From Haliclystus octoradiatus (Eukaryota > Cnidaria > Staurozoa > Stauromedusae > Haliclystidae): 64,000 nucleotides of DNA. Made by a program: the position numbers and the translations under genes. The notes below the pieces were generated by a model that saw only the letters and a program-made list of their open reading frames with translations, searched no databases and was not told where the DNA came from. The stretch is taken from assembly GCA_916610825.1 (NCBI GenBank), contig OU744446.1:20841223-20905222 (forward strand). Direction: 5' to 3'. This document shows positions 1 through 64,000 of the stretch, piece after piece (position 1 is the first letter of the stretch; every line of letters starts with the position of its first letter).

Positions 1-609
1 AGCTCAAAATGACAAAAACAATGCTTAATTCCCAAGGGAATTCGAATTTTACAAAAACAGCTCAAAATGACCTAAAACAATGCTTAATTCCCAAGGGAAT
101 TCGAATTTTTCAAAAATAGCTCAAAATGACCTAAAACAATGCTTAATTCCCAAGGGAATTCGAATTTTACAAGAACAGCTCAAAATGACCTAAAACAATG
201 CTTAATTCACAAGGGAATTTGAACTTTTCAAAAACAGCTCAAAATGACCTTAAACAATGCTTAATACCCAAGGGAATTCGAATTTTTCAAAAACAGCTCA
301 AAATGACCTAAAACAATGCTTAATTCCCAAGGGAAGTCAAATTTTTCAAAAACAGCTCAAAATGACCTAAAACAATGCTTAATTCCCAAGGGAATTCGAA
401 TTTTACAAAAACAGCTCAAAATGACCTAAAACAATGCTTAATTCCCAAGGGAATTCGAATTTTTCAAAAACAGCTCAAAATAACCTAAAACAATGCTTAA
501 TTCCCAAGGAAATTCGAATTTTTCAAAAACAGCTCAAAATAACCTAAAACAATGCTTAATTCCCAAGGGAATTCGAATTTTTCAAAACCAGCTCAAAATG
601 ACCTAAAAC
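1..609 (+). repeat. Mixed monomers at the left edge; no gene
   Basis: About ten monomers with loosely ordered variants: a gaactttt-type monomer near 220, an ataccc monomer near 265, and two ataacc monomers near 480 and 540. No 649-bp or 1,121-bp period can be recognised. The run is cut by the window edge, so its larger unit cannot be judged. Confidence 0.8.
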
Positions 610-1551
610 AATGCTTAATTCCCAAGGGAATTCGAATTTTTCAAAAACAGTTCAAAATGACCTAAAACAATGCTTAATTCCTAAGGGAATTCGAATTTTA
701 CAAAAACAGCTCAAAATGACCTAAAACAATGCTTAATTCACAAGGGAATTCGAACTTTTCAAAAACAGCTCAAAATGACCTTAAACAATGCTTAATTCCC
801 AAGGGAATTCGAATTTTTCAAAAACAGCTCAAAAAGACCTAAAACAATGCTTAAATCCCAAGGGAATTCGAATTTTACAAAAACAGCTCAAAATGACCTA
901 AACCAATGCTTAATTCCCAAGGGAATTTGAATTTTTCAAAATAGATCAAATTGACCAAAAACAATGCCCAGTTCCCAAGGGAATTCGAATTTTACAAAAA
1001 CAGCTCAAAATGACCTAAAACAATGCTTAATTCCCAAGGGAATTCGAATTTTTCAAAAACAGCTCAAAATGACCTAGAACAATGCTTAATTCCCAAGGGA
1101 ATTCGAATTTTACAAAAACAGTTCAAAATGACCTAAAACAATGCTTAATGCCTAAGGGAATTCGAATTTTACAAAAACAGCTCAAAATGACCTAAAACAA
1201 TGCTTAATTCACAAGGGAATTCGAACTTTTCAAAAACAGCTCAAAATGACCTTAAACAATGCTTAATTCCCAAGGGAATTCGAATTTTTCAAAAACAGCT
1301 CAAAAAGACCTAAAACAATGCTTAAATCCCAAGGGAATTCGAATTTTACAAAAACAGCTCAAAATGACCTAAAACAATGCTTAATTCCCAAGGGAATTTG
1401 AATTTTTCAAAATAGATGAAATTGACCAAAAACAATGCCCAGTTCCCAAGGGAATTCGAATTTTACAAAAACAGCTCAAAATGACCTAAAACAATGCTTA
1501 ATTCCCAAGGGAATTCGAATTTTTCAAAAACAGCTCAAAATGACCTAGAAC
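610..1551 (+). repeat. 471-bp tandem duplication (8 monomers)
   Basis: Two adjacent eight-monomer units share private changes exactly 471 bp apart: a cagttc variant (649 and 1120), aaaaagacc (831 and 1302), ttaaatccc (851 and 1322), an atagat variant of the cagctc region (941 and 1412) and cctagaac (1073 and 1544). The length is 8 x 59 minus 1, because the atagat monomer has lost one base. Exact ends are uncertain by about one monomer. Confidence 0.85.
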
Positions 1552-2144
1552 AATGCTTAATTCCCAAGGGAATTCGAATTTTACAAAAACAGCCCAAAAT
1601 GACTTAAAACAATGCTTAATTCCCAAGGGAATTCGAATTTTACAAAAACAGCTCAAAATGACCTTAAACAATGCTTAATTCCCAAGGGAGTTCGAATTTT
1701 TCAAAAACAGCTTAAAATGACCTGAAACAATGCTTAATTCCCAAGGGAATTAGAATTTTTCAAAAACAGCTCAAAATGACCTGAAACAATGCTTAATTCC
1801 CAAGGGAATTGGAATTATTCAAAAACAGCTCAAAATGACCTAAAACAATGCTTAATTCCCAAGGGAATTCGGATTTTTCAAAAACAGCTCAAAATGACCT
1901 AAAACAATGCTTAATTCCCAAGGGAATTCGAATTTTTCAAAAACAGCTCAAAATGACCTAAAACAATGCTTAATTCCCAAGGGAATTCGAATTTTAAAAA
2001 ACAGCTTAAACCGATCAAAAACAATGCCTAATTCCCAAGAGAATTCGAATTTTACAAAATCAGCTCAAAATGACAAAAACAATGCTTAATTTCCAAGGGA
2101 ATTCGAATTTCAGAAAAACAGCTTAAAATGACTAAAAACAATGC

Positions 2145-2183
2145 TTTGTACCCTTGGGTATGAAAAATGAGAAAAAACAATGC
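2145..2183 (+). repeat. D unit 1 (39 bp, A type)
   Basis: D begins tttgtaccc, has the inverted repeat TACCC-TT-GGGTA, and ends caatgc like a normal monomer. It aligns to the 59-bp monomer with about 20 bp removed from the middle (the AATTCGAATT and cagctc parts). A-type copies follow a tttcag monomer and precede a cccaaagg monomer. Confidence 0.93.
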
Positions 2184-2947
2184 TTAATTCCCAAAGGAAT
2201 TCAAATTTTTCAAAAACAGCTCAAAATGACCTAAAACAATGCTTAATTCCCAAGGGAATTCGAATTATTCAAAAACTGCTCAAAATGACCTAAAACAATG
2301 CTTAATTCCCAAGGGAATTCGAATTTTTCAAAAACAGCTCAAAATGACCTAAAACAATGCTTGATTCCCAAGGGAATTCGAATTTTACAAAAACAGCTCA
2401 AAATGACCTTAAACAATGCTTAATTCCCAAGGGAGTTCTAATTTTACAAAAACAGCTTAAACGGATCAAAAACAATGCCTAATTCCCAAGAGAATTCGAA
2501 TTTTACAAAATCAGCTCAAAATGACAAAAACAATGCTTAATTCCCAAGGAAATTCGAATTTTTCAAAAACAGCTCAAAATAACCTGAAACAATGCTTAAT
2601 TCCCAAGGGAATTCGAATTATTCAAAAACAGCTCAAAATGACCTAAAACAATGCTTAATTCCCAGGGGAATTCGGATTTTTCAAAAACAGCTCAAAATGA
2701 CCTAAAACAATGCTTAATTCCCAAGGGAATTCGAATTTTTCAAAAACAGCTCAAAATGACCTAAAACAATGCTTAATTCCCAAGGGAATTCGAATTTTAA
2801 AAAACAGCTTAAACGGATCAAAAACAATGCCTAATTCCCAAGAGAATTCGAATTTTACAAAATCAGCTCAAAATGACAAAAACAATGCTTAATTTCCAAG
2901 GGAATTCGAATTTCAGAAAAACAGCTTAAAATGACTAAAAACAATAC

Positions 2948-2986
2948 TTTGTACCCTTGGGTTTGAAAAATGAGAAAAAACAATGC
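2948..2986 (+). repeat. D unit 2 (A type)
   Basis: The only D copy with gggtttg instead of gggtatg, which breaks the outer pair of its inverted repeat. It is preceded by aatac, not aatgc. Confidence 0.93.
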
Positions 2987-3633
2987 TTAATTCCCAAAGG
3001 AATTCAAATTTTTCAAAAACAGCTCAAAATGACCTAAAACAATGCTTAATTCCCAAGGGAATTCGAATTTTTCAAAAACAGCTCAAAATGACCTAAAACA
3101 ATGCTTAATTCCCAAGGGAATTTGAATTTTTAAAAAACAGCTCAAAATGACCAAAAACAATGCCCAGTTCACAAGGGAATTCGAATTTTACAAAAACAGC
3201 TCAAAATGACCTTAAACAATGCTTAATTCCCAAGGGAGTTCGAATTTTTCAAAAACAGCTCAAAATGACCTGAAACAATGCTTAATTCCCAAGGGAATTC
3301 GAATTATTCAAAAACAGCTCAAAATGACCTAAAACAATGCTTAATTCCCAAGGGAATTCGGATTTTTCAAAAACAGCTCAAAATGACCTAAAACAATGCT
3401 TAATTCCCAAGGGAATTCGAATTTTTCAAAAACAGCTCAAAATGACCTAAAACAATGCTTAATTCCCAAGGGAATTCGAATTTCGAAAAACAGCTTAAAC
3501 TGATCAAAAACAATGCCTAATTCCCAAGAGAATTCGAATTTTACAAAATCAGCTCAAAATGACAAAAACAATGCTTAATTTCCAAGGGAATTCGAATTTC
3601 AGAAAAACAGCTTAAAATGACTAAAAACAATGC

Positions 3634-3672
3634 TTTGTACCCTTGGGTATGAAAAATGAGAAAAAACAATGC
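3634..3672 (+). repeat. D unit 3 (A type)
   Basis: Standard A-type D, 686 bp after D 2. Its counterpart in the second macro-copy, near 16390, has been deleted. Confidence 0.93.
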
Positions 3673-4960
3673 TTAATTCCCAAAGGAATTCAAATTTTTC
3701 AAAAACAGCCCAAAATGACCTAAAAAAATGCTTAATTCCCAAGGGAATTCGAATTTTTCAAAAACAGCTCAAAATGACCTAAAACAATGCTTAATTCCCA
3801 AGGGAATTTGAATTTTAAAAAACAGCTCAAAATGACCAAAAACAATGCCCAGTTCACAAGGGAATTCGAATTTTACAAAAACAGCTCAAAATGACCTAAA
3901 ACAATGCTTAATTCCCAAGGGAATTCGAATTTTTCAAAAACAGCTCAAAATGACCTAAAACAATGCTTGATTCCCAAGGGAATTCGAATTTTACAAAAAC
4001 AGCTCAAAATGACTTAAAACAATACTTAATTGCCAAGGGAATTAGAATTTTACAAAATCAGCTCAAAATGACAAAAACAATGCTTAATTCCCAAGGGAAT
4101 TCGAATTTTACAAAAACAGCTCAAAATGACCTAAAACAATGCTTAATTCCCAAGGAAATTCGAATTTTTCAAAAACAGCTCAAAATGACCTAAAACAATG
4201 CTTAATTCCCAAGGGAATTTGAATTTTTCAAAAACAGCTCAAAATGACCTAAAACAATGCTTAATTCCCAAGGGAATTCGAATTTTTCTAAAACAGCTCA
4301 AAATTACCTAAAACAATGCTTAATTCCCAAGGGAATTTGAATTTTCCAAAAACAGCTCAAAATGACCAAAAACAATGCCCAGTTTCCAAGGGAATTCGAA
4401 TTTAAAAAAAACAGCTCAAAATGACCTAAAACAATGCTTAATTCCCAAGGGAATTCGAATTTTTTAAAAACAGCTCAAAATGACTTAAAACAATGCTTAA
4501 TTGCCAAGGGAATTCGAATTTTACAAAATCAGCTCAAAATGACAAAAACAATGCTTAATTCCCAAGGGAATTCGAATTTTACAAAAACAGCTCAAAATGA
4601 CCTAAAACAATGCTTAATTCCCAAGGGAATTCGAATTTTTCAAAAACAGCTCAAAATGACCTAGAACAATGTTTAATTCCCAAGGGAATTTGAATTTTTC
4701 AAAAACAGCTCAAAATGACCTAAAATAATGCTTAATTCCCAAGGGAATTCGAATTTTACAAAAACAGCTCAAAATGACTTAAAACAATGCTTAATTCCCA
4801 AGGGAATTCGAATTTTACAAAATCAGCTCAAAATGACAAAAACAATGCTTAATTCCCAAGGGAATTCTAATTTTACAAAAACAGCTCAAAATTACCTAAA
4901 ACAATGCTTAATTCCCAAGGGAATTCGAATTTTTCAAAAACAGCTCAAAATGACCTAAAA
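3673..4960 (+). repeat. Module X, copy 1 (shortened)
   Basis: Module X is recognised by ttgccaag monomers, tctaaaacag, tttaaaaaaaacag, 58-bp units with gacaaaaac, and an aataatgc end. This copy aligns with 12091-13637 at offset 8419 up to about 4660 and at 8655 after it, so it lacks 236 bp, exactly four monomers. The missing monomers include the second tctaaaacag and the cccaatgg monomers of fuller copies. Confidence 0.85.
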
Positions 4961-6263
4961 CAATGCTTAATTCCCAAGGGAATTCGAATTTTACAAAAAC
5001 AGCTCAAAATGACCTAAAACAATGCTCAATTCACAAGGGAATTCGAATTTTTCAAAAACAGCTCAAAATGACCTAAAACAATGCTTAATTCCCAAGGGAA
5101 TTCGAATTTTACAAAAACAGCTCAAAATGACCTAAAACAATGCTTAATTCCCAAGGGAATTCGAATTTTTCAAAAACAGCTCAAAATGACCTAAAACAAT
5201 GCTTAATTCCCAAGGGAATTTGAATTTTTCAAAAACAGCTCAAAATGACCAAAAACAATGCCCAGTTCCCAAGGGAATTCGAATTTCACAAAAACAGCAT
5301 AAAATGACCTAAAACAATGCTTAATTCCCAAGGGAATTCGAATTTTACAAAATCAGCTCAAAATTACCTAAAACAATGCTTAATTCCCAAGGGAATTCGA
5401 ATTTTTCAAAAACAGCTCAAAATGACCTACAACAATGCTTAATTCCCAAGGGAATTCGAATTTTACAAAAACAGCTCAAAATGACCTAAAACAATGCTTA
5501 ATTCACAAGGGAATTCTAACTTTTCAAAAACAGCTCAAAATGACCTTAAACAATGCTTAATACCCAAGGGAATTCGAATTTATCAAAAACAGCTCAAAAT
5601 GACCTAAAACAATTCTTAATTCCCAAGGGAATTCGAATTTTTCAAAAACAGCTCAAAATGACCTAAAACAATGCTTAATTCCCAAGGGAATTTGAATTTT
5701 TCAAAAACAGCTCAAAATGACCAAAAACAATGCCCAGTTCCCAAGGGAATTCGAATTTCACAAAAACAGCATAAAATGACCTAAAACAATGCTTAATTCC
5801 CAAGGGAATTCGAATTTTACAAAAACATCTCAAAATGCCCTAAAACAATGCTTAATTCCCAAGGGAATTCGAATTTTTCAAAAACAGCTCAAAATGACCT
5901 AAAACAATGCTTAATACCCAAGGGAATTCGAATTTTTCAAAAACAGCTCAAAATGACCTAAAACAATGCTTAATTCCCAAGGGAATTCGAATTTTTCAAA
6001 CCAGCTCAAAATGACCTCAAACAATGCTTAATTCCCAAGAAGATTCGAATTTTTCAAAAACAGCTCAAAATGACCTAAAACAATGCTTAATTCCCAAGGG
6101 AATTCGAATTTTACAAAAACAGCTCAAAATGACCTAAAACAATGCTTAATTCCCAAGGGAATTCGAATTTTTCAAAAACAGCTCAAAATGACCTAAAACA
6201 ATGCTTAATTCCTAAGGGAATTCGAAATTTACAAAAACAGCTCAAAATGACCTAAAACAATGC
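4961..6263 (+). repeat. E/F-type block embedded among A-type sequence
   Basis: This stretch carries markers typical of the right half of the window: ctcaattcacaag near 5027, a gaactttt-like monomer near 5511, the acatctc...atgccc monomer at 5825, the caagaagattcg monomer near 6040 and the cctaaggg/gaaattt monomer near 6224. It pairs with 16.86-17.7 kb at offset 11773, checked at 5281/17054, 5511/17284 and 5825/17598. Confidence 0.8.
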
Positions 6264-7127
6264 TTAGTTCCCAAGGGAATTCGAATTTTTCAAAAACAGC
6301 TCAAAATAACCTAAAACAATGCTTAATTCCCAAGGGAATTCGAATTTTTCAAAAACAGCTCAAAAGGACCTAAAACAATGCTTAATTCCCAAGGGAATTT
6401 GAATTTTTCAAAAACAGCTCAAAATGACCTAAAACAATGCTTAATTCCCAAGGGAATTCGGATTTTACAAAAACAGCTCAAAATGACCTAAAACAATGCT
6501 TAATTCACAAGGGAATTCGAACTTTTCAAAAACAGCTCAAAATGACCTTAAACAATGCTTAATTCTCAAGGGAATTCGAATTTTTGAAAAACAGCTCAAA
6601 ATTACCTAAAACAATGCTTAATTCCCAAGGGAATTCGAATTTTACAAAAACAGCTCAAAATGACCTAAAACAATGCTTAATTCCCAAGCGAATTCGAATT
6701 TTTCAAAAACAGCTCAAAATGACCTGAAACAATGCTTAATTCCAAAGGGAATTCGAATTTTTCAAAAACAGCTCAAAATGACCTAAAACAATGCTTAATT
6801 CCAAAGGGAATTCGAATTTTTCAAAAACAGCTCAAAATGACCTAAAACAATGCTTAATTCCCAAGGGAATTCGAATTTTTCAAAAACAGCTCAAAATGAC
6901 CTAAAACAATGCTTAATTCCCAAGGGAATTCGAATTTTACAAAAACAGCTTAAACCGATCATAAACAATGCCTAATTCCCAAGAGAATTCGAATTTTACA
7001 AAATAAGCTCAAAATGACAAAAACAATGCTTAATTCCCAAGGGAATTCGAATTTCACAAAAACAGCTTAAAATGACTAAAAACAATGCTTTGTACCCTTG
7101 GGTATGAAAAATGAGAAAAAACAATTC
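6264..7127 (+). repeat. C-D cassette, full form (14 monomers plus D)
   Basis: The order is ataacc, aaggacc, tttgaa, cggattttac, gaactttt/cttaaac, ttctcaag with tttttgaaaaac and attacc, an aattttac monomer, a monomer ending cctgaaac (here with caagcg), two ccaaag monomers, a common monomer, ttaaaccgatcataaac, a 58-bp caagag monomer, ttaaaatgactaaaaac, then D at 7089. The first 14 monomers total 825 bp. The same order and length are found at 25582, 26623 and 29021. The first monomer here has ttagttccc. Confidence 0.85.
7089..7127 (+). repeat. D unit 4 (B type)
   Basis: B-type copies follow a tttcac/ttaaaatgactaaaaac monomer and end caattc instead of caatgc. This one closes the C cassette at 6264. 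Confidence 0.93.
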
Positions 7128-7245
7128 TTAATTCCCAAGGGAATTCGAATTTTTCAAAAACAGCTCAAAATGACCTAAACCAATGCTTAATTCCCAAGGG
7201 AATTCGAATTTTTCAAAAACAGCTCAAAATGACCTAAAACAATGC

Positions 7246-7304
7246 TTAATTCCCAAGGGAATTCGAATTTTTCAAAAACAGCTCAAAATGACCTAAAACA
7301 ATGC
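7246..7304 (+). repeat. Reference 59-bp monomer
   Basis: This copy matches the most frequent base at every position and is used for numbering. Position 1 is the first T of ttaattccc and position 59 the C of caatgc. Positions 3-18 form an imperfect palindrome, 15-24 a perfect one, 23-33 a T5-C-A5 tract. EcoRI (GAATTC) lies at 14-19, BstBI (TTCGAA) at 17-22, AluI (AGCT) at 35-38, and the only CpG at 19-20. Variation concentrates at positions 10-11, 16-20, 25-29, 34-39 and 44-51. Confidence 0.97.
7248..7269. repeat. Nested dyads inside the monomer (representative copy)
   Basis: Two symmetric elements share one AATT: 7-bp arms AATTCCC and GGGAATT separated by AA (7248-7263), and the perfect 10-bp palindrome AATTCGAATT (7260-7269). 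The order is AATT, CCCAAGGG, AATT, CG, AATT. It recurs about once per 59 bp, so the array could extrude regularly spaced small cruciforms or bind a dyad-recognising protein. Symmetry is seen in the sequence; function is inference. Confidence 0.85.
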
Positions 7305-8128
7305 TTAATTCCCAAGGGAATTCGAATTTTTCAAAAACAGCTTAAAATGACCTAAAACAATGCTTAATTCCCAAGGGAATTCGAATTTTTCAAAAACAGC
7401 TCAAAATGACCTGAAACAATGCTTAATTCCCAAGGGAATTCGAATTATTCAAAAACAGCTCAAAATGACCAAAAACAATGCTTAATTCCCAAGGGAATTC
7501 GGATTTTTCAAAAACAGCTCAAAATGACCTAAAACAATGCTTAATTCCCAAGGGAATTCGAATTTTTCAAAAACAGTTCAAAATGACCTAAAACAATGCT
7601 TAATTCCCAAGGGAATTCGAATTTTTCAAAAACAGCTCAAAATGACCTTAAACAATGCTTAATTCCCAAGGGAGTTCGAATTTTTCAAAAACAGCTTAAA
7701 ATGACCTAAAACAATGCTTAATTCCCAAGGGAATTCGAATTTTTCAAAAACAGCTCAAAATGACCTGAAACAATGCTTAATTCCCAAGGGAATTCGAATT
7801 ATTCAAAAACAGCTCAAAATGACCTAAAACAATGCTTAATTCCCAAGGGAATTCGGATTTTTCAAAAACAGCTCAAAATGACCTAAAACAATGCTTAATT
7901 CCCAAGGGAATTCGAATTTTTCAAAAACAGATCAAAATGACCTAAAACAATGCTTAATTCCCAAGGGAATTCGAATTTTAAAAAACAGCTTAAACCGATC
8001 AAAAACAATGCCTAATTCCCAAGAGAATTCGAATTTTACAAAATCAGCCCAAAATGACAAAAACAATGCTTAATTTCCAAGGGAATTCGAATTTTAGAAA
8101 AACAGCTTAAAATGACTAAAAACAATAC

Positions 8129-8167
8129 TTTGTACCCTTGGGTATGAAAAATGAGAAAAAACAATGC
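8129..8167 (+). repeat. D unit 5 (A type)
   Basis: Preceded by aatac and by a tttag monomer, a pair of marks shared with D 11307 and D 19550. Confidence 0.93.
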
Positions 8168-8873
8168 TTAATTCCCAAAGGAATTCAAATTTTTCAAAAA
8201 CAGCTCAAAATGACCTAAAACAATGCTTAATTCCCAAGGGAATTCGAATTTTTCAAAAACAGCTCAAAATGACCTAAAACAATGCTTAATTCCCAAGGGA
8301 ATTTGAATTTTTAAAAAACAGCTCAAAATGACCAAAAACAATGCCCAGTTCACAAGGGAATTCGAATTTTACAAAAACAGCTCAAAATGACCTTAAACAA
8401 TGCTTAATTCCCAAGGGAGTTCGAATTTTTGAAAAACAGCTCAAAATGACCTAAAACAATGCTTAATTCCCAAGGGAATTCGAATTTTTCAAAAACAGCT
8501 CAAAATGACCTGAAACAATGCTTAATTCCCAAGGGAATTCGAATTATTCAAAAACAGCTCAAAATGACCTAAAACAATGCTTAATTCCCAAGGGAATTCG
8601 GATTTTTCAAAAACAGCTCAAAATGACCTAAAACAATGCTTAATTCCCAAGGGAATTCGAATTTTTAAAAAACAGCTCAAAATGACCTAAAACAATGCTT
8701 AATTCCCAAGGGAATTCGAATTTTGAAAAACAGCTTAAACTGATCAAAAACAATGCCTAATTCCCAAGAGAATTCGAATTTTACAAAATCAGCTCAAAAT
8801 GACAAAAACAATGCTTAATTTCCAAGGGAATTCGAATTTCAGAAAAACAGCTTAAAATGACTAAAAACAATGC

Positions 8874-8912
8874 TTTGTACCCTTGGGTATGAAAAATGAG
8901 AAAAAACAATGC
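8874..8912 (+). repeat. D unit 6 (A type)
   Basis: 745 bp after D 8129 and repeated by the 1040-bp duplication at 9914. Module X follows. Confidence 0.93.
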
Positions 8913-9913
8913 TTAATTCCCAAAGGAATTCAAATTTTTCAAAAACAGCTCAAAATGACCTAAAACAATGCTTAATTCCCAAGGGAATTCGAATTTTTCA
9001 AAAACAGCTCAAAATGACCTAAAACAATGATTAATTCCCAAGGGAATTTGAATTTTTAAAAAACAGCTCAAAATGACCAAAAACAATGCCCAGTTCACAA
9101 GGGAATTCGAATTTTACAAAAACAGCTCAAAATGACCTAAAACAATGCTTAATTCCCAAGGGAATTCGAATTTTTCAAAAACAGCTCAAAATGACCTAAA
9201 ACAATGCTTGATTCCCAAGGGAATTCGAATTTTACAAAAACAGCTCAAAATGACTTAAAACAATGCTTAATTGCCAATGGAATTAGAATTTTACAAAATC
9301 AGCTCAAAATGACAAAAACAATGCTTAATTCCCAAGGGAATTCGAATTTTACAAAAACAGCTCAAAATGACCTAAAACAATGCTTAATTCCCAAGGAAAT
9401 TCGAATTTTTCAAAAACAGCTCAAAATGACCTAAAACAATGCTTAATTCCCAAGGGAATTCGAATTTTTCAAAAACAGCTTAAAATGACCTAAAACAATG
9501 CTTAATTCCCAAGGGAATTCGAATTTTTCAAAAACAGCTCAAAATGACCTGAAACAATGCTTAATTCCCAAGGGAATTCGAATTATTCAAAAACAGCTCA
9601 AAATGACCAAAAACAATGCTTAATTCCCAAGGGAATTCGGATTTTTCAAAAACAGCTCAAAATGACCTAAAACAATGCTTAATTCCCAAGGGAATTCGAA
9701 TTTTTCAAAAACAGCTCAAAATGACCTAAAACAATGCTTAATTCCCAAGGGAATTCGAATTTTTCAAAAACAGCTCAAAATGACCTAAAACAATGATTAA
9801 TTCCCAAGAGAATTCGAATTTTACAAAATCAGCTCAAAATGACAAAAACAATGCTTAATTTCCAAGGGAATTCGAATTTCAGAAAAACAGCTTAAAATGA
9901 CTAAAAACAATGC

Positions 9914-9952
9914 TTTGTACCCTTGGGTATGAAAAATGAGAAAAAACAATGC
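9914..9952 (+). repeat. D unit 7 (A type)
   Basis: Second copy of D 8874 at offset 1040. Confidence 0.93.
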
Positions 9953-11306
9953 TTAATTCCCAAAGGAATTCAAATTTTTCAAAAACAGCTCAAAATGACC
10001 TAAAACAATGCTTAATTCCCAAGGGAATTCGAATTTTTCAAAAACAGCTCAAAATGACCTAAAACAATGATTAATTCCCAAGGGAATTTGAATTTTTAAA
10101 AAACAGCTCAAAATGACCAAAAACAATGCCCAGTTCACAAGGGAATTCGAATTTTACAAAAACAGCTCAAAATGACCTAAAACAATGCTTAATTCCCAAG
10201 GGAATTCGAATTTTTCAAAAACAGCTCAAAATGACCTAAAACAATGCTTGATTCCCAAGGGAATTCGAATTTTACAAAAACAGCTCAAAATGACTTAAAA
10301 CAATGCTTAATTGCCAAGGGAATTAGAATTTTACAAAATCAGCTCAAAATGACAAAAACAATGCTTAATTCCCAAGGGAATTCGAATTTTACAAAAACAG
10401 CTCAAAATGACCTAAAACAATGCTTAATTCCCAAGGAAATTCGAATTTTTCAAAAACAGCTCAAAATGACCTAAAACAATGCTTAATTCCCAAGGGAATT
10501 CGAATTTTTCAAAAACAGCTTAAAATGACCTAAAACAATGCTTAATTCCCAAGGGAATTCGAATTTTTCAAAAACAGCTCAAAATGACCTGAAACAATGC
10601 TTAATTCCCAAGGGAATTCGAATTATTCAAAAACAGCTCAAAATGACCAAAAACAATGCTTAATTCCCAAGGGAATTCGGATTTTTCAAAAACAGCTCAA
10701 AATGACCTAAAACAATGCTTAATTCCCAAGGGAATTCGAATTTTTCAAAAACAGCTAAAAATGACCTAAAACAATGCTTAATTCCCAAGGGAATTCGAAT
10801 TTTTCAAAAACAGCTCAAAATGACCTTAAACAATGCTTAATTCCCAAGGGAGTTCGAATTTTTCAAAAACAGCTTAAAATGACCTAAAACAATGCTTAAT
10901 TCCCAAGGGAATTCGAATTTTTCAAAAACAGCTCAAAATGACCTGAAACAATGCTTAATTCCCAAGGGAATTCGAATTATTCAAAAACAGCTCAAAATGA
11001 CCTAAAACAATGCTTAATTCCCAAGGGAATTCGGATTTTTCAAAAACAGCTCAAAATGACCTAAAACAATGCTTAATTCCCAAGGGAATTCGAATTTTTC
11101 AAAAACAGCTCAAAATGACCTAAAACAATGCTTAATTCCCAAGGGAATTCGAATTTTAAAAAACAGCTTAAACCGATCAAAAACAATGCCTAATTCCCAA
11201 GAGAATTCGAATTTTACAAAATCAGCTCAAAATGACAAAAACAATGCTTAATTTCCAAGGGAATTCGAATTTTAGAAAAACAGCTTAAAATGACTAAAAA
11301 CAATAC

Positions 11307-11345
11307 TTTGTACCCTTGGGTATGAAAAATGAGAAAAAACAATGC
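11307..11345 (+). repeat. D unit 8 (A type)
   Basis: Copy of D 8129 at offset 3178, with the same aatac and tttag marks. Confidence 0.93.
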
Positions 11346-12051
11346 TTAATTCCCAAAGGAATTCAAATTTTTCAAAAACAGCTCAAAATGACCTAAAACA
11401 ATGCTTAATTCCCAAGGGAATTCGAATTTTTCAAAAACAGCTCAAAATGACCTAAAACAATGCTTAATTCCCAAGGGAATTCGAATTTTTAAAAAACAGC
11501 TCAAAATGACCAAAAACAATGCCCAGTTCACAAGGGAATTCGAATTTTACAAAAACAGCTCAAAATGACCTTAAACAATGCTTAATTCCCAAGGGAGTTC
11601 GAATTTTTGAAAAACAGCTCAAAATGACCTAAAACAATGCTTAATTCCCAAGGGAATTCGAATTTTTCAAAAACAGCTCAAAATGACCTGAAACAATGCT
11701 TAATTCCCAAGGGAATTCGAATTATTCAAAAACAGCTCAAAATGACCTAAAACAATGCTTAATTCCCAAGGGAATTCGGATTTTTCAAAAACAGCTCAAA
11801 ATGACCTAAAACAATGCTTAATTCCCAAGGGAATTCGAATTTTTCAAAAACAGCTCAAAATGACCTAAAACAATGCTTAATTCCCAAGGGAATTCGAATT
11901 TTGAAAAACAGCTTAAACTGATCAAAAACAATGCCTAATTCCCAAGAGAATTCGAATTTTACAAAATCAGCTCAAAATGACAAAAACAATGCTTAATTTC
12001 CAAGGGAATTCGAATTTCAGAAAAACAGCTTAAAATGACTAAAAACAATGC

Positions 12052-12090
12052 TTTGTACCCTTGGGTATGAAAAATGAGAAAAAACAATGC
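12052..12090 (+). repeat. D unit 9 (A type)
   Basis: Copy of D 8874 at offset 3178; leads into the full module X at 12091. Confidence 0.93.
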
Positions 12091-12618
12091 TTAATTCCCA
12101 AAGGAATTCAAATTTTTCAAAAACAGTTCAAAATGACCTAAAACAATGCTTAATTCCCAAGGGAATTCGAATTTTTCAAAAACAGCTCAAAATGACCTAA
12201 AACAATGATTAATTCCCAAGGGAATTTGAATTTTTAAAAAACAGCTCAAAATGACCAAAAACAATGCCCAGTTCACAAGGGAATTCGAATTTTACAAAAA
12301 CAGCTCAAAATGACCTAAAACAATGCTTAATTCCCAAGGGAATTCGAATTTTTCAAAAACAGCTCAAAATGACCTAAAACAATGCTTGATTCCCAAGGGA
12401 ATTCGAATTTTACAAAAACAGCTCAAAATGACTTAAAACAATGCTTAATTGCCAAGGGAATTAGAATTTTACAAAATCAGCTCAAAATGACAAAAACAAT
12501 GCTTAATTCCCAAGGGAATTCGAATTTTACAAAAACAGCTCAAAATGACCTAAAACAATGCTTAATTCCCAAGGAAATTCGAATTTTTCAAAAACAGCTC
12601 AAAATGACCTAAAACAAT

Positions 12619-13637
12619 GCTTAATTCCCAAGGGAATTTGAATTTTTCAAAAACAGCTCAAAATGACCTAAAACAATGCTTAATTCCCAAGGGAATTCAA
12701 ATTTTTCTAAAACAGCTCAAAATTACCTAAAACAATGCTTAATTCCCAAGGGAATTTGAATTTTCCAAAAACAGCTCAAAATGACCAAAAACAATGCCCA
12801 GTTCCCAAGGGAATTCGAATTTAAAAAAAACAGCTCAAAATGACCTAAAACAATGCTTAATTCCCAAGGGAATTCGAATTTTTTAAAAACTGCTCAAAAT
12901 GACTTAAAACAATGCTTAATTGCCAAGGGAATTCGAATTTTACAAAATCAGCTCAAAATGACAAAAACAATGCTTAATTCCCAAGGGAATTCGAATTTTA
13001 CAAAAACAGCTCAAAATGACCTAAAACAATGCTTAATTCCCAAGGGAATTCGAATTTTTCAAAAACAGCTCAAAATGACCTAAAACAATGTTTAATTCCC
13101 AAGGGAATTTGAATTTTTCAAAAACAGCTCAAAATGACCTAAAACAATGCTTAATTCCCAAGGGAATTCGAATTTTTCTAAAACAGCTCAAAATTACCTA
13201 AAACAATGCTTAATTCCCAAGGGAATTTGAACTTTTCAAAAACAGCTCAAAATGACCAAAAACAATGCCCAGTTCCCAATGGAATTCGAATTTTAAAAAA
13301 ACAGCTCAAAATGACCTAAAACAATGCTTAATTCCCAAGGGAATTCGAATTTTTCAAAAACAGCTCAAAATGACCTAAAATAATGCTTAATTCCCAAGGG
13401 AATTCGAATTTTACAAAAACAGCTCAAAATGACTTAAAACAATGCTTAATTCCCAAGGGAATTCGAATTTTACAAAATCAGCTCAAAATGACAAAAACAA
13501 TGCTTAATTCCCAAGGGAATTCTAATTTTACAAAAACAGCTCAAAATTACCTAAAACAATGCTTAATTCCCAAGGGAATTCGAATTTTTCAAAAACAGCT
13601 CAAAATGACCTAAAACAATGCTTAATTCCCAAGGGAA
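12619..13637 (+). repeat. Module X, copy at 12091-13637 (distal part)
   Basis: With 12091-12618 this is a complete module X: tctaaaacag/attacc, tttgaattttcc, cccag with tttaaaaaaaacag, ttgccaag, a 58-bp gacaaaaac monomer, atgtttaattc, a second tctaaaacag, cccaatgg and the aataatgc step at 13383. It matches 20275-21826 at a constant offset of 8184. Confidence 0.87.
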
Positions 13638-14327
13638 TTCGAATTTTACAAAAACAGCTCAAAATGACCTAAAACAATGCTTAATTCCCAAGGGAATTCG
13701 AATTTTTCAAAAACAGCTCAAAATGACCTAGAACAATGCTTAATTCCCAAGGGAATTCGAATTTTACAAAAACAGCTCAAAATGACTTAAAACAATGCTT
13801 AATTCCCAAGGGAATTCGAATTTTACAAAAACAGCTCAAAATGACCTTAAACAATGCTTAATTCCCAAGGGAGTTCGAATTTTTCAAAAACAGCTTAAAA
13901 TGACCTGAAACAATGCTTAATTCCCAAGGGAATTAGAATTTTTCAAAAACAGCTCAAAATGACCTGAAACAATGCTTAATTCCCAAGGGAATTGGAATTA
14001 TTCAAAAACAGCTCAAAATGACCTAAAACAATGCTTAATTCCCAAGGGAATTCGGATTTTTCAAAAACAGCTCAAAATGACCTAAAACAATGCTTAATTC
14101 CCAAGGGAATTCGAATTTTTCAAAAACAGCTCAAAATGACCTAAAACAATGCTTAATTCCCAAGGGAATTCGAATTTTAAAAAACAGCTTAAACCGATCA
14201 AAAACAATGCCTAATTCCCAAGAGAATTCGAATTTTACAAAATCAGCTCAAAATGACAAAAACAATGCTTAATTTCCAAGGGAATTCGAATTTCAGAAAA
14301 ACAGCTTAAAATGACTAAAAACAATGC

Positions 14328-14366
14328 TTTGTACCCTTGGGTATGAAAAATGAGAAAAAACAATGC
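14328..14366 (+). repeat. D unit 10 (A type)
   Basis: Copy of D 2145 at offset 12183. Confidence 0.93.
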
Positions 14367-15072
14367 TTAATTCCCAAAGGAATTCAAATTTTTCAAAAAC
14401 AGCTCAAAATGACCTAAAACAATGCTTAATTCCCAAGGGAATTCGAATTATTCAAAAACTGCTCAAAATGACCTAAAACAATGCTTAATTCCTAAGGGAA
14501 TTCGAATTTTTCAAAAACAGCTCAAAATGACCTAAAACAATGCTTGATTCCCAAGGGAATTCGAATTTTACAAAAACAGCTCAAAATGACCTTAAACAAT
14601 GCTTAATTCCCAAGGGAGTTCGAATTTTTCAAAAACAGCTTAAAATGACCTAAAACAATGCTTAATTCCCAAGGGAATTCGAATTTTTCAAAAACAGCTC
14701 AAAATGACCTGAAACAATGCTTAATTCCCAAGGGAATTCGAATTTTTCAAAAACAGCTCAAAATGACCTAAAACAATGCTTAATTCCCAGGGGAATTCGG
14801 ATTTTTCAAAAACAGCTCAAAATGACCTAAAACAATGCTTAATTCCCAAGGGAATTCGAATTTTTCAAAAACAGCTCAAAATGACCTAAAACAATGCTTA
14901 ATTCCCAAAGGAATTCGAATTTTAAAAAACAGCTTAAACCGATCAAAAACAATGCCTAATTCCCAAGAGAATTCGAATTTTACAAAATCAGCTCAAAATG
15001 ACAAAAACAATGCTTAATTTCCAAGGGAATTCGAATTTCAGAAAAACAGCTTAAAATGACTAAAAACAATAC

Positions 15073-15111
15073 TTTGTACCCTTGGGTATGAAAAATGAGA
15101 AAAAACAATGC
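15073..15111 (+). repeat. D unit 11 (A type)
   Basis: Preceded by aatac; 745 bp after D 14328. It lies in the cassette that shares caggggaattcgg with the cassettes of D 2948 and D 15936. Confidence 0.93.
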
Positions 15112-15935
15112 TTAATTCCCAAAGGAATTCAAATTTTTCAAAAACAGCTCAAAATGACCTAAAACAATGCTTAATTCCCAAGGGAATTCGAATTTTTCAA
15201 AAACAGCTCAAAATGACCTAAAACAATGCTTAATTCCCAAGGGAATTTGAATTTTTAAAAAACAGCTCAAAATGACCAAAAACAATGCCCAGTTCACAAG
15301 GGAATTCGAATTTTACAAAAACAGCTCAAAATGACCTAAAACAATGCTTAATTCCCAAGGGAATTCGAATTTTTCAAAAACAGCTCAAAATGACCTAAAA
15401 CAATGCTTGATTCCCAAGGGAATTCGAATTTTACAAAAACAGCTCAAAATGACCTTAAACAATGCTTAATTCCCAAGGGAGTTCGAATTTTTCAAAAACA
15501 GCTTAAAATGACCTAAAACAATGCTTAATTCCCAAGGGAATTCGAATTTTTCAAAAACAGCTCAAAATGACCTGAAACAATGCTTAATTCCCAAGGGAAT
15601 TCGAATTATTCAAAAACAGCTCAAAATGACCTAAAACAATGCTTAATTCCCAGGGGAATTCGGATTTTTCAAAAACAGCTCAAAATGACCTAAAACAATG
15701 CTTAATTCCCAAGGGAATTCGAATTTTTCAAAAACAGCTCAAAATGACCTAAAACAATGCTTAATTCCCAAGGGAATTCGAATTTTAAAAAACAGCTTAA
15801 ACGGATCAAAAACAATGCCTAATTCCCAAGAGAATTCGAATTTTACAAAATCAGCTCAAAATGACAAAAACAATGCTTAATTTCCAAGGGAATTCGAATT
15901 TCAGAAAAACAGCTTAAAATGACTAAAAACAATAC

Positions 15936-15974
15936 TTTGTACCCTTGGGTATGAAAAATGAGAAAAAACAATGC
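15936..15974 (+). repeat. D unit 12 (A type)
   Basis: Copy of D 2948 at offset 12988, with aatac but with the usual gggtatg, so the change in D 2948 came later or was lost here. Confidence 0.93.
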
Positions 15975-16384
15975 TTAATTCCCAAAGGAATTCAAATTTT
16001 TCAAAAACAGCTCAAAATGACCTAAAACAATGCTTAATTCCCAAGGGAATTCGAATTTTACAAAAACAGCTCAAAATGACCTTAAACAATGCTTAATTCC
16101 CAAGGGAGTTCGAATTTTTCAAAAACAGCTCAAAATGACCTGAAACAATGCTTAATTCCCAAGGGAATTCGAATTATTCAAAAACAGCTCAAAATGACCT
16201 AAAACAATGCTTAATTCCCAAGGGAATTCGGATTTTTCCAAAACAGCTCAAAATGACCTAAAACAATGCTTAATTCCCAAGGGAATTCGAATTTTTCAAA
16301 AACAGCTCAAAATGACCTAAAACAATGCTTAATTCCCAAGGGAATTCGAATTTTGAAAAACAGCTTAAACTGATCAAAAACAAT

Positions 16385-16410
16385 GCCTAATTCCCAAAAG
16401 AATTCGAATT
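16385..16410. other. In-register deletion junction lacking a D unit
   Basis: Here a cctaattcccaaaag monomer continues directly as a common cgaatttttc monomer. The homologous place near 3520-3700 holds a caagag monomer, a tttcag monomer, D 3634 and a cccaaagg monomer. The offset changes from 12988 before the edits in this region to 12656 after, 332 bp in all, which equals one D, two 58-bp and three 59-bp units. Confidence 0.75.
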
Positions 16411-16858
16411 TTTCAAAAACAGCTCAAAATGACCTAAAACAATGCTTAATTCCCAAGGGAATTTGAATTTTTAAAAAACAGCTCAAAATGACCAAAAACA
16501 ATGCCCAGTTCACAAGGGAATTCGAATTTTACAAAAACAGCTCAAAATGACCTAAAACAATGCTTAATTCCCAAGGGAATTCGAATTTTTCAAAAACAGC
16601 TCAAAATGACCTAAAACAATGCTTGATTCCCAAGGGAATTCGAATTTTACAAAAACAGCTCAAAATGACTTAAAACAATACTTAATTGCCAAGGGAATTA
16701 GAATTTTACAAAATCAGCTCAAAATGACAAAAACAATGCTTAATTCCCAAGGGAATTCGAATTTTACAAAAACAGCTCAAAATGACCTAAAACAATGCTT
16801 AATTCCCAAGGAAATTCGAATTTTTCAAAAACAGCTCAAAATGACCTAAAACAATGCT
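16396..16858 (+). repeat. Module X, 5' part only
   Basis: It matches about 3740-4200 at offset 12656, including the rare aatacttaattgcc spelling (near 4022 and 16678). After the ccaaggaaattcg monomer it switches at about 16859 to E/F-type sequence, so the distal two thirds of the module are absent. Confidence 0.82.
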
Positions 16859-18547
16859 TAATTCCCAAGGGAATTCGAATTTTACAAAAACAGCTCAAAA
16901 TGACCTAAAACAATGCTTAATTCCCAAGGGAATTCGAATTTTTCAAAAACAGCTCAAAATGACCTAAAACAATGCTTAATTCCCAAGGGAATTTGAATTT
17001 TTCAAAAACAGCTCAAAATGACCAAAAACAATGCCCAGTTCCCAAGGGAATTCGAATTTCACAAAAACAGCATAAAATGACCTAAAACAATGCTTAATTC
17101 CCAAGGGAATTCGAATTTTACAAAATCAGCTCAAAATTACCTAAAACAATGCTTAGTTCCCAAGGGAATTCGAATTTTTCAAAAACAGCTCAAAATGACC
17201 TAAAACAATGCTTAATTCCCAAGGGAATTCGAATTTTACAAAAACAGCTCAAAATGACCTAAAACAATGCTTAATTCACAAGGGAATTCTAACTTTTCAA
17301 AAACAGCTCAAAATGACCTTAAACAATGCTTAATACCCAAGGGAATTCGAATTTATCAAAAACAGCTCAAAATGACCTAAAACAATTCTTAATTCCCAAG
17401 GGAATTCGAATTTTTCAAAAACAGCTAAAAATGACCTAAAACAATGCTTAATTCCCAAGGGAATTTGAATTTTTCAAAAACAGCATAAAATGACCAAAAA
17501 CAATGCCCAGTTCCAAAGGGAATTCGAATTTCACAAAAACAGCATAAAATGACCTAAAACAATGCTTAATTCCCAAGGGAATTCGAATTTTACAAAAACA
17601 TCTCAAAATGCCCTAAAACAATGCTTAATTCCCAAGGGAATTCGAATTTTTCAAAAACAGCTCAAAATGACCTAAAACAATGCTTAATACCCAAGGGAAT
17701 TCGAACTTTTCAAAAACAGCTCAAAATGACCTTAAACAATGCTTAATTCTCAAGGGAATTCGAATTTTTCAAAAACAGCTCAAAAGGACCTAAAACAATG
17801 CTTAATTCCCAAGGGAATTTGAATTTTTCAAAAACAGCTGAAAATGACCTAAAACAATGCTTAATTCCCAAGGGAATTCGGATTTTACAAAAACAGCTCA
17901 AAATGACCTAAAACAATGCTTAATTCACAAGGGAATTCGAACTTTTCAAAAACAGCTCAAAATGACCTTAAACAATGCTTAATTCTCAAGGGAATTCGAA
18001 TTTTTGAAAAACAGCTCAAAATTACCTAAAACAATGCTTAATTCCCAAGGGAATTCGAATTTTACAAAAACAGCTCAAAATGACCTAAAACAATGCTTAA
18101 TTCCCAAGCGAATTCGAATTTTTCAAAAACAGCTCAAAATTACCTGAAACAATGCTTAATTCCAAAGGGAATTCGAATTTTTCAAAAACAGCTCAAAATG
18201 ACCTAAAACAATGCTTAATTCCAAAGGGAATTCGAATTTTTCAAAAACAGCTCAAAATGACCTAAAACAATGCTTAATTCCCAAGGGAATTCGAATTTTT
18301 CAAAAACAGCTCAAAATGACCTAAAACAATGCTTAATTCCCAAGGGAATTCGAAATTTACAAAAACAGCTTAAACCGATCATAAACAATGCCTAATTCCC
18401 AAGAGAATTCGAATTTTACAAAATAAGCTCAAAATGACAAAAACAATGCTTAATTCCCAAGGGAATTCGAATTTCACAAAAACAGTTTAAAATGACTAAA
18501 AACAATGCTTTGTACCCTTGGGTATGAAAAATGAGAAAAAACAATTC
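16859..18547 (+). repeat. E/F-type block and edited C-D cassette, second macro-copy
   Basis: It corresponds to 4961-7127, first at offset 11773, then 11420 from about 17790, a net loss of 353 bp. The loss is visible near 17690-17760: an ataccc monomer runs straight into a gaactttt/cttaaac core, and the next ttctcaag monomer ends in aaggacc. The caagaag and cctaaggg markers of the first copy are therefore missing. The block ends with D 18509. Confidence 0.82.
18509..18547 (+). repeat. D unit 13 (B type)
   Basis: Copy of D 7089 at offset 11420; the monomer before it reads cagttt instead of cagctt. Confidence 0.93.
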
Positions 18548-19549
18548 TTAATTCCCAAGGGAATTCGAATTTTTCAAAAACAGCTCAAAATGACCTAAAA
18601 CAATGCTTAATTCCCAAGGGAATTCGAATTTTTCAAAAACAGCTCAAAATGACCTAAAACAATGCTTAATTCCCAAGGGAATTCGAATTTTTCAAAAAAC
18701 AGCTCAAAATGACCTAAAACAATGCTTAATTCCCAAGGGAATTCGAATTTTTCAAAAACAGCTTAAAATGACCTAAAACAATGCTTAATTCCCAAGGGAA
18801 TTCGAATTTTTCAAAAACAGCTCAAAATGACCTGAAACAATGCTTAATTCCCAAGGGAATTCGAATTATTCAAAAACAGCTCAAAATGACCTAAAACAAT
18901 GCTTAATTCCCAAGGGAATTCGGATTTTTCAAAAACAGCTCAAAATGACCTAAAACAATGCTTAATTCCCAAGGGAATTCGAATTTTTCAAAAACAGCTC
19001 AAAATGACCTAAAACAATGCTTAATTCCCAAGGGAATTCGAATTTTTCAAAAACAGCTCAAAATGACCTTAAACAATGCTTAATTCCCAAGGGAGTTCGA
19101 ATTTTTCAAAAACAGCTTAAAATGACCTAAAACAATGCTTAATTCCCAAGGGAATTCGAATTTTTCAAAAACAGCTCAAAATGACCTGAAACAATGCTTA
19201 ATTCCCAAGGGAATTCGAATTATTCAAAAACAGCTCAAAATGACCTAAAACAATGCTTAATTCCCAAGGGAATTCGGATTTTTCAAAAACAGCTCAAAAT
19301 GACCTAAAACAATGCTTAATTCCCAAGGGAATTCGAATTTTTCAAAAACAGCTCAAAATGACCTAAAACAATGCTTAATTCCCAAGGGAATTCGAATTTT
19401 AAAAAACAGCTTAAACCGATCAAAAACAATGCCTAATTCCCAAGAGAATTCGAATTTTACAAAATCAGCTCAAAATGACAAAAACAATGCTTAATTTCCA
19501 AGGGAATTCGAATTTTAGAAAAACAGCTTAAAATGACTAAAAACAATAC

Positions 19550-19588
19550 TTTGTACCCTTGGGTATGAAAAATGAGAAAAAACAATGC
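19550..19588 (+). repeat. D unit 14 (A type)
   Basis: Copy of D 8129 at offset 11421, with aatac and tttag marks. Confidence 0.93.
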
Positions 19589-20235
19589 TTAATTCCCAAA
19601 GGAATTCAAATTTTTCAAAAACAGCTCAAAATGACCTAAAACAATGCTTAATTCCCAAGGGAATTCGAATTTTTCAAAAACAGCTCAAAATGACCTAAAA
19701 CAATGCTTAATTCCCAAGGGAATTTGAATTTTTAAAAAACAGCTCAAAATGACCAAAAACAATGCCCAGTTCACAAGGGAATTCGAATTTTACAAAAACA
19801 GCTCAAAATGACCTTAAACAATGCTTAATTCCCAAGGGAATTCGAATTTTTCAAAAACAGCTCAAAATGACCTGAAACAATGCTTAATTCCCAAGGGAAT
19901 TCGAATTATTCAAAAACAGCTCAAAATGACCTAAAACAATGCTTAATTCCCAAGGGAATTCGGATTTTTCAAAAACAGCTCAAAATGACCTAAAACAATG
20001 CTTAATTCCCAAGGGAATTCGAAGTTTTCAAAAACAGCTCAAAATGACCTAAAACAATGCTTAATTCCCAAGGGAATTCGAATTTTGAAAAACAGCTTAA
20101 ACTGATCAAAAACAATGCCTAATTCCCAAGAGAATTCGAATTTTACAAAATCAGCTCAAAATGACAAAAACAATGCTTAATTTCCAAGGGAATTCGAATT
20201 TCAGAAAAACAGCTTAAAATGACTAAAAACAATGC

Positions 20236-20274
20236 TTTGTACCCTTGGGTATGAAAAATGAGAAAAAACAATGC
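20236..20274 (+). repeat. D unit 15 (A type)
   Basis: Copy of D 8874 at offset 11362; leads into the full module X at 20275. Confidence 0.93.
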
Positions 20275-21826
20275 TTAATTCCCAAAGGAATTCAAATTTT
20301 TCAAAAACAGCTCAAAATGACCTAAAACAATGCTTAATTCCCAAGGGAATTCGAATTTTTCAAAAACAGCTCAAAATGACCTAAAACAATGATTAATTCC
20401 CAAGGGAATTTGAATTTTTAAAAAACAGCTCAAAATGACCAAAAACAATGCCCACTTCACAAGGGAATTCGAATTTTACAAAAACAGCTCAAAATGACCT
20501 AAAACAATGCTTAATTCCCAAGGGAATTCGAATTTTTCAAAAACAGCTCAAAATGACCTAAAACAATGCTTGATTCCCAAGGGAATTCGAATTTTACAAA
20601 AACAGCTCAAAATGACGTAAAACAATGCTTAATTGCCAAGGGAATTAGAATTTTACAAAATCAGCTCAAAATGACAAAAACAATGCTTAATTCCCAAGGG
20701 AATTCGAATTTTACAAAAACAGCTCAAAATGACCTAAAACAATGCTTAATTCCCAAGGAAATTCGAATTTTTCAAAAACAGCTCAAAATGACCTAAAACA
20801 ATGCTTAATTCCCAAGGGAATTTGAATTTTTCAAAAACAGCTCAAAATGACCTAAAACAATGCTTAATTCCCAAGGGAATTCAAATTTTTCTAAAACAGC
20901 TCAAAATTACCTAAAACAATGCTTAATTCCCAAGGGAATTTGAATTTTCCAAAAACATCTCAAAATGACCAAAAACAATGCCCAGTTCCCAAGGGAATTC
21001 GAATTTAAAAAAAACAGCTCAAAATGACCTAAAACAATGCTTAATTCCCAAGGGAATTCGAATTTTTTAAAAACTGCTCAAAATGACTTAAAACAATGCT
21101 TAATTGCCAAGGGAATTCGAATTTTACAAAATCAGCTCAAAATGACAAAAACAATGCTTAATTCCCAAGGGAATTCGAATTTTACAAAAAAAAAGAAAAA
21201 AGACCTAAAACAATGCTTAATTCCCAAGGGAATTCGAATTTTTCAAAAACAGCTCAAAATGACCTAAAACAATGTTTAATTCCCAAGGGAATTTGAATTT
21301 TTCAAAAACAGCTCAAAATGACCTAAAACAATGCTTAATTCCCAAGGGAATTCGAATTTTTCTAAAACAGCTCAAAATTACCTAAAACAATGCTTAATTC
21401 CCAAGGGAATTTGAACTTTTCAAAAACAGCTCAAAATGACCAAAAACAATGCCCAGTTCCCAATGGAATTCGAATTTTAAAAAAACAGCTCAAAATGACC
21501 TAAAACAATGCTTAATTCCCAAGGGAATTCGAATTTTTCAAAAACAGCTCAAAATGACCTAAAATAATGCTTAATTCCCAAGGGAATTCGAATTTTACAA
21601 AAACAGCTCAAAATGACTTAAAACAATGCTTAATTCCCAAGGGAATTCGAATTTTACAAAATCAGCTCAAAATGACAAAAACAATGCTTAATTCCCAAGG
21701 GAATTCAAACTTTTCAAAAACAGCTCAAAATGACCTAAAACAATGCTTAATTCCCAAGGGAATTCGAATTTTTCAAAAACAGCTCAAAATGACCTAAAAC
21801 AATGCTTAATTCCCAAGGGAATTCGA
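20275..21826 (+). repeat. Module X, full copy
   Basis: It matches 12091-13637 at offset 8184 and 31486-33045 at 11203. A gacgtaaaac variant near 20617 is shared with the copies at 31.8 and 38.2 kb but absent from those at 4.0, 9.2, 10.2 and 12.4 kb, so the three right-hand copies form one lineage. A local anomaly lies at 21191-21201. A caaacttttc variant near 21706 replaces the tctaattttac found in the other full copies. Confidence 0.87.
21191..21201 (+). other. Local substitution cluster in one monomer
   Basis: Where other monomers read cagctcaaaat, this one reads aaaagaaaaaa: six substitutions in 11 bases, five of them to A, with length kept. No other copy shows it. It may be a consensus or polishing error in an A-rich stretch, or a real short templated event. 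Confidence 0.85.
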
Positions 21827-22218
21827 ATTTTACAAAAACAGCTCAAAATGACCTAAAACAATGCTTAATTCCCAAGGGAATTCGAATTTTACAAAAACAG
21901 CTCAAAATGACCTAAAACAATGCTTAATTCCCAAGGGAATTTGAATTTTTCAAAAACAGCTCAAAATGACCAAAAACAATGCCCAGTTCCCAAGGGAATT
22001 CGAATTTTACAAAAACAGCATAAAATGACCTAGAACAATGCTTAATTCCCAAGGGAATTCGAATTTTACAAAAACAGCTCAAAATTACCTAAAACAATGC
22101 TTAATTCCCAAGGGAATTCGAATTTTACAAAAACAGCTCAAAATGACCTAAAACAATGCTTAATTCCCAAGGGAATTCGAATTTTACAAAAACAGCTCAA
22201 AATGACCTAAAACAATGC
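21827..22218 (+). repeat. Link between module X and the first E-type HOR run
   Basis: Six to seven monomers: two aattttac monomers, tttgaa/gaccaaaaac, cccag with gcataaaatg and cctagaac, an attacc monomer and two aattttac monomers. Similar links follow module X at 33046-33422 and 39.4-39.8 kb, so this order is part of a larger unit. Confidence 0.78.
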
Positions 22219-24165
22219 TTAATTCACAAGGGAATTCGAACTTTTCAAAAACAGCTCAAAATGACCTTAAACAATGCTTAATACCCAAGGGAATTCGAAT
22301 TTATCAAAAACAGCTCAAAATGACCTAAAACAATTCTTAATTCCCAAGGGAATTCGAATTTTTCAAAAACAGCTCAAAATGACCTAAAACAATGCTTAAT
22401 TCCCAAGGGAATTTGAATTTTTCAAAAACAGCTCAAAATCACCAAAAACAATGCCCAGTTCCCAAGGGAATTCGAATTTCACAAAAACAGCATAAAATGA
22501 CATAAAACAATGCTTAATTCCCAAGGGAATTCGAATTTTACAAAAACATCTCAAAATGCCCTAAAACAATGCTTAATTCCCAAGGGAATTCGAATTTTTC
22601 AAAAACAGCTCAAAATGACCTAAAACAATGCTTAATACCCAAGGGAATTCGAATTTTTCAAAAACAGCTCGAAATGACCTAAAACAATGCTTAATTCCCA
22701 AGGGAATTCGAATTTTTCAAAACCAGCTCAAAATGACCTCAAACAATGCTTAATTCCCAAGAAGATTCGAATTTTTCAAAAACAGCTCAAAATGACCTAA
22801 AACAATGCTTAATTCCCAAGGGAATTCGAATTTTACAAAAACAGCTCAAAATGACCTAAAACAATGCTTAATTCACAAGGGAATTCGAACTTTTCAAAAA
22901 CAGCTCAAAATGACCTTAAACAATGCTTAATACCCAAGGGAACTCGAATTTATCAAAAACAGCTCAAAATGACCTAAAACAATTCTTAATTCCCAAGGGA
23001 ATTCGAATTTTTCAAAAACAGCTCAAAATGACCTAAAACAATGCTTAATTCCCAAGGGAATTTGAATTTTTCAAAAACAGCTCAAAATCACCAAAAACAA
23101 TGCCCAGTTCCCAAGGGAATTCGAATTTCACAAAAACAGCATAAAATGACATAAAACAATGCTTAATTCCCAAGGGAATTCGAATTTTACAAAAACATCT
23201 CAAAATGCCCTAAAACAATGCTTAATTCCCAAGGGAATTCGAATTTTTCAAAAACAGCTCAAAATGACCTAAAACAATGCTTAATACCCAAGGGAATTCG
23301 AATTTTTCAAAAACAGCTCGAAATGACCTAAAACAATGCTTAATTCCCAAGGGAATTCGAATTTTTCAAAACCAGCTCAAAATGACCTCAAACAATGCTT
23401 AATTCCCGAGAAGATTCGAATTTTTCAAAAACAGCTCAAAATGACCTAAAACAATGCTTAATTCCCAAGGGAATTCGAATTTTACAAAAACAGCTCAAAA
23501 TGACCTAAAACAATGCTTAATTCACAAGGGAATTCGAACTTTTCAAAAACAGCTCAAAATGACCTTAAACAATGCTTAATACCCAAGGGAATTCGAATTT
23601 ATCAAAAACAGCTCAAAATGACCTAAAACAATTCTTAATTCCCAAGGGAATTCGAATTTTTCAAAAACAGCTCAAAATGACCTAAAACAATGCTTAATTC
23701 CCAAGGGAATTTGAATTTTTCAAAAACAGCTCAAAATGACCAAAAACAATGCCCAGTTCCCAAGGGAATTCGAATTTCACAAAAACAGCATAAAATGACA
23801 TAAAACAATGCTTAATTCCCAAGGGAATTCGAATTTTACAAAAACATCTCAAAATGCCCTAAAACAATGCTTAATTCCCAAGGGAATTCGAATTTTTCAA
23901 AAACAGCTCAAAATGACCTAAAACAATGCTTAATACCCAAGGGAGTTCGAATTTTTCAAAAACAGCTCGAAATGACCTAAAACAATGCTTAATTCCCAAG
24001 GGAATTCGAATTTTTCAAAACCAGCTCAAAATGACCTCAAACAATGCTTAATTCCCAAGAAGATTCGAATTTTTCAAAAACAGCTCAAAATGACCTAAAA
24101 CAATGCTTAATTCCCAAGGGAATTCGAATTTTACAAAAACAGCTCAAAATGACCTAAAACAATGC
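22219..24165 (+). repeat. Type E 11-mer HOR, three tandem units of 649 bp
   Basis: The gaactttt core occurs at 22238, 22887 and 23536, exactly 649 bp apart. The eleven monomers in order are: gaactttt/cttaaac; ataccc/ttatc/caattc; common; tttgaa ending atcacc or atgacc; cccag/tttcac/gcataaaatgacat; acatctc/atgccc; common; ataccc/ctcgaaatg; aaccagctc/cctcaaac; caagaagattcg; aattttac. Units differ by only a few bases (for example cccgagaag near 23406), so expansion is recent. The pattern breaks at 24166, where the F-type begins. Confidence 0.93.
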
Positions 24166-25581
24166 TTAATTCCCAAGGGAATTCGAATTTTTCAAAAACA
24201 GCTCAAAATGACCTAAAACAATGCTTAATTCCTAAGGGAATTCGAAATTTACAAAAACAGCTCAAAATGACCTAAAACAATTCTTAATTCCCAAGGGAAT
24301 TCGAATTTTTCAAAAACAGCTCAAAATGACCTAAAACAATGCTTAATTCCCAAGGGAATTTGAATTTTTCAAAAACAGCTCAAAATGACCAAAAACAATG
24401 CCCAGTTCCCAAGGGAATTCGAATTTCACAAAAACAGCATAAAATGACCTAAAACAATGCTTAATTCCCAAGGGAATTCGAATTTTACAAAAACATCTCA
24501 AAATGCCCTAAAACAATGCTTAATTCCCAAGGGAATTCGAATTTTTCAAAAACAGCTCAAAATGACCTAAAACAATGCTTAATACCCAAGGGAATTCGAA
24601 TTTTTCAAAAACAGCTCGAAATGACCTAAAACAATGCTTAATTCCCAAGGGATTTCGAATTTTTCAAAACCAGCTCAAAATGACCTCAAACAATGCTTAA
24701 TTCCCAAGAAGATTCGAATTTTTCAAAAACAGCTCAAAATGACCTAAAACAATGCTTAATTCCCAAGGGAATTCGAATTTTACAAAAACAGCTCAAAATG
24801 ACCTAAAACAATGCTTAATTCCCAAGGGAATTCGAATTTTTCAAAAACAGCTCAAAATGACCTAAAACAATGCTTAATTCCTAAGGGAATTCGAAATTTA
24901 CAAAAACAGCTCAAAATGACCTAAAACAATTCTTAATTCCCAAGGGAATTCGAATTTTTCAAAAACAGCTCAAAATGACCTAAAACAATGCTTAATTCCC
25001 AAGGGAATTTGAATTTTTCAAAAACAGCTCAAAATGACCAAAAACAATGCCCAGTTCCCAAGGGAATTCGAATTTCACAAAAACAGCATAAAATGACATA
25101 AAACAATGCTTAATTCCCAAGGGAATTCGAATTTTACAAAAACTTCTCAAAATGCCCTAAAACAATGCTTAATTCCCAAGGGAATTCGAATTTTTCAAAA
25201 ACAGCTCAAAATGACCTAAAACAATGCTTAATACCCAAGGGAATTCGAATTTTTCAAAAACAGCTCAAAATGACCTAAAACAATGCTTAATTCCCAAGGG
25301 AATTCGAATTTTTCAAAACCAGCTCAAAATGACCTCAAACAATGCTTAATTCCCAAGAAGATTCGAATTTTTCAAAAACAGCTCAAAATGACCTAAAACA
25401 ATGCTTAATTCCCAAGGGAATTCGAATTTTACAAAAACAGCTCAAAATGACCTAAAACAATGCTTAATTCCCAAGGGAATTCGAATTTTTCAAAAACAGC
25501 TCAAAATGACCTAAAACAATGCTTAATTCCTAAGGGAATTCGAAATTTACAAAAACAGCTCAAAATGACCTAAAACAATGC
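24166..25581 (+). repeat. Type F 11-mer HOR units
   Basis: The cctaaggg/gaaattt monomer starts at 24225, 24874 and 25523, 649 bp apart. Type F shares monomers 3-11 with type E but replaces the gaactttt and ataccc/ttatc pair by a common monomer and the gaaattt monomer. The second unit also has acttctc in place of acatctc and ctcaaaatg in place of ctcgaaatg. Most of this stretch recurs at offset 3439 (24.28-26.52 kb with 27.72-29.96 kb). Confidence 0.9.
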
Positions 25582-26445
25582 TTAATTCCCAAGGGAATTC
25601 GAATTTTTCAAAAACAGCTCAAAATAACCTAAAACAATGCTTAATTCCCAAGGGAATTCGAATTTTTCAAAAACAGCTCAAAAGGACCTAAAACAATGCT
25701 TAATTCCCAAGGGAATTTGAATTTTTCAAAAACAGCTCAAAATGACCTAAAACAATGCTTAATTCCCAAGGGAATTCGGATTTTACAAAAACAGCTCAAA
25801 ATGACCTAAAACAATGCTTAATTCACAAGGGAATTCGAACTTTTCAAAAACAGCTCAAAATGACCTTAAACAATGCTTAATTCTCAAGGGAATTCGAATT
25901 TTTGAAAAACAGCTCAAAATTACCTAAAACAATGCTTAATTCCCAAGGGAATTCGAATTTTACAAAAACAGCTCAAAATGACCTAAAACAATGCTTAATT
26001 CCCAAGGGAATTCGAATTTTTCAAAAACAGCTCAAAATGACCTGAAACAATGCTTAATTCCTAAGGGAATTCGAATTTTTCAAAAACAGCTCAAAATGAC
26101 CTAAAACAATGCTTAATTCCAAAGGGAATTCGAATTTTTCAAAAACAGCTCAAAATGACCTAAAACAATGCTTAATTCCCAAGGGAATTCGAATTTTTCA
26201 AAAACAGCTCAAAATGACCTAAAACAATGCTTAATTCCCAAGGGAATTCGAATTTTACAAAAACAGCTTAAACCGATCATAAACAATGCATAATTCCCAA
26301 GAGAATTCGAATTTTACAAAATCAGCTCAAAATGACAAAAACAATGCTTAATTCCCAAGGGAATTCGAATTTCACAAAAACAGCTTAAAATGACTAAAAA
26401 CAATGCTTTGTACCCTTGGGTATGAAAAATGAGAAAAAACAATTC
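25582..26445 (+). repeat. C-D cassette, full form
   Basis: Fourteen monomers (825 bp) and D 26407, in the order given for the cassette at 6264. The ninth monomer reads cctaag where the copies at 6264 and 26623 read ccaaag, and the 58-bp monomer begins ataattccc. It directly follows the F-type marker monomer at 25523. Confidence 0.9.
26407..26445 (+). repeat. D unit 16 (B type)
   Basis: Ends the C cassette at 25582; first D after a D-free run of 6.1 kb. Confidence 0.93.
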
Positions 26446-27447
26446 TTAATTCCCAAGGGAATTCGAATTTTTCAAAAACAGCTCAAAATGACCTAAAACA
26501 ATGCTTAATTCCCAAGGGAATTCGAATTTTACAAAAACAGCTCAAAATGACCTAAAACAATGCTTAATTCACAAGGGAATTCGAACTTTTCAAAAACAGC
26601 TCAAAATGACCTAAAACAATGCTTAATTCACAAGGGAATTCGAATTTTTCAAAAACAGCTCAAAATAACCTAAAACAATGCTTAATTCCCAAGGGAATTC
26701 GAATTTTTCAAAAACAGCTCAAAAGGACCTAAAACAATGCTTAATTCCCAAGGGAATTTGAATTTTTCAAAAACAGCTCAAAATGACCTAAAACAATGCT
26801 TAATTCCCAAGGGAATTCGGATTTTACAAAAACAGCTCAAAATGACCTAAAACAATGCTTAATTCACAAGGGAATTCGAACTTTTCAAAAACAGCTCAAA
26901 ATGACCTTAAACAATGCTTAATTCTCAAGGGAATTCGAATTTTTGAAAAACAGCTCAAAATTACCTAAAACAATGCTTAATTCCCAAGGGAATTCGAATT
27001 TTACAAAAACAGCTCAAAATGACCTAAAACAATGCTTAATTCCCAAGGGAATTCGAATTTTTCAAAAACAGCTCAAAATGACCTGAAACAATGCTTAATT
27101 CCAAAGGGAATTCGAATTTTTCAAAAACAGCTCAAAATGACCTAAAACAATGCTTAATTCCAAAGGGAATTCGAATTTTTCAAAAACAGCTCAAAATGAC
27201 CTAAAACAATGCTTAATTCCCAAGGGATTTCGAATTTTTCAAAAACAGCTCAAAATGACCTAAAACAATGCTTAATTCCCAAGGGAATTCGAATTTTACA
27301 AAAACAGCTTAAACCGATCATAAACAATGCATAATTCCCAAGAGAATTCGAATTTTACAAAATCAGCTCAAAATGACAAAAACAATGCTTAATTCCCAAG
27401 GGAATTCGAATTTCACAAAAACAGCTTAAAATGACTAAAAACAATGC

Positions 27448-27486
27448 TTTGTACCCTTGGGTATGAAAAATGAGAAAAAACAATTC
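27448..27486 (+). repeat. D unit 17 (B type)
   Basis: Copy of D 26407 by the 1041-bp duplication. Confidence 0.93.
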
Positions 27487-27663
27487 TTAATTCCCAAGGG
27501 AATTCGAATTTTTCAAAAACAGCTCAAAATGACCTAAAACAATGCTTAATTCCCAAGGGAATTCGAATTTTACAAAAACAGCTCAAAATGACCTAAAACA
27601 ATGCTTAATTCACAAGGGAATTCGAACTTTTCAAAAACAGCTCAAAATGACCTTAAACAATGC

Positions 27664-29020
27664 TTAATACCCAAGGGAATTCGAATTTATCAAAAACAGC
27701 TCAAAATGACCTAAAACAATTCTTAATTCCCAAGGGAATTCGAATTTTTCAAAAACAGCTCAAAATGACCTAAAACAATGCTTAATTCCCAAGGGAATTT
27801 GAATTTTTCAAAAACAGCTCAAAATGACCAAAAACAATGCCCAGTTCCCAAGGGAATTCGAATTTCACAAAAACAGCATAAAATGACATAAAACAATGCT
27901 TAATTCCCAAGGGAATTCGAATTTTACAAAAACATCTCAAAATGCCCTAAAACAATGCTTAATTCCCAAGGGAATTCGAATTTTTCAAAAACAGCTCAAA
28001 ATGACCTAAAACAATGCTTAATACCCAAGGGAATTCGAATTTTTCAAAAACAGCTCGAAATGACCTAAAACAATGCTTAATTCCCAAGGGATTTCGAATT
28101 TTTCAAAACCAGCTCAAAATGACCTCAAACAATGCTTAATTCCCAAGAAGATTCGAATTTTTCAAAAACAGCTCAAAATGACCTAAAACAATGCTTAATT
28201 CCCAAGGGAATTCGAATTTTACAAAAACAGCTCAAAATGACCTAAAACAATGCTTAATTCCCAAGGGAATTCGAATTTTTCAAAAACAGCTCAAAATGAC
28301 CTAAAACAATGCTTAATTCCTAAGGGAATTCGAAATTTACAAAAACAGCTCAAAATGACCTAAAACAATTCTTAATTCCCAAGGGAATTCGAATTTTTCA
28401 AAAACAGCTCAAAATGACCTAAAACAATGCTTAATTCCCAAGGGAATTTGAATTTTTCAAAAACAGCTCAAAATGACCAAAAACAATGCCCAGTTCCCAA
28501 GGGAATTCGAATTTCACAAAAACAGCATAAAATGACATAAAACAATGCTTAATTCCCAAGGGAATTCGAATTTTACAAAAACTTCTCAAAATGCCCTAAA
28601 ACAATGCTTAATTCCCAAGGGAATTCGAATTTTTCAAAAACAGCTCAAAATGACCTAAAACAATGCTTAATACCCAAGGGAATTCGAATTTTTCAAAAAC
28701 AGCTCAAAATGACCTAAAACAATGCTTAATTCCCAAGGGAATTCGAATTTTTCAAAACCAGCTCAAAATGACCTCAAACAATGCTTAATTCCCAAGAAGA
28801 TTCGAATTTTTCAAAAACAGCTCAAAATGACCTAAAACAATGCTTAATTCCCAAGGGAATTCGAATTTTACAAAAACAGCTCAAAATGACCTAAAACAAT
28901 GCTTAATTCCCAAGGGAATTCGAATTTTTCAAAAACAGCTCAAAATGACCTAAAACAATGCTTAATTCCTAAGGGAATTCGAAATTTACAAAAACAGCTC
29001 AAAATGACCTAAAACAATGC
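27664..29020 (+). repeat. E-to-F HOR transition
   Basis: One type E run starts from the gaactttt monomer at 27605 and passes into a type F unit (marker monomers at 28313 and 28962). From about 27719 it parallels 24.28 kb onward at offset 3439: 24893/28332 and 25542/28981. Shared rare spellings such as gggatttcg (near 24650 and 28089) and acttctc support direct duplication. Confidence 0.87.
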
Positions 29021-29884
29021 TTAATTCCCAAGGGAATTCGAATTTTTCAAAAACAGCTCAAAATAACCTAAAACAATGCTTAATTCCCAAGGGAATTCGA
29101 ATTTTTCAAAAACAGCTCAAAAGGACCTAAAACAATGCTTAATTCCCAAGGGAATTTGAATTTTTCAAAAACAGCTCAAAATGACCTAAAACAATGCTTA
29201 ATTCCCAAGGGAATTCGGATTTTACAAAAACAGCTCAAAATGACCTAAAACAATGCTTAATTCACAAGGGAATTCGAACTTTTCAAAAACAGCTCAAAAT
29301 GACCTTAAACAATGCTTAATTCTCAAGGGAATTCGAATTTTTGAAAAACAGCTCAAAATTACCTAAAACAATGCTTAATTCCCAAGGGAATTCGAATTTT
29401 TCAAAAACAGCTCAAAATGACCTAAAACAATGCTTAATTCCCAAGGGAATTCGAATTTTTCAAAAACAGCTCAAAATGACCTGAAACAATGCTTAATTCC
29501 TAAGGGAATTCGAATTTTTCAAAAACAGCTCAAAATGACCTAAAACAATGCTTAATTCCAAAGGGAATTCGAATTTTTCAAAAACAGCTCAAAATGACCT
29601 AAAACAATGCTTAATTCCCAAGGGAATTCGAATTTTTCAAAAACAGCTCAAAATGACCTAAAACAATGCTTAATTCCCAAGGGAATTCGAATTTTACAAA
29701 AACAGCTTAAACCGATCATAAACAATGCATAATTCCCAAGAGAATTCGAATTTTACAAAATCAGCTCAAAATGACAAAAACAATGCTTAATTCCCAAGGG
29801 AATTCGAATTTCACAAAAACAGCTTAAAATGACTAAAAACAATGCTTTGTACCCTTGGGTATGAAAAATGAGAAAAAACAATTC
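29021..29884 (+). repeat. C-D cassette, full form (third right-hand copy)
   Basis: Fourteen monomers and D 29846, at offset 3439 from the cassette at 25582. It shares that copy's cctaag spelling in the ninth monomer, while its seventh monomer has aatttttc in place of aattttac. Confidence 0.88.
29846..29884 (+). repeat. D unit 18 (B type)
   Basis: Copy of D 26407 at offset 3439; followed by the first post-D block of the gcgcaaaatg kind. Confidence 0.93.
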
Positions 29885-30415
29885 TTAATTCCCAAGGGAA
29901 TTCGAATTTTTCAAAAACAGCTCAAAATGACCTAAAACAATGCTTAATTCCCAAGGGAATTCGAATTTTTCAAAAACAGCTCAAAATGACCTAAAACAAT
30001 GCTTAATTCCCAAGGGAATTCGAATTTTTCAAAAACATCTCAAAATGACCTAAAACAATGCTTAATTCCCAAGGGAATTTGAATTTTTCAAAAAAAGCTC
30101 AAAATGACCAAAAACAATGCCCAGTTCCCAAGGGAATTCGAATTTTACAAAAACAGCGCAAAATGACCTAAAACAATGCTCAATTCACAAGGGAATTCGA
30201 ATTTTTCAAAAACAGCTCAAAATGACCTAAAACAATGCTTAATTCCCAAGGGAATTCGAATTTTACAAAAACAGCTCAAAATGACCTAAAACAATGCTTA
30301 ATTCCCAAGGGAATTTGAATTTTTCAAAAACAGCTCAAAATGACCAAAAACAATGCCCAGTTCCCAAGGGAATTCGAATTTCACAAAAACAGCATAAAAT
30401 GACCTAAAACAATGC
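29885..30415 (+). repeat. Post-D block
   Basis: Nine monomers with a characteristic order: ttctta from the D boundary, a common monomer, an acatctc monomer ending atgacc, tttgaa with caaaaaaagctc, cccag with gcgcaaaatg, ctcaattcacaag, aattttac, tttgaa, and cccag with gcataaaatgacc. The same order follows D 48777, D 55305, D 58470 and D 62399, so it forms part of the C-D super-unit. Confidence 0.85.
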
Positions 30416-31485
30416 TTAATTCACAAGGGAATTCGAACTTTTCAAAAACAGCTCAAAATGACCTTAAACAATGCTTAATACCCAAGGGAATTCGAATTTA
30501 TCAAAAACAGCTCAAAATGACCTAAAACAATTCTTAATTCCCAAGGGAATTCGAATTTTTCAAAAACAGCTCAAAATGACCTAAAACAATGCTTAATTCC
30601 CAAGGGAATTTGAATTTTTCAAAAACAGCTCAAAATCACCAAAAACAATGCCCAGTTCCCAAGGGAATTCGAATTTCACAAAAACAGCATAAAATGACAT
30701 AAAACAATGCTTAATTCCCAAGGGAATTCGAATTTTACAAAAACATCTCAAAATGCCCTAAAACAATGCTTAATTCCCAAGGGAATTCGAATTTTTCAAA
30801 AACAGCTCAAAATGACCTAAAACAATGCTTAATACCCAAGGGAATTCGAATTTTTCAAAAACAGCTCGAAATGACCTAAAACAATGCTTAATTCCCAAGG
30901 GAATTCGAATTTTTCAAAACCAGCTCAAAATGACCTCAAACAATGCTTAATTCCCAAGAAGATTCGAATTTTTCAAAAACAGCTCAAAATGACCTAAAAC
31001 AATGCTTAATTCCCAAGGGAATTCGAATTTTACAAAAACAGCTCAAAATGACCTAAAACAATGCTTAATTCACAAGGGAATTCGAACTTTTCAAAAACAG
31101 CTCAAAATGACCTTAAACAATGCTTAATACCCAAGGGAATTCGAATTTATCAAAAACAGCTCAAAATGACCTAAAACAATTCTTAATTCCCAAGGGAATT
31201 CGAATTTTTCAAAAACAGCTCAAAATGACCTAAAACAATGCTTAATTCCCAAGGGAATTTGAATTTTTCAAAAACAGCTCAAAATCACCAAAAACAATGC
31301 CCAGTTCCCAAGGGAATTCGAATTTCACAAAAACAGCATAAAATGACATAAAACAATGCTTAATTCCCAAGGGAATTCGAATTTTACAAAAACATCTCAA
31401 AATGCCCTAAAACAATGCTTAATTCCCAAGGGAATTCGAATTTTTCAAAAACAGCTCAAAATGACCTAAAACAATGCTTAATACC
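30416..31485 (+). repeat. Type E HOR, one full unit and one cut by module X
   Basis: The gaactttt core is at 30435 and 31084, 649 bp apart. The second unit runs normally through seven monomers and stops within the eighth, which starts at 31478 as an ataccc monomer and continues as the first module X monomer. Confidence 0.9.
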
Positions 31486-31505
31486 CAAAGGAATTCAAAT
31501 TTTTC
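31478..31505. other. Chimeric monomer at the E-HOR/module X junction
   Basis: The monomer begins ttaataccc like E-HOR monomer 8 but continues caaaggaattcaaa like the monomer that follows A-type D units. The switch lies within about 8 bases of the shared CCCAA and is in register. A D unit precedes this monomer at the related copies (12052, 20236, 37826) but not here. Confidence 0.85.
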
Positions 31506-33045
31506 AAAAACAGCTCAAAATGACCTAAAACAATGCTTAATTCCCAAGGGAATTCGAATTTTTCAAAAACAGCTCAAAATGACCTAAAACAATGATTAAT
31601 TCCCAAGGGAATTTGAATTTTTAAAAAACAGCTCAAAATGACCAAAAACAATGCCCAGTTCACAAGGGAATTCGAATTTTACAAAAACAGCTCAAAATGA
31701 CCTAAAACAATGCTTAATTCCCAAGGGAATTCGAATTTTTCAAAAACAGCTCAAAATGACCTAAAACAATGCTTGATTCCCAAGGGAATTCGAATTTTAC
31801 AAAAACAGCTCAAAATGACGTAAAACAATGCTTAATTGCCAAGGGAATTAGAATTTTACAAAATCAGCTCAAAATGACAAAAACAATGCTTAATTCCCAA
31901 GGGAATTCGAATTTTACAAAAACAGCTCAAAATGACCTAAAACAATGCTTAATTCCCAAGGAAATTCGAATTTTTCAAAAACAGCTCAAAATGACCTAAA
32001 ACAATGCTTAATTCCCAAGGGAATTTGAATTTTTCAAAAACAGCTCAAAATGACCTAAAACAATGCTTAATTCCCAAGGGAATTCGAATTTTTCTAAAAC
32101 AGCTCAAAATTACCTAAAACAATGCTTAATTCCCAAGGGAATTTGAATTTTCCAAAAACAGCTCAAAATGACCAAAAACAATGCCCAGTTCCCAAGGGAA
32201 TTCGAATTTAAAAAAAACAGCTCAAAATGACCTAAAACAATGCTTAATTCCCAAGGGAATTCGAATTTTTTAAAAACTGCTCAAAATGACTTAAAACAAT
32301 GCTTAATTGCCAAGGGAATTCGAATTTTACAAAATCAGCTCAAAATGACAAAAACAATGCTTAATTCCCAAGGGAATTCGAATTTTACAAAAACAGCTCA
32401 AAATGACCTAAAACAATGCTTAATTCCCAAGGGAATTCGAATTTTTCAAAAACAGCTCAAAATGACCTAAAACAATGTTTAATTCCCAAGGGAATTTGAA
32501 TTTTTCAAAAACAGCTCAAAATGACCTAAAACAATGCTTAATTCCCAAGGGAATTCGAATTTTTCTAAAACAGCTCAAAATTACCTAAAACAATGCTTAA
32601 TTCCCAAGGGAATTTGAACTTTTCAAAAACAGCTCAAAATGACCAAAAACAATGCCCAGTTCCCAATGGAATTCGAATTTTAAAAAAACAGCTCAAAATG
32701 ACCTAAAACAATGCTTAATTCCCAAGGGAATTCGAATTTTTCAAAAACAGCTCAAAATGACCTAAAATAATGCTTAATTCCCAAGGGAATTCGAATTTTA
32801 CAAAAACAGCTCAAAATGACTTAAAACAATGCTTAATTCCCAAGGGAATTCGAATTTTACAAAATCAGCTCAAAATGAAAAAAAACAATGCTTAATTCCC
32901 AAGGGAATTCTAATTTTACAAAAACAGCTCAAAATTACCTAAAACAATGCTTAATTCCCAAGGGAATTCGAATTCTTCAAAAACAGCTCAAAATGACCTA
33001 AAACAATGCTTAATTCCCAAGGGAATTCGAATTTTACAAAAACAG
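31486..33045 (+). repeat. Module X, full copy without a leading D
   Basis: Offsets are 11203 from the copy at 20.3 kb and 6387 to the copy at 37.9 kb. The homology with the later copy covers about 31484-34720 against 37871-41107, 3.24 kb. Near 32877 the 58-bp gacaaaaac monomer has become gaaaaaaaac, a C-to-A change with one extra A. Confidence 0.88.
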
Positions 33046-33422
33046 CTCAAAATGACCTAAAACAATGCTTAATTCCCAAGGGAATTCGAATTTTACAAAA
33101 ACAGCTCAAAATGACCTAAAACAATGCTTAATTCCCAAGGGAATTTGAATTTTTCAAAAACAGCTCAAAATGACCAAAAACAATGCCCAGTTCCCAAGGG
33201 AATTCGAATTTCACAAAAACAGCATAAAATGACCTAAAACAATGCTTAATTCCCAAGGGAATTCGAATTTTACAAAATCAGCTCAAAATTACCTAAAACA
33301 ATGCTTAATTCCCAAGGGAATTCGAATTTTTCAAAAACAGCTCAAAATGACCTAAAACAATGCTTAATTCCCAAGGGAATTCGAATTTTACAAAAACAGC
33401 TCAAAATGACCTAAAACAATGC
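33046..33422 (+). repeat. Link between module X and an E-type run
   Basis: Monomers are aattttac, tttgaa/gaccaaaaac, cccag/gcataaaatgacc, aaaatcag/attacc, common and aattttac. This is the same order as the first half of the 19-mer HOR, which suggests the 19-mer formed by joining this link to an E unit. Confidence 0.75.
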
Positions 33423-34720
33423 TTAATTCACAAGGGAATTCGAACTTTTCAAAAACAGCTCAAAATGACCTTAAACAATGCTTAATACCCAAGGGAATTC
33501 GAATTTATCAAAAACAGCTCAAAATGACCTAAAACAATTCTTAATTCCCAAGGGAATTCGAATTTTTCAAAAACAGCTCAAAATGACCTAAAACAATGCT
33601 TAATTCCCAAGGGAATTTGAATTTTTCAAAAACAGCTCAAAATCACCAAAAACAATGCCCAGTTCCCAAGGGAATTCGAATTTCACAAAAACAGCATAAA
33701 ATGACATAAAACAATGCTTAATTCCCAAGGGAATTCGAATTTTACAAAAACATCTCAAAATGCCCTAAAACAATGCTTAATTCCCAAGGGAATTCGAATT
33801 TTTCAAAAACAGCTCAAAATGACCTAAAACAATGCTTAATACCCAAAGGAATTCGAATTTTTCAAAAACAGCTCGAAATGACCTAAAACAATGCTTAATT
33901 CCCAAGGGAATTCGAATTTTTCAAAACCAGCTCAAAATGACCTCAAACAATGCTTAATTCCCAAGAAGATTCGAATTTTTCAAAAACAGCTCAAAATGAC
34001 CTAAAACAATGCTTAATTCCCAAGGGAATTCGAATTTTACAAAAACAGCTCAAAATGACCTAAAACAATGCTTAATTCACAAGGGAATTCGAACTTTTCA
34101 AAAACAGCTCAAAATGACCTTAAACAATGCTTAATACCCAAGGGAATTCGAATTTATCAAAAACAGCTCAAAATGACCTAAAACAATTCTTAATTCCCAA
34201 GGGAATTCGAATTTTTCAAAAACAGCTCAAAATGACCTAAAACAATGCTTAATTCCCAAGGGAATTTGAATTTTTCAAAAACAGCTCAAAATGACCTAAA
34301 ACAATGCCCAGTTCCCAAGGGAATTCGAATTTCACAAAAACAGCATAAAATGACATAAAACAATGCTTAATTCCCAAGGGAATTCGAATTTTACAAAAAC
34401 ATCTCAAAATGCCCTAAAACAATGCTTAATTCCCAAGGGAATTCGAATTTTTCAAAAACAGCTCAAAATGACCTAAAACAATGCTTAATACCCAAGGGAA
34501 TTCGAATTTTTCAAAAACAGCTCGAAATGACCTAAAACAATGCTTAATTCCCAAGGGAATTCGAATTTTTCAAAACCAGCTCAAAATGACCTCAAACAAT
34601 GCTTAATTCCCAAGAAGATTCGAATTTTTCAAAAACAGCTCAAAATGACCTAAAACAATGCTTAATTCCCAAGGGAATTCGAATTTTACAAAAACAGCTC
34701 AAAATGACCTAAAACAATGC
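33423..34720 (+). repeat. Type E HOR, two tandem units
   Basis: The gaactttt core is at 33442 and 34091. The unit pair recurs at 39810-41107 and 41815-43113. In the second unit the tttgaa monomer ends cctaaaacaatgcccag near 34302 instead of gaccaaaaac, a spelling seen only here. Confidence 0.9.
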
Positions 34721-34779
34721 TTAATTCCCAAGGGAATTCGAATTTTTCAAAAACAGCTCAAAATGACCTAAAACAATGC

Positions 34780-35900
34780 TTAATTCCTAAGGGAATTCGA
34801 AATTTACAAAAACAGCTCAAAATGACCTAAAACAATTCTTAATTCCCAAGGGAATTCGAATTTTTCAAAAACAGCTCAAAATGACCTAAAACAATGCTTA
34901 ATTCCCAAGGGAATTTGAATTTTTCAAAAACAGCTCAAAATGACCAAAAACAATGCCCAGTTCCCAAGGGAATTCGAATTTCACAAAAACAGCATAAAAT
35001 GACCTAAAACAATGCTTAATTCCCAAGGGAATTCGAATTTTACAAAATCAGCTCAAAATTACCTAAAACAATGCTTAATTCCCAAGGGAATTCGAATTTT
35101 ACAAAAACAGCTCAAAATGACCTAAAACAATGCTTAATTCCCAAGGGAATTCGAATTTTACAAAAACAGCTCAAAATGACCTAAAACAATGCTTAATTCA
35201 CAAGGGAATTCGAACTTTTCAAAAACAGCTCAAAATGACCTTAAACAATGCTTAATACCCAAGGGAATTCGAATTTATCAAAAACAGCTCAAAATGACCT
35301 AAAACAATTCTTAATTCCCAAGGGAATTCGAATTTTTCAAAAACAGCTCAAAATGACCTAAAACAATGCTTAATTCCCAAGGGAATTTGAATTTTTCAAA
35401 AACAGCTCAAAATGACCAAAAACAATGCCCAGTTCCCAAGGGAATTCGAATTTCACAAAAACAGCATAAAATGACATAAAACAATGCTTAATTCCCTAGG
35501 GAATTCGAATTTTACAAAAACATCTCAAAATGCCCTAAAACAATGCTTAATTCCCAAGGGAATTCGAATTTTTCAAAAACAGCTCAAAATGACCTAAAAC
35601 AATGCTTAATACCCAAGGGAATTCGAATTTTTCAAAAACAGCTCGAAATGACCTAAAACAATGCTTAATTCCCAAGGGATTTCGAATTTTTCAAAACCAG
35701 CTCAAAATGACCTCAAACAATGCTTAATTCCCAAGAAGATTCGAATTTTTCAAAAACAGCTCAAAATGACCTAAAACAATGCTTAATTCCCAAGGGAATT
35801 CGAATTTTACAAAAACAGCTCAAAATGACCTAAAACAATGCTTAATTCCCAAGGGAATTCGAATTTTTCAAAAACAGCTCAAAATGACCTAAAACAATGC
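34780..35900 (+). repeat. 19-mer HOR (1,121 bp), unit 1
   Basis: From one cctaaggg/gaaattt monomer to the next (cores at 34799 and 35920). Order: F marker/caattc, common, tttgaa, cccag/gcataaaatgacc, aaaatcag/attacc, a variable monomer, aattttac, gaactttt, ataccc/ttatc, common, tttgaa, cccag/gacat, acatctc/atgccc, common, ataccc/ctcgaaatg, aaccagctc, caagaag, aattttac, common. Nineteen monomers of 59 give exactly 1,121. Units of the same length start at 43173, 46300, 50999 and 52828. Confidence 0.92.
35490..35505. repeat. Monomer dyad turned into a perfect 16-bp palindrome
   Basis: The AA spacer of AATTCCC-AA-GGGAATT reads TA here, giving a perfect palindrome and an AvrII site (CCTAGG). It lies in the monomer with acatctc inside 19-mer unit 1. 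The equivalent monomer of unit 2, 8393 bp on, has TT at this place. Confidence 0.95.
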
Positions 35901-36329
35901 TTAATTCCTAAGGGAATTCGAAATTTACAAAAACAGCTCAAAATGACCTAAAACAATTCTTAATTCCCAAGGGAATTCGAATTTTTCAAAAACAGCTCAA
36001 AATGACCTAAAACAATGCTTAATTCCCAAGGGAATTTGAATTTTTCAAAAACAGCTCAAAATGACCAAAAACAATGCCCAGTTCCCAAGGGAATTCGAAT
36101 TTCACAAAAACAGCATAAAATGACATAAAACAATGCTTAATTCCCAAGGGAATTCGAATTTTACAAAAACTTCTCAAAATGCCCTAAAACAATGCTTAAT
36201 TCCCAAGGGAATTCGAATTTTTCAAAAACAGCTCAAAATGACCTAAAACAATGCTTAATACCCAAGGGAATTCGAATTTCACAAAAACAGCTCAAAATGA
36301 CCTAAAACAATGCTTAATTCCCAAGGGAA
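35901..36329 (+). repeat. Type F HOR unit leading into the 805-bp duplication
   Basis: This is the start of an F unit (marker cores 35920 and 36569, 649 bp apart), with acttctc near 36170. The ataccc monomer at about 36259 has a tttcacaaaaacagctc core, unlike other F units, which have a common core there. Confidence 0.82.
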
Positions 36330-37020
36330 TTCGAATTTTTCAAAACCAGCTCAAAATGACCTCAAACAATGCTTAATTCCCAAGAAGATTCGAATTTTTC
36401 AAAAACAGCTCAAAATGACCTAAAACAATGCTTAATTCCCAAGGGAATTCGAATTTTACAAAAACAGCTCAAAATGACCTAAAACAATGCTTAATTCCCA
36501 AGGGAATTCGAATTTTTCAAAAACAGCTCAAAATGACCTAAAACAATGCTTAATTCCTAAGGGAATTCGAAATTTACAAAAACAGCTCAAAATGACCTAA
36601 AACAATGCTTAATTCCCAAGGGAATTCGAATTTTTCAAAAACAGCTCAAAATAACCTAAAACAATGCTTAATTCCCAAGGGAATTCGAATTTTTCAAAAA
36701 CAGCTCAAAATGACCTAAAACAATGCTTAATTCCCAAGGGAATTTGAATTTCACAAAAACAGCATAAAATGACATAAAACAATGCTTAATTCCCAAGGGA
36801 ATTCGAATTTTACAAAAACATCTCAAAATGCCCTAAAACAATGCTTAATTCCCAAGGGAATTCGAATTTTTCAAAAACAGCTCAAAATGACCTAAAACAA
36901 TGCTTAATACCCAAGGGAATTCGAATTTTACAAAATCAGCTCAAAATGACAAAAACAATGCTTAATTTCCAAGGGAATTCGAATTTCAGAAAAACAGCTT
37001 AAAATGACTAAAAACAATGC

Positions 37021-37059
37021 TTTGTACCCTTGGGTATGAAAAATGAGAAAAAACAATGC
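37021..37059 (+). repeat. D unit 19 (A type)
   Basis: An A-type D inside E/F-type surroundings, brought in with about two upstream monomers in the 805-bp unit. Confidence 0.93.
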
Positions 37060-37825
37060 TTAATTCCCAAAGGAATTCAAATTTTTCAAAAACAGCTCAA
37101 AATGACCTAAAACAATGCTTAATTCCCAAGGGAATTCGAATTTTTCAAAACCAGCTCAAAATGACCTCAAACAATGCTTAATTCCCAAGAAGATTCGAAT
37201 TTTTCAAAAACAGCTCAAAATGACCTAAAACAATGCTTAATTCCCAAGGGAATTCGAATTTTACAAAAACAGCTCAAAATGACCTAAAACAATGCTTAAT
37301 TCCCAAGGGAATTCGAATTTTTCAAAAACAGCTCAAAATGACCTAAAACAATGCTTAATTCCTAAGGGAATTCGAAATTTACAAAAACAGCTCAAAATGA
37401 CCTAAAACAATGCTTAATTCCCAAGGGAATTCGAATTTTTCAAAAACAGCTCAAAATAACCTAAAACAATGCTTAATTCCCAAGGGAATTCGAATTTTTC
37501 AAAAACAGCTCAAAATGACCTAAAACAATGCTTAATTCCCAAGGGAATTCGAATTTCACAAAAACAGCATAAAATGACATAAAACAATGCTTAATTCCCA
37601 AGGGAATTCGAATTTTACAAAAACATCTCAAAATGCCCTAAAACAATGCTTAATTCCCAAGGGAATTCGAATTTTTCAAAAACAGCTCAAAATGACCTAA
37701 AACAATGCTTAATACCCAAGGGAATTCGAATTTTACAAAATCAGCTCAAAATGACAAAAACAATGCTTAATTTCCAAGGGAATTCGAATTTCAGAAAAAC
37801 AGCTTAAAATGACTAAAAACAATGC

Positions 37826-37864
37826 TTTGTACCCTTGGGTATGAAAAATGAGAAAAAACAATGC
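37826..37864 (+). repeat. D unit 20 (A type)
   Basis: Copy of D 37021 at offset 805; leads into module X. The next D is 10.95 kb away. Confidence 0.93.
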
Positions 37865-39102
37865 TTAATTCCCAAAGGAATTCAAATTTTTCAAAAACAG
37901 CTCAAAATGACCTAAAACAATGCTTAATTCCCAAGGGAATTCGAATTTTTCAAAAACAGCTCAAAATGACCTAAAACAATGATTAATTCCCAAGGGAATT
38001 TGAATTTTTCAAAAACAGCTCAAAATGACCAAAAACAATGCCCAGTTCACAAGGGAATTCGAATTTTACAAAAACAGCTCAAAATGACCTAAAACAATGC
38101 TTAATTCCCAAGGGAATTCGAATTTTTCAAAAACAGCTCAAAATGACCTAAAACAATGCTTGATTCCCAAGGGAATTCGAATTTTACAAAAACAGCTCAA
38201 AATGACGTAAAACAATGCTTAATTCCCAAGGGAATTCGAATTTTACAAAATCAGCTCAAAATTACAAAAACAATGCTTAATTCCCAAGGGAATTCGAATT
38301 TTACAAAAACAGCTCAAAATGACCTAAAACAATGCTTAATTCCCAAGGAAATTCGAATTTTTCAAAAACAGCTCAAAATGACCTAAAACAATGCTTAATT
38401 CCCAAGGGAATTTGAATTTTTCAAAAACAGCTCAAAATGACCTAAAACAATGCTTAATTCCCAAGGGAATTCAAATTTTTCTAAAACAGCTCAAAATTAC
38501 CTAAAACAATGCTTAATTCCCAAGGGAATTTGAATTTTCCAAAAACAGCTCAAAATGACCAAAAACAATGCCCAGTTCCCAAGGGAATTCGAATTTAAAA
38601 AAAACAGCTCAAAATGACCTAAAACAATGCTTAATTCCCAAGGGAATTCGAATTTTTTAAAAACTGCTCAAAATGACTTAAAACAATGCTTAATTGCCAA
38701 GGGAATTCGAATTTTACAAAATCAGCTCAAAATGACAAAAACAATGCTTAATTCCCAAGGGAATTCGAATTTTACAAAAACAGCTCAAAATGACCTAAAA
38801 CAATGCTTAATTCCCAAGGGAATTCGAATTTTTCAAAAACAGCTCAAAAATGACCTAAAACAATGCTTAATTCCCAAGGGAATTTGAATTTTTCAAAAAC
38901 AGCTCAAAATGACCTAAAACAATGCTTAATTCCCAAGGGAATTCGAATTTTTCTAAAACAGCTCAAAATTACCTAAAACAATGCTTAATTCCCAAGGGAA
39001 TTTGAACTTTTCAAAAACAGCTCAAAATGACCAAAAACAATGCCCAGTTCCCAAGGGAATTCGAATTTTAAAAAAACAGCTCAAAATGACCTAAAACAAT
39101 GC
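37865..39102 (+). repeat. Module X, full copy after D 37826
   Basis: Offset 6387 from the 31.5-kb copy. It shares gacgtaaaac with the copies at 20.6 and 31.8 kb. The ttgccaag/ttag monomer has reverted to the common ttcccaag/ttcg form near 38224, and one extra A lies near 38850. Its terminal monomers, from 39103, start the 2005-bp duplication. Confidence 0.87.
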
Positions 39103-42100
39103 TTAATTCCCAAGGGAATTCGAATTTTTCAAAAACAGCTCAAAATGACCTAAAATAATGCTTAATTCCCAAGGGAATTCGAATTTTACAAAAACAGCTC
39201 AAAATGACTTAAAACAATGCTTAATTCCCAAGGGAATTCGAATTTTACAAAATCAGCTCAAAATGACAAAAACAATGCTTAATTCCCAAGGGAATTCTAA
39301 TTTTACAAAAACAGCTCAAAATTACCTAAAACAATGCTTAATTCCCAAGGGAATTCGAATTCTTCAAAAACAGCTCAAAATGACCTAAAACAATGCTTAA
39401 TTCCCAAGGGAATTCGAATTTTACAAAAACAGCTCAAAATGACCTAAAACAATGCTTAATTCCCAAGGGAATTCGAATTTTACAAAAACAGCTCAAAATG
39501 ACCTAAAACAATGCTTAATTCCCAAGGGAATTTGAATTTTTCAAAAACAGCTCAAAATGACCAAAAACAATGCCCAGTTCCCAAGGGAATTCGAATTTCA
39601 CAAAAACAGCATAAAATGACCTAAAACAATGCTTAATTCCCAAGGGAATTCGAATTTTACAAAATCAGCTCAAAATTACCTAAAACAATGCTTAATTCCC
39701 AAGGGAATTCGAATTTTTCAAAAACAGCTCAAAATGACCTAAAACAATGCTTAATTCCCAAGGGAATTCGAATTTTACAAAAACAGCTCAAAATGACCTA
39801 AAACAATGCTTAATTCACAAGGGAATTCGAACTTTTCAAAAACAGCTCAAAATGACCTTAAACAATGCTTAATACCCAAGGGAATTCGAATTTATCAAAA
39901 ACAGCTCAAAATGACCTAAAACAATTCTTAATTCCCAAGGGAATTCGAATTTTTCAAAAACAGCTCAAAATGACCTAAAACAATGCTTAATTCCCAAGGG
40001 AATTTGAATTTTTCAAAAACAGCTCAAAATCACCAAAAACAATGCCCAGTTCCCAAGGGAATTCGAATTTCACAAAAACAGCATAAAATGACATAAAACA
40101 ATGCTTAATTCCCAAGGGAATTCGAATTTTACAAAAACATCTCAAAATGCCCTAAAACAATGCTTAATTCCCAAGGGAATTCGAATTTTTCAAAAACAGC
40201 TCAAAATGACCTAAAACAATGCTTAATACCCAAGGGAATTCGAATTTTTCAAAAACAGCTCGAAATGACCTAAAACAATGCTTAATTCCCAAGGGAATTC
40301 GAATTTTTCAAAACCAGCTCAAAATGACCTCAAACAATGCTTAATTCCCAAGAAGATTCGAATTTTTCAAAAACAGCTCAAAATGACCTAAAACAATGCT
40401 TAATTCCCAAGGGAATTCGAATTTTACAAAAACAGCTCAAAATGACCTAAAACAATGCTTAATTCACAAGGGAATTCGAACTTTTCAAAAACAGCTCAAA
40501 ATGACCTTAAACAATGCTTAATACCCAAGGGAATTCGAATTTATCAAAAACAGCTCAAAATGACCTAAAACAATTCTTAATTCCCAAGGGAATTCGAATT
40601 TTTCAAAAACAGCTCAAAATGACCTAAAACAATGCTTAATTCCCAAGGGAATTTGAATTTTTCAAAAACAGCTCAAAATGACCAAAAACAATGCCCAGTT
40701 CCCAAGGGAATTCGAATTTCACAAAAACAGCATAAAATGACATAAAACAATGCTTAATTCCCAAGGGAATTCGAATTTTACAAAAACATCTCAAAATGCC
40801 CTAAAACAATGCTTAATTCCCAAGGGAATTCGAATTTTTCAAAAACAGCTCAAAATGACCTAAAACAATGCTTAATACCCAAGGGAATTCGAATTTTTCA
40901 AAAACAGCTCGAAATGACCTAAAACAATGCTTAATTCCCAAGGGAATTCGAATTTTTCAAAACCAGCTCAAAATGACCTCAAACAATGCTTAATTCCCAA
41001 GAAGATTCGAATTTTTCAAAAACAGCTCAAAATGACCTAAAACAATGCTTAATTCCCAAGGGAATTCGAATTTTACAAAAACAGCTCAAAATGACCTAAA
41101 ACAATGCTTAATTCCCAAGGGAATTCGAATTTTTCAAAAACAGCTCAAAATGACCTAAAATAATGCTTAATTCCCAAGGGAATTCGAATTTTACAAAAAC
41201 AGCTCAAAATGACTTAAAACAATGCTTAATTCCCAAGGGAATTCGAATTTTACAAAATCAGCTCAAAATGACAAAAACAATGCTTAATTCCCAAGGGAAT
41301 TCTAATTTTACAAAAACAGCTCAAAATTACCTAAAACAATGCTTAATTCCCAAGGGAATTCGAATTCTTCAAAAACAGCTCAAAATGACCTAAAACAATG
41401 CTTAATTCCCAAGGGAATTCGAATTTTACAAAAACAGCTCAAAATGACCTAAAACAATGCTTAATTCCCAAGGGAATTCGAATTTTACAAAAACAGCTCA
41501 AAATGACCTAAAACAATGCTTAATTCCCAAGGGAATTTGAATTTTTCAAAAACAGCTCAAAATGACCAAAAACAATGCCCAGTTCCCAAGGGAATTCGAA
41601 TTTCACAAAAACAGCATAAAATGACCTAAAACAATGCTTAATTCCCAAGGGAATTCGAATTTTACAAAAACAGCTCAAAATTACCTAAAACAATGCTTAA
41701 TTCCCAAGGGAATTCGAATTTTTCAAAAACAGCTCAAAATGACCTAAAACAATGCTTAATTCCCAAGGGAATTCGAATTTTACAAAAACAGCTCAAAATG
41801 ACCTAAAACAATGCTTAATTCACAAGGGAATTCGAACTTTTCAAAAACAGCTCAAAATGACCTTAAACAATGCTTAATACCCAAGGGAATTCGAATTTAT
41901 CAAAAACAGCTCAAAATGACCTAAAACAATTCTTAATTCCCAAGGGAATTCGAATTTTTCAAAAACAGCTCAAAATGACCTAAAACAATGCTTAATTCCC
42001 AAGGGAATTTGAATTTTTCAAAAACAGCTCAAAATCACCAAAAACAATGCCCAGTTCCCAAGGGAATTCGAATTTCACAAAAACAGCATAAAATGACATA

Positions 42101-43113
42101 AAACAATGCTTAATTCCCAAGGGAATTCGAATTTTACAAAAACATCTCAAAATGCCCTAAAACAATGCTTAATTCCCAAGGGAATTCGAATTTTTCAAAA
42201 ACAGCTCAAAATGACCTAAAACAATGCTTAATACCCAAGGGAATTCGAATTTTTCAAAAACAGCTCGAAATGACCTAAAACAATGCTTAATTCCCAAGGG
42301 AATTCGAATTTTTCAAAACCAGCTCAAAATGACCTCAAACAATGCTTAATTCCCAAGAAGATTCGAATTTTTCAAAAACAGCTCAAAATGACCTAAAACA
42401 ATGCTTAATTCCCAAGGGAATTCGAATTTTACAAAAACAGCTCAAAATGACCTAAAACAATGCTTAATTCACAAGGGAATTCGAACTTTTCAAAAACAGC
42501 TCAAAATGACCTTAAACAATGCTTAATACCCAAGGGAATTCGAATTTATCAAAAACAGCTCAAAATGACCTAAAACAATTCTTAATTCCCAAGGGAATTC
42601 GAATTTTTCAAAAACAGCTCAAAATGACCTAAAACAATGCTTAATTCCCAAGGGAATTTGAATTTTTCAAAAACAGCTCAAAATGACCAAAAAACAATGC
42701 CCAGTTCCCAAGGGAATTCGAATTTCACAAAAACAGCATAAAATGACATAAAACAATGCTTAATTCCCAAGGGAATTCGAATTTTACAAAAACATCTCAA
42801 AATGCCCTAAAACAATGCTTAATTCCCAAGGGAATTCGAATTTTTCAAAAACAGCTCAAAATGACCTAAAACAATGCTTAATACCCAAGGGAATTCGAAT
42901 TTTTCAAAAACAGCTCGAAATGACCTAAAACAATGCTTAATTCCCAAGGGAATTCGAATTTTTCAAAACCAGCTCAAAATGACCTCAAACAATGCTTAAT
43001 TCCCAAGAAGATTCGAATTTTTCAAAAACAGCTCAAAATGACCTAAAACAATGCTTAATTCCCAAGGGAATTCGAATTTTACAAAAACAGCTCAAAATGA
43101 CCTAAAACAATGC
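39103..43113 (+). repeat. 2005-bp tandem duplication (module X tail plus two E units)
   Basis: Units of about 39103-41107 and 41108-43113 match at offset 2005: aataatgc steps at 39158 and 41163, gaactttt at 39829/41834 and 40478/42483. The unit is 33 monomers of 59 plus one of 58. The second is one base longer because of an extra A near 42690. It holds the tail of module X, a link and two type E HOR units, so E HORs were amplified together with flanking sequence. Confidence 0.92.
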
Positions 43114-43172
43114 TTAATTCCCAAGGGAATTCGAATTTTTCAAAAACAGCTCAAAATGACCTAAAACAATGC

Positions 43173-44293
43173 TTAATTCCTAAGGGAATTCGAAATTTAC
43201 AAAAACAGCTCAAAATGACCTAAAACAATTCTTAATTCCCAAGGGAATTCAAATTTTTCAAAAACAGCTCAAAATGACCTAAAACAATGCTTAATTCCCA
43301 AGGGAATTTGAATTTTTCAAAAACAGCTCAAAATGACCAAAAACAATGCCCAGTTCCCAAGGGAATTCGAATTTCACAAAAACAGCATAAAATGACCTAA
43401 AACAATGCTTAATTCCCAAGGGAATTCGAATTTTACAAAATCAGCTCAAAATTACCTAAAACAATGCTTAATTCCCAAGGGAATTCGAATTTTTCAAAAA
43501 CAGCTCAAAATGACCTAAAACAATGCTTAATTCCCAAGGGAATTCGAATTTTACAAAAACAGCTCAAAATGACCTAAAACAATGCTTAATTCACAAGGGA
43601 ATTCGAACTTTTCAAAAACAGCTCAAAATGACCTTAAACAATGCTTAATACCCAAGGGAATTCGAATTTATCAAAAACAGCTCAAAATGACCTAAAACAA
43701 TTCTTAATTCCCAAGGGAATTCGAATTTTTCAAAAACAGCTCAAAATGACCTAAAACAATGCTTAATTCCCAAGGGAATTTGAATTTTTCAAAAACAGCT
43801 CAAAATGACCAAAAACAATGCCCAGTTCCCAAGGGAATTCGAATTTCACAAAAACAGCATAAAATGACATAAAACAATGCTTAATTCCCTTGGGAATTCG
43901 AATTTTACAAAAACATCTCAAAATGCCCTAAAACAATGCTTAATTCCCAAGGGAATTCGAATTTTTCAAAAACAGCTCAAAATGACCTAAAACAATGCTT
44001 AATACCCAAGGGAATTCGAATTTTTCAAAAACAGCTCGAAATGACCTAAAACAATGCTTAATTCCCAAGGGATTTCGAATTTTTCAAAACCAGCTCAAAA
44101 TGACCTCAAACAATGCTTAATTCCCAAGAAGATTCGAATTTTTCAAAAACAGCTCAAAATGACCTAAAACAATGCTTAATTCCCAAGGGAATTCGAATTT
44201 TACAAAAACAGCTCAAAATGACCTAAAACAATGCTTAATTCCCAAGGGAATTCGAATTTTTCAAAAACAGCTCAAAATGACCTAAAACAATGC
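43173..44293 (+). repeat. 19-mer HOR, unit 2
   Basis: Marker cores at 43192 and 44313, 1,121 bp apart. It is the 8393-bp-offset counterpart of 34780-35900 and shares its gggatttcg spelling (35678 and 44071). The matched segments extend over about 32715-36745 and 41108-45138. Confidence 0.92.
43883..43898. repeat. Monomer dyad with inverted spacer (TT for AA)
   Basis: The dyad reads AATTCCC-TT-GGGAATT, the exact reverse complement of the usual element. It is homologous to the TA palindrome at 35490. The same CCCTTGGG core occurs in every D unit. Confidence 0.95.
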
Positions 44294-45591
44294 TTAATTC
44301 CTAAGGGAATTCGAAATTTACAAAAACAGCTCAAAATGACCTAAAACAATTCTTAATTCCCAAGGGAATTCGAATTTTTCAAAAACAGCTCAAAATGACC
44401 TAAAACAATGCTTAATTCCCAAGGGAATTTGAATTTTTCAAAAACAGCTCAAAATGACCAAAAACAATGCCCAGTTCCCAAGGGAATTCGAATTTCACAA
44501 AAACAGCATAAAATGACATAAAACAATGCTTAATTCCCAAGGGAATTCGAATTTTACAAAAACTTCTCAAAATGCCCTAAAACAATGCTTAATTCCCAAG
44601 GGAATTCGAATTTTTCAAAAACAGCTCAAAATGACCTAAAACAATGCTTAATACCCAAGGGAATTCGAATTTTTCAAAAACAGCTCAAAATGACCTAAAA
44701 CAATGCTTAATTCCCAAGGGAATTCGAATTTTTCAAAAACAGCTCAAAATGACCTCAAACAATGCTTAATTCCCAAGAAGATTCGAATTTTTCAAAAACA
44801 GCTCAAAATGACCTAAAACAATGCTTAATTCCCAAGGGAATTCGAATTTTACAAAAACAGCTCAAAATGACCTAAAACAATGCTTAATTCCCAAGGGAAT
44901 TCGAATTTTTCAAAAACAGCTCAAAATGACCTAAAACAATGCTTAATTCCCAAGGGAATTCGAAATTTACAAAAACAGCTCAAAATGACCTAAAACAATG
45001 CTTAATTCCCAAGGGAATTCGAATTTTTCAAAAACAGCTCAAAATAACCTAAAACAATGCTTAATTCCCAAGGGAATTCGAATTTTTCAAAAACAGCTCA
45101 AAATGACCTAAAACAATGCTTAATTCCCAAGGGAATTTGAATTTTTCAAAAACAGCTCAAAATCACCAAAAACAATGCCCAGTTCCCAAGGGAATTCGAA
45201 TTTCACAAAAACAGCATAAAATGACATAAAACAATGCTTAATTCCCAAGGGAATTCGAATTTTACAAAAACATCTCAAAATGCCCTAAAACAATGCTTAA
45301 TTCCCAAGGGAATTCGAATTTTTCAAAAACAGCTCAAAATGACCTAAAACAATGCTTAATACCCAAGGGAATTCGAATTTTTCAAAAACAGCTCGAAATG
45401 ACCTAAAACAATGCTTAATTCCCAAGGGAATTCGAATTTTTCAAAACCAGCTCAAAATGACCTCAAACAATGCTTAATTCCCAAGAAGATTCGAATTTTT
45501 CAAAAACAGCTCAAAATGACCTAAAACAATGCTTAATTCCCAAGGGAATTCGAATTTTACAAAAACAGCTCAAAATGACCTAAAACAATGC
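44294..45591 (+). repeat. F unit, ataacc monomers and part of an E unit
   Basis: F marker cores at 44313 and 44962 (649 bp); the second has ttcccaag instead of ttcctaag, a mosaic of the marker and a common monomer. It is followed by ataacc as at the start of a C cassette, but returns through tttgaa/atcacc to E-type monomers and never reaches a D unit. Confidence 0.83.
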
Positions 45592-47420
45592 TTAATTCAC
45601 AAGGGAATTCGAACTTTTCAAAAACAGCTCAAAATGACCTTAAACAATGCTTAATACCCAAGGGAATTCGAATTTATCAAAAACAGCTCAAAATGACCTA
45701 AAACAATTCTTAATTCCCAAGGGAATTCGAATTTTTCAAAAACAGCTCAAAATGACCTAAAACAATGCTTAATTCCCAAGGGAATTTGAATTTTTCAAAA
45801 ACAGCTCAAAATGACCAAAAACAATGCCCAGTTCCCAAGGGAATTCGAATTTCACAAAAACAGCATAAAATGACATAAAACAATGCTTAATTCCCAAGGG
45901 AATTCGAATTTTACAAAAACATCTCAAAATGCCCTAAAACAATGCTTAATTCCCAAGGGAATTCGAATTTTTCAAAAACAGCTCAAAATGACCTAAAACA
46001 ATGCTTAATACCCAAGGGAATTCGAATTTTTCAAAAACAGCTCGAAATGACCTAAAACAATGCTTAATTCCCAAGGGAATTCGAATTTTTCAAAACCAGC
46101 TCAAAATGACCTCAAACAATGCTTAATTCCCAAGAAGATTCGAATTTTTCAAAAACAGCTCAAAATGACCTAAAACAATGCTTAGTTCCCAAGGGAATTC
46201 GAATTTTACAAAAACAGCTCAAAAAGACCTAAAACAATGCTTAATTCCCAAGGGAATTCGAATTTTTCAAAAACAGCTCAAAATGACCTAAAACAATGCT
46301 TAATTCCTAAGGGAATTCGAAATTTACAAAAACAGCTCAAAATGACCTAAAACAATTCTTAATTCCCAAGGGAATTCGAATTTTTCAAAAACAGCTCAAA
46401 ATGACCTAAAACAATGCTTAATTCCCAAGGGAATTTGAATTTTTCAAAAACAGCTCAAAATGACCAAAAACAATGCCCAGTTCCCAAGGGAATTCGAATT
46501 TCACAAAAACAGCATAAAATGACCTAAAACAATGCTTAATTCCCAAGGGAATTCGAATTTTACAAAATCAGCTCAAAATTACCTAAAACAATGCTTAATT
46601 CCCAAGGGAATTCGAATTTTTCAAAAACAGCTCAAAATGACCTAAAACAATGCTTAATTCCCAAGGGAATTCGAATTTTACAAAAACAGCTCAAAATGAC
46701 CTAAAACAATGCTTAATTCACAAGGGAATTCGAACTTTTCAAAAACAGCTCAAAATGACCTTAAACAATGCTTAATACCCAAGGGAATTCGAATTTATCA
46801 AAAACAGCTCAAAATGACCTAAAACAATTCTTAATTCCCAAGGGAATTCGAATTTTTCAAAAACAGCTCAAAATGACCTAAAACAATGCTTAATTCCCAA
46901 GGGAATTTGAATTTTTCAAAAACAGCTCAAAATGACCAAAAACAATGCCCAGTTCCCAAGGGAATTCGATTTTCACAAAAACAGCATAAAATGACATAAA
47001 ACAATGCTTAATTCCCAAGGGAATTCGAATTTTACAAAAACATCTCAAAATGCCCTAAAACAATGCTTAATTCCCAAGGGAATTCGAATTTTTCAAAAAC
47101 AGCTCAAAATGACCTAAAACAATGCTTAATACCCAAGGGAATTCGAATTTTTCAAAAACAGCTCGAAATGACCTAAAACAATGCTTAATTCCCAAGGGAT
47201 TTCGAATTTTTCAAAACCAGCTCAAAATGACCTCAAACAATGCTTAATTCCCAAGAAGATTCGAATTTTTCAAAAACAGCTCAAAATGACCTAAAACAAT
47301 GCTTAATTCCCAAGGGAATTCGAATTTTACAAAAACAGCTCAAAATGACCTAAAACAATGCTTAATTCCCAAGGGAATTCGAATTTTTCAAAAACAGCTC
47401 AAAATGACCTAAAACAATGC
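45592..47420 (+). repeat. Type E unit followed by 19-mer HOR unit 3
   Basis: The E core is at 45611 and the next at 46732, 1,121 bp later. The 19-mer runs 46300-47420. Private marks are ttagttccc at 46182, aaaaagacc near 46221 and a cgatttt variant at 46968. The first recurs at 50881 and 52710, the last at 53496 and 56661, which identifies later copies of this segment. Confidence 0.9.
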
Positions 47421-48128
47421 TTAATTCCTAAGGGAATTCGAAATTTACAAAAACAGCTCAAAATGACCTAAAACAATTCTTAATTCCCAAGGGAATTCGA
47501 ATTTTTCAAAAACAGCTCAAAATGACCTAAAACAATGCTTAATTCCCAAGGGAATTTGAATTTTTCAAAAACAGCTCAAAATGACCAAAAACAATGCCCA
47601 GTTCCCAAGGGAATTCGAATTTCACAAAAACAGCATAAAATGACATAAAACAATGCTTAATTCCCAAGGGAATTCGAATTTTACAAAAACTTCTCAAAAT
47701 GCCCTAAAACAATGCTTAATTCCCAAGGGAATTCGAATTTTTCAAAAACAGCTCAAAATGACCTAAAACAATGCTTAATACCCAAGGGAATTCGAATTTT
47801 TCAAAAACAGCTCAAAATGACCTAAAACAATGCTTAATTCCCAAGGGAATTCGAATTTTTCAAAACCAGCTCAAAATGACCTCAAACAATGCTTAATTCC
47901 CAAGAAGATTCGAATTTTTCAAAAACAGCTCAAAATGACCTAAAACAATGCTTAATTCCCAAGGGAATTCGAATTTTACAAAAACAGCTCAAAATGACCT
48001 AAAACAATGCTTAATTCCCAAGGGAATTCGAATTTTTCAAAAACAGCTCAAAATGACCTAAAACAATGCTTAATTCCTAAGGGAATTCGAAATTTACAAA
48101 AACAGCTCAAAATGACCTAAAACAATGC
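47421..48128 (+). repeat. Type F HOR unit
   Basis: Marker cores at 47440 and 48089. It has acttctc near 47690 and ctcaaaatg in the ataccc monomer, like other F units. It leads directly into a short C-D cassette. Confidence 0.88.
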
Positions 48129-48815
48129 TTAATTCCCAAGGGAATTCGAATTTTTCAAAAACAGCTCAAAATAACCTAAAACAATGCTTAATTCCCAAGG
48201 GAATTCGAATTTTTCAAAAACAGCTCAAAAGGACCTAAAACAATGCTTAATTCCCAAGGGAATTTGAATTTTTCAAAAACAGCTCAAAATGACCTAAAAC
48301 AATGCTTAATTCCCAAGGGAATTCGGATTTTACAAAAACAGCTCAAAATGACCTAAAACAATGCTTAATTCACAAGGGAATTCGAACTTTTCAAAAACAG
48401 CTCAAAATGACCTTAAACAATGCTTAATTCCAAAGGGAATTCGAATTTTTCAAAAACAGCTCAAAATGACCTAAAACAATGCTTAATTCCAAAGGGAATT
48501 CGAATTTTTCAAAAACAGCTCAAAATGACCTAAAACAATGCTTAATTCCCAAGGGAATTCGAATTTTTCAAAAACAGCTCAAAATGACCTAAAACAATGC
48601 TTAATTCCCAAGGGAATTCGAATTTTACAAAAACAGCTTAAACCGATCATAAACAATGCATAATTCCCAAGAGAATTCGAATTTTACAAAATCAGCTCAA
48701 AATGACAAAAACAATGCATAATTCCAAAGGGAATTCGAATTTCACAAAAACAGCTTAAAATGACTAAAAACAATGCTTTGTACCCTTGGGTATGAAAAAT
48801 GAGAAAAAACAATTC
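48129..48815 (+). repeat. C-D cassette, short form (11 monomers plus D)
   Basis: The first eleven monomers total 648 bp. Compared with the 14-monomer form, the ttctcaag, aattttac and cctgaaac monomers are missing after the gaactttt monomer, an in-register loss of 177 bp. The same short form is found at 54657, 57822 and 61751, so one deletion predates these duplications. D is at 48777. Confidence 0.9.
48777..48815 (+). repeat. D unit 21 (B type)
   Basis: Ends the first short C cassette; the monomer before it has ataattccaaag, unlike other copies. Confidence 0.93.
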
Positions 48816-50290
48816 TTAATTCCCAAGGGAATTCGAATTTTTCAAAAACAGCTCAAAATGACCTAAAACAATGCTTAATTCCCAAGGGAATTCGAATTTT
48901 TCAAAAACAGCTCAAAATGACCTAAAACAATGCTTAATTCCCAAGGGAATTCGAATTTTTCAAAAACATCTCAAAATGACCTAAAACAATGCTTAATTCC
49001 CAAGGGAATTTGAATTTATCAAAAAAAGCTCAAAATGACCAAAAACAATGCCCAGTTCCCAAGGGAATTCGAATTTTACAAAAACAGCGCAAAATGACCT
49101 AAAACAATGCTCAATTCACAAGGGAATTCGAATTTTTCAAAAACAGCTCAAAATGACCTAAAACAATGCTTAATTCCCAAGGGAATTCGAATTTTACAAA
49201 AACAGCTCAAAATGACCTAAAACAATGCTTAATTCCCAAGGGAATTTGAATTTTTCAAAAACAGCTCAAAATGACCAAAAACAATGCCCAGTTCCCAAGG
49301 GAATTCGAATTTCACAAAAACAGCATAAAATGACCTAAAACAATGCTTAATTCCCAAGGGAATTCGAATTTTACAAAATCAGCTCAAAATTACCTAAAAC
49401 AATGCTTAATTCCCAAGGGAATTCGAATTTTTCAAAAACAGCTCAAAATGACCTAAAACAATGCTTAATTCCCAAGGGAATTCGAATTTTTCAAAAACAG
49501 CTCAAAATGACCTAAAACAATGCTTAATTCCCAAGGGAATTTGAATTTTTCAAAAACAGCTCAAAATGACCAAAAACAATGCCCAGTTCCCAAGGGAATT
49601 CGAATTTCACAAAAACAGCATAAAATGACATAAAACAATGCTTAATTCCCAAGGGAATTCGAATTTTACAAAAACTTCTCAAAATGCCCTAAAACAATGC
49701 TTAATTCCCAAGGGAATTCGAATTTTTCAAAAACAGCTCAAAATGACCTAAAACAATGCTTAATACCCAAGGGAATTCGAATTTTTCAAAAACAGCTCAA
49801 AATGACCTAAAACAATGCTTAATTCCCAAGGGAATTTGAATTTTTCAAAAACAGCTCAAAATCACCAAAAACAATGCCCAGTTCCCAAGGGAATTCGAAT
49901 TTCACAAAAACAGCATAAAATGACATAAAACAATGCTTAATTCCCAAGGGAATTCGAATTTTACAAAAACATCTCAAAATGCCCTAAAACAATGCTTAAT
50001 TCCCAAGGGAATTCGAATTTTTCAAAAACAGCTCAAAATGACCTAAAACAATGCTTAATACCCAAGGGAATTCGAATTTTTCAAAAACAGCTCGAAATGA
50101 CCTAAAACAATGCTTAATTCCCAAGGGAATTCGAATTTTTCAAAACCAGCTCAAAATGACCTCAAACAATGCTTAATTCCCAAGAAGATTCGAATTTTTC
50201 AAAAACAGCTCAAAATGACCTAAAACAATGCTTAATTCCCAAGGGAATTCGAATTTTACAAAAACAGCTCAAAATGACCTAAAACAATGC
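48816..50290 (+). repeat. Post-D block and link back to E type
   Basis: Order as in the block at 29885, but the tttgaa monomer has a ttatc core with caaaaaaagctc near 49011. After attacc (49389) come tttgaa, cccag/gacat, acttctc and ataccc monomers, then tttgaa/atcacc at 49861, from which the segment matches 45162 onward at offset 4699. Confidence 0.83.
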
Positions 50291-52119
50291 TTAATTCACA
50301 AGGGAATTCGAACTTTTCAAAAACAGCTCAAAATGACCTTAAACAATGCTTAATACCCAAGGGAATTCGAATTTATCAAAAACAGCTCAAAATGACCTAA
50401 AACAATTCTTAATTCCCAAGGGAATTCGAATTTTTCAAAAACAGCTCAAAATGACCTAAAACAATGCTTAATTCCCAAGGGAATTTGAATTTTTCAAAAA
50501 CAGCTCAAAATGACCAAAAACAATGCCCAGTTCCCAAGGGAATTCGAATTTCACAAAAACAGCATAAAATGACATAAAACAATGCTTAATTCCCAAGGGA
50601 ATTCGAATTTTACAAAAACATCTCAAAATGCCCTAAAACAATGCTTAATTCCCAAGGGAATTCGAATTTTTCAAAAACAGCTCAAAATGACCTAAAACAA
50701 TGCTTAATACCCAAGGGAATTCGAATTTTTCAAAAACAGCTCGAAATGACCTAAAACAATGCTTAATTCCCAAGGGAATTCGAATTTTTCAAAACCAGCT
50801 CAAAATGACCTCAAACAATGCTTAATTCCCAAGAAGATTCGAATTTTTCAAAAACAGCTCAAAATGACCTAAAACAATGCTTAGTTCCCAAGGGAATTCG
50901 AATTTTACAAAAACAGCTCAAAATGACCTAAAACAATGCTTAATTCCCAAGGGAATTCGAATTTTTCAAAAACAGCTCAAAATGACCTAAAACAATGCTT
51001 AATTCCTAAGGGAATTCGAAATTTACAAAAACAGCTCAAAATGACCTAAAACAATTCTTAATTCCCAAGGGAATTCGAATTTTTCAAAAACAGCTCAAAA
51101 TGACCTAAAACAATGCTTAATTCCCAAGGGAATTTGAATTTTTCAAAAACAGCTCAAAATGACCAAAAACAATGCCCAGTTCCCAAGGGAATTCGAATTT
51201 CACAAAAACAGCATAAAATGACCTAAAACAAAGCTTAATTCCCAAGGGAATTCGAATTTTACAAAATCAGCTCAAAATTACCTAAAACAATGCTTAATTC
51301 CCAAGGGAATTCGAATTTTTCAAAAACAGCTCAAAATGACCTAAAACAATGCTTAATTCCCAAGGGAATTCGAATTTTACAAAAACAGCTCAAAATGACC
51401 TAAAACAATGCTTAATTCACAAGGGAATTCGAACTTTTCAAAAACAGCTCAAAATGACCTTAAACAATGCTTAATACCCAAGGGAATTCGAATTTATCAA
51501 AAACAGCTCAAAATGACCTAAAACAATTCTTAATTCCCAAGGGAATTCGAATTTTTCAAAAACAGCTCAAAATGACCTAAAACAATGCTTAATTCCCAAG
51601 GGAATTTGAATTTTTCAAAAACAGCTCAAAATGACCAAAAACAATGCCCAGTTCCCAAGGGAATTCGAATTTCACAAAAACAGCATAAAATGACATAAAA
51701 CAATGCTTAATTCCCAAGGGAATTCGAATTTTACAAAAACTTCTCAAAATGCCCTAAAACAATGCTTAATTCCCAAGGGAATTCGAATTTTTCAAAAACA
51801 GCTCAAAATGACCTAAAACAATGCTTAATACCCAAGGGAATTCGAATTTTTCAAAAACAGCTCAAAATGACCTAAAACAATGCTTAATTCCCAAGGGAAT
51901 TCGAATTTTTCAAAACCAGCTCAAAATGACCTCAAACAATGCTTAATTCCCAAGAAGATTCGAATTTTTCAAAAACAGCTCAAAATGACCTAAAACAATG
52001 CTTAATTCCCAAGGGAATTCGAATTTTACAAAAACAGCTCAAAATGACCTAAAACAATGCTTAATTCCCAAGGGAATTCGAATTTTTCAAAAACAGCTCA
52101 AAATGACCTAAAACAATGC
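50291..52119 (+). repeat. Type E unit followed by 19-mer HOR unit 4
   Basis: E cores at 50310 and 51431, 1,121 bp apart; 19-mer at 50999-52119. It is the 4699-bp-offset copy of 45592-47420 (ttagttccc at 46182 and 50881). The later monomers have F-type spellings (acttctc near 51741, ctcaaaatg near 51864) where the parent has acatctc and ctcgaaatg, so this copy is a mosaic. Confidence 0.88.
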
Positions 52120-54656
52120 TTAATTCCTAAGGGAATTCGAATTTTACAAAAACAGCTCAAAATGACCTAAAACAATGCTTAATTCCCAAGGGAATTCGAA
52201 TTTTTCAAAAACAGCTCAAAATAACCTAAAACAATGCTTAATTCCCAAGGGAATTCGAATTTTTCAAAAACAGCTCAAAATGACCTAAAACAATGCTTAA
52301 TTCCCAAGGGAATTTGAATTTTTCAAAACCAGCTCAAAATCACCAAAAACAATGCCCAGTTCCCAAGGGAATTCGAATTTCACAAAAACAGCATAAAATG
52401 ACATAAAACAATGCTTAATTCCCAAGGGAATTCGAATTTTACAAAAACATCTCAAAATGCCCTAAAACAATGCTTAATTCCCAAGGGAATTCGAATTTTT
52501 CAAAAACAGCTCAAAATGACCTAAAACAATGCTTAATACCCAAGGGAATTCGAATTTTTCAAAAACAGCTCGAAATGACCTAAAACAATGCTTAATTCCC
52601 AAGGGAATTCGAATTTTTCAAAACCAGCTCAAAATGACCTCAAACAATGCTTAATTCCCAAGAAGATTCGAATTTTTCAAAAACAGCTCAAAATGACCTA
52701 AAACAATGCTTAGTTCCCAAGGGAATTCGAATTTTACAAAAACAGCTCAAAATGACCTAAAACAATGCTTAATTCCCAAGGGAATTCGAATTTTTCAAAA
52801 ACAGCTCAAAATGACCTAAAACAATGCTTAATTCCTAAGGGAATTCGAAATTTACAAAAACAGCTCAAAATGACCTAAAACAATTCTTAATTCCCAAGGG
52901 AATTCGAATTTTTCAAAAACAGCTCAAAATGACCTAAAACAATGCTTAATTCCCAAGGGAATTTGAATTTTTCAAAAACAGCTCAAAATGACCAAAAACA
53001 ATGCACAGTTCCCAAGGGAATTCGAATTTCACAAAAACAGCATAAAATGACCTAAAACAATGCTTAATTCCCAAGGGAATTCGAATTTTACAAAATCAGC
53101 TCAAAATTACCTAAAACAATGCTTAATTCCCAAGGGAATTCGAATTTTACAAAAACAGCTCAAAATGACCTAAAACAATGCTTAATTCCCAAGGGAATTC
53201 GAATTTTACAAAAACAGCTCAAAATGACCTAAAACAATGCTTAATTCACAAGGGAATTCGAACTTTTCAAAAACAGCTCAAAATGACCTTAAACAATGCT
53301 TAATACCCAAGGGAATTCGAATTTATCAAAAACAGCTCAAAATGACCTAAGACAATTCTTAATTCCCAAGGGAATTCGAATTTTTCAAAAACAGCTCAAA
53401 ATGACCTAAAACAATGCTTAATTCCCAAGGGAATTTGAATTTTTCAAAAACAGCTCAAAATGACCAAAAACAATGCCCAGTTCCCAAGGGAATTCGATTT
53501 TCACAAAAACAGCATAAAATGACATAAAACAATGCTTAATTCCCAAGGGAATTCGAATTTTACAAAAACATCTCAAAATGCCCTAAAACGATGCTTAATT
53601 CCCAAGGGAATTCGAATTTTTCAAAAACAGCTCAAAATGACCTAAAACAATGCTTAATACCCAAGGGAATTCGAATTTTTCAAAAACAGCTCGAAATGAC
53701 CTAAAACAATGCTTAATTCCCAAGGGATTTCGAATTTTTCAAAACCAGCTCAAAATGACCTCAAACAATGCTTAATTCCCAAGAAGATTCGAATTTTTCA
53801 AAAACAGCTCAAAATGACCTAAAACAATGCTTAATTCCCAAGGGAATTCGAATTTTACAAAAACAGCTCAAAATGACCTAAAACAATGCTTAATTCCCAA
53901 GGGAATTCGAATTTTTCAAAAACAGCTCAAAATGACCTAAAACAATGATTAATTCCTAAGGGAATTCGAAATTTACAAAAACAGCTCAAAATGACCTAAA
54001 ACAATTCTTAATTCCCAAGGGAATTCGAATTTTTCAAAAACAGCTCAAAATGACCTAAAACAATGCTTAATTCCCAAGGGAATTTGAATTTTTCAAAAAC
54101 AGCTCAAAATGACCAAAAACAATGCCCAGTTCCCAAGGGAATTCGAATTTCACAAAAACAGCATAAAATGACATAAAACAATGCTTAATTCCCAAGGGAA
54201 TTCGAATTTTACAAAAACTTCTCAAAATGCCCTAAAACAATGCTTAATTCCCAAGGGAATTCGAATTTTTCAAAAACAGCTCAAAATGACCTAAAACAAT
54301 GCTTAATACCCAAGGGAATTCGAATTTTTCAAAAACAGCTCAAAATGACCTAAAACAATGCTTAATTCCCAAGGGAATTCGAATTTTTCAAAACCAGCTC
54401 AAAATGACCTCAAACAATGCTTAATTCCCAAGAAGATTCGAATTTTTCAAAAACAGCTCAAAATGACCTAAAACAATGCTTAATTCCCAAGGGAATTCGA
54501 ATTTTACAAAAACAGCTCAAAATGACCTAAAACAATGCTTAATTCCCAAGGGAATTCGAATTTTACAAAAACAGCTCAAAATGACCTAAAACAATGCTTA
54601 ATTCCTAAGGGAATTCGAAATTTACAAAAACAGCTCAAAATGACCTAAAACAATGC
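52120..54656 (+). repeat. 19-mer HOR unit 5 and F unit
   Basis: The monomer at 52120 has cctaag but lost the gaaattt spelling. ataacc and tttgaa/atcacc monomers follow, then caagaag, ttagttccc (52710) and the 19-mer at 52828-53948 and an F unit to 54597. The part from about 52.7 kb is the 6528-bp-offset copy of 46.2-48.1 kb. Private marks are atgcacag near 53003, cctaagac at 53346, aaacgatgc at 53589 and tgattaattcc at 53946. Confidence 0.88.
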
Positions 54657-55343
54657 TTAATTCCCAAGGGAATTCGAATTTTTCAAAAACAGCTCAAAAT
54701 AACCTAAAACAATGCTTAATTCCCAAGGGAATTCGAATTTTTCAAAAACAGCTCAAAAGGACCTAAAACAATGCTTAATTCCCAAGGGAATTTGAATTTT
54801 TCAAAAACAGCTCAAAATGACCTAAAACAATGCTTAATTCCCAAGGGAATTCGGATTTTACAAAAACAGCTCAAAATGACCTAAAACAATGCTTAATTCA
54901 CAAGGGAATTCGAACTTTTCAAAAACAGCTCAAAATGACCTTAAACAATGCTTAATTCCAAAGGGAATTCGAATTTTTCAAAAACAGCTCAAAATGACCT
55001 AAAACAATGCTTAATTCCAAAGGGAATTCGAATTTTTCAAAAACAGCTCAAAATGACCTAAAACAATGCTTAATTCCCAAGGGAATTCGAATTTTTCAAA
55101 AACAGCTCAAAATGACCTAAAACAATGCTTAATTCCCAAGGGAATTCGAATTTTACAAAAACAGCTTAAACCGATCATAAACAATGCATAATTCCCAAGA
55201 GAATTCGAATTTTACAAAATCAGCTCAAAATGACAAAAACAATGCTTAATTCCCAAGGGAATTCGAATTTCACAAAAACAGCTTAAAATGACTAAAAACA
55301 ATGCTTTGTACCCTTGGGTATGAAAAATGAGAAAAAACAATTC
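54657..55343 (+). repeat. C-D cassette, short form
   Basis: Eleven monomers (648 bp) and D 55305. It is at offset 6528 from the cassette at 48129 and 3165 from the one at 57822. Confidence 0.9.
55305..55343 (+). repeat. D unit 22 (B type)
   Basis: Copy of D 48777 at offset 6528. Confidence 0.93.
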
Positions 55344-57113
55344 TTAATTCCCAAGGGAATTCGAATTTTTCAAAAACAGCTCAAAATGACCTAAAACAAT
55401 GCTTAATTCCCAAGGGAATTCGAATTTTTCAAAAACAGCTCAAAATGACCTAAAACAATGCTTAATTCCCAAGGGAATTCGAATTTTTCAAAAACATCTC
55501 AAAATGACCTAAAACAATGCTTAATTCCCAAGGGAATTTGAATTTTTCAAAAAAAGCTCAAAATGACCAAAAACAATGCCCAGTTCCCAAGGGAATTCGA
55601 ATTTTACAAAAACAGCGCAAAATGACCTAAAACAATGCTCAATTCACAAGGGAATTCGAATTTTTCAAAAACAGCTCAAAATGACCTAAAACAATGCTTA
55701 ATTCCCAAGGGAATTCGAATTTTACAAAAACAGCTCAAAATGACCTAAAACAATGCTTAATTCCCAAGGGAATTTGAATTTTTCAAAAACAGCTCAAAAT
55801 GACCAAAAACAATGCCCAATTCCCAAGGGAATTCGAATTTCACAAAAACAGCATAAAATGACCTAAAACAATGCTTAATTCCCAAGGGAATTCGAATTTT
55901 ACAAAATCAGCTCAAAATTACCTAAAACAATGCTTAATTCCCAAGGGAATTCGAATTTTTCAAAAACAGCTCAAAATGACCTAAAACAATGCTTAATTCC
56001 CAAGGGAATTCGAATTTTACAAAAACAGCTCAAAATGACCTAAAACAATGATTAATTCCTAAGGGAATTCGAAATTTACAAAAACAGCTCAAAATGACCT
56101 AAAACAATGCTTAATTCCCAAGGGAATTTGAATTTTTCAAAAACAGCTCAAAATGACCAAAAACAATGCCCAGTTCCCAAGGGAATTCGAATTTCACAAA
56201 AACAGCATAAAATGACCTAAAACAATGCTTAATTCCCAAGGGAATTCGAATTTTACAAAATCAGCTCAAAATTACCTAAAACAATGCTTAATTCCCAAGG
56301 GAATTCGAATTTTTCAAAAACAGCTCAAAATGACCTAAAACAATGCTTAATTCCCAAGGGAATTCGAATTTTACAAAAACAGCTCAAAATGACCTAAAAC
56401 AATGCTTAATTCACAAGGGAATTCGAACTTTTCAAAAACAGCTCAAAATGACCTTAAACAATGCTTAATACCCAAGGGAATTCGAATTTATCAAAAACAG
56501 CTCAAAATGACCTAAGACAATTCTTAATTCCCAAGGGAATTCGAATTTTTCAAAAACAGCTCAAAATGACCTAAAACAATGCTTAATTCCCAAGGGAATT
56601 TGAATTTTTCAAAAACAGCTCAAAATGACCAAAAACAATGCCCAGTTCCCAAGGGAATTCGATTTTCACAAAAACAGCATAAAATGACATAAAACAATGC
56701 TTAATTCCCAAGGGAATTCGAATTTTACAAAAACATCTCAAAATGCCCTAAAACGATGCTTAATTCCCAAGGGAATTCGAATTTTTCAAAAACAGCTCAA
56801 AATGACCTAAAACAATGCTTAATACCCAAGGGAATTCGAATTTTTCAAAAACAGCTCGAAATGACCTAAAACAATGCTTAATTCCCAAGGGATTTCGAAT
56901 TTTTCAAAACCAGCTCAAAATGACCTCAAACAATGCTTAATTCCCAAGAAGATTCGAATTTTTCAAAAACAGCTCAAAATGACCTAAAACAATGCTTAAT
57001 TCCCAAGGGAATTCGAATTTTACAAAAACAGCTCAAAATGACCTAAAACAATGCTTAATTCCCAAGGGAATTCGAATTTTTCAAAAACAGCTCAAAATGA
57101 CCTAAAACAATGA
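55344..57113 (+). repeat. Post-D block and start of the second 3165-bp copy
   Basis: The post-D order is as at 29885, with cccaattccc instead of cccagttccc near 55815. A tgattaattcc monomer at 56049 with the gaaattt marker is the duplication junction, then tttgaa, cccag, aaaatcag/attacc and an E core at 56425. The sequence then follows 53.26-53.95 kb. Confidence 0.83.
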
Positions 57114-57821
57114 TTAATTCCTAAGGGAATTCGAAATTTACAAAAACAGCTCAAAATGACCTAAAACAATTCTTAATTCCCAAGGGAATTCGAATTTTTC
57201 AAAAACAGCTCAAAATGACCTAAAACAATGCTTAATTCCCAAGGGAATTTGAATTTTTCAAAAACAGCTCAAAATGACCAAAAACAATGCCCAGTTCCCA
57301 AGGGAATTCGAATTTCACAAAAACAGCATAAAATGACATAAAACAATGCTTAATTCCCAAGGGAATTCGAATTTTACAAAAACTTCTCAAAATGCCCTAA
57401 AACAATGCTTAATTCCCAAGGGAATTCGAATTTTTCAAAAACAGCTCAAAATGACCTAAAACAATGCTTAATACCCAAGGGAATTCGAATTTTTCAAAAA
57501 CAGCTCAAAATGACCTAAAACAATGCTTAATTCCCAAGGGAATTCGAATTTTTCAAAACCAGCTCAAAATGACCTCAAACAATGCTTAATTCCCAAGAAG
57601 ATTCGAATTTTTCAAAAACAGCTCAAAATGACCTAAAACAATGCTTAATTCCCAAGGGAATTCGAATTTTACAAAAACAGCTCAAAATGACCTAAAACAA
57701 TGCTTAATTCCCAAGGGAATTCGAATTTTTCAAAAACAGCTCAAAATGACCTAAAACAATGCTTAATTCCTAAGGGAATTCGAAATTTACAAAAACAGCT
57801 CAAAATGACCTAAAACAATGC
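57114..57821 (+). repeat. Type F HOR unit
   Basis: Marker cores at 57133 and 57782. It is the 3165-bp-offset copy of the F unit at 53949, which in turn copies 47421 at 6528. Confidence 0.9.
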
Positions 57822-58508
57822 TTAATTCCCAAGGGAATTCGAATTTTTCAAAAACAGCTCAAAATAACCTAAAACAATGCTTAATTCCCAAGGGAATTCG
57901 AATTTTTCAAAAACAGCTCAAAAGGACCTAAAACAATGCTTAATTCCCAAGGGAATTTGAATTTTTCAAAAACAGCTCAAAATGACCTAAAACAATGCTT
58001 AATTCCCAAGGGAATTCGGATTTTACAAAAACAGCTCAAAATGACCTAAAACAATGCTTAATTCACAAGGGAATTCGAACTTTTCAAAAACAGCTCAAAA
58101 TGACCTTAAACAATGCTTAATTCCAAAGGGAATTCGAATTTTTCAAAAACAGCTCAAAATGACCTAAAACAATGCTTAATTCCAAAGGGAATTCGAATTT
58201 TTCAAAAACAGCTCAAAATGACCTAAAACAATGCTTAATTCCCAAGGGAATTCGAATTTTTCAAAAACAGCTCAAAATGACCTAAAACAATGCTTAATTC
58301 CCAAGGGAATTCGAATTTTACAAAAACAGCTTAAACCGATCATAAACAATGCATAATTCCCAAGAGAATTCGAATTTTACAAAATCAGCTCAAAATGACA
58401 AAAACAATGCTTAATTCCCAAGGGAATTCGAATTTCACAAAAACAGCTTAAAATGACTAAAAACAATGCTTTGTACCCTTGGGTATGAAAAATGAGAAAA
58501 AACAATTC
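57822..58508 (+). repeat. C-D cassette, short form
   Basis: Eleven monomers (648 bp) and D 58470, nearly identical to 54657-55343. Confidence 0.9.
58470..58508 (+). repeat. D unit 23 (B type)
   Basis: Copy of D 55305 at offset 3165. Confidence 0.93.
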
Positions 58509-59154
58509 TTAATTCCCAAGGGAATTCGAATTTTCAAAAACAGCTCAAAATGACCTAAAACAATGCTTAATTCCCAAGGGAATTCGAATTTTTCAAAACA
58601 GCTCAAAATGACCTAAAACAATGCTTAATTCCCAAGGGAATTCGAATTTTTCAAAAACATCTCAAAATGACCTAAAACAATGCTTAATTCCCAAGGGAAT
58701 TTGAATTTATCAAAAAAAGCTCAAAATGACCAAAAACAATGCCCAGTTCCCAAGGGAATTCGAATTTTACAAAAACAGCGCAAAATGACCTAAAACAATG
58801 CTCAATTCACAAGGGAATTCGAATTTTTCAAAAACAGCTCAAAATGACCTAAAACAATGCTTAATTCCCAAGGGAATTCGAATTTACAAAAACAGCTCAA
58901 AATGACCTAAAACAATGCTTAATTCCCAAGGGAATTTGAATTTTTCAAAAACAGCTCAAAATGACCAAAAACAATGCCCAATTCCCAAGGGAATTCGAAT
59001 TTCACAAAAACAGCATAAAATGACCTAAAACAATGCTTAATTCCCAAGGGAATTCGAATTTTTCAAAAACAGCTCAAAATGACCTAAAACAATGCTTAAT
59101 TCCCAAGGGAATTCGAATTTTACAAAAACAGCTCGAAATGACCTAAAACAATGC
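58509..59154 (+). repeat. Post-D block with three one-base homopolymer losses
   Basis: The order matches the block after D 48777, including the ttatc/caaaaaaagctc monomer. Compared with it, one T is lost near 58531, one A near 58600 and one T near 58884. These account for the spacing of D 58470 to D 62399 (3929 bp) being three bases short of the expected register. Confidence 0.85.
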
Positions 59155-60570
59155 TTAATTCACAAGGGAATTCGAACTTTTCAAAAACAGCTCAAAATGA
59201 CCTTAAACAATGCTTAATACCCAAGGGAATTCGAATTTATCAAAAACAGCTCAAAATGACCTAAAACAATTCTTAATTCCCAAGGGAATTCGAATTTTTC
59301 AAAAACAGCTCAAAATGACCTAAAACAATGCTTAATTCCCAAGGGAATTTGAATTTTTCAAAAACAGCTCAAAATCACCAAAAACAATGCCCAGTTCCCA
59401 AGGGAATTCGAATTTCACAAAAACAGCATAAAATGACATAAAACAATGCTTAATTCCCAAGGGAATTCGAATTTTACAAAAACATCTCAAAATGCCCTAA
59501 AACAATGCTTAATTCCCAAGGGAATTCGAATTTTTCAAAAACAGCTCAAAATGACCTAAAACAATGCTTAATACCCAAGGGAATTCGAATTTTTCAAAAA
59601 CAGCTCGAAATGACCTAAAACAATGCTTAATTCCCAAGGGAATTCGAATTTTTCAAAACCAGCTCAAAATGACCTCAAACAATGCTTAATTCCCAAGAAG
59701 ATTCGAATTTTTCAAAAACAGCTCAAAATGACCTAAAACAATGCTTAATTCCCAAGGGAATTCGAATTTTACAAAAACAGCTCAAAATGACCTAAAACAA
59801 TGCTTAATTCACAAGGGAATTCGAACTTTTCAAAAACAGCTCAAAATGACCTTAAACAATGCTTAATACCCAAGGGAATTCGAATTTATCAAAAACAGCT
59901 CAAAATGACCTAAAACAATTCTTAATTCCCAAGGGAATTCGAATTTTACAAAAACAGCTCAAAATGACCTAAAACAATGCTTAATTCCCAAGGGAATTCG
60001 AATTTTTCAAAAACAGCTCAAAATGACCTGAAACAATGCTTAATTCCCAAGGGAATTCGAATTTTACAAAAACAGCTCAAAATGACCTAAAACAATGCTT
60101 AATTCCCAAGGGAATTCGAATTTTTCAAAAACAGCTCAAAATGACCTGAAGCAATGCTTAATCCCCAAGGGAATTCGAATTTTTCAAAAACAGCTCAAAA
60201 TGACCTAAAACAATGCTTAATTCCCAAGGGAATTCGAATTTTTCAAAAACAGCTCAAAATGACCTAAAACAATGCTTAATTCCCAAGGGAATTTGAATTT
60301 TTCAAAAACAGCTCAAAATGACCAAAAACAATACCCAGTTCCCAAGGGAATTCGAATTTCACAAAAACAGCATAAAATGACATAAAACAATGCTTAATTC
60401 CCAAGGGAATTCGAATTTTACAAAAACATCTCAAAATGCCCTAAAACAATGCTTAATTCCCAAGGGAATTCGAATTATTCAAAAACAGCTCAAAATGACC
60501 TAAAACAATGCTTAATACCCAAGGGAATTCGAATTTTTCAAAAACAGCTCGAAATGACCTAAAACAATGC
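59155..60570 (+). repeat. Type E HOR, one full unit and one rearranged
   Basis: E cores at 59174 and 59823. After the caattc step near 59920 the second unit switches to aattttac and cctgaaac monomers, with rare spellings gaagcaatgc and aatcccc near 60150, before tttgaa, cccag, acatctc and ataccc monomers resume. The inserted run resembles the middle of a C cassette. Confidence 0.83.
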
Positions 60571-61070
60571 TTAATTCCCAAGGGAATTTGAATTTTTCAA
60601 AAACAGCTCAAAATGACCTAAAACAATGCTTAATTCCCAAGGGAATTCGGATTTTACAAAAACAGCTCAAAATGACCTAAAACAATGCTTAATTCACAAG
60701 GGAATTCGAACTTTTCAAAAACAGCTCAAAATGACCTTAAACAATGCTTAATTCTCAAGGGAATTCGAATTTTTGAAAAACAGCTCAAAATTACCTAAAA
60801 CAATGCTTAATTCCCAAGGGAATTCGAATTTTACAAAAACAGCTCAAAATGACCTAAAACAATGCTTAATTCCCAAGGGAATTCGAATTTTTCAAAAACA
60901 GCTCAAAATGACCTGAAACAATGCTTAATTCCAAAGGGAATTCGAATTTTTCAAAAACAGCTCAAAATGACCTAAAACAATGCTTAATTCCAAAGGGAAT
61001 TCGAATTTTTCAAAAACAGCTCAAAATGACCTAAAACAATGCTTAATTCCCAAGGGAATTCGAATTTTAC
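60571..61070 (+). repeat. C cassette fragment that never reaches D
   Basis: It contains tttgaa, cggattttac, gaactttt at 60708, ttctcaag/tttttgaaaaac/attacc, aattttac, cctgaaac and two ccaaag monomers, as in the 14-monomer C cassette, then jumps near 61030-61090 to an aattttac monomer ending gacat and on to the F marker at 61161. The ttaaaccgatc, caagag and D units are absent. Confidence 0.83.
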
Positions 61071-61750
61071 AAAAACAGCTCAAAATGACATAAAACAATG
61101 CTTAATTCCCAAGGGAATTCGAATTTTTCAAAAACAGCTCAAAATGACCTAAAACAATGCTTAATTCCTAAGGGAATTCGAAATTTACAAAAACAGCTCA
61201 AAATGACCTAAAACAATTCTTAATTCCCAAGGGAATTCGAATTTTTCAAAAACAGCTCAAAATGACCTAAAACAATGCTTAATTCCCAAGGGAATTTGAA
61301 TTTTTCAAAAACAGCTCAAAATGACCAAAAACAATGCCCAGTTCCCAAGGGAATTCGAATTTCACAAAAACAGCATAAAATGACATAAAACAATGCTTAA
61401 TTCCCAAGGGAATTCGAATTTTACAAAAACTTCTCAAAATGCCCTAAAACAATGCTTAATTCCCAAGGGAATTCGAATTTTTCAAAAACAGCTCAAAATG
61501 ACCTAAAACAATGCTTAATACCCCAGGGAATTCGAATTTTTCAAAAACAGCTCAAAATGACCTAAAACAATGCTTAATTCCCAAGGGAATTCGAATTTTT
61601 CAAAACCAGCTCAAAATGACCTCAAACAATGCTTAATTCCCAAGAGGATTCGAATTTTTCAAAAACAGCTCAAAATGACCTAAAACAATGCTTAATTCCC
61701 AAGGGAATTCGAATTTTACAAAAACAGCTCAAAATGACCTAAAACAATGC
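61071..61750 (+). repeat. Type F HOR unit
   Basis: Marker core at 61180, with acttctc near 61429, an ataccccag spelling near 61519 and caagaggattcg instead of caagaagattcg near 61640. The second marker monomer expected before a C cassette is missing; the unit passes from aattttac directly to ataacc. Confidence 0.83.
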
Positions 61751-62437
61751 TTAATTCCCAAGGGAATTCGAATTTTTCAAAAACAGCTCAAAATAACCTA
61801 AAACAATGCTTAATTCCCAAGGGAATTCGAATTTTTCAAAAACAGCTCAAAAGGACCTAAAACAATGCTTAATTCCCAAGGGAATTTGAATTTTTCAAAA
61901 ACAGCTCAAAATGACCTAAAACAATGCTTAATTCCCAAGGGAATTCGGATTTTACAAAAACAGCTCAAAATGACCTAAAACAATGCTTAATTCACAAGGG
62001 AATTCGAACTTTTCAAAAACAGCTCAAAATGACCTTAAACAATGCTTAATTCCAAAGGGAATTCGAATTTTTCAAAAACAGCTCAAAATGACCTAAAACA
62101 ATGCTTAATTCCAAAGGGAATTCGAATTTTTCAAAAACAGCTCAAAATGACCTAAAACAATGCTTAATTCCCAAGGGAATTCGAATTTTTCAAAAACAGC
62201 TCAAAATGACCTAAAACAATGCTTAATTCCCAAGGGAATTCGAATTTTACAAAAACAGCTTAAACCGATCATAAACAATGCATAATTCCCAAGAGAATTT
62301 GAATTTTACAAAATCAGCTCAAAATGACAAAAACAATGCTTAATTCCCAAGGGAATTCGAATTTCACAAAAACAGCTTAAAATGACTAAAAACAATGCTT
62401 TGTACCCTTGGGTATGAAAAATGAGAAAAAACAATTC
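61751..62437 (+). repeat. C-D cassette, short form
   Basis: Eleven monomers (648 bp) and D 62399. The 58-bp caagag monomer here has gaatttg in place of gaattcg near 62298, a C-to-T change at its CpG. Confidence 0.9.
62399..62437 (+). repeat. D unit 24 (B type)
   Basis: 3929 bp after D 58470; the last D in the window. Confidence 0.93.
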
Positions 62438-63145
62438 TTAATTCCCAAGGGAATTCGAATTTTTCAAAAACAGCTCAAAATGACCTAAAACAATGCTTAA
62501 TTCCCAAGGGAATTCGAATTTTTCAAAAACAGCTCAAAATGACCTAAAACAATGCTTAATTCCCAAGGGAATTCGAATTTTTGAAAAACATCTCAAAATG
62601 ACCTAAAACAATGCTTAATTCCCAAGGGAATTTGAATTTATCAAAAAAAGCTCAAAATGACCAAAAACAATGCCCAGTTCCCAAGGGAATTCGAATTTTA
62701 CAAAAACAGCGCAAAATGACCTAAAACAATGCTCAATTCCCAAGGGAATTCGAATTTTTCAAAAACAGCTCAAAATGACCTAAAACAATGCTTAATTCCC
62801 AAGGGAATTCGAATTTTACAAAAACAGCTCAAAATGACCTAAAACAATGCTTAATTCCCAAGGGAATTTGAATTTTTCAAAAACAGCTCAAAATGACCAA
62901 AAACAATGCCCAGTTCCCAAGGGAATTCGAATTTCACAAAAACAGCATAAAATGACCTAAAACAATGCTTAATTCCCAAGGGAATTCGAATTTTACAAAA
63001 TCAGCTCAAAATTACCTAAAACAATGCTTAATTCCCAAGGGAATTCGAATTTTTCAAAAACAGCTCAAAATGACCTAAAACAATGCTTAATTCCCAAGGG
63101 AATTCGAATTTTACAAAAACAGCTCAAAATGACCTAAAACAATGC
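62438..63145 (+). repeat. Post-D block
   Basis: Same order as at 48816, with the ttatc/caaaaaaagctc monomer near 62636. The ctcaattc monomer reads ctcaattcccaag here, not ctcaattcacaag. It ends with attacc, common and aattttac monomers before an E unit. Confidence 0.85.
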
Positions 63146-64000
63146 TTAATTCACAAGGGAGTTCGAACTTTTCAAAAACAGCTCAAAATGACCTTAAACA
63201 ATGCTTAATACCCAAGGGAATTCGAATTTATCAAAAACAGCTCAAAATGACCTAAAACAATTCTTAATTCCCAAGGGAATTCGAATTTTTCAAAAACAGC
63301 TCAAAATGACCTAAAACAATGCTTAATTCCCAAGGGAATTTGAATTTTTCAAAAACAGCTCAAAATCACCAAAAACAATGCCCAGTTCCCAAGGGAATTC
63401 GAATTTCACAAAAACAGCATAAAATGACATAAAACAATGCTTAATTCCCAAGGGAATTCGAATTTTACAAAAACATCTCAAAATGCCCTAAAACAATGCT
63501 TAATTCCCAAGGGAATTCGAATTTTTCAAAAACAGCTCAAAATGACCTAAAACAATGCTTAATACCCAAGGGAATTCGAATTTTTCAAAAACAGCTCGAA
63601 ATGACCTAAAACAATGCTTAATTCCCAAGGGAATTCGAATTTTTCAAAACCAGCTCAAAATGACCTCAAACAATGCTTAATTCCCAAGAAGATTCGAATT
63701 TTTCAAAAACAGCTCAAAATGACCTAAAACAATGCTTAATTCCCAAGGGAATTCGAATTTTACAAAAACAGCTCAAAATGACCTAAAACAATGCTTAATT
63801 CACAAGGGAATTCGAACTTTTCAAAAACAGCTCAAAATGACCTTAAACAATGCTTAATACCCAAGGGAATTCGAATTTATCAAAAACAGCTCAAAATGAC
63901 CTAAAACAATTCTTAATTCCCAAGGGAATTCGAATTTTTCAAAACAGCTCAAAATGACCTAAAACAATGCTTAATTCACAAGGGAATTCGAACTTTTCAA
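63146..64000 (+). repeat. Type E HOR unit and shortened second unit at the window end
   Basis: E cores lie at 63165, 63814 and 63990. The first spacing is 649 bp; the second is only 176 (three monomers minus one base), so eight monomers are missing and one A is lost near 63945. The first gaactttt monomer has gagttcg. The window ends inside the third E monomer. Confidence 0.85.

What the first reader, a model, noticed from the sequence alone, without database searches (positions are those of the whole stretch)
1..64000. Satellite with at least four nested repeat scales
The 59-bp monomer is ordered into 649-bp (11-mer, two types) and 1,121-bp (19-mer) HORs, C-D cassettes, and segmental duplications from 0.5 to about 8 kb, with a macro-period near 12 kb on the left. 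Spacings agree to the base with sums of 59, 58 and 39. HORs are well known for 171-bp alpha satellite in primates; this complexity on a 59-bp monomer is worth describing. Period values are read from the sequence; the mechanism (unequal exchange, conversion) is inference.
Basis: seen in the sequence. Interest (0 to 1): 0.75.

Follow-up and report, generated by a model that had tools for sequence, protein, structure and literature searches.

The report
Short-monomer satellite with nested repeats
This is a stretch of satellite DNA made only of a 59-base unit in which blocks of many units have been copied again and again; the layering is real, but it is the usual way such arrays evolve, seen here on an unusually short unit.

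Summary
The 64-kb window is wholly one head-to-tail 59-bp satellite: 1,094 units, 199 distinct sequences. Four corrections. (1) The 649-bp HOR belongs to about 22-64 kb; 1 of 29 canonical copies lies to the left, and the longest tandem run is 5 copies. (2) 1,121 bp is an 11-mer plus an 8-mer, never reaches two full copies, and seven lags from 30 to 196 are about as strong. (3) The '12-kb macro-period' is one two-copy, gapped duplication. (4) The 59+39 cassette is the same 20-bp deletion in 24 copies. Units 1-4 apart are identical less often than chance, and 7 of 31 divergent private units are exact in-phase hybrids (control mean 0.4). Both fit homology-guided unequal exchange of blocks. HORs on short monomers (VicTR-B, 38 bp) and cascading HORs are in print, so this is a new member of a known kind. 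Host, chromosomal position and function could not be determined.

The parts
1..64000 (+). Uninterrupted head-to-tail array of a 59-bp satellite, 1,094 units, 199 distinct sequences; no other DNA seen
   Evidence: consensus 16-mers 34,339 on + against 1 on -
1..21733 (+). Left domain: cassette-rich mosaic without 11-mer periodicity (lag-11 identity 1.4%); units more diverse (mean pairwise identity 0.888, 129 distinct of 374)
21734..64000 (+). Right domain carrying the 649-bp HOR (lag-11 identity 21.6%; mean pairwise identity 0.917, 115 distinct of 719)
22135..25379 (+). Longest tandem run of the 11-mer: five copies at exact 649-bp spacing, grading from BFK type to BAL type
   Evidence: unit starts 22135, 22784, 23433, 24082, 24731; at no more than 1 difference per unit it splits into runs of 3.09 and 2.55 copies
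39726..41082 (+). 11-mer run, 2.09 copies
41731..43088 (+). 11-mer run, 2.09 copies
33988..36111 (+). 19-mer (11-mer + 8-mer, 1,121 bp), 1.89 copies
45508..47631 (+). 19-mer (1,121 bp), 1.89 copies
50207..52212 (+). 19-mer (1,121 bp), 1.79 copies
2120..2217 (+). First of 24 copies of the 98-bp cassette (59+39): one unit fused to the next by a 20-bp deletion. Cassettes start at 2120, 2923, 3609, 7064, 8104, 8849, 9889, 11282, 12027, 14303, 15048, 15911, 18484, 19525, 20211, 26382, 27423, 29821, 36996, 37801, 48752, 55280, 58445 (97 bp), 62374
   Evidence: 6 distinct sequences among 24 copies
1473..9476 (+).
   Evidence: 99.0% over 115 aligned units, 6 gaps
13656..20838 (+). Right copy of that duplication
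45709..49522 (+). Longest ungapped duplication, 3,814 bp, 99.6% to 52237-56050
52921..58835 (+). 54-unit macro-repeat (about 3.17 kb), 1.87 copies, each holding one cassette

Best explanation
A eukaryotic-type satellite array whose layers are the trace of repeated, in-phase, homology-guided unequal exchange (sister-chromatid crossover or out-of-register break-induced replication) that duplicated or deleted blocks of many units rather than single units. Shown: one 59-bp unit in near-fixed phase, the same few indels recurring inside copied blocks, identity peaks at 11 units and at many longer spacings, a deficit of identity between units 1-4 apart, hybrid units. Inferred: that those indels arose once each, that sequence similarity chose the exchange partners, and that the process is neutral. 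An 11-unit block became the commonest exchange register in the right two-thirds; an 8-unit derivative beside it gives the 19- and 30-unit spacings. The left third has been reshuffled mainly by duplications of about 0.7-8 kb. No function is needed to explain the order; any centromeric or heterochromatic role is untested.
For: Lag 11 z 24; lags 1-4 depleted (z -3.7 to -4.6, 0 of 2,000 shuffles as low at any of the four). Same-position identity between 11-mers 0.989 against 0.918 between positions within one. 96% of the window lies in blocks of at least 400 bp and 98% identity that recur in it. The cassette junction is the same in 24 of 24 copies; 57 of 64 58-bp units carry one of two deletions (44 at position 15, 13 at position 53). 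Of 31 private units two or more changes from every type with at least 3 copies, 7 are exact two-part hybrids; 30 control sets gave mean 0.4, maximum 3. Of 70 one change away, 38 are; control mean 26.9, maximum 34. Simulations roughly matched for number of distinct units: tandem exchange blind to homology gave the observed lag 1-4 deficit together with a short-lag peak as high as observed in 0 of 60 runs, homology-guided exchange in 39 of 100. Dispersed copying gave the short-lag peak in 0 of 42 runs.
Against: The homology-guided runs do not fit in full: their longest exact block repeat is 64 units or more in 100 of 100 runs, against 24 observed. Blind exchange with mean blocks of 10 fits that one statistic better (median 25) but fails on lags 1-4. 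Only 15 of 308 high-identity pairs (at least 649 bp, 99%) are tandem-like in length/offset, and the median offset of pairs of at least 649 bp is 12 kb, so later rearrangement or dispersed copying must have contributed. 24 of the 31 divergent private units are not exact hybrids. Crossover, conversion and BIR cannot be told apart from one haplotype. Misassembly cannot be excluded without reads.
Confidence: 0.8

Rival explanations
1. Dispersed copying (gene conversion, template switching or reinsertion of circular copies) rather than tandem unequal exchange made most of the block duplications.
For: Most close pairs are far apart: median offset about 12 kb among pairs of at least 649 bp, and 15 of 308 pairs tandem-like. 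Satellite-derived circles in HOR-sized steps are reported in plants (PMC2543021, passages).
Against: Pure dispersed copying gave no short-lag peak (maximum 0.084 against 0.146 observed, 42 runs). Five 11-mers stand in exact tandem.
Confidence: 0.3
2. The array is a functional centromere satellite and the order of unit types is kept by selection (for example spacing of a protein-binding unit every 11).
For: Over 191 distinct units six columns never vary (7, 8, 22, 43, 49, 55) while column 52 varies in 44.5%. The HOR arrays in the review passages seen are centromeric (PMC8997354).
Against: No genome is held and there are no chromatin or map data. Strict 11-unit spacing is kept only in short runs. 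The dyad AATTCCCAAGGGAATT does not make the unit fold better than shuffles (z 0.10 and -0.80 for the two strands). Column counts are not corrected for shared ancestry.
Confidence: 0.12
3. The larger layers are assembly artefacts (duplicated or mis-joined near-identical reads).
For: Blocks up to 3.8 kb at 99.6%; no reads could be checked.
Against: Copies differ by scattered substitutions and indels and keep the 59-bp phase. The 11-mer and cassette layers are short enough to lie within single long reads (inference).
Confidence: 0.07

Closest known systems
Alpha-satellite HORs, including mixed and cascading HORs (human chromosomes 8 and 15)
   Same: Divergent units inside a block, near-identical blocks; an 11-mer mixed with shorter derivatives such as 8-mers (PMC8997354, passages); several repeat lags at once (PMC11050224, passages)
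   Different: 59 bp against 171 bp; units 8% apart within a block against 20-40%; at most 5 tandem copies in this window against, for example, 429 copies
VicTR-B subfamily VG-V of Vicia grandiflora (38-bp units in a 186-bp pentamer HOR)
   Same: HOR on a short monomer; HOR copies more alike (89%) than monomers (78%) (PMC2543021, passages)
   Different: Another unit length and number; longer layers are not described in the passages seen; sequences not compared
CEN178 of Arabidopsis thaliana, HORs counted as pairs of repeated blocks (TRASH)
   Same: HOR defined as any pair of matching blocks rather than a regular tandem array (PMC10199239, passages)
   Different: 178-bp monomer; no sequence comparison made
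FokI repeat of Vicia faba (59 bp)
   Same: Monomer listed as 59 / 57 bp, with A/T strand asymmetry (PMC5895790, passages)
   Different: FokI is listed as 59.3% AT; this array is 68.0% AT and has no FokI site

Membership tests
Satellite DNA array | Long uninterrupted head-to-tail array of one unit | tested here: met
   1,094 units over 64 kb, one strand
Higher-order repeat | Block copies far more alike than the units inside a block | tested here: met
   0.989 against 0.918 for the 11-mer, 29 copies
Higher-order repeat | Block repeated in tandem at least twice | tested here: met
   11-mer: runs of up to 5 copies. Not met for the 19-mer, best 1.89 copies
Higher-order repeat, Willard type | All units within a block of different types | tested here: met
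   the 11 letters of BFKDCHEJING are all different
Higher-order repeat, Willard type | Units within a block 20-40% apart (as given for alpha satellite in PMC11050224) | tested here: not met
   8% apart
Higher-order repeat, Willard type | Long homogeneous tandem array of the same block | tested here: not met
   No run above 5 copies in 64 kb; the array beyond the window was not seen
Cascading / mixed HOR | Same unit type recurring within a larger block, several lag peaks | tested here: met
   Lags 11, 19, 30, 53, 143, 165, 191, 196 in excess; B, C, D and H recur within the 19-mer
Vicia faba FokI repeat | FokI site in the unit | tested here: not met
   0 GGATG and 0 CATCC in 64 kb; that the family is defined by this site is recalled
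Centromeric satellite | Association with CENP-A/CENH3 chromatin | not testable with these tools
   No host genome held, no chromatin data

The most novel reading that the evidence does not exclude
A satellite family not found in the papers searched, in whose arrays exchange at the scale of one to four units has been nearly absent although neighbouring units are about 90% identical, so that similarity at or above HOR scale sets the register even for a 59-bp unit. If it is also the host's centromere satellite, it would be a short-unit counterpart of the mixed-HOR zones of human centromeres.
Probability: 0.15. Interest if true: 0.5.

Novelty: new member of a known kind. Interest (0 to 1): 0.3.

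Why it matters
Short units make the scale of exchange readable: 64 kb holds over a thousand units, so the deficit at lags 1-4 and the peak at 11 can be measured directly. It is a compact test case for models of HOR formation (unequal crossover against break-induced replication) outside the 171-bp alpha satellite.

Tried and rejected
Identifying the host: no genome is held for the window. An exact 34-base core is absent from the viral contigs and an exact 31-base core from the bacterial and archaeal genome contigs. Of seven stretches of 15-22 bases of the unit looked for in the held papers (one, six, both orientations among them), one 16-base stretch occurs once, in a bacterial bioengineering paper (PMC11117859, listing only), taken as chance; the other six were not found. 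Searches for 59-bp satellites listed papers that I did not take further except PMC7859515, where 59 bp is only a median length (passages); the listing includes a 2026 mouse pericentromere paper (PMC13371928) that names a 59-bp satellite 18 times, which I did not open, so a link to it is untested. The Vicia FokI repeat was rejected. These searches cover open-licence papers only. The Tribolium madens paper (PMC13081366, abstract and outline) reports macro-dyad symmetries; here practically no minus-strand unit exists.

Hairpin selection on the central dyad: not supported. The gapped self-alignments chain unrelated blocks over tens of kb; only the pair 1473-9476 / 13656-20838 is used from them, and the gap-size tally is not used. 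(9 settings x 5 seeds) had a crude mutation step and was replaced; tandem blind exchange, 7 mean block sizes x 6 runs, and dispersed copying, 7 x 6 runs; 1 blind and 7 homology-guided settings x 6 runs; the 42 guided runs had 265-697 distinct units against 199, so it was replaced (3 blind and 5 guided settings x 20 runs, distinct units 134-251 and 86-556). All are exploratory, with settings chosen by me. The order-shuffle null ignores relatedness, so the comparison with neighbouring lags is given beside it. Lags 7, 9 and 20 are also low (z -2.5, -2.6, -2.6), though not below half the background like lags 1-4. The 11-mer copies were counted with a pattern I wrote after seeing the type string.
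Full report
What is there. The window is one satellite from end to end. Tandem Repeats Finder reports a 59-bp unit throughout, and a cyclic alignment to its consensus cuts the window into 1,094 units: 978 of 59 bp, 64 of 58, 24 of 44, 23 of 54, three of 60, one of 53 and a last one of 55 cut by the window end. Consensus 16-mers occur 34,339 times on the + strand and once on the - strand. Composition is 68% AT with strong strand asymmetry, A 27,722 against T 15,796. There are 199 distinct unit sequences, 105 of them seen once. No other DNA was seen.

At base level the autocorrelation is a smooth decay with small bumps at 649 (0.678; neighbours 0.678 and 0.652) and 1,121 (0.581; neighbours 0.583 and 0.566). 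At unit level it is clear. Identical units recur at lag 11 in 14.6% of pairs against 2.9% in 2,000 order shuffles (z 24), and at lag 19 in 7.3% (z 8.9). Against neighbouring lags, 11 is first and 19 fourth of 259; by raw identity 19 is seventh of 259. So the finding is not refuted, but lag 19 is not special: 165, 196, 143, 191, 53, 30 and 111 lie between 8.5% and 7.2%.

The 11-mer. With 50 recurrent unit types as letters, which cover 870 of 1,094 units exactly, the 649-bp block reads B[F/A][K/L]DC[H/W]E[J/a]I[N/k/f/A]G. By that pattern there are 29 copies, 21 BFK-type and 8 BAL-type, 28 of them right of 22 kb. Same-position identity between copies is 0.989 (lowest pair 0.974), between positions inside a copy 0.918. 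From the coordinates, 12 of 28 successive spacings are exactly 649, three are 1,121 and one is 1,122. The longest tandem run is five copies (22135-25379). The 1,121-bp repeat is an 11-mer followed by an 8-mer ending C-H-U-P or C-H-U-h; its longest runs are 1.89 copies. Lag-11 identity is 21.6% right of 21,733 and 1.4% left of it; the strongest left lags are 197, 141, 203 and 196.

Cassettes and large duplications. The 59+39 cassette is a 98-bp fusion of two units with a 20-bp deletion: 24 copies, 6 distinct sequences (one of them 97 bp), 15 copies in the left domain and 9 in the right. Two deletions account for 57 of the 64 58-bp units (44 at position 15, 13 at position 53); that each arose once is inference. 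Ungapped duplications reach 3,814 bp at 99.6%. The left 'macro-period' is the pair 1473-9476 and 13656-20838, 99.0% over 115 aligned units with six gaps: two copies, not a period. In all, 96% of the window lies in blocks of at least 400 bp and 98% identity that recur in it, 94.5% on the left and 97.1% on the right.

How it works. Units 1 to 4 apart are identical less often than in shuffles (0.7-1.1% against 2.9%; 0 of 2,000 as low); lags 7, 9 and 20 are low too, less strongly. Mean identity of neighbours (0.905) equals that of random pairs (0.906). Recent copying therefore hardly acted on single units or very short runs. Indels are few and recur inside copied blocks, so the 59-bp phase is kept. 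Among 104 private units examined, 31 lie two or more changes from any type with at least three copies; 7 of these are exact two-part hybrids of such types, against mean 0.4 and maximum 3 in 30 control sets. Of 70 that lie one change away, 38 are, against mean 26.9 and maximum 34. That is what homologous exchange inside units should leave. The other 24 of the 31 are not exact hybrids.

Simulations are exploratory. Dispersed copying never gave a short-lag peak as high as observed (0 of 42 runs). In runs roughly matched for the number of distinct units, tandem exchange blind to homology gave the lag 1-4 deficit and the short-lag peak together in 0 of 60 runs: small blocks give the peak, large ones reduce short-lag identity, none does both. 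Exchange that requires two or four matching units gave both in 39 of 100. The guided runs miss one statistic in 100 of 100: their longest exact repeat is 64 units or more, against 24. I read this as qualitative support for homology-guided block exchange. It does not separate crossover from break-induced replication, and the rarity of tandem-like pairs (15 of 308) leaves room for dispersed copying.

Against what is known. HORs made by joint amplification of unit blocks, with unequal exchange and break-induced replication as competing models, are standard (PMC8122249, PMC8997354, PMC11034957; passages). In human centromere 8, 4-, 7- and 8-mers are mixed with the 11-mer they derive from (PMC8997354). 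Chromosome 15 shows cascading HORs with several lags (PMC11050224, passages). HORs on a short monomer are described for VicTR-B, 38 bp in a 186-bp pentamer (PMC2543021, passages). The Vicia faba FokI repeat shares the 59-bp length but neither the AT content (59.3%) nor the FokI site. Of seven stretches of the unit searched in the held open-licence papers, one 16-base stretch gave one chance hit; exact cores are absent from the viral and prokaryote collections. One listed paper naming a 59-bp satellite (PMC13371928) was not opened. I file this as a new member of a known kind, with a short unit and a mixed, low-copy HOR state.

Limits. Host, chromosomal place and function are unknown; that it is eukaryotic is inferred from its nature. 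One haplotype and no reads: misassembly of long near-identical blocks cannot be excluded. Column conservation is not corrected for shared ancestry and is not used as evidence of function.

Noticed in passing
24 cassettes, first at 2120-2217: The cassette carries TACCCTTGGGTA where the consensus has TTCCCAAGGGAA: the two central bases are TT for AA and the flanking T/A pair is changed on both sides, as if the small dyad had been flipped.
   Followed up: partly
1-64000: EcoRI (GAATTC) occurs 887 times and AluI (AGCT) 944 times in 1,094 units, so EcoRI digestion should give a 59-bp ladder.
   Followed up: no
1-64000, unit columns: Over 191 distinct units six columns (7, 8, 22, 43, 49, 55) never vary while column 52 (T or A) varies in 44.5%; not corrected for shared ancestry.
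   Followed up: partly
1-21733 against 21734-64000: Left-domain units are more diverse than the right (mean pairwise identity 0.888 against 0.917) and carry 15 of 24 cassettes, which suggests an older or less homogenised flank.
   Followed up: partly
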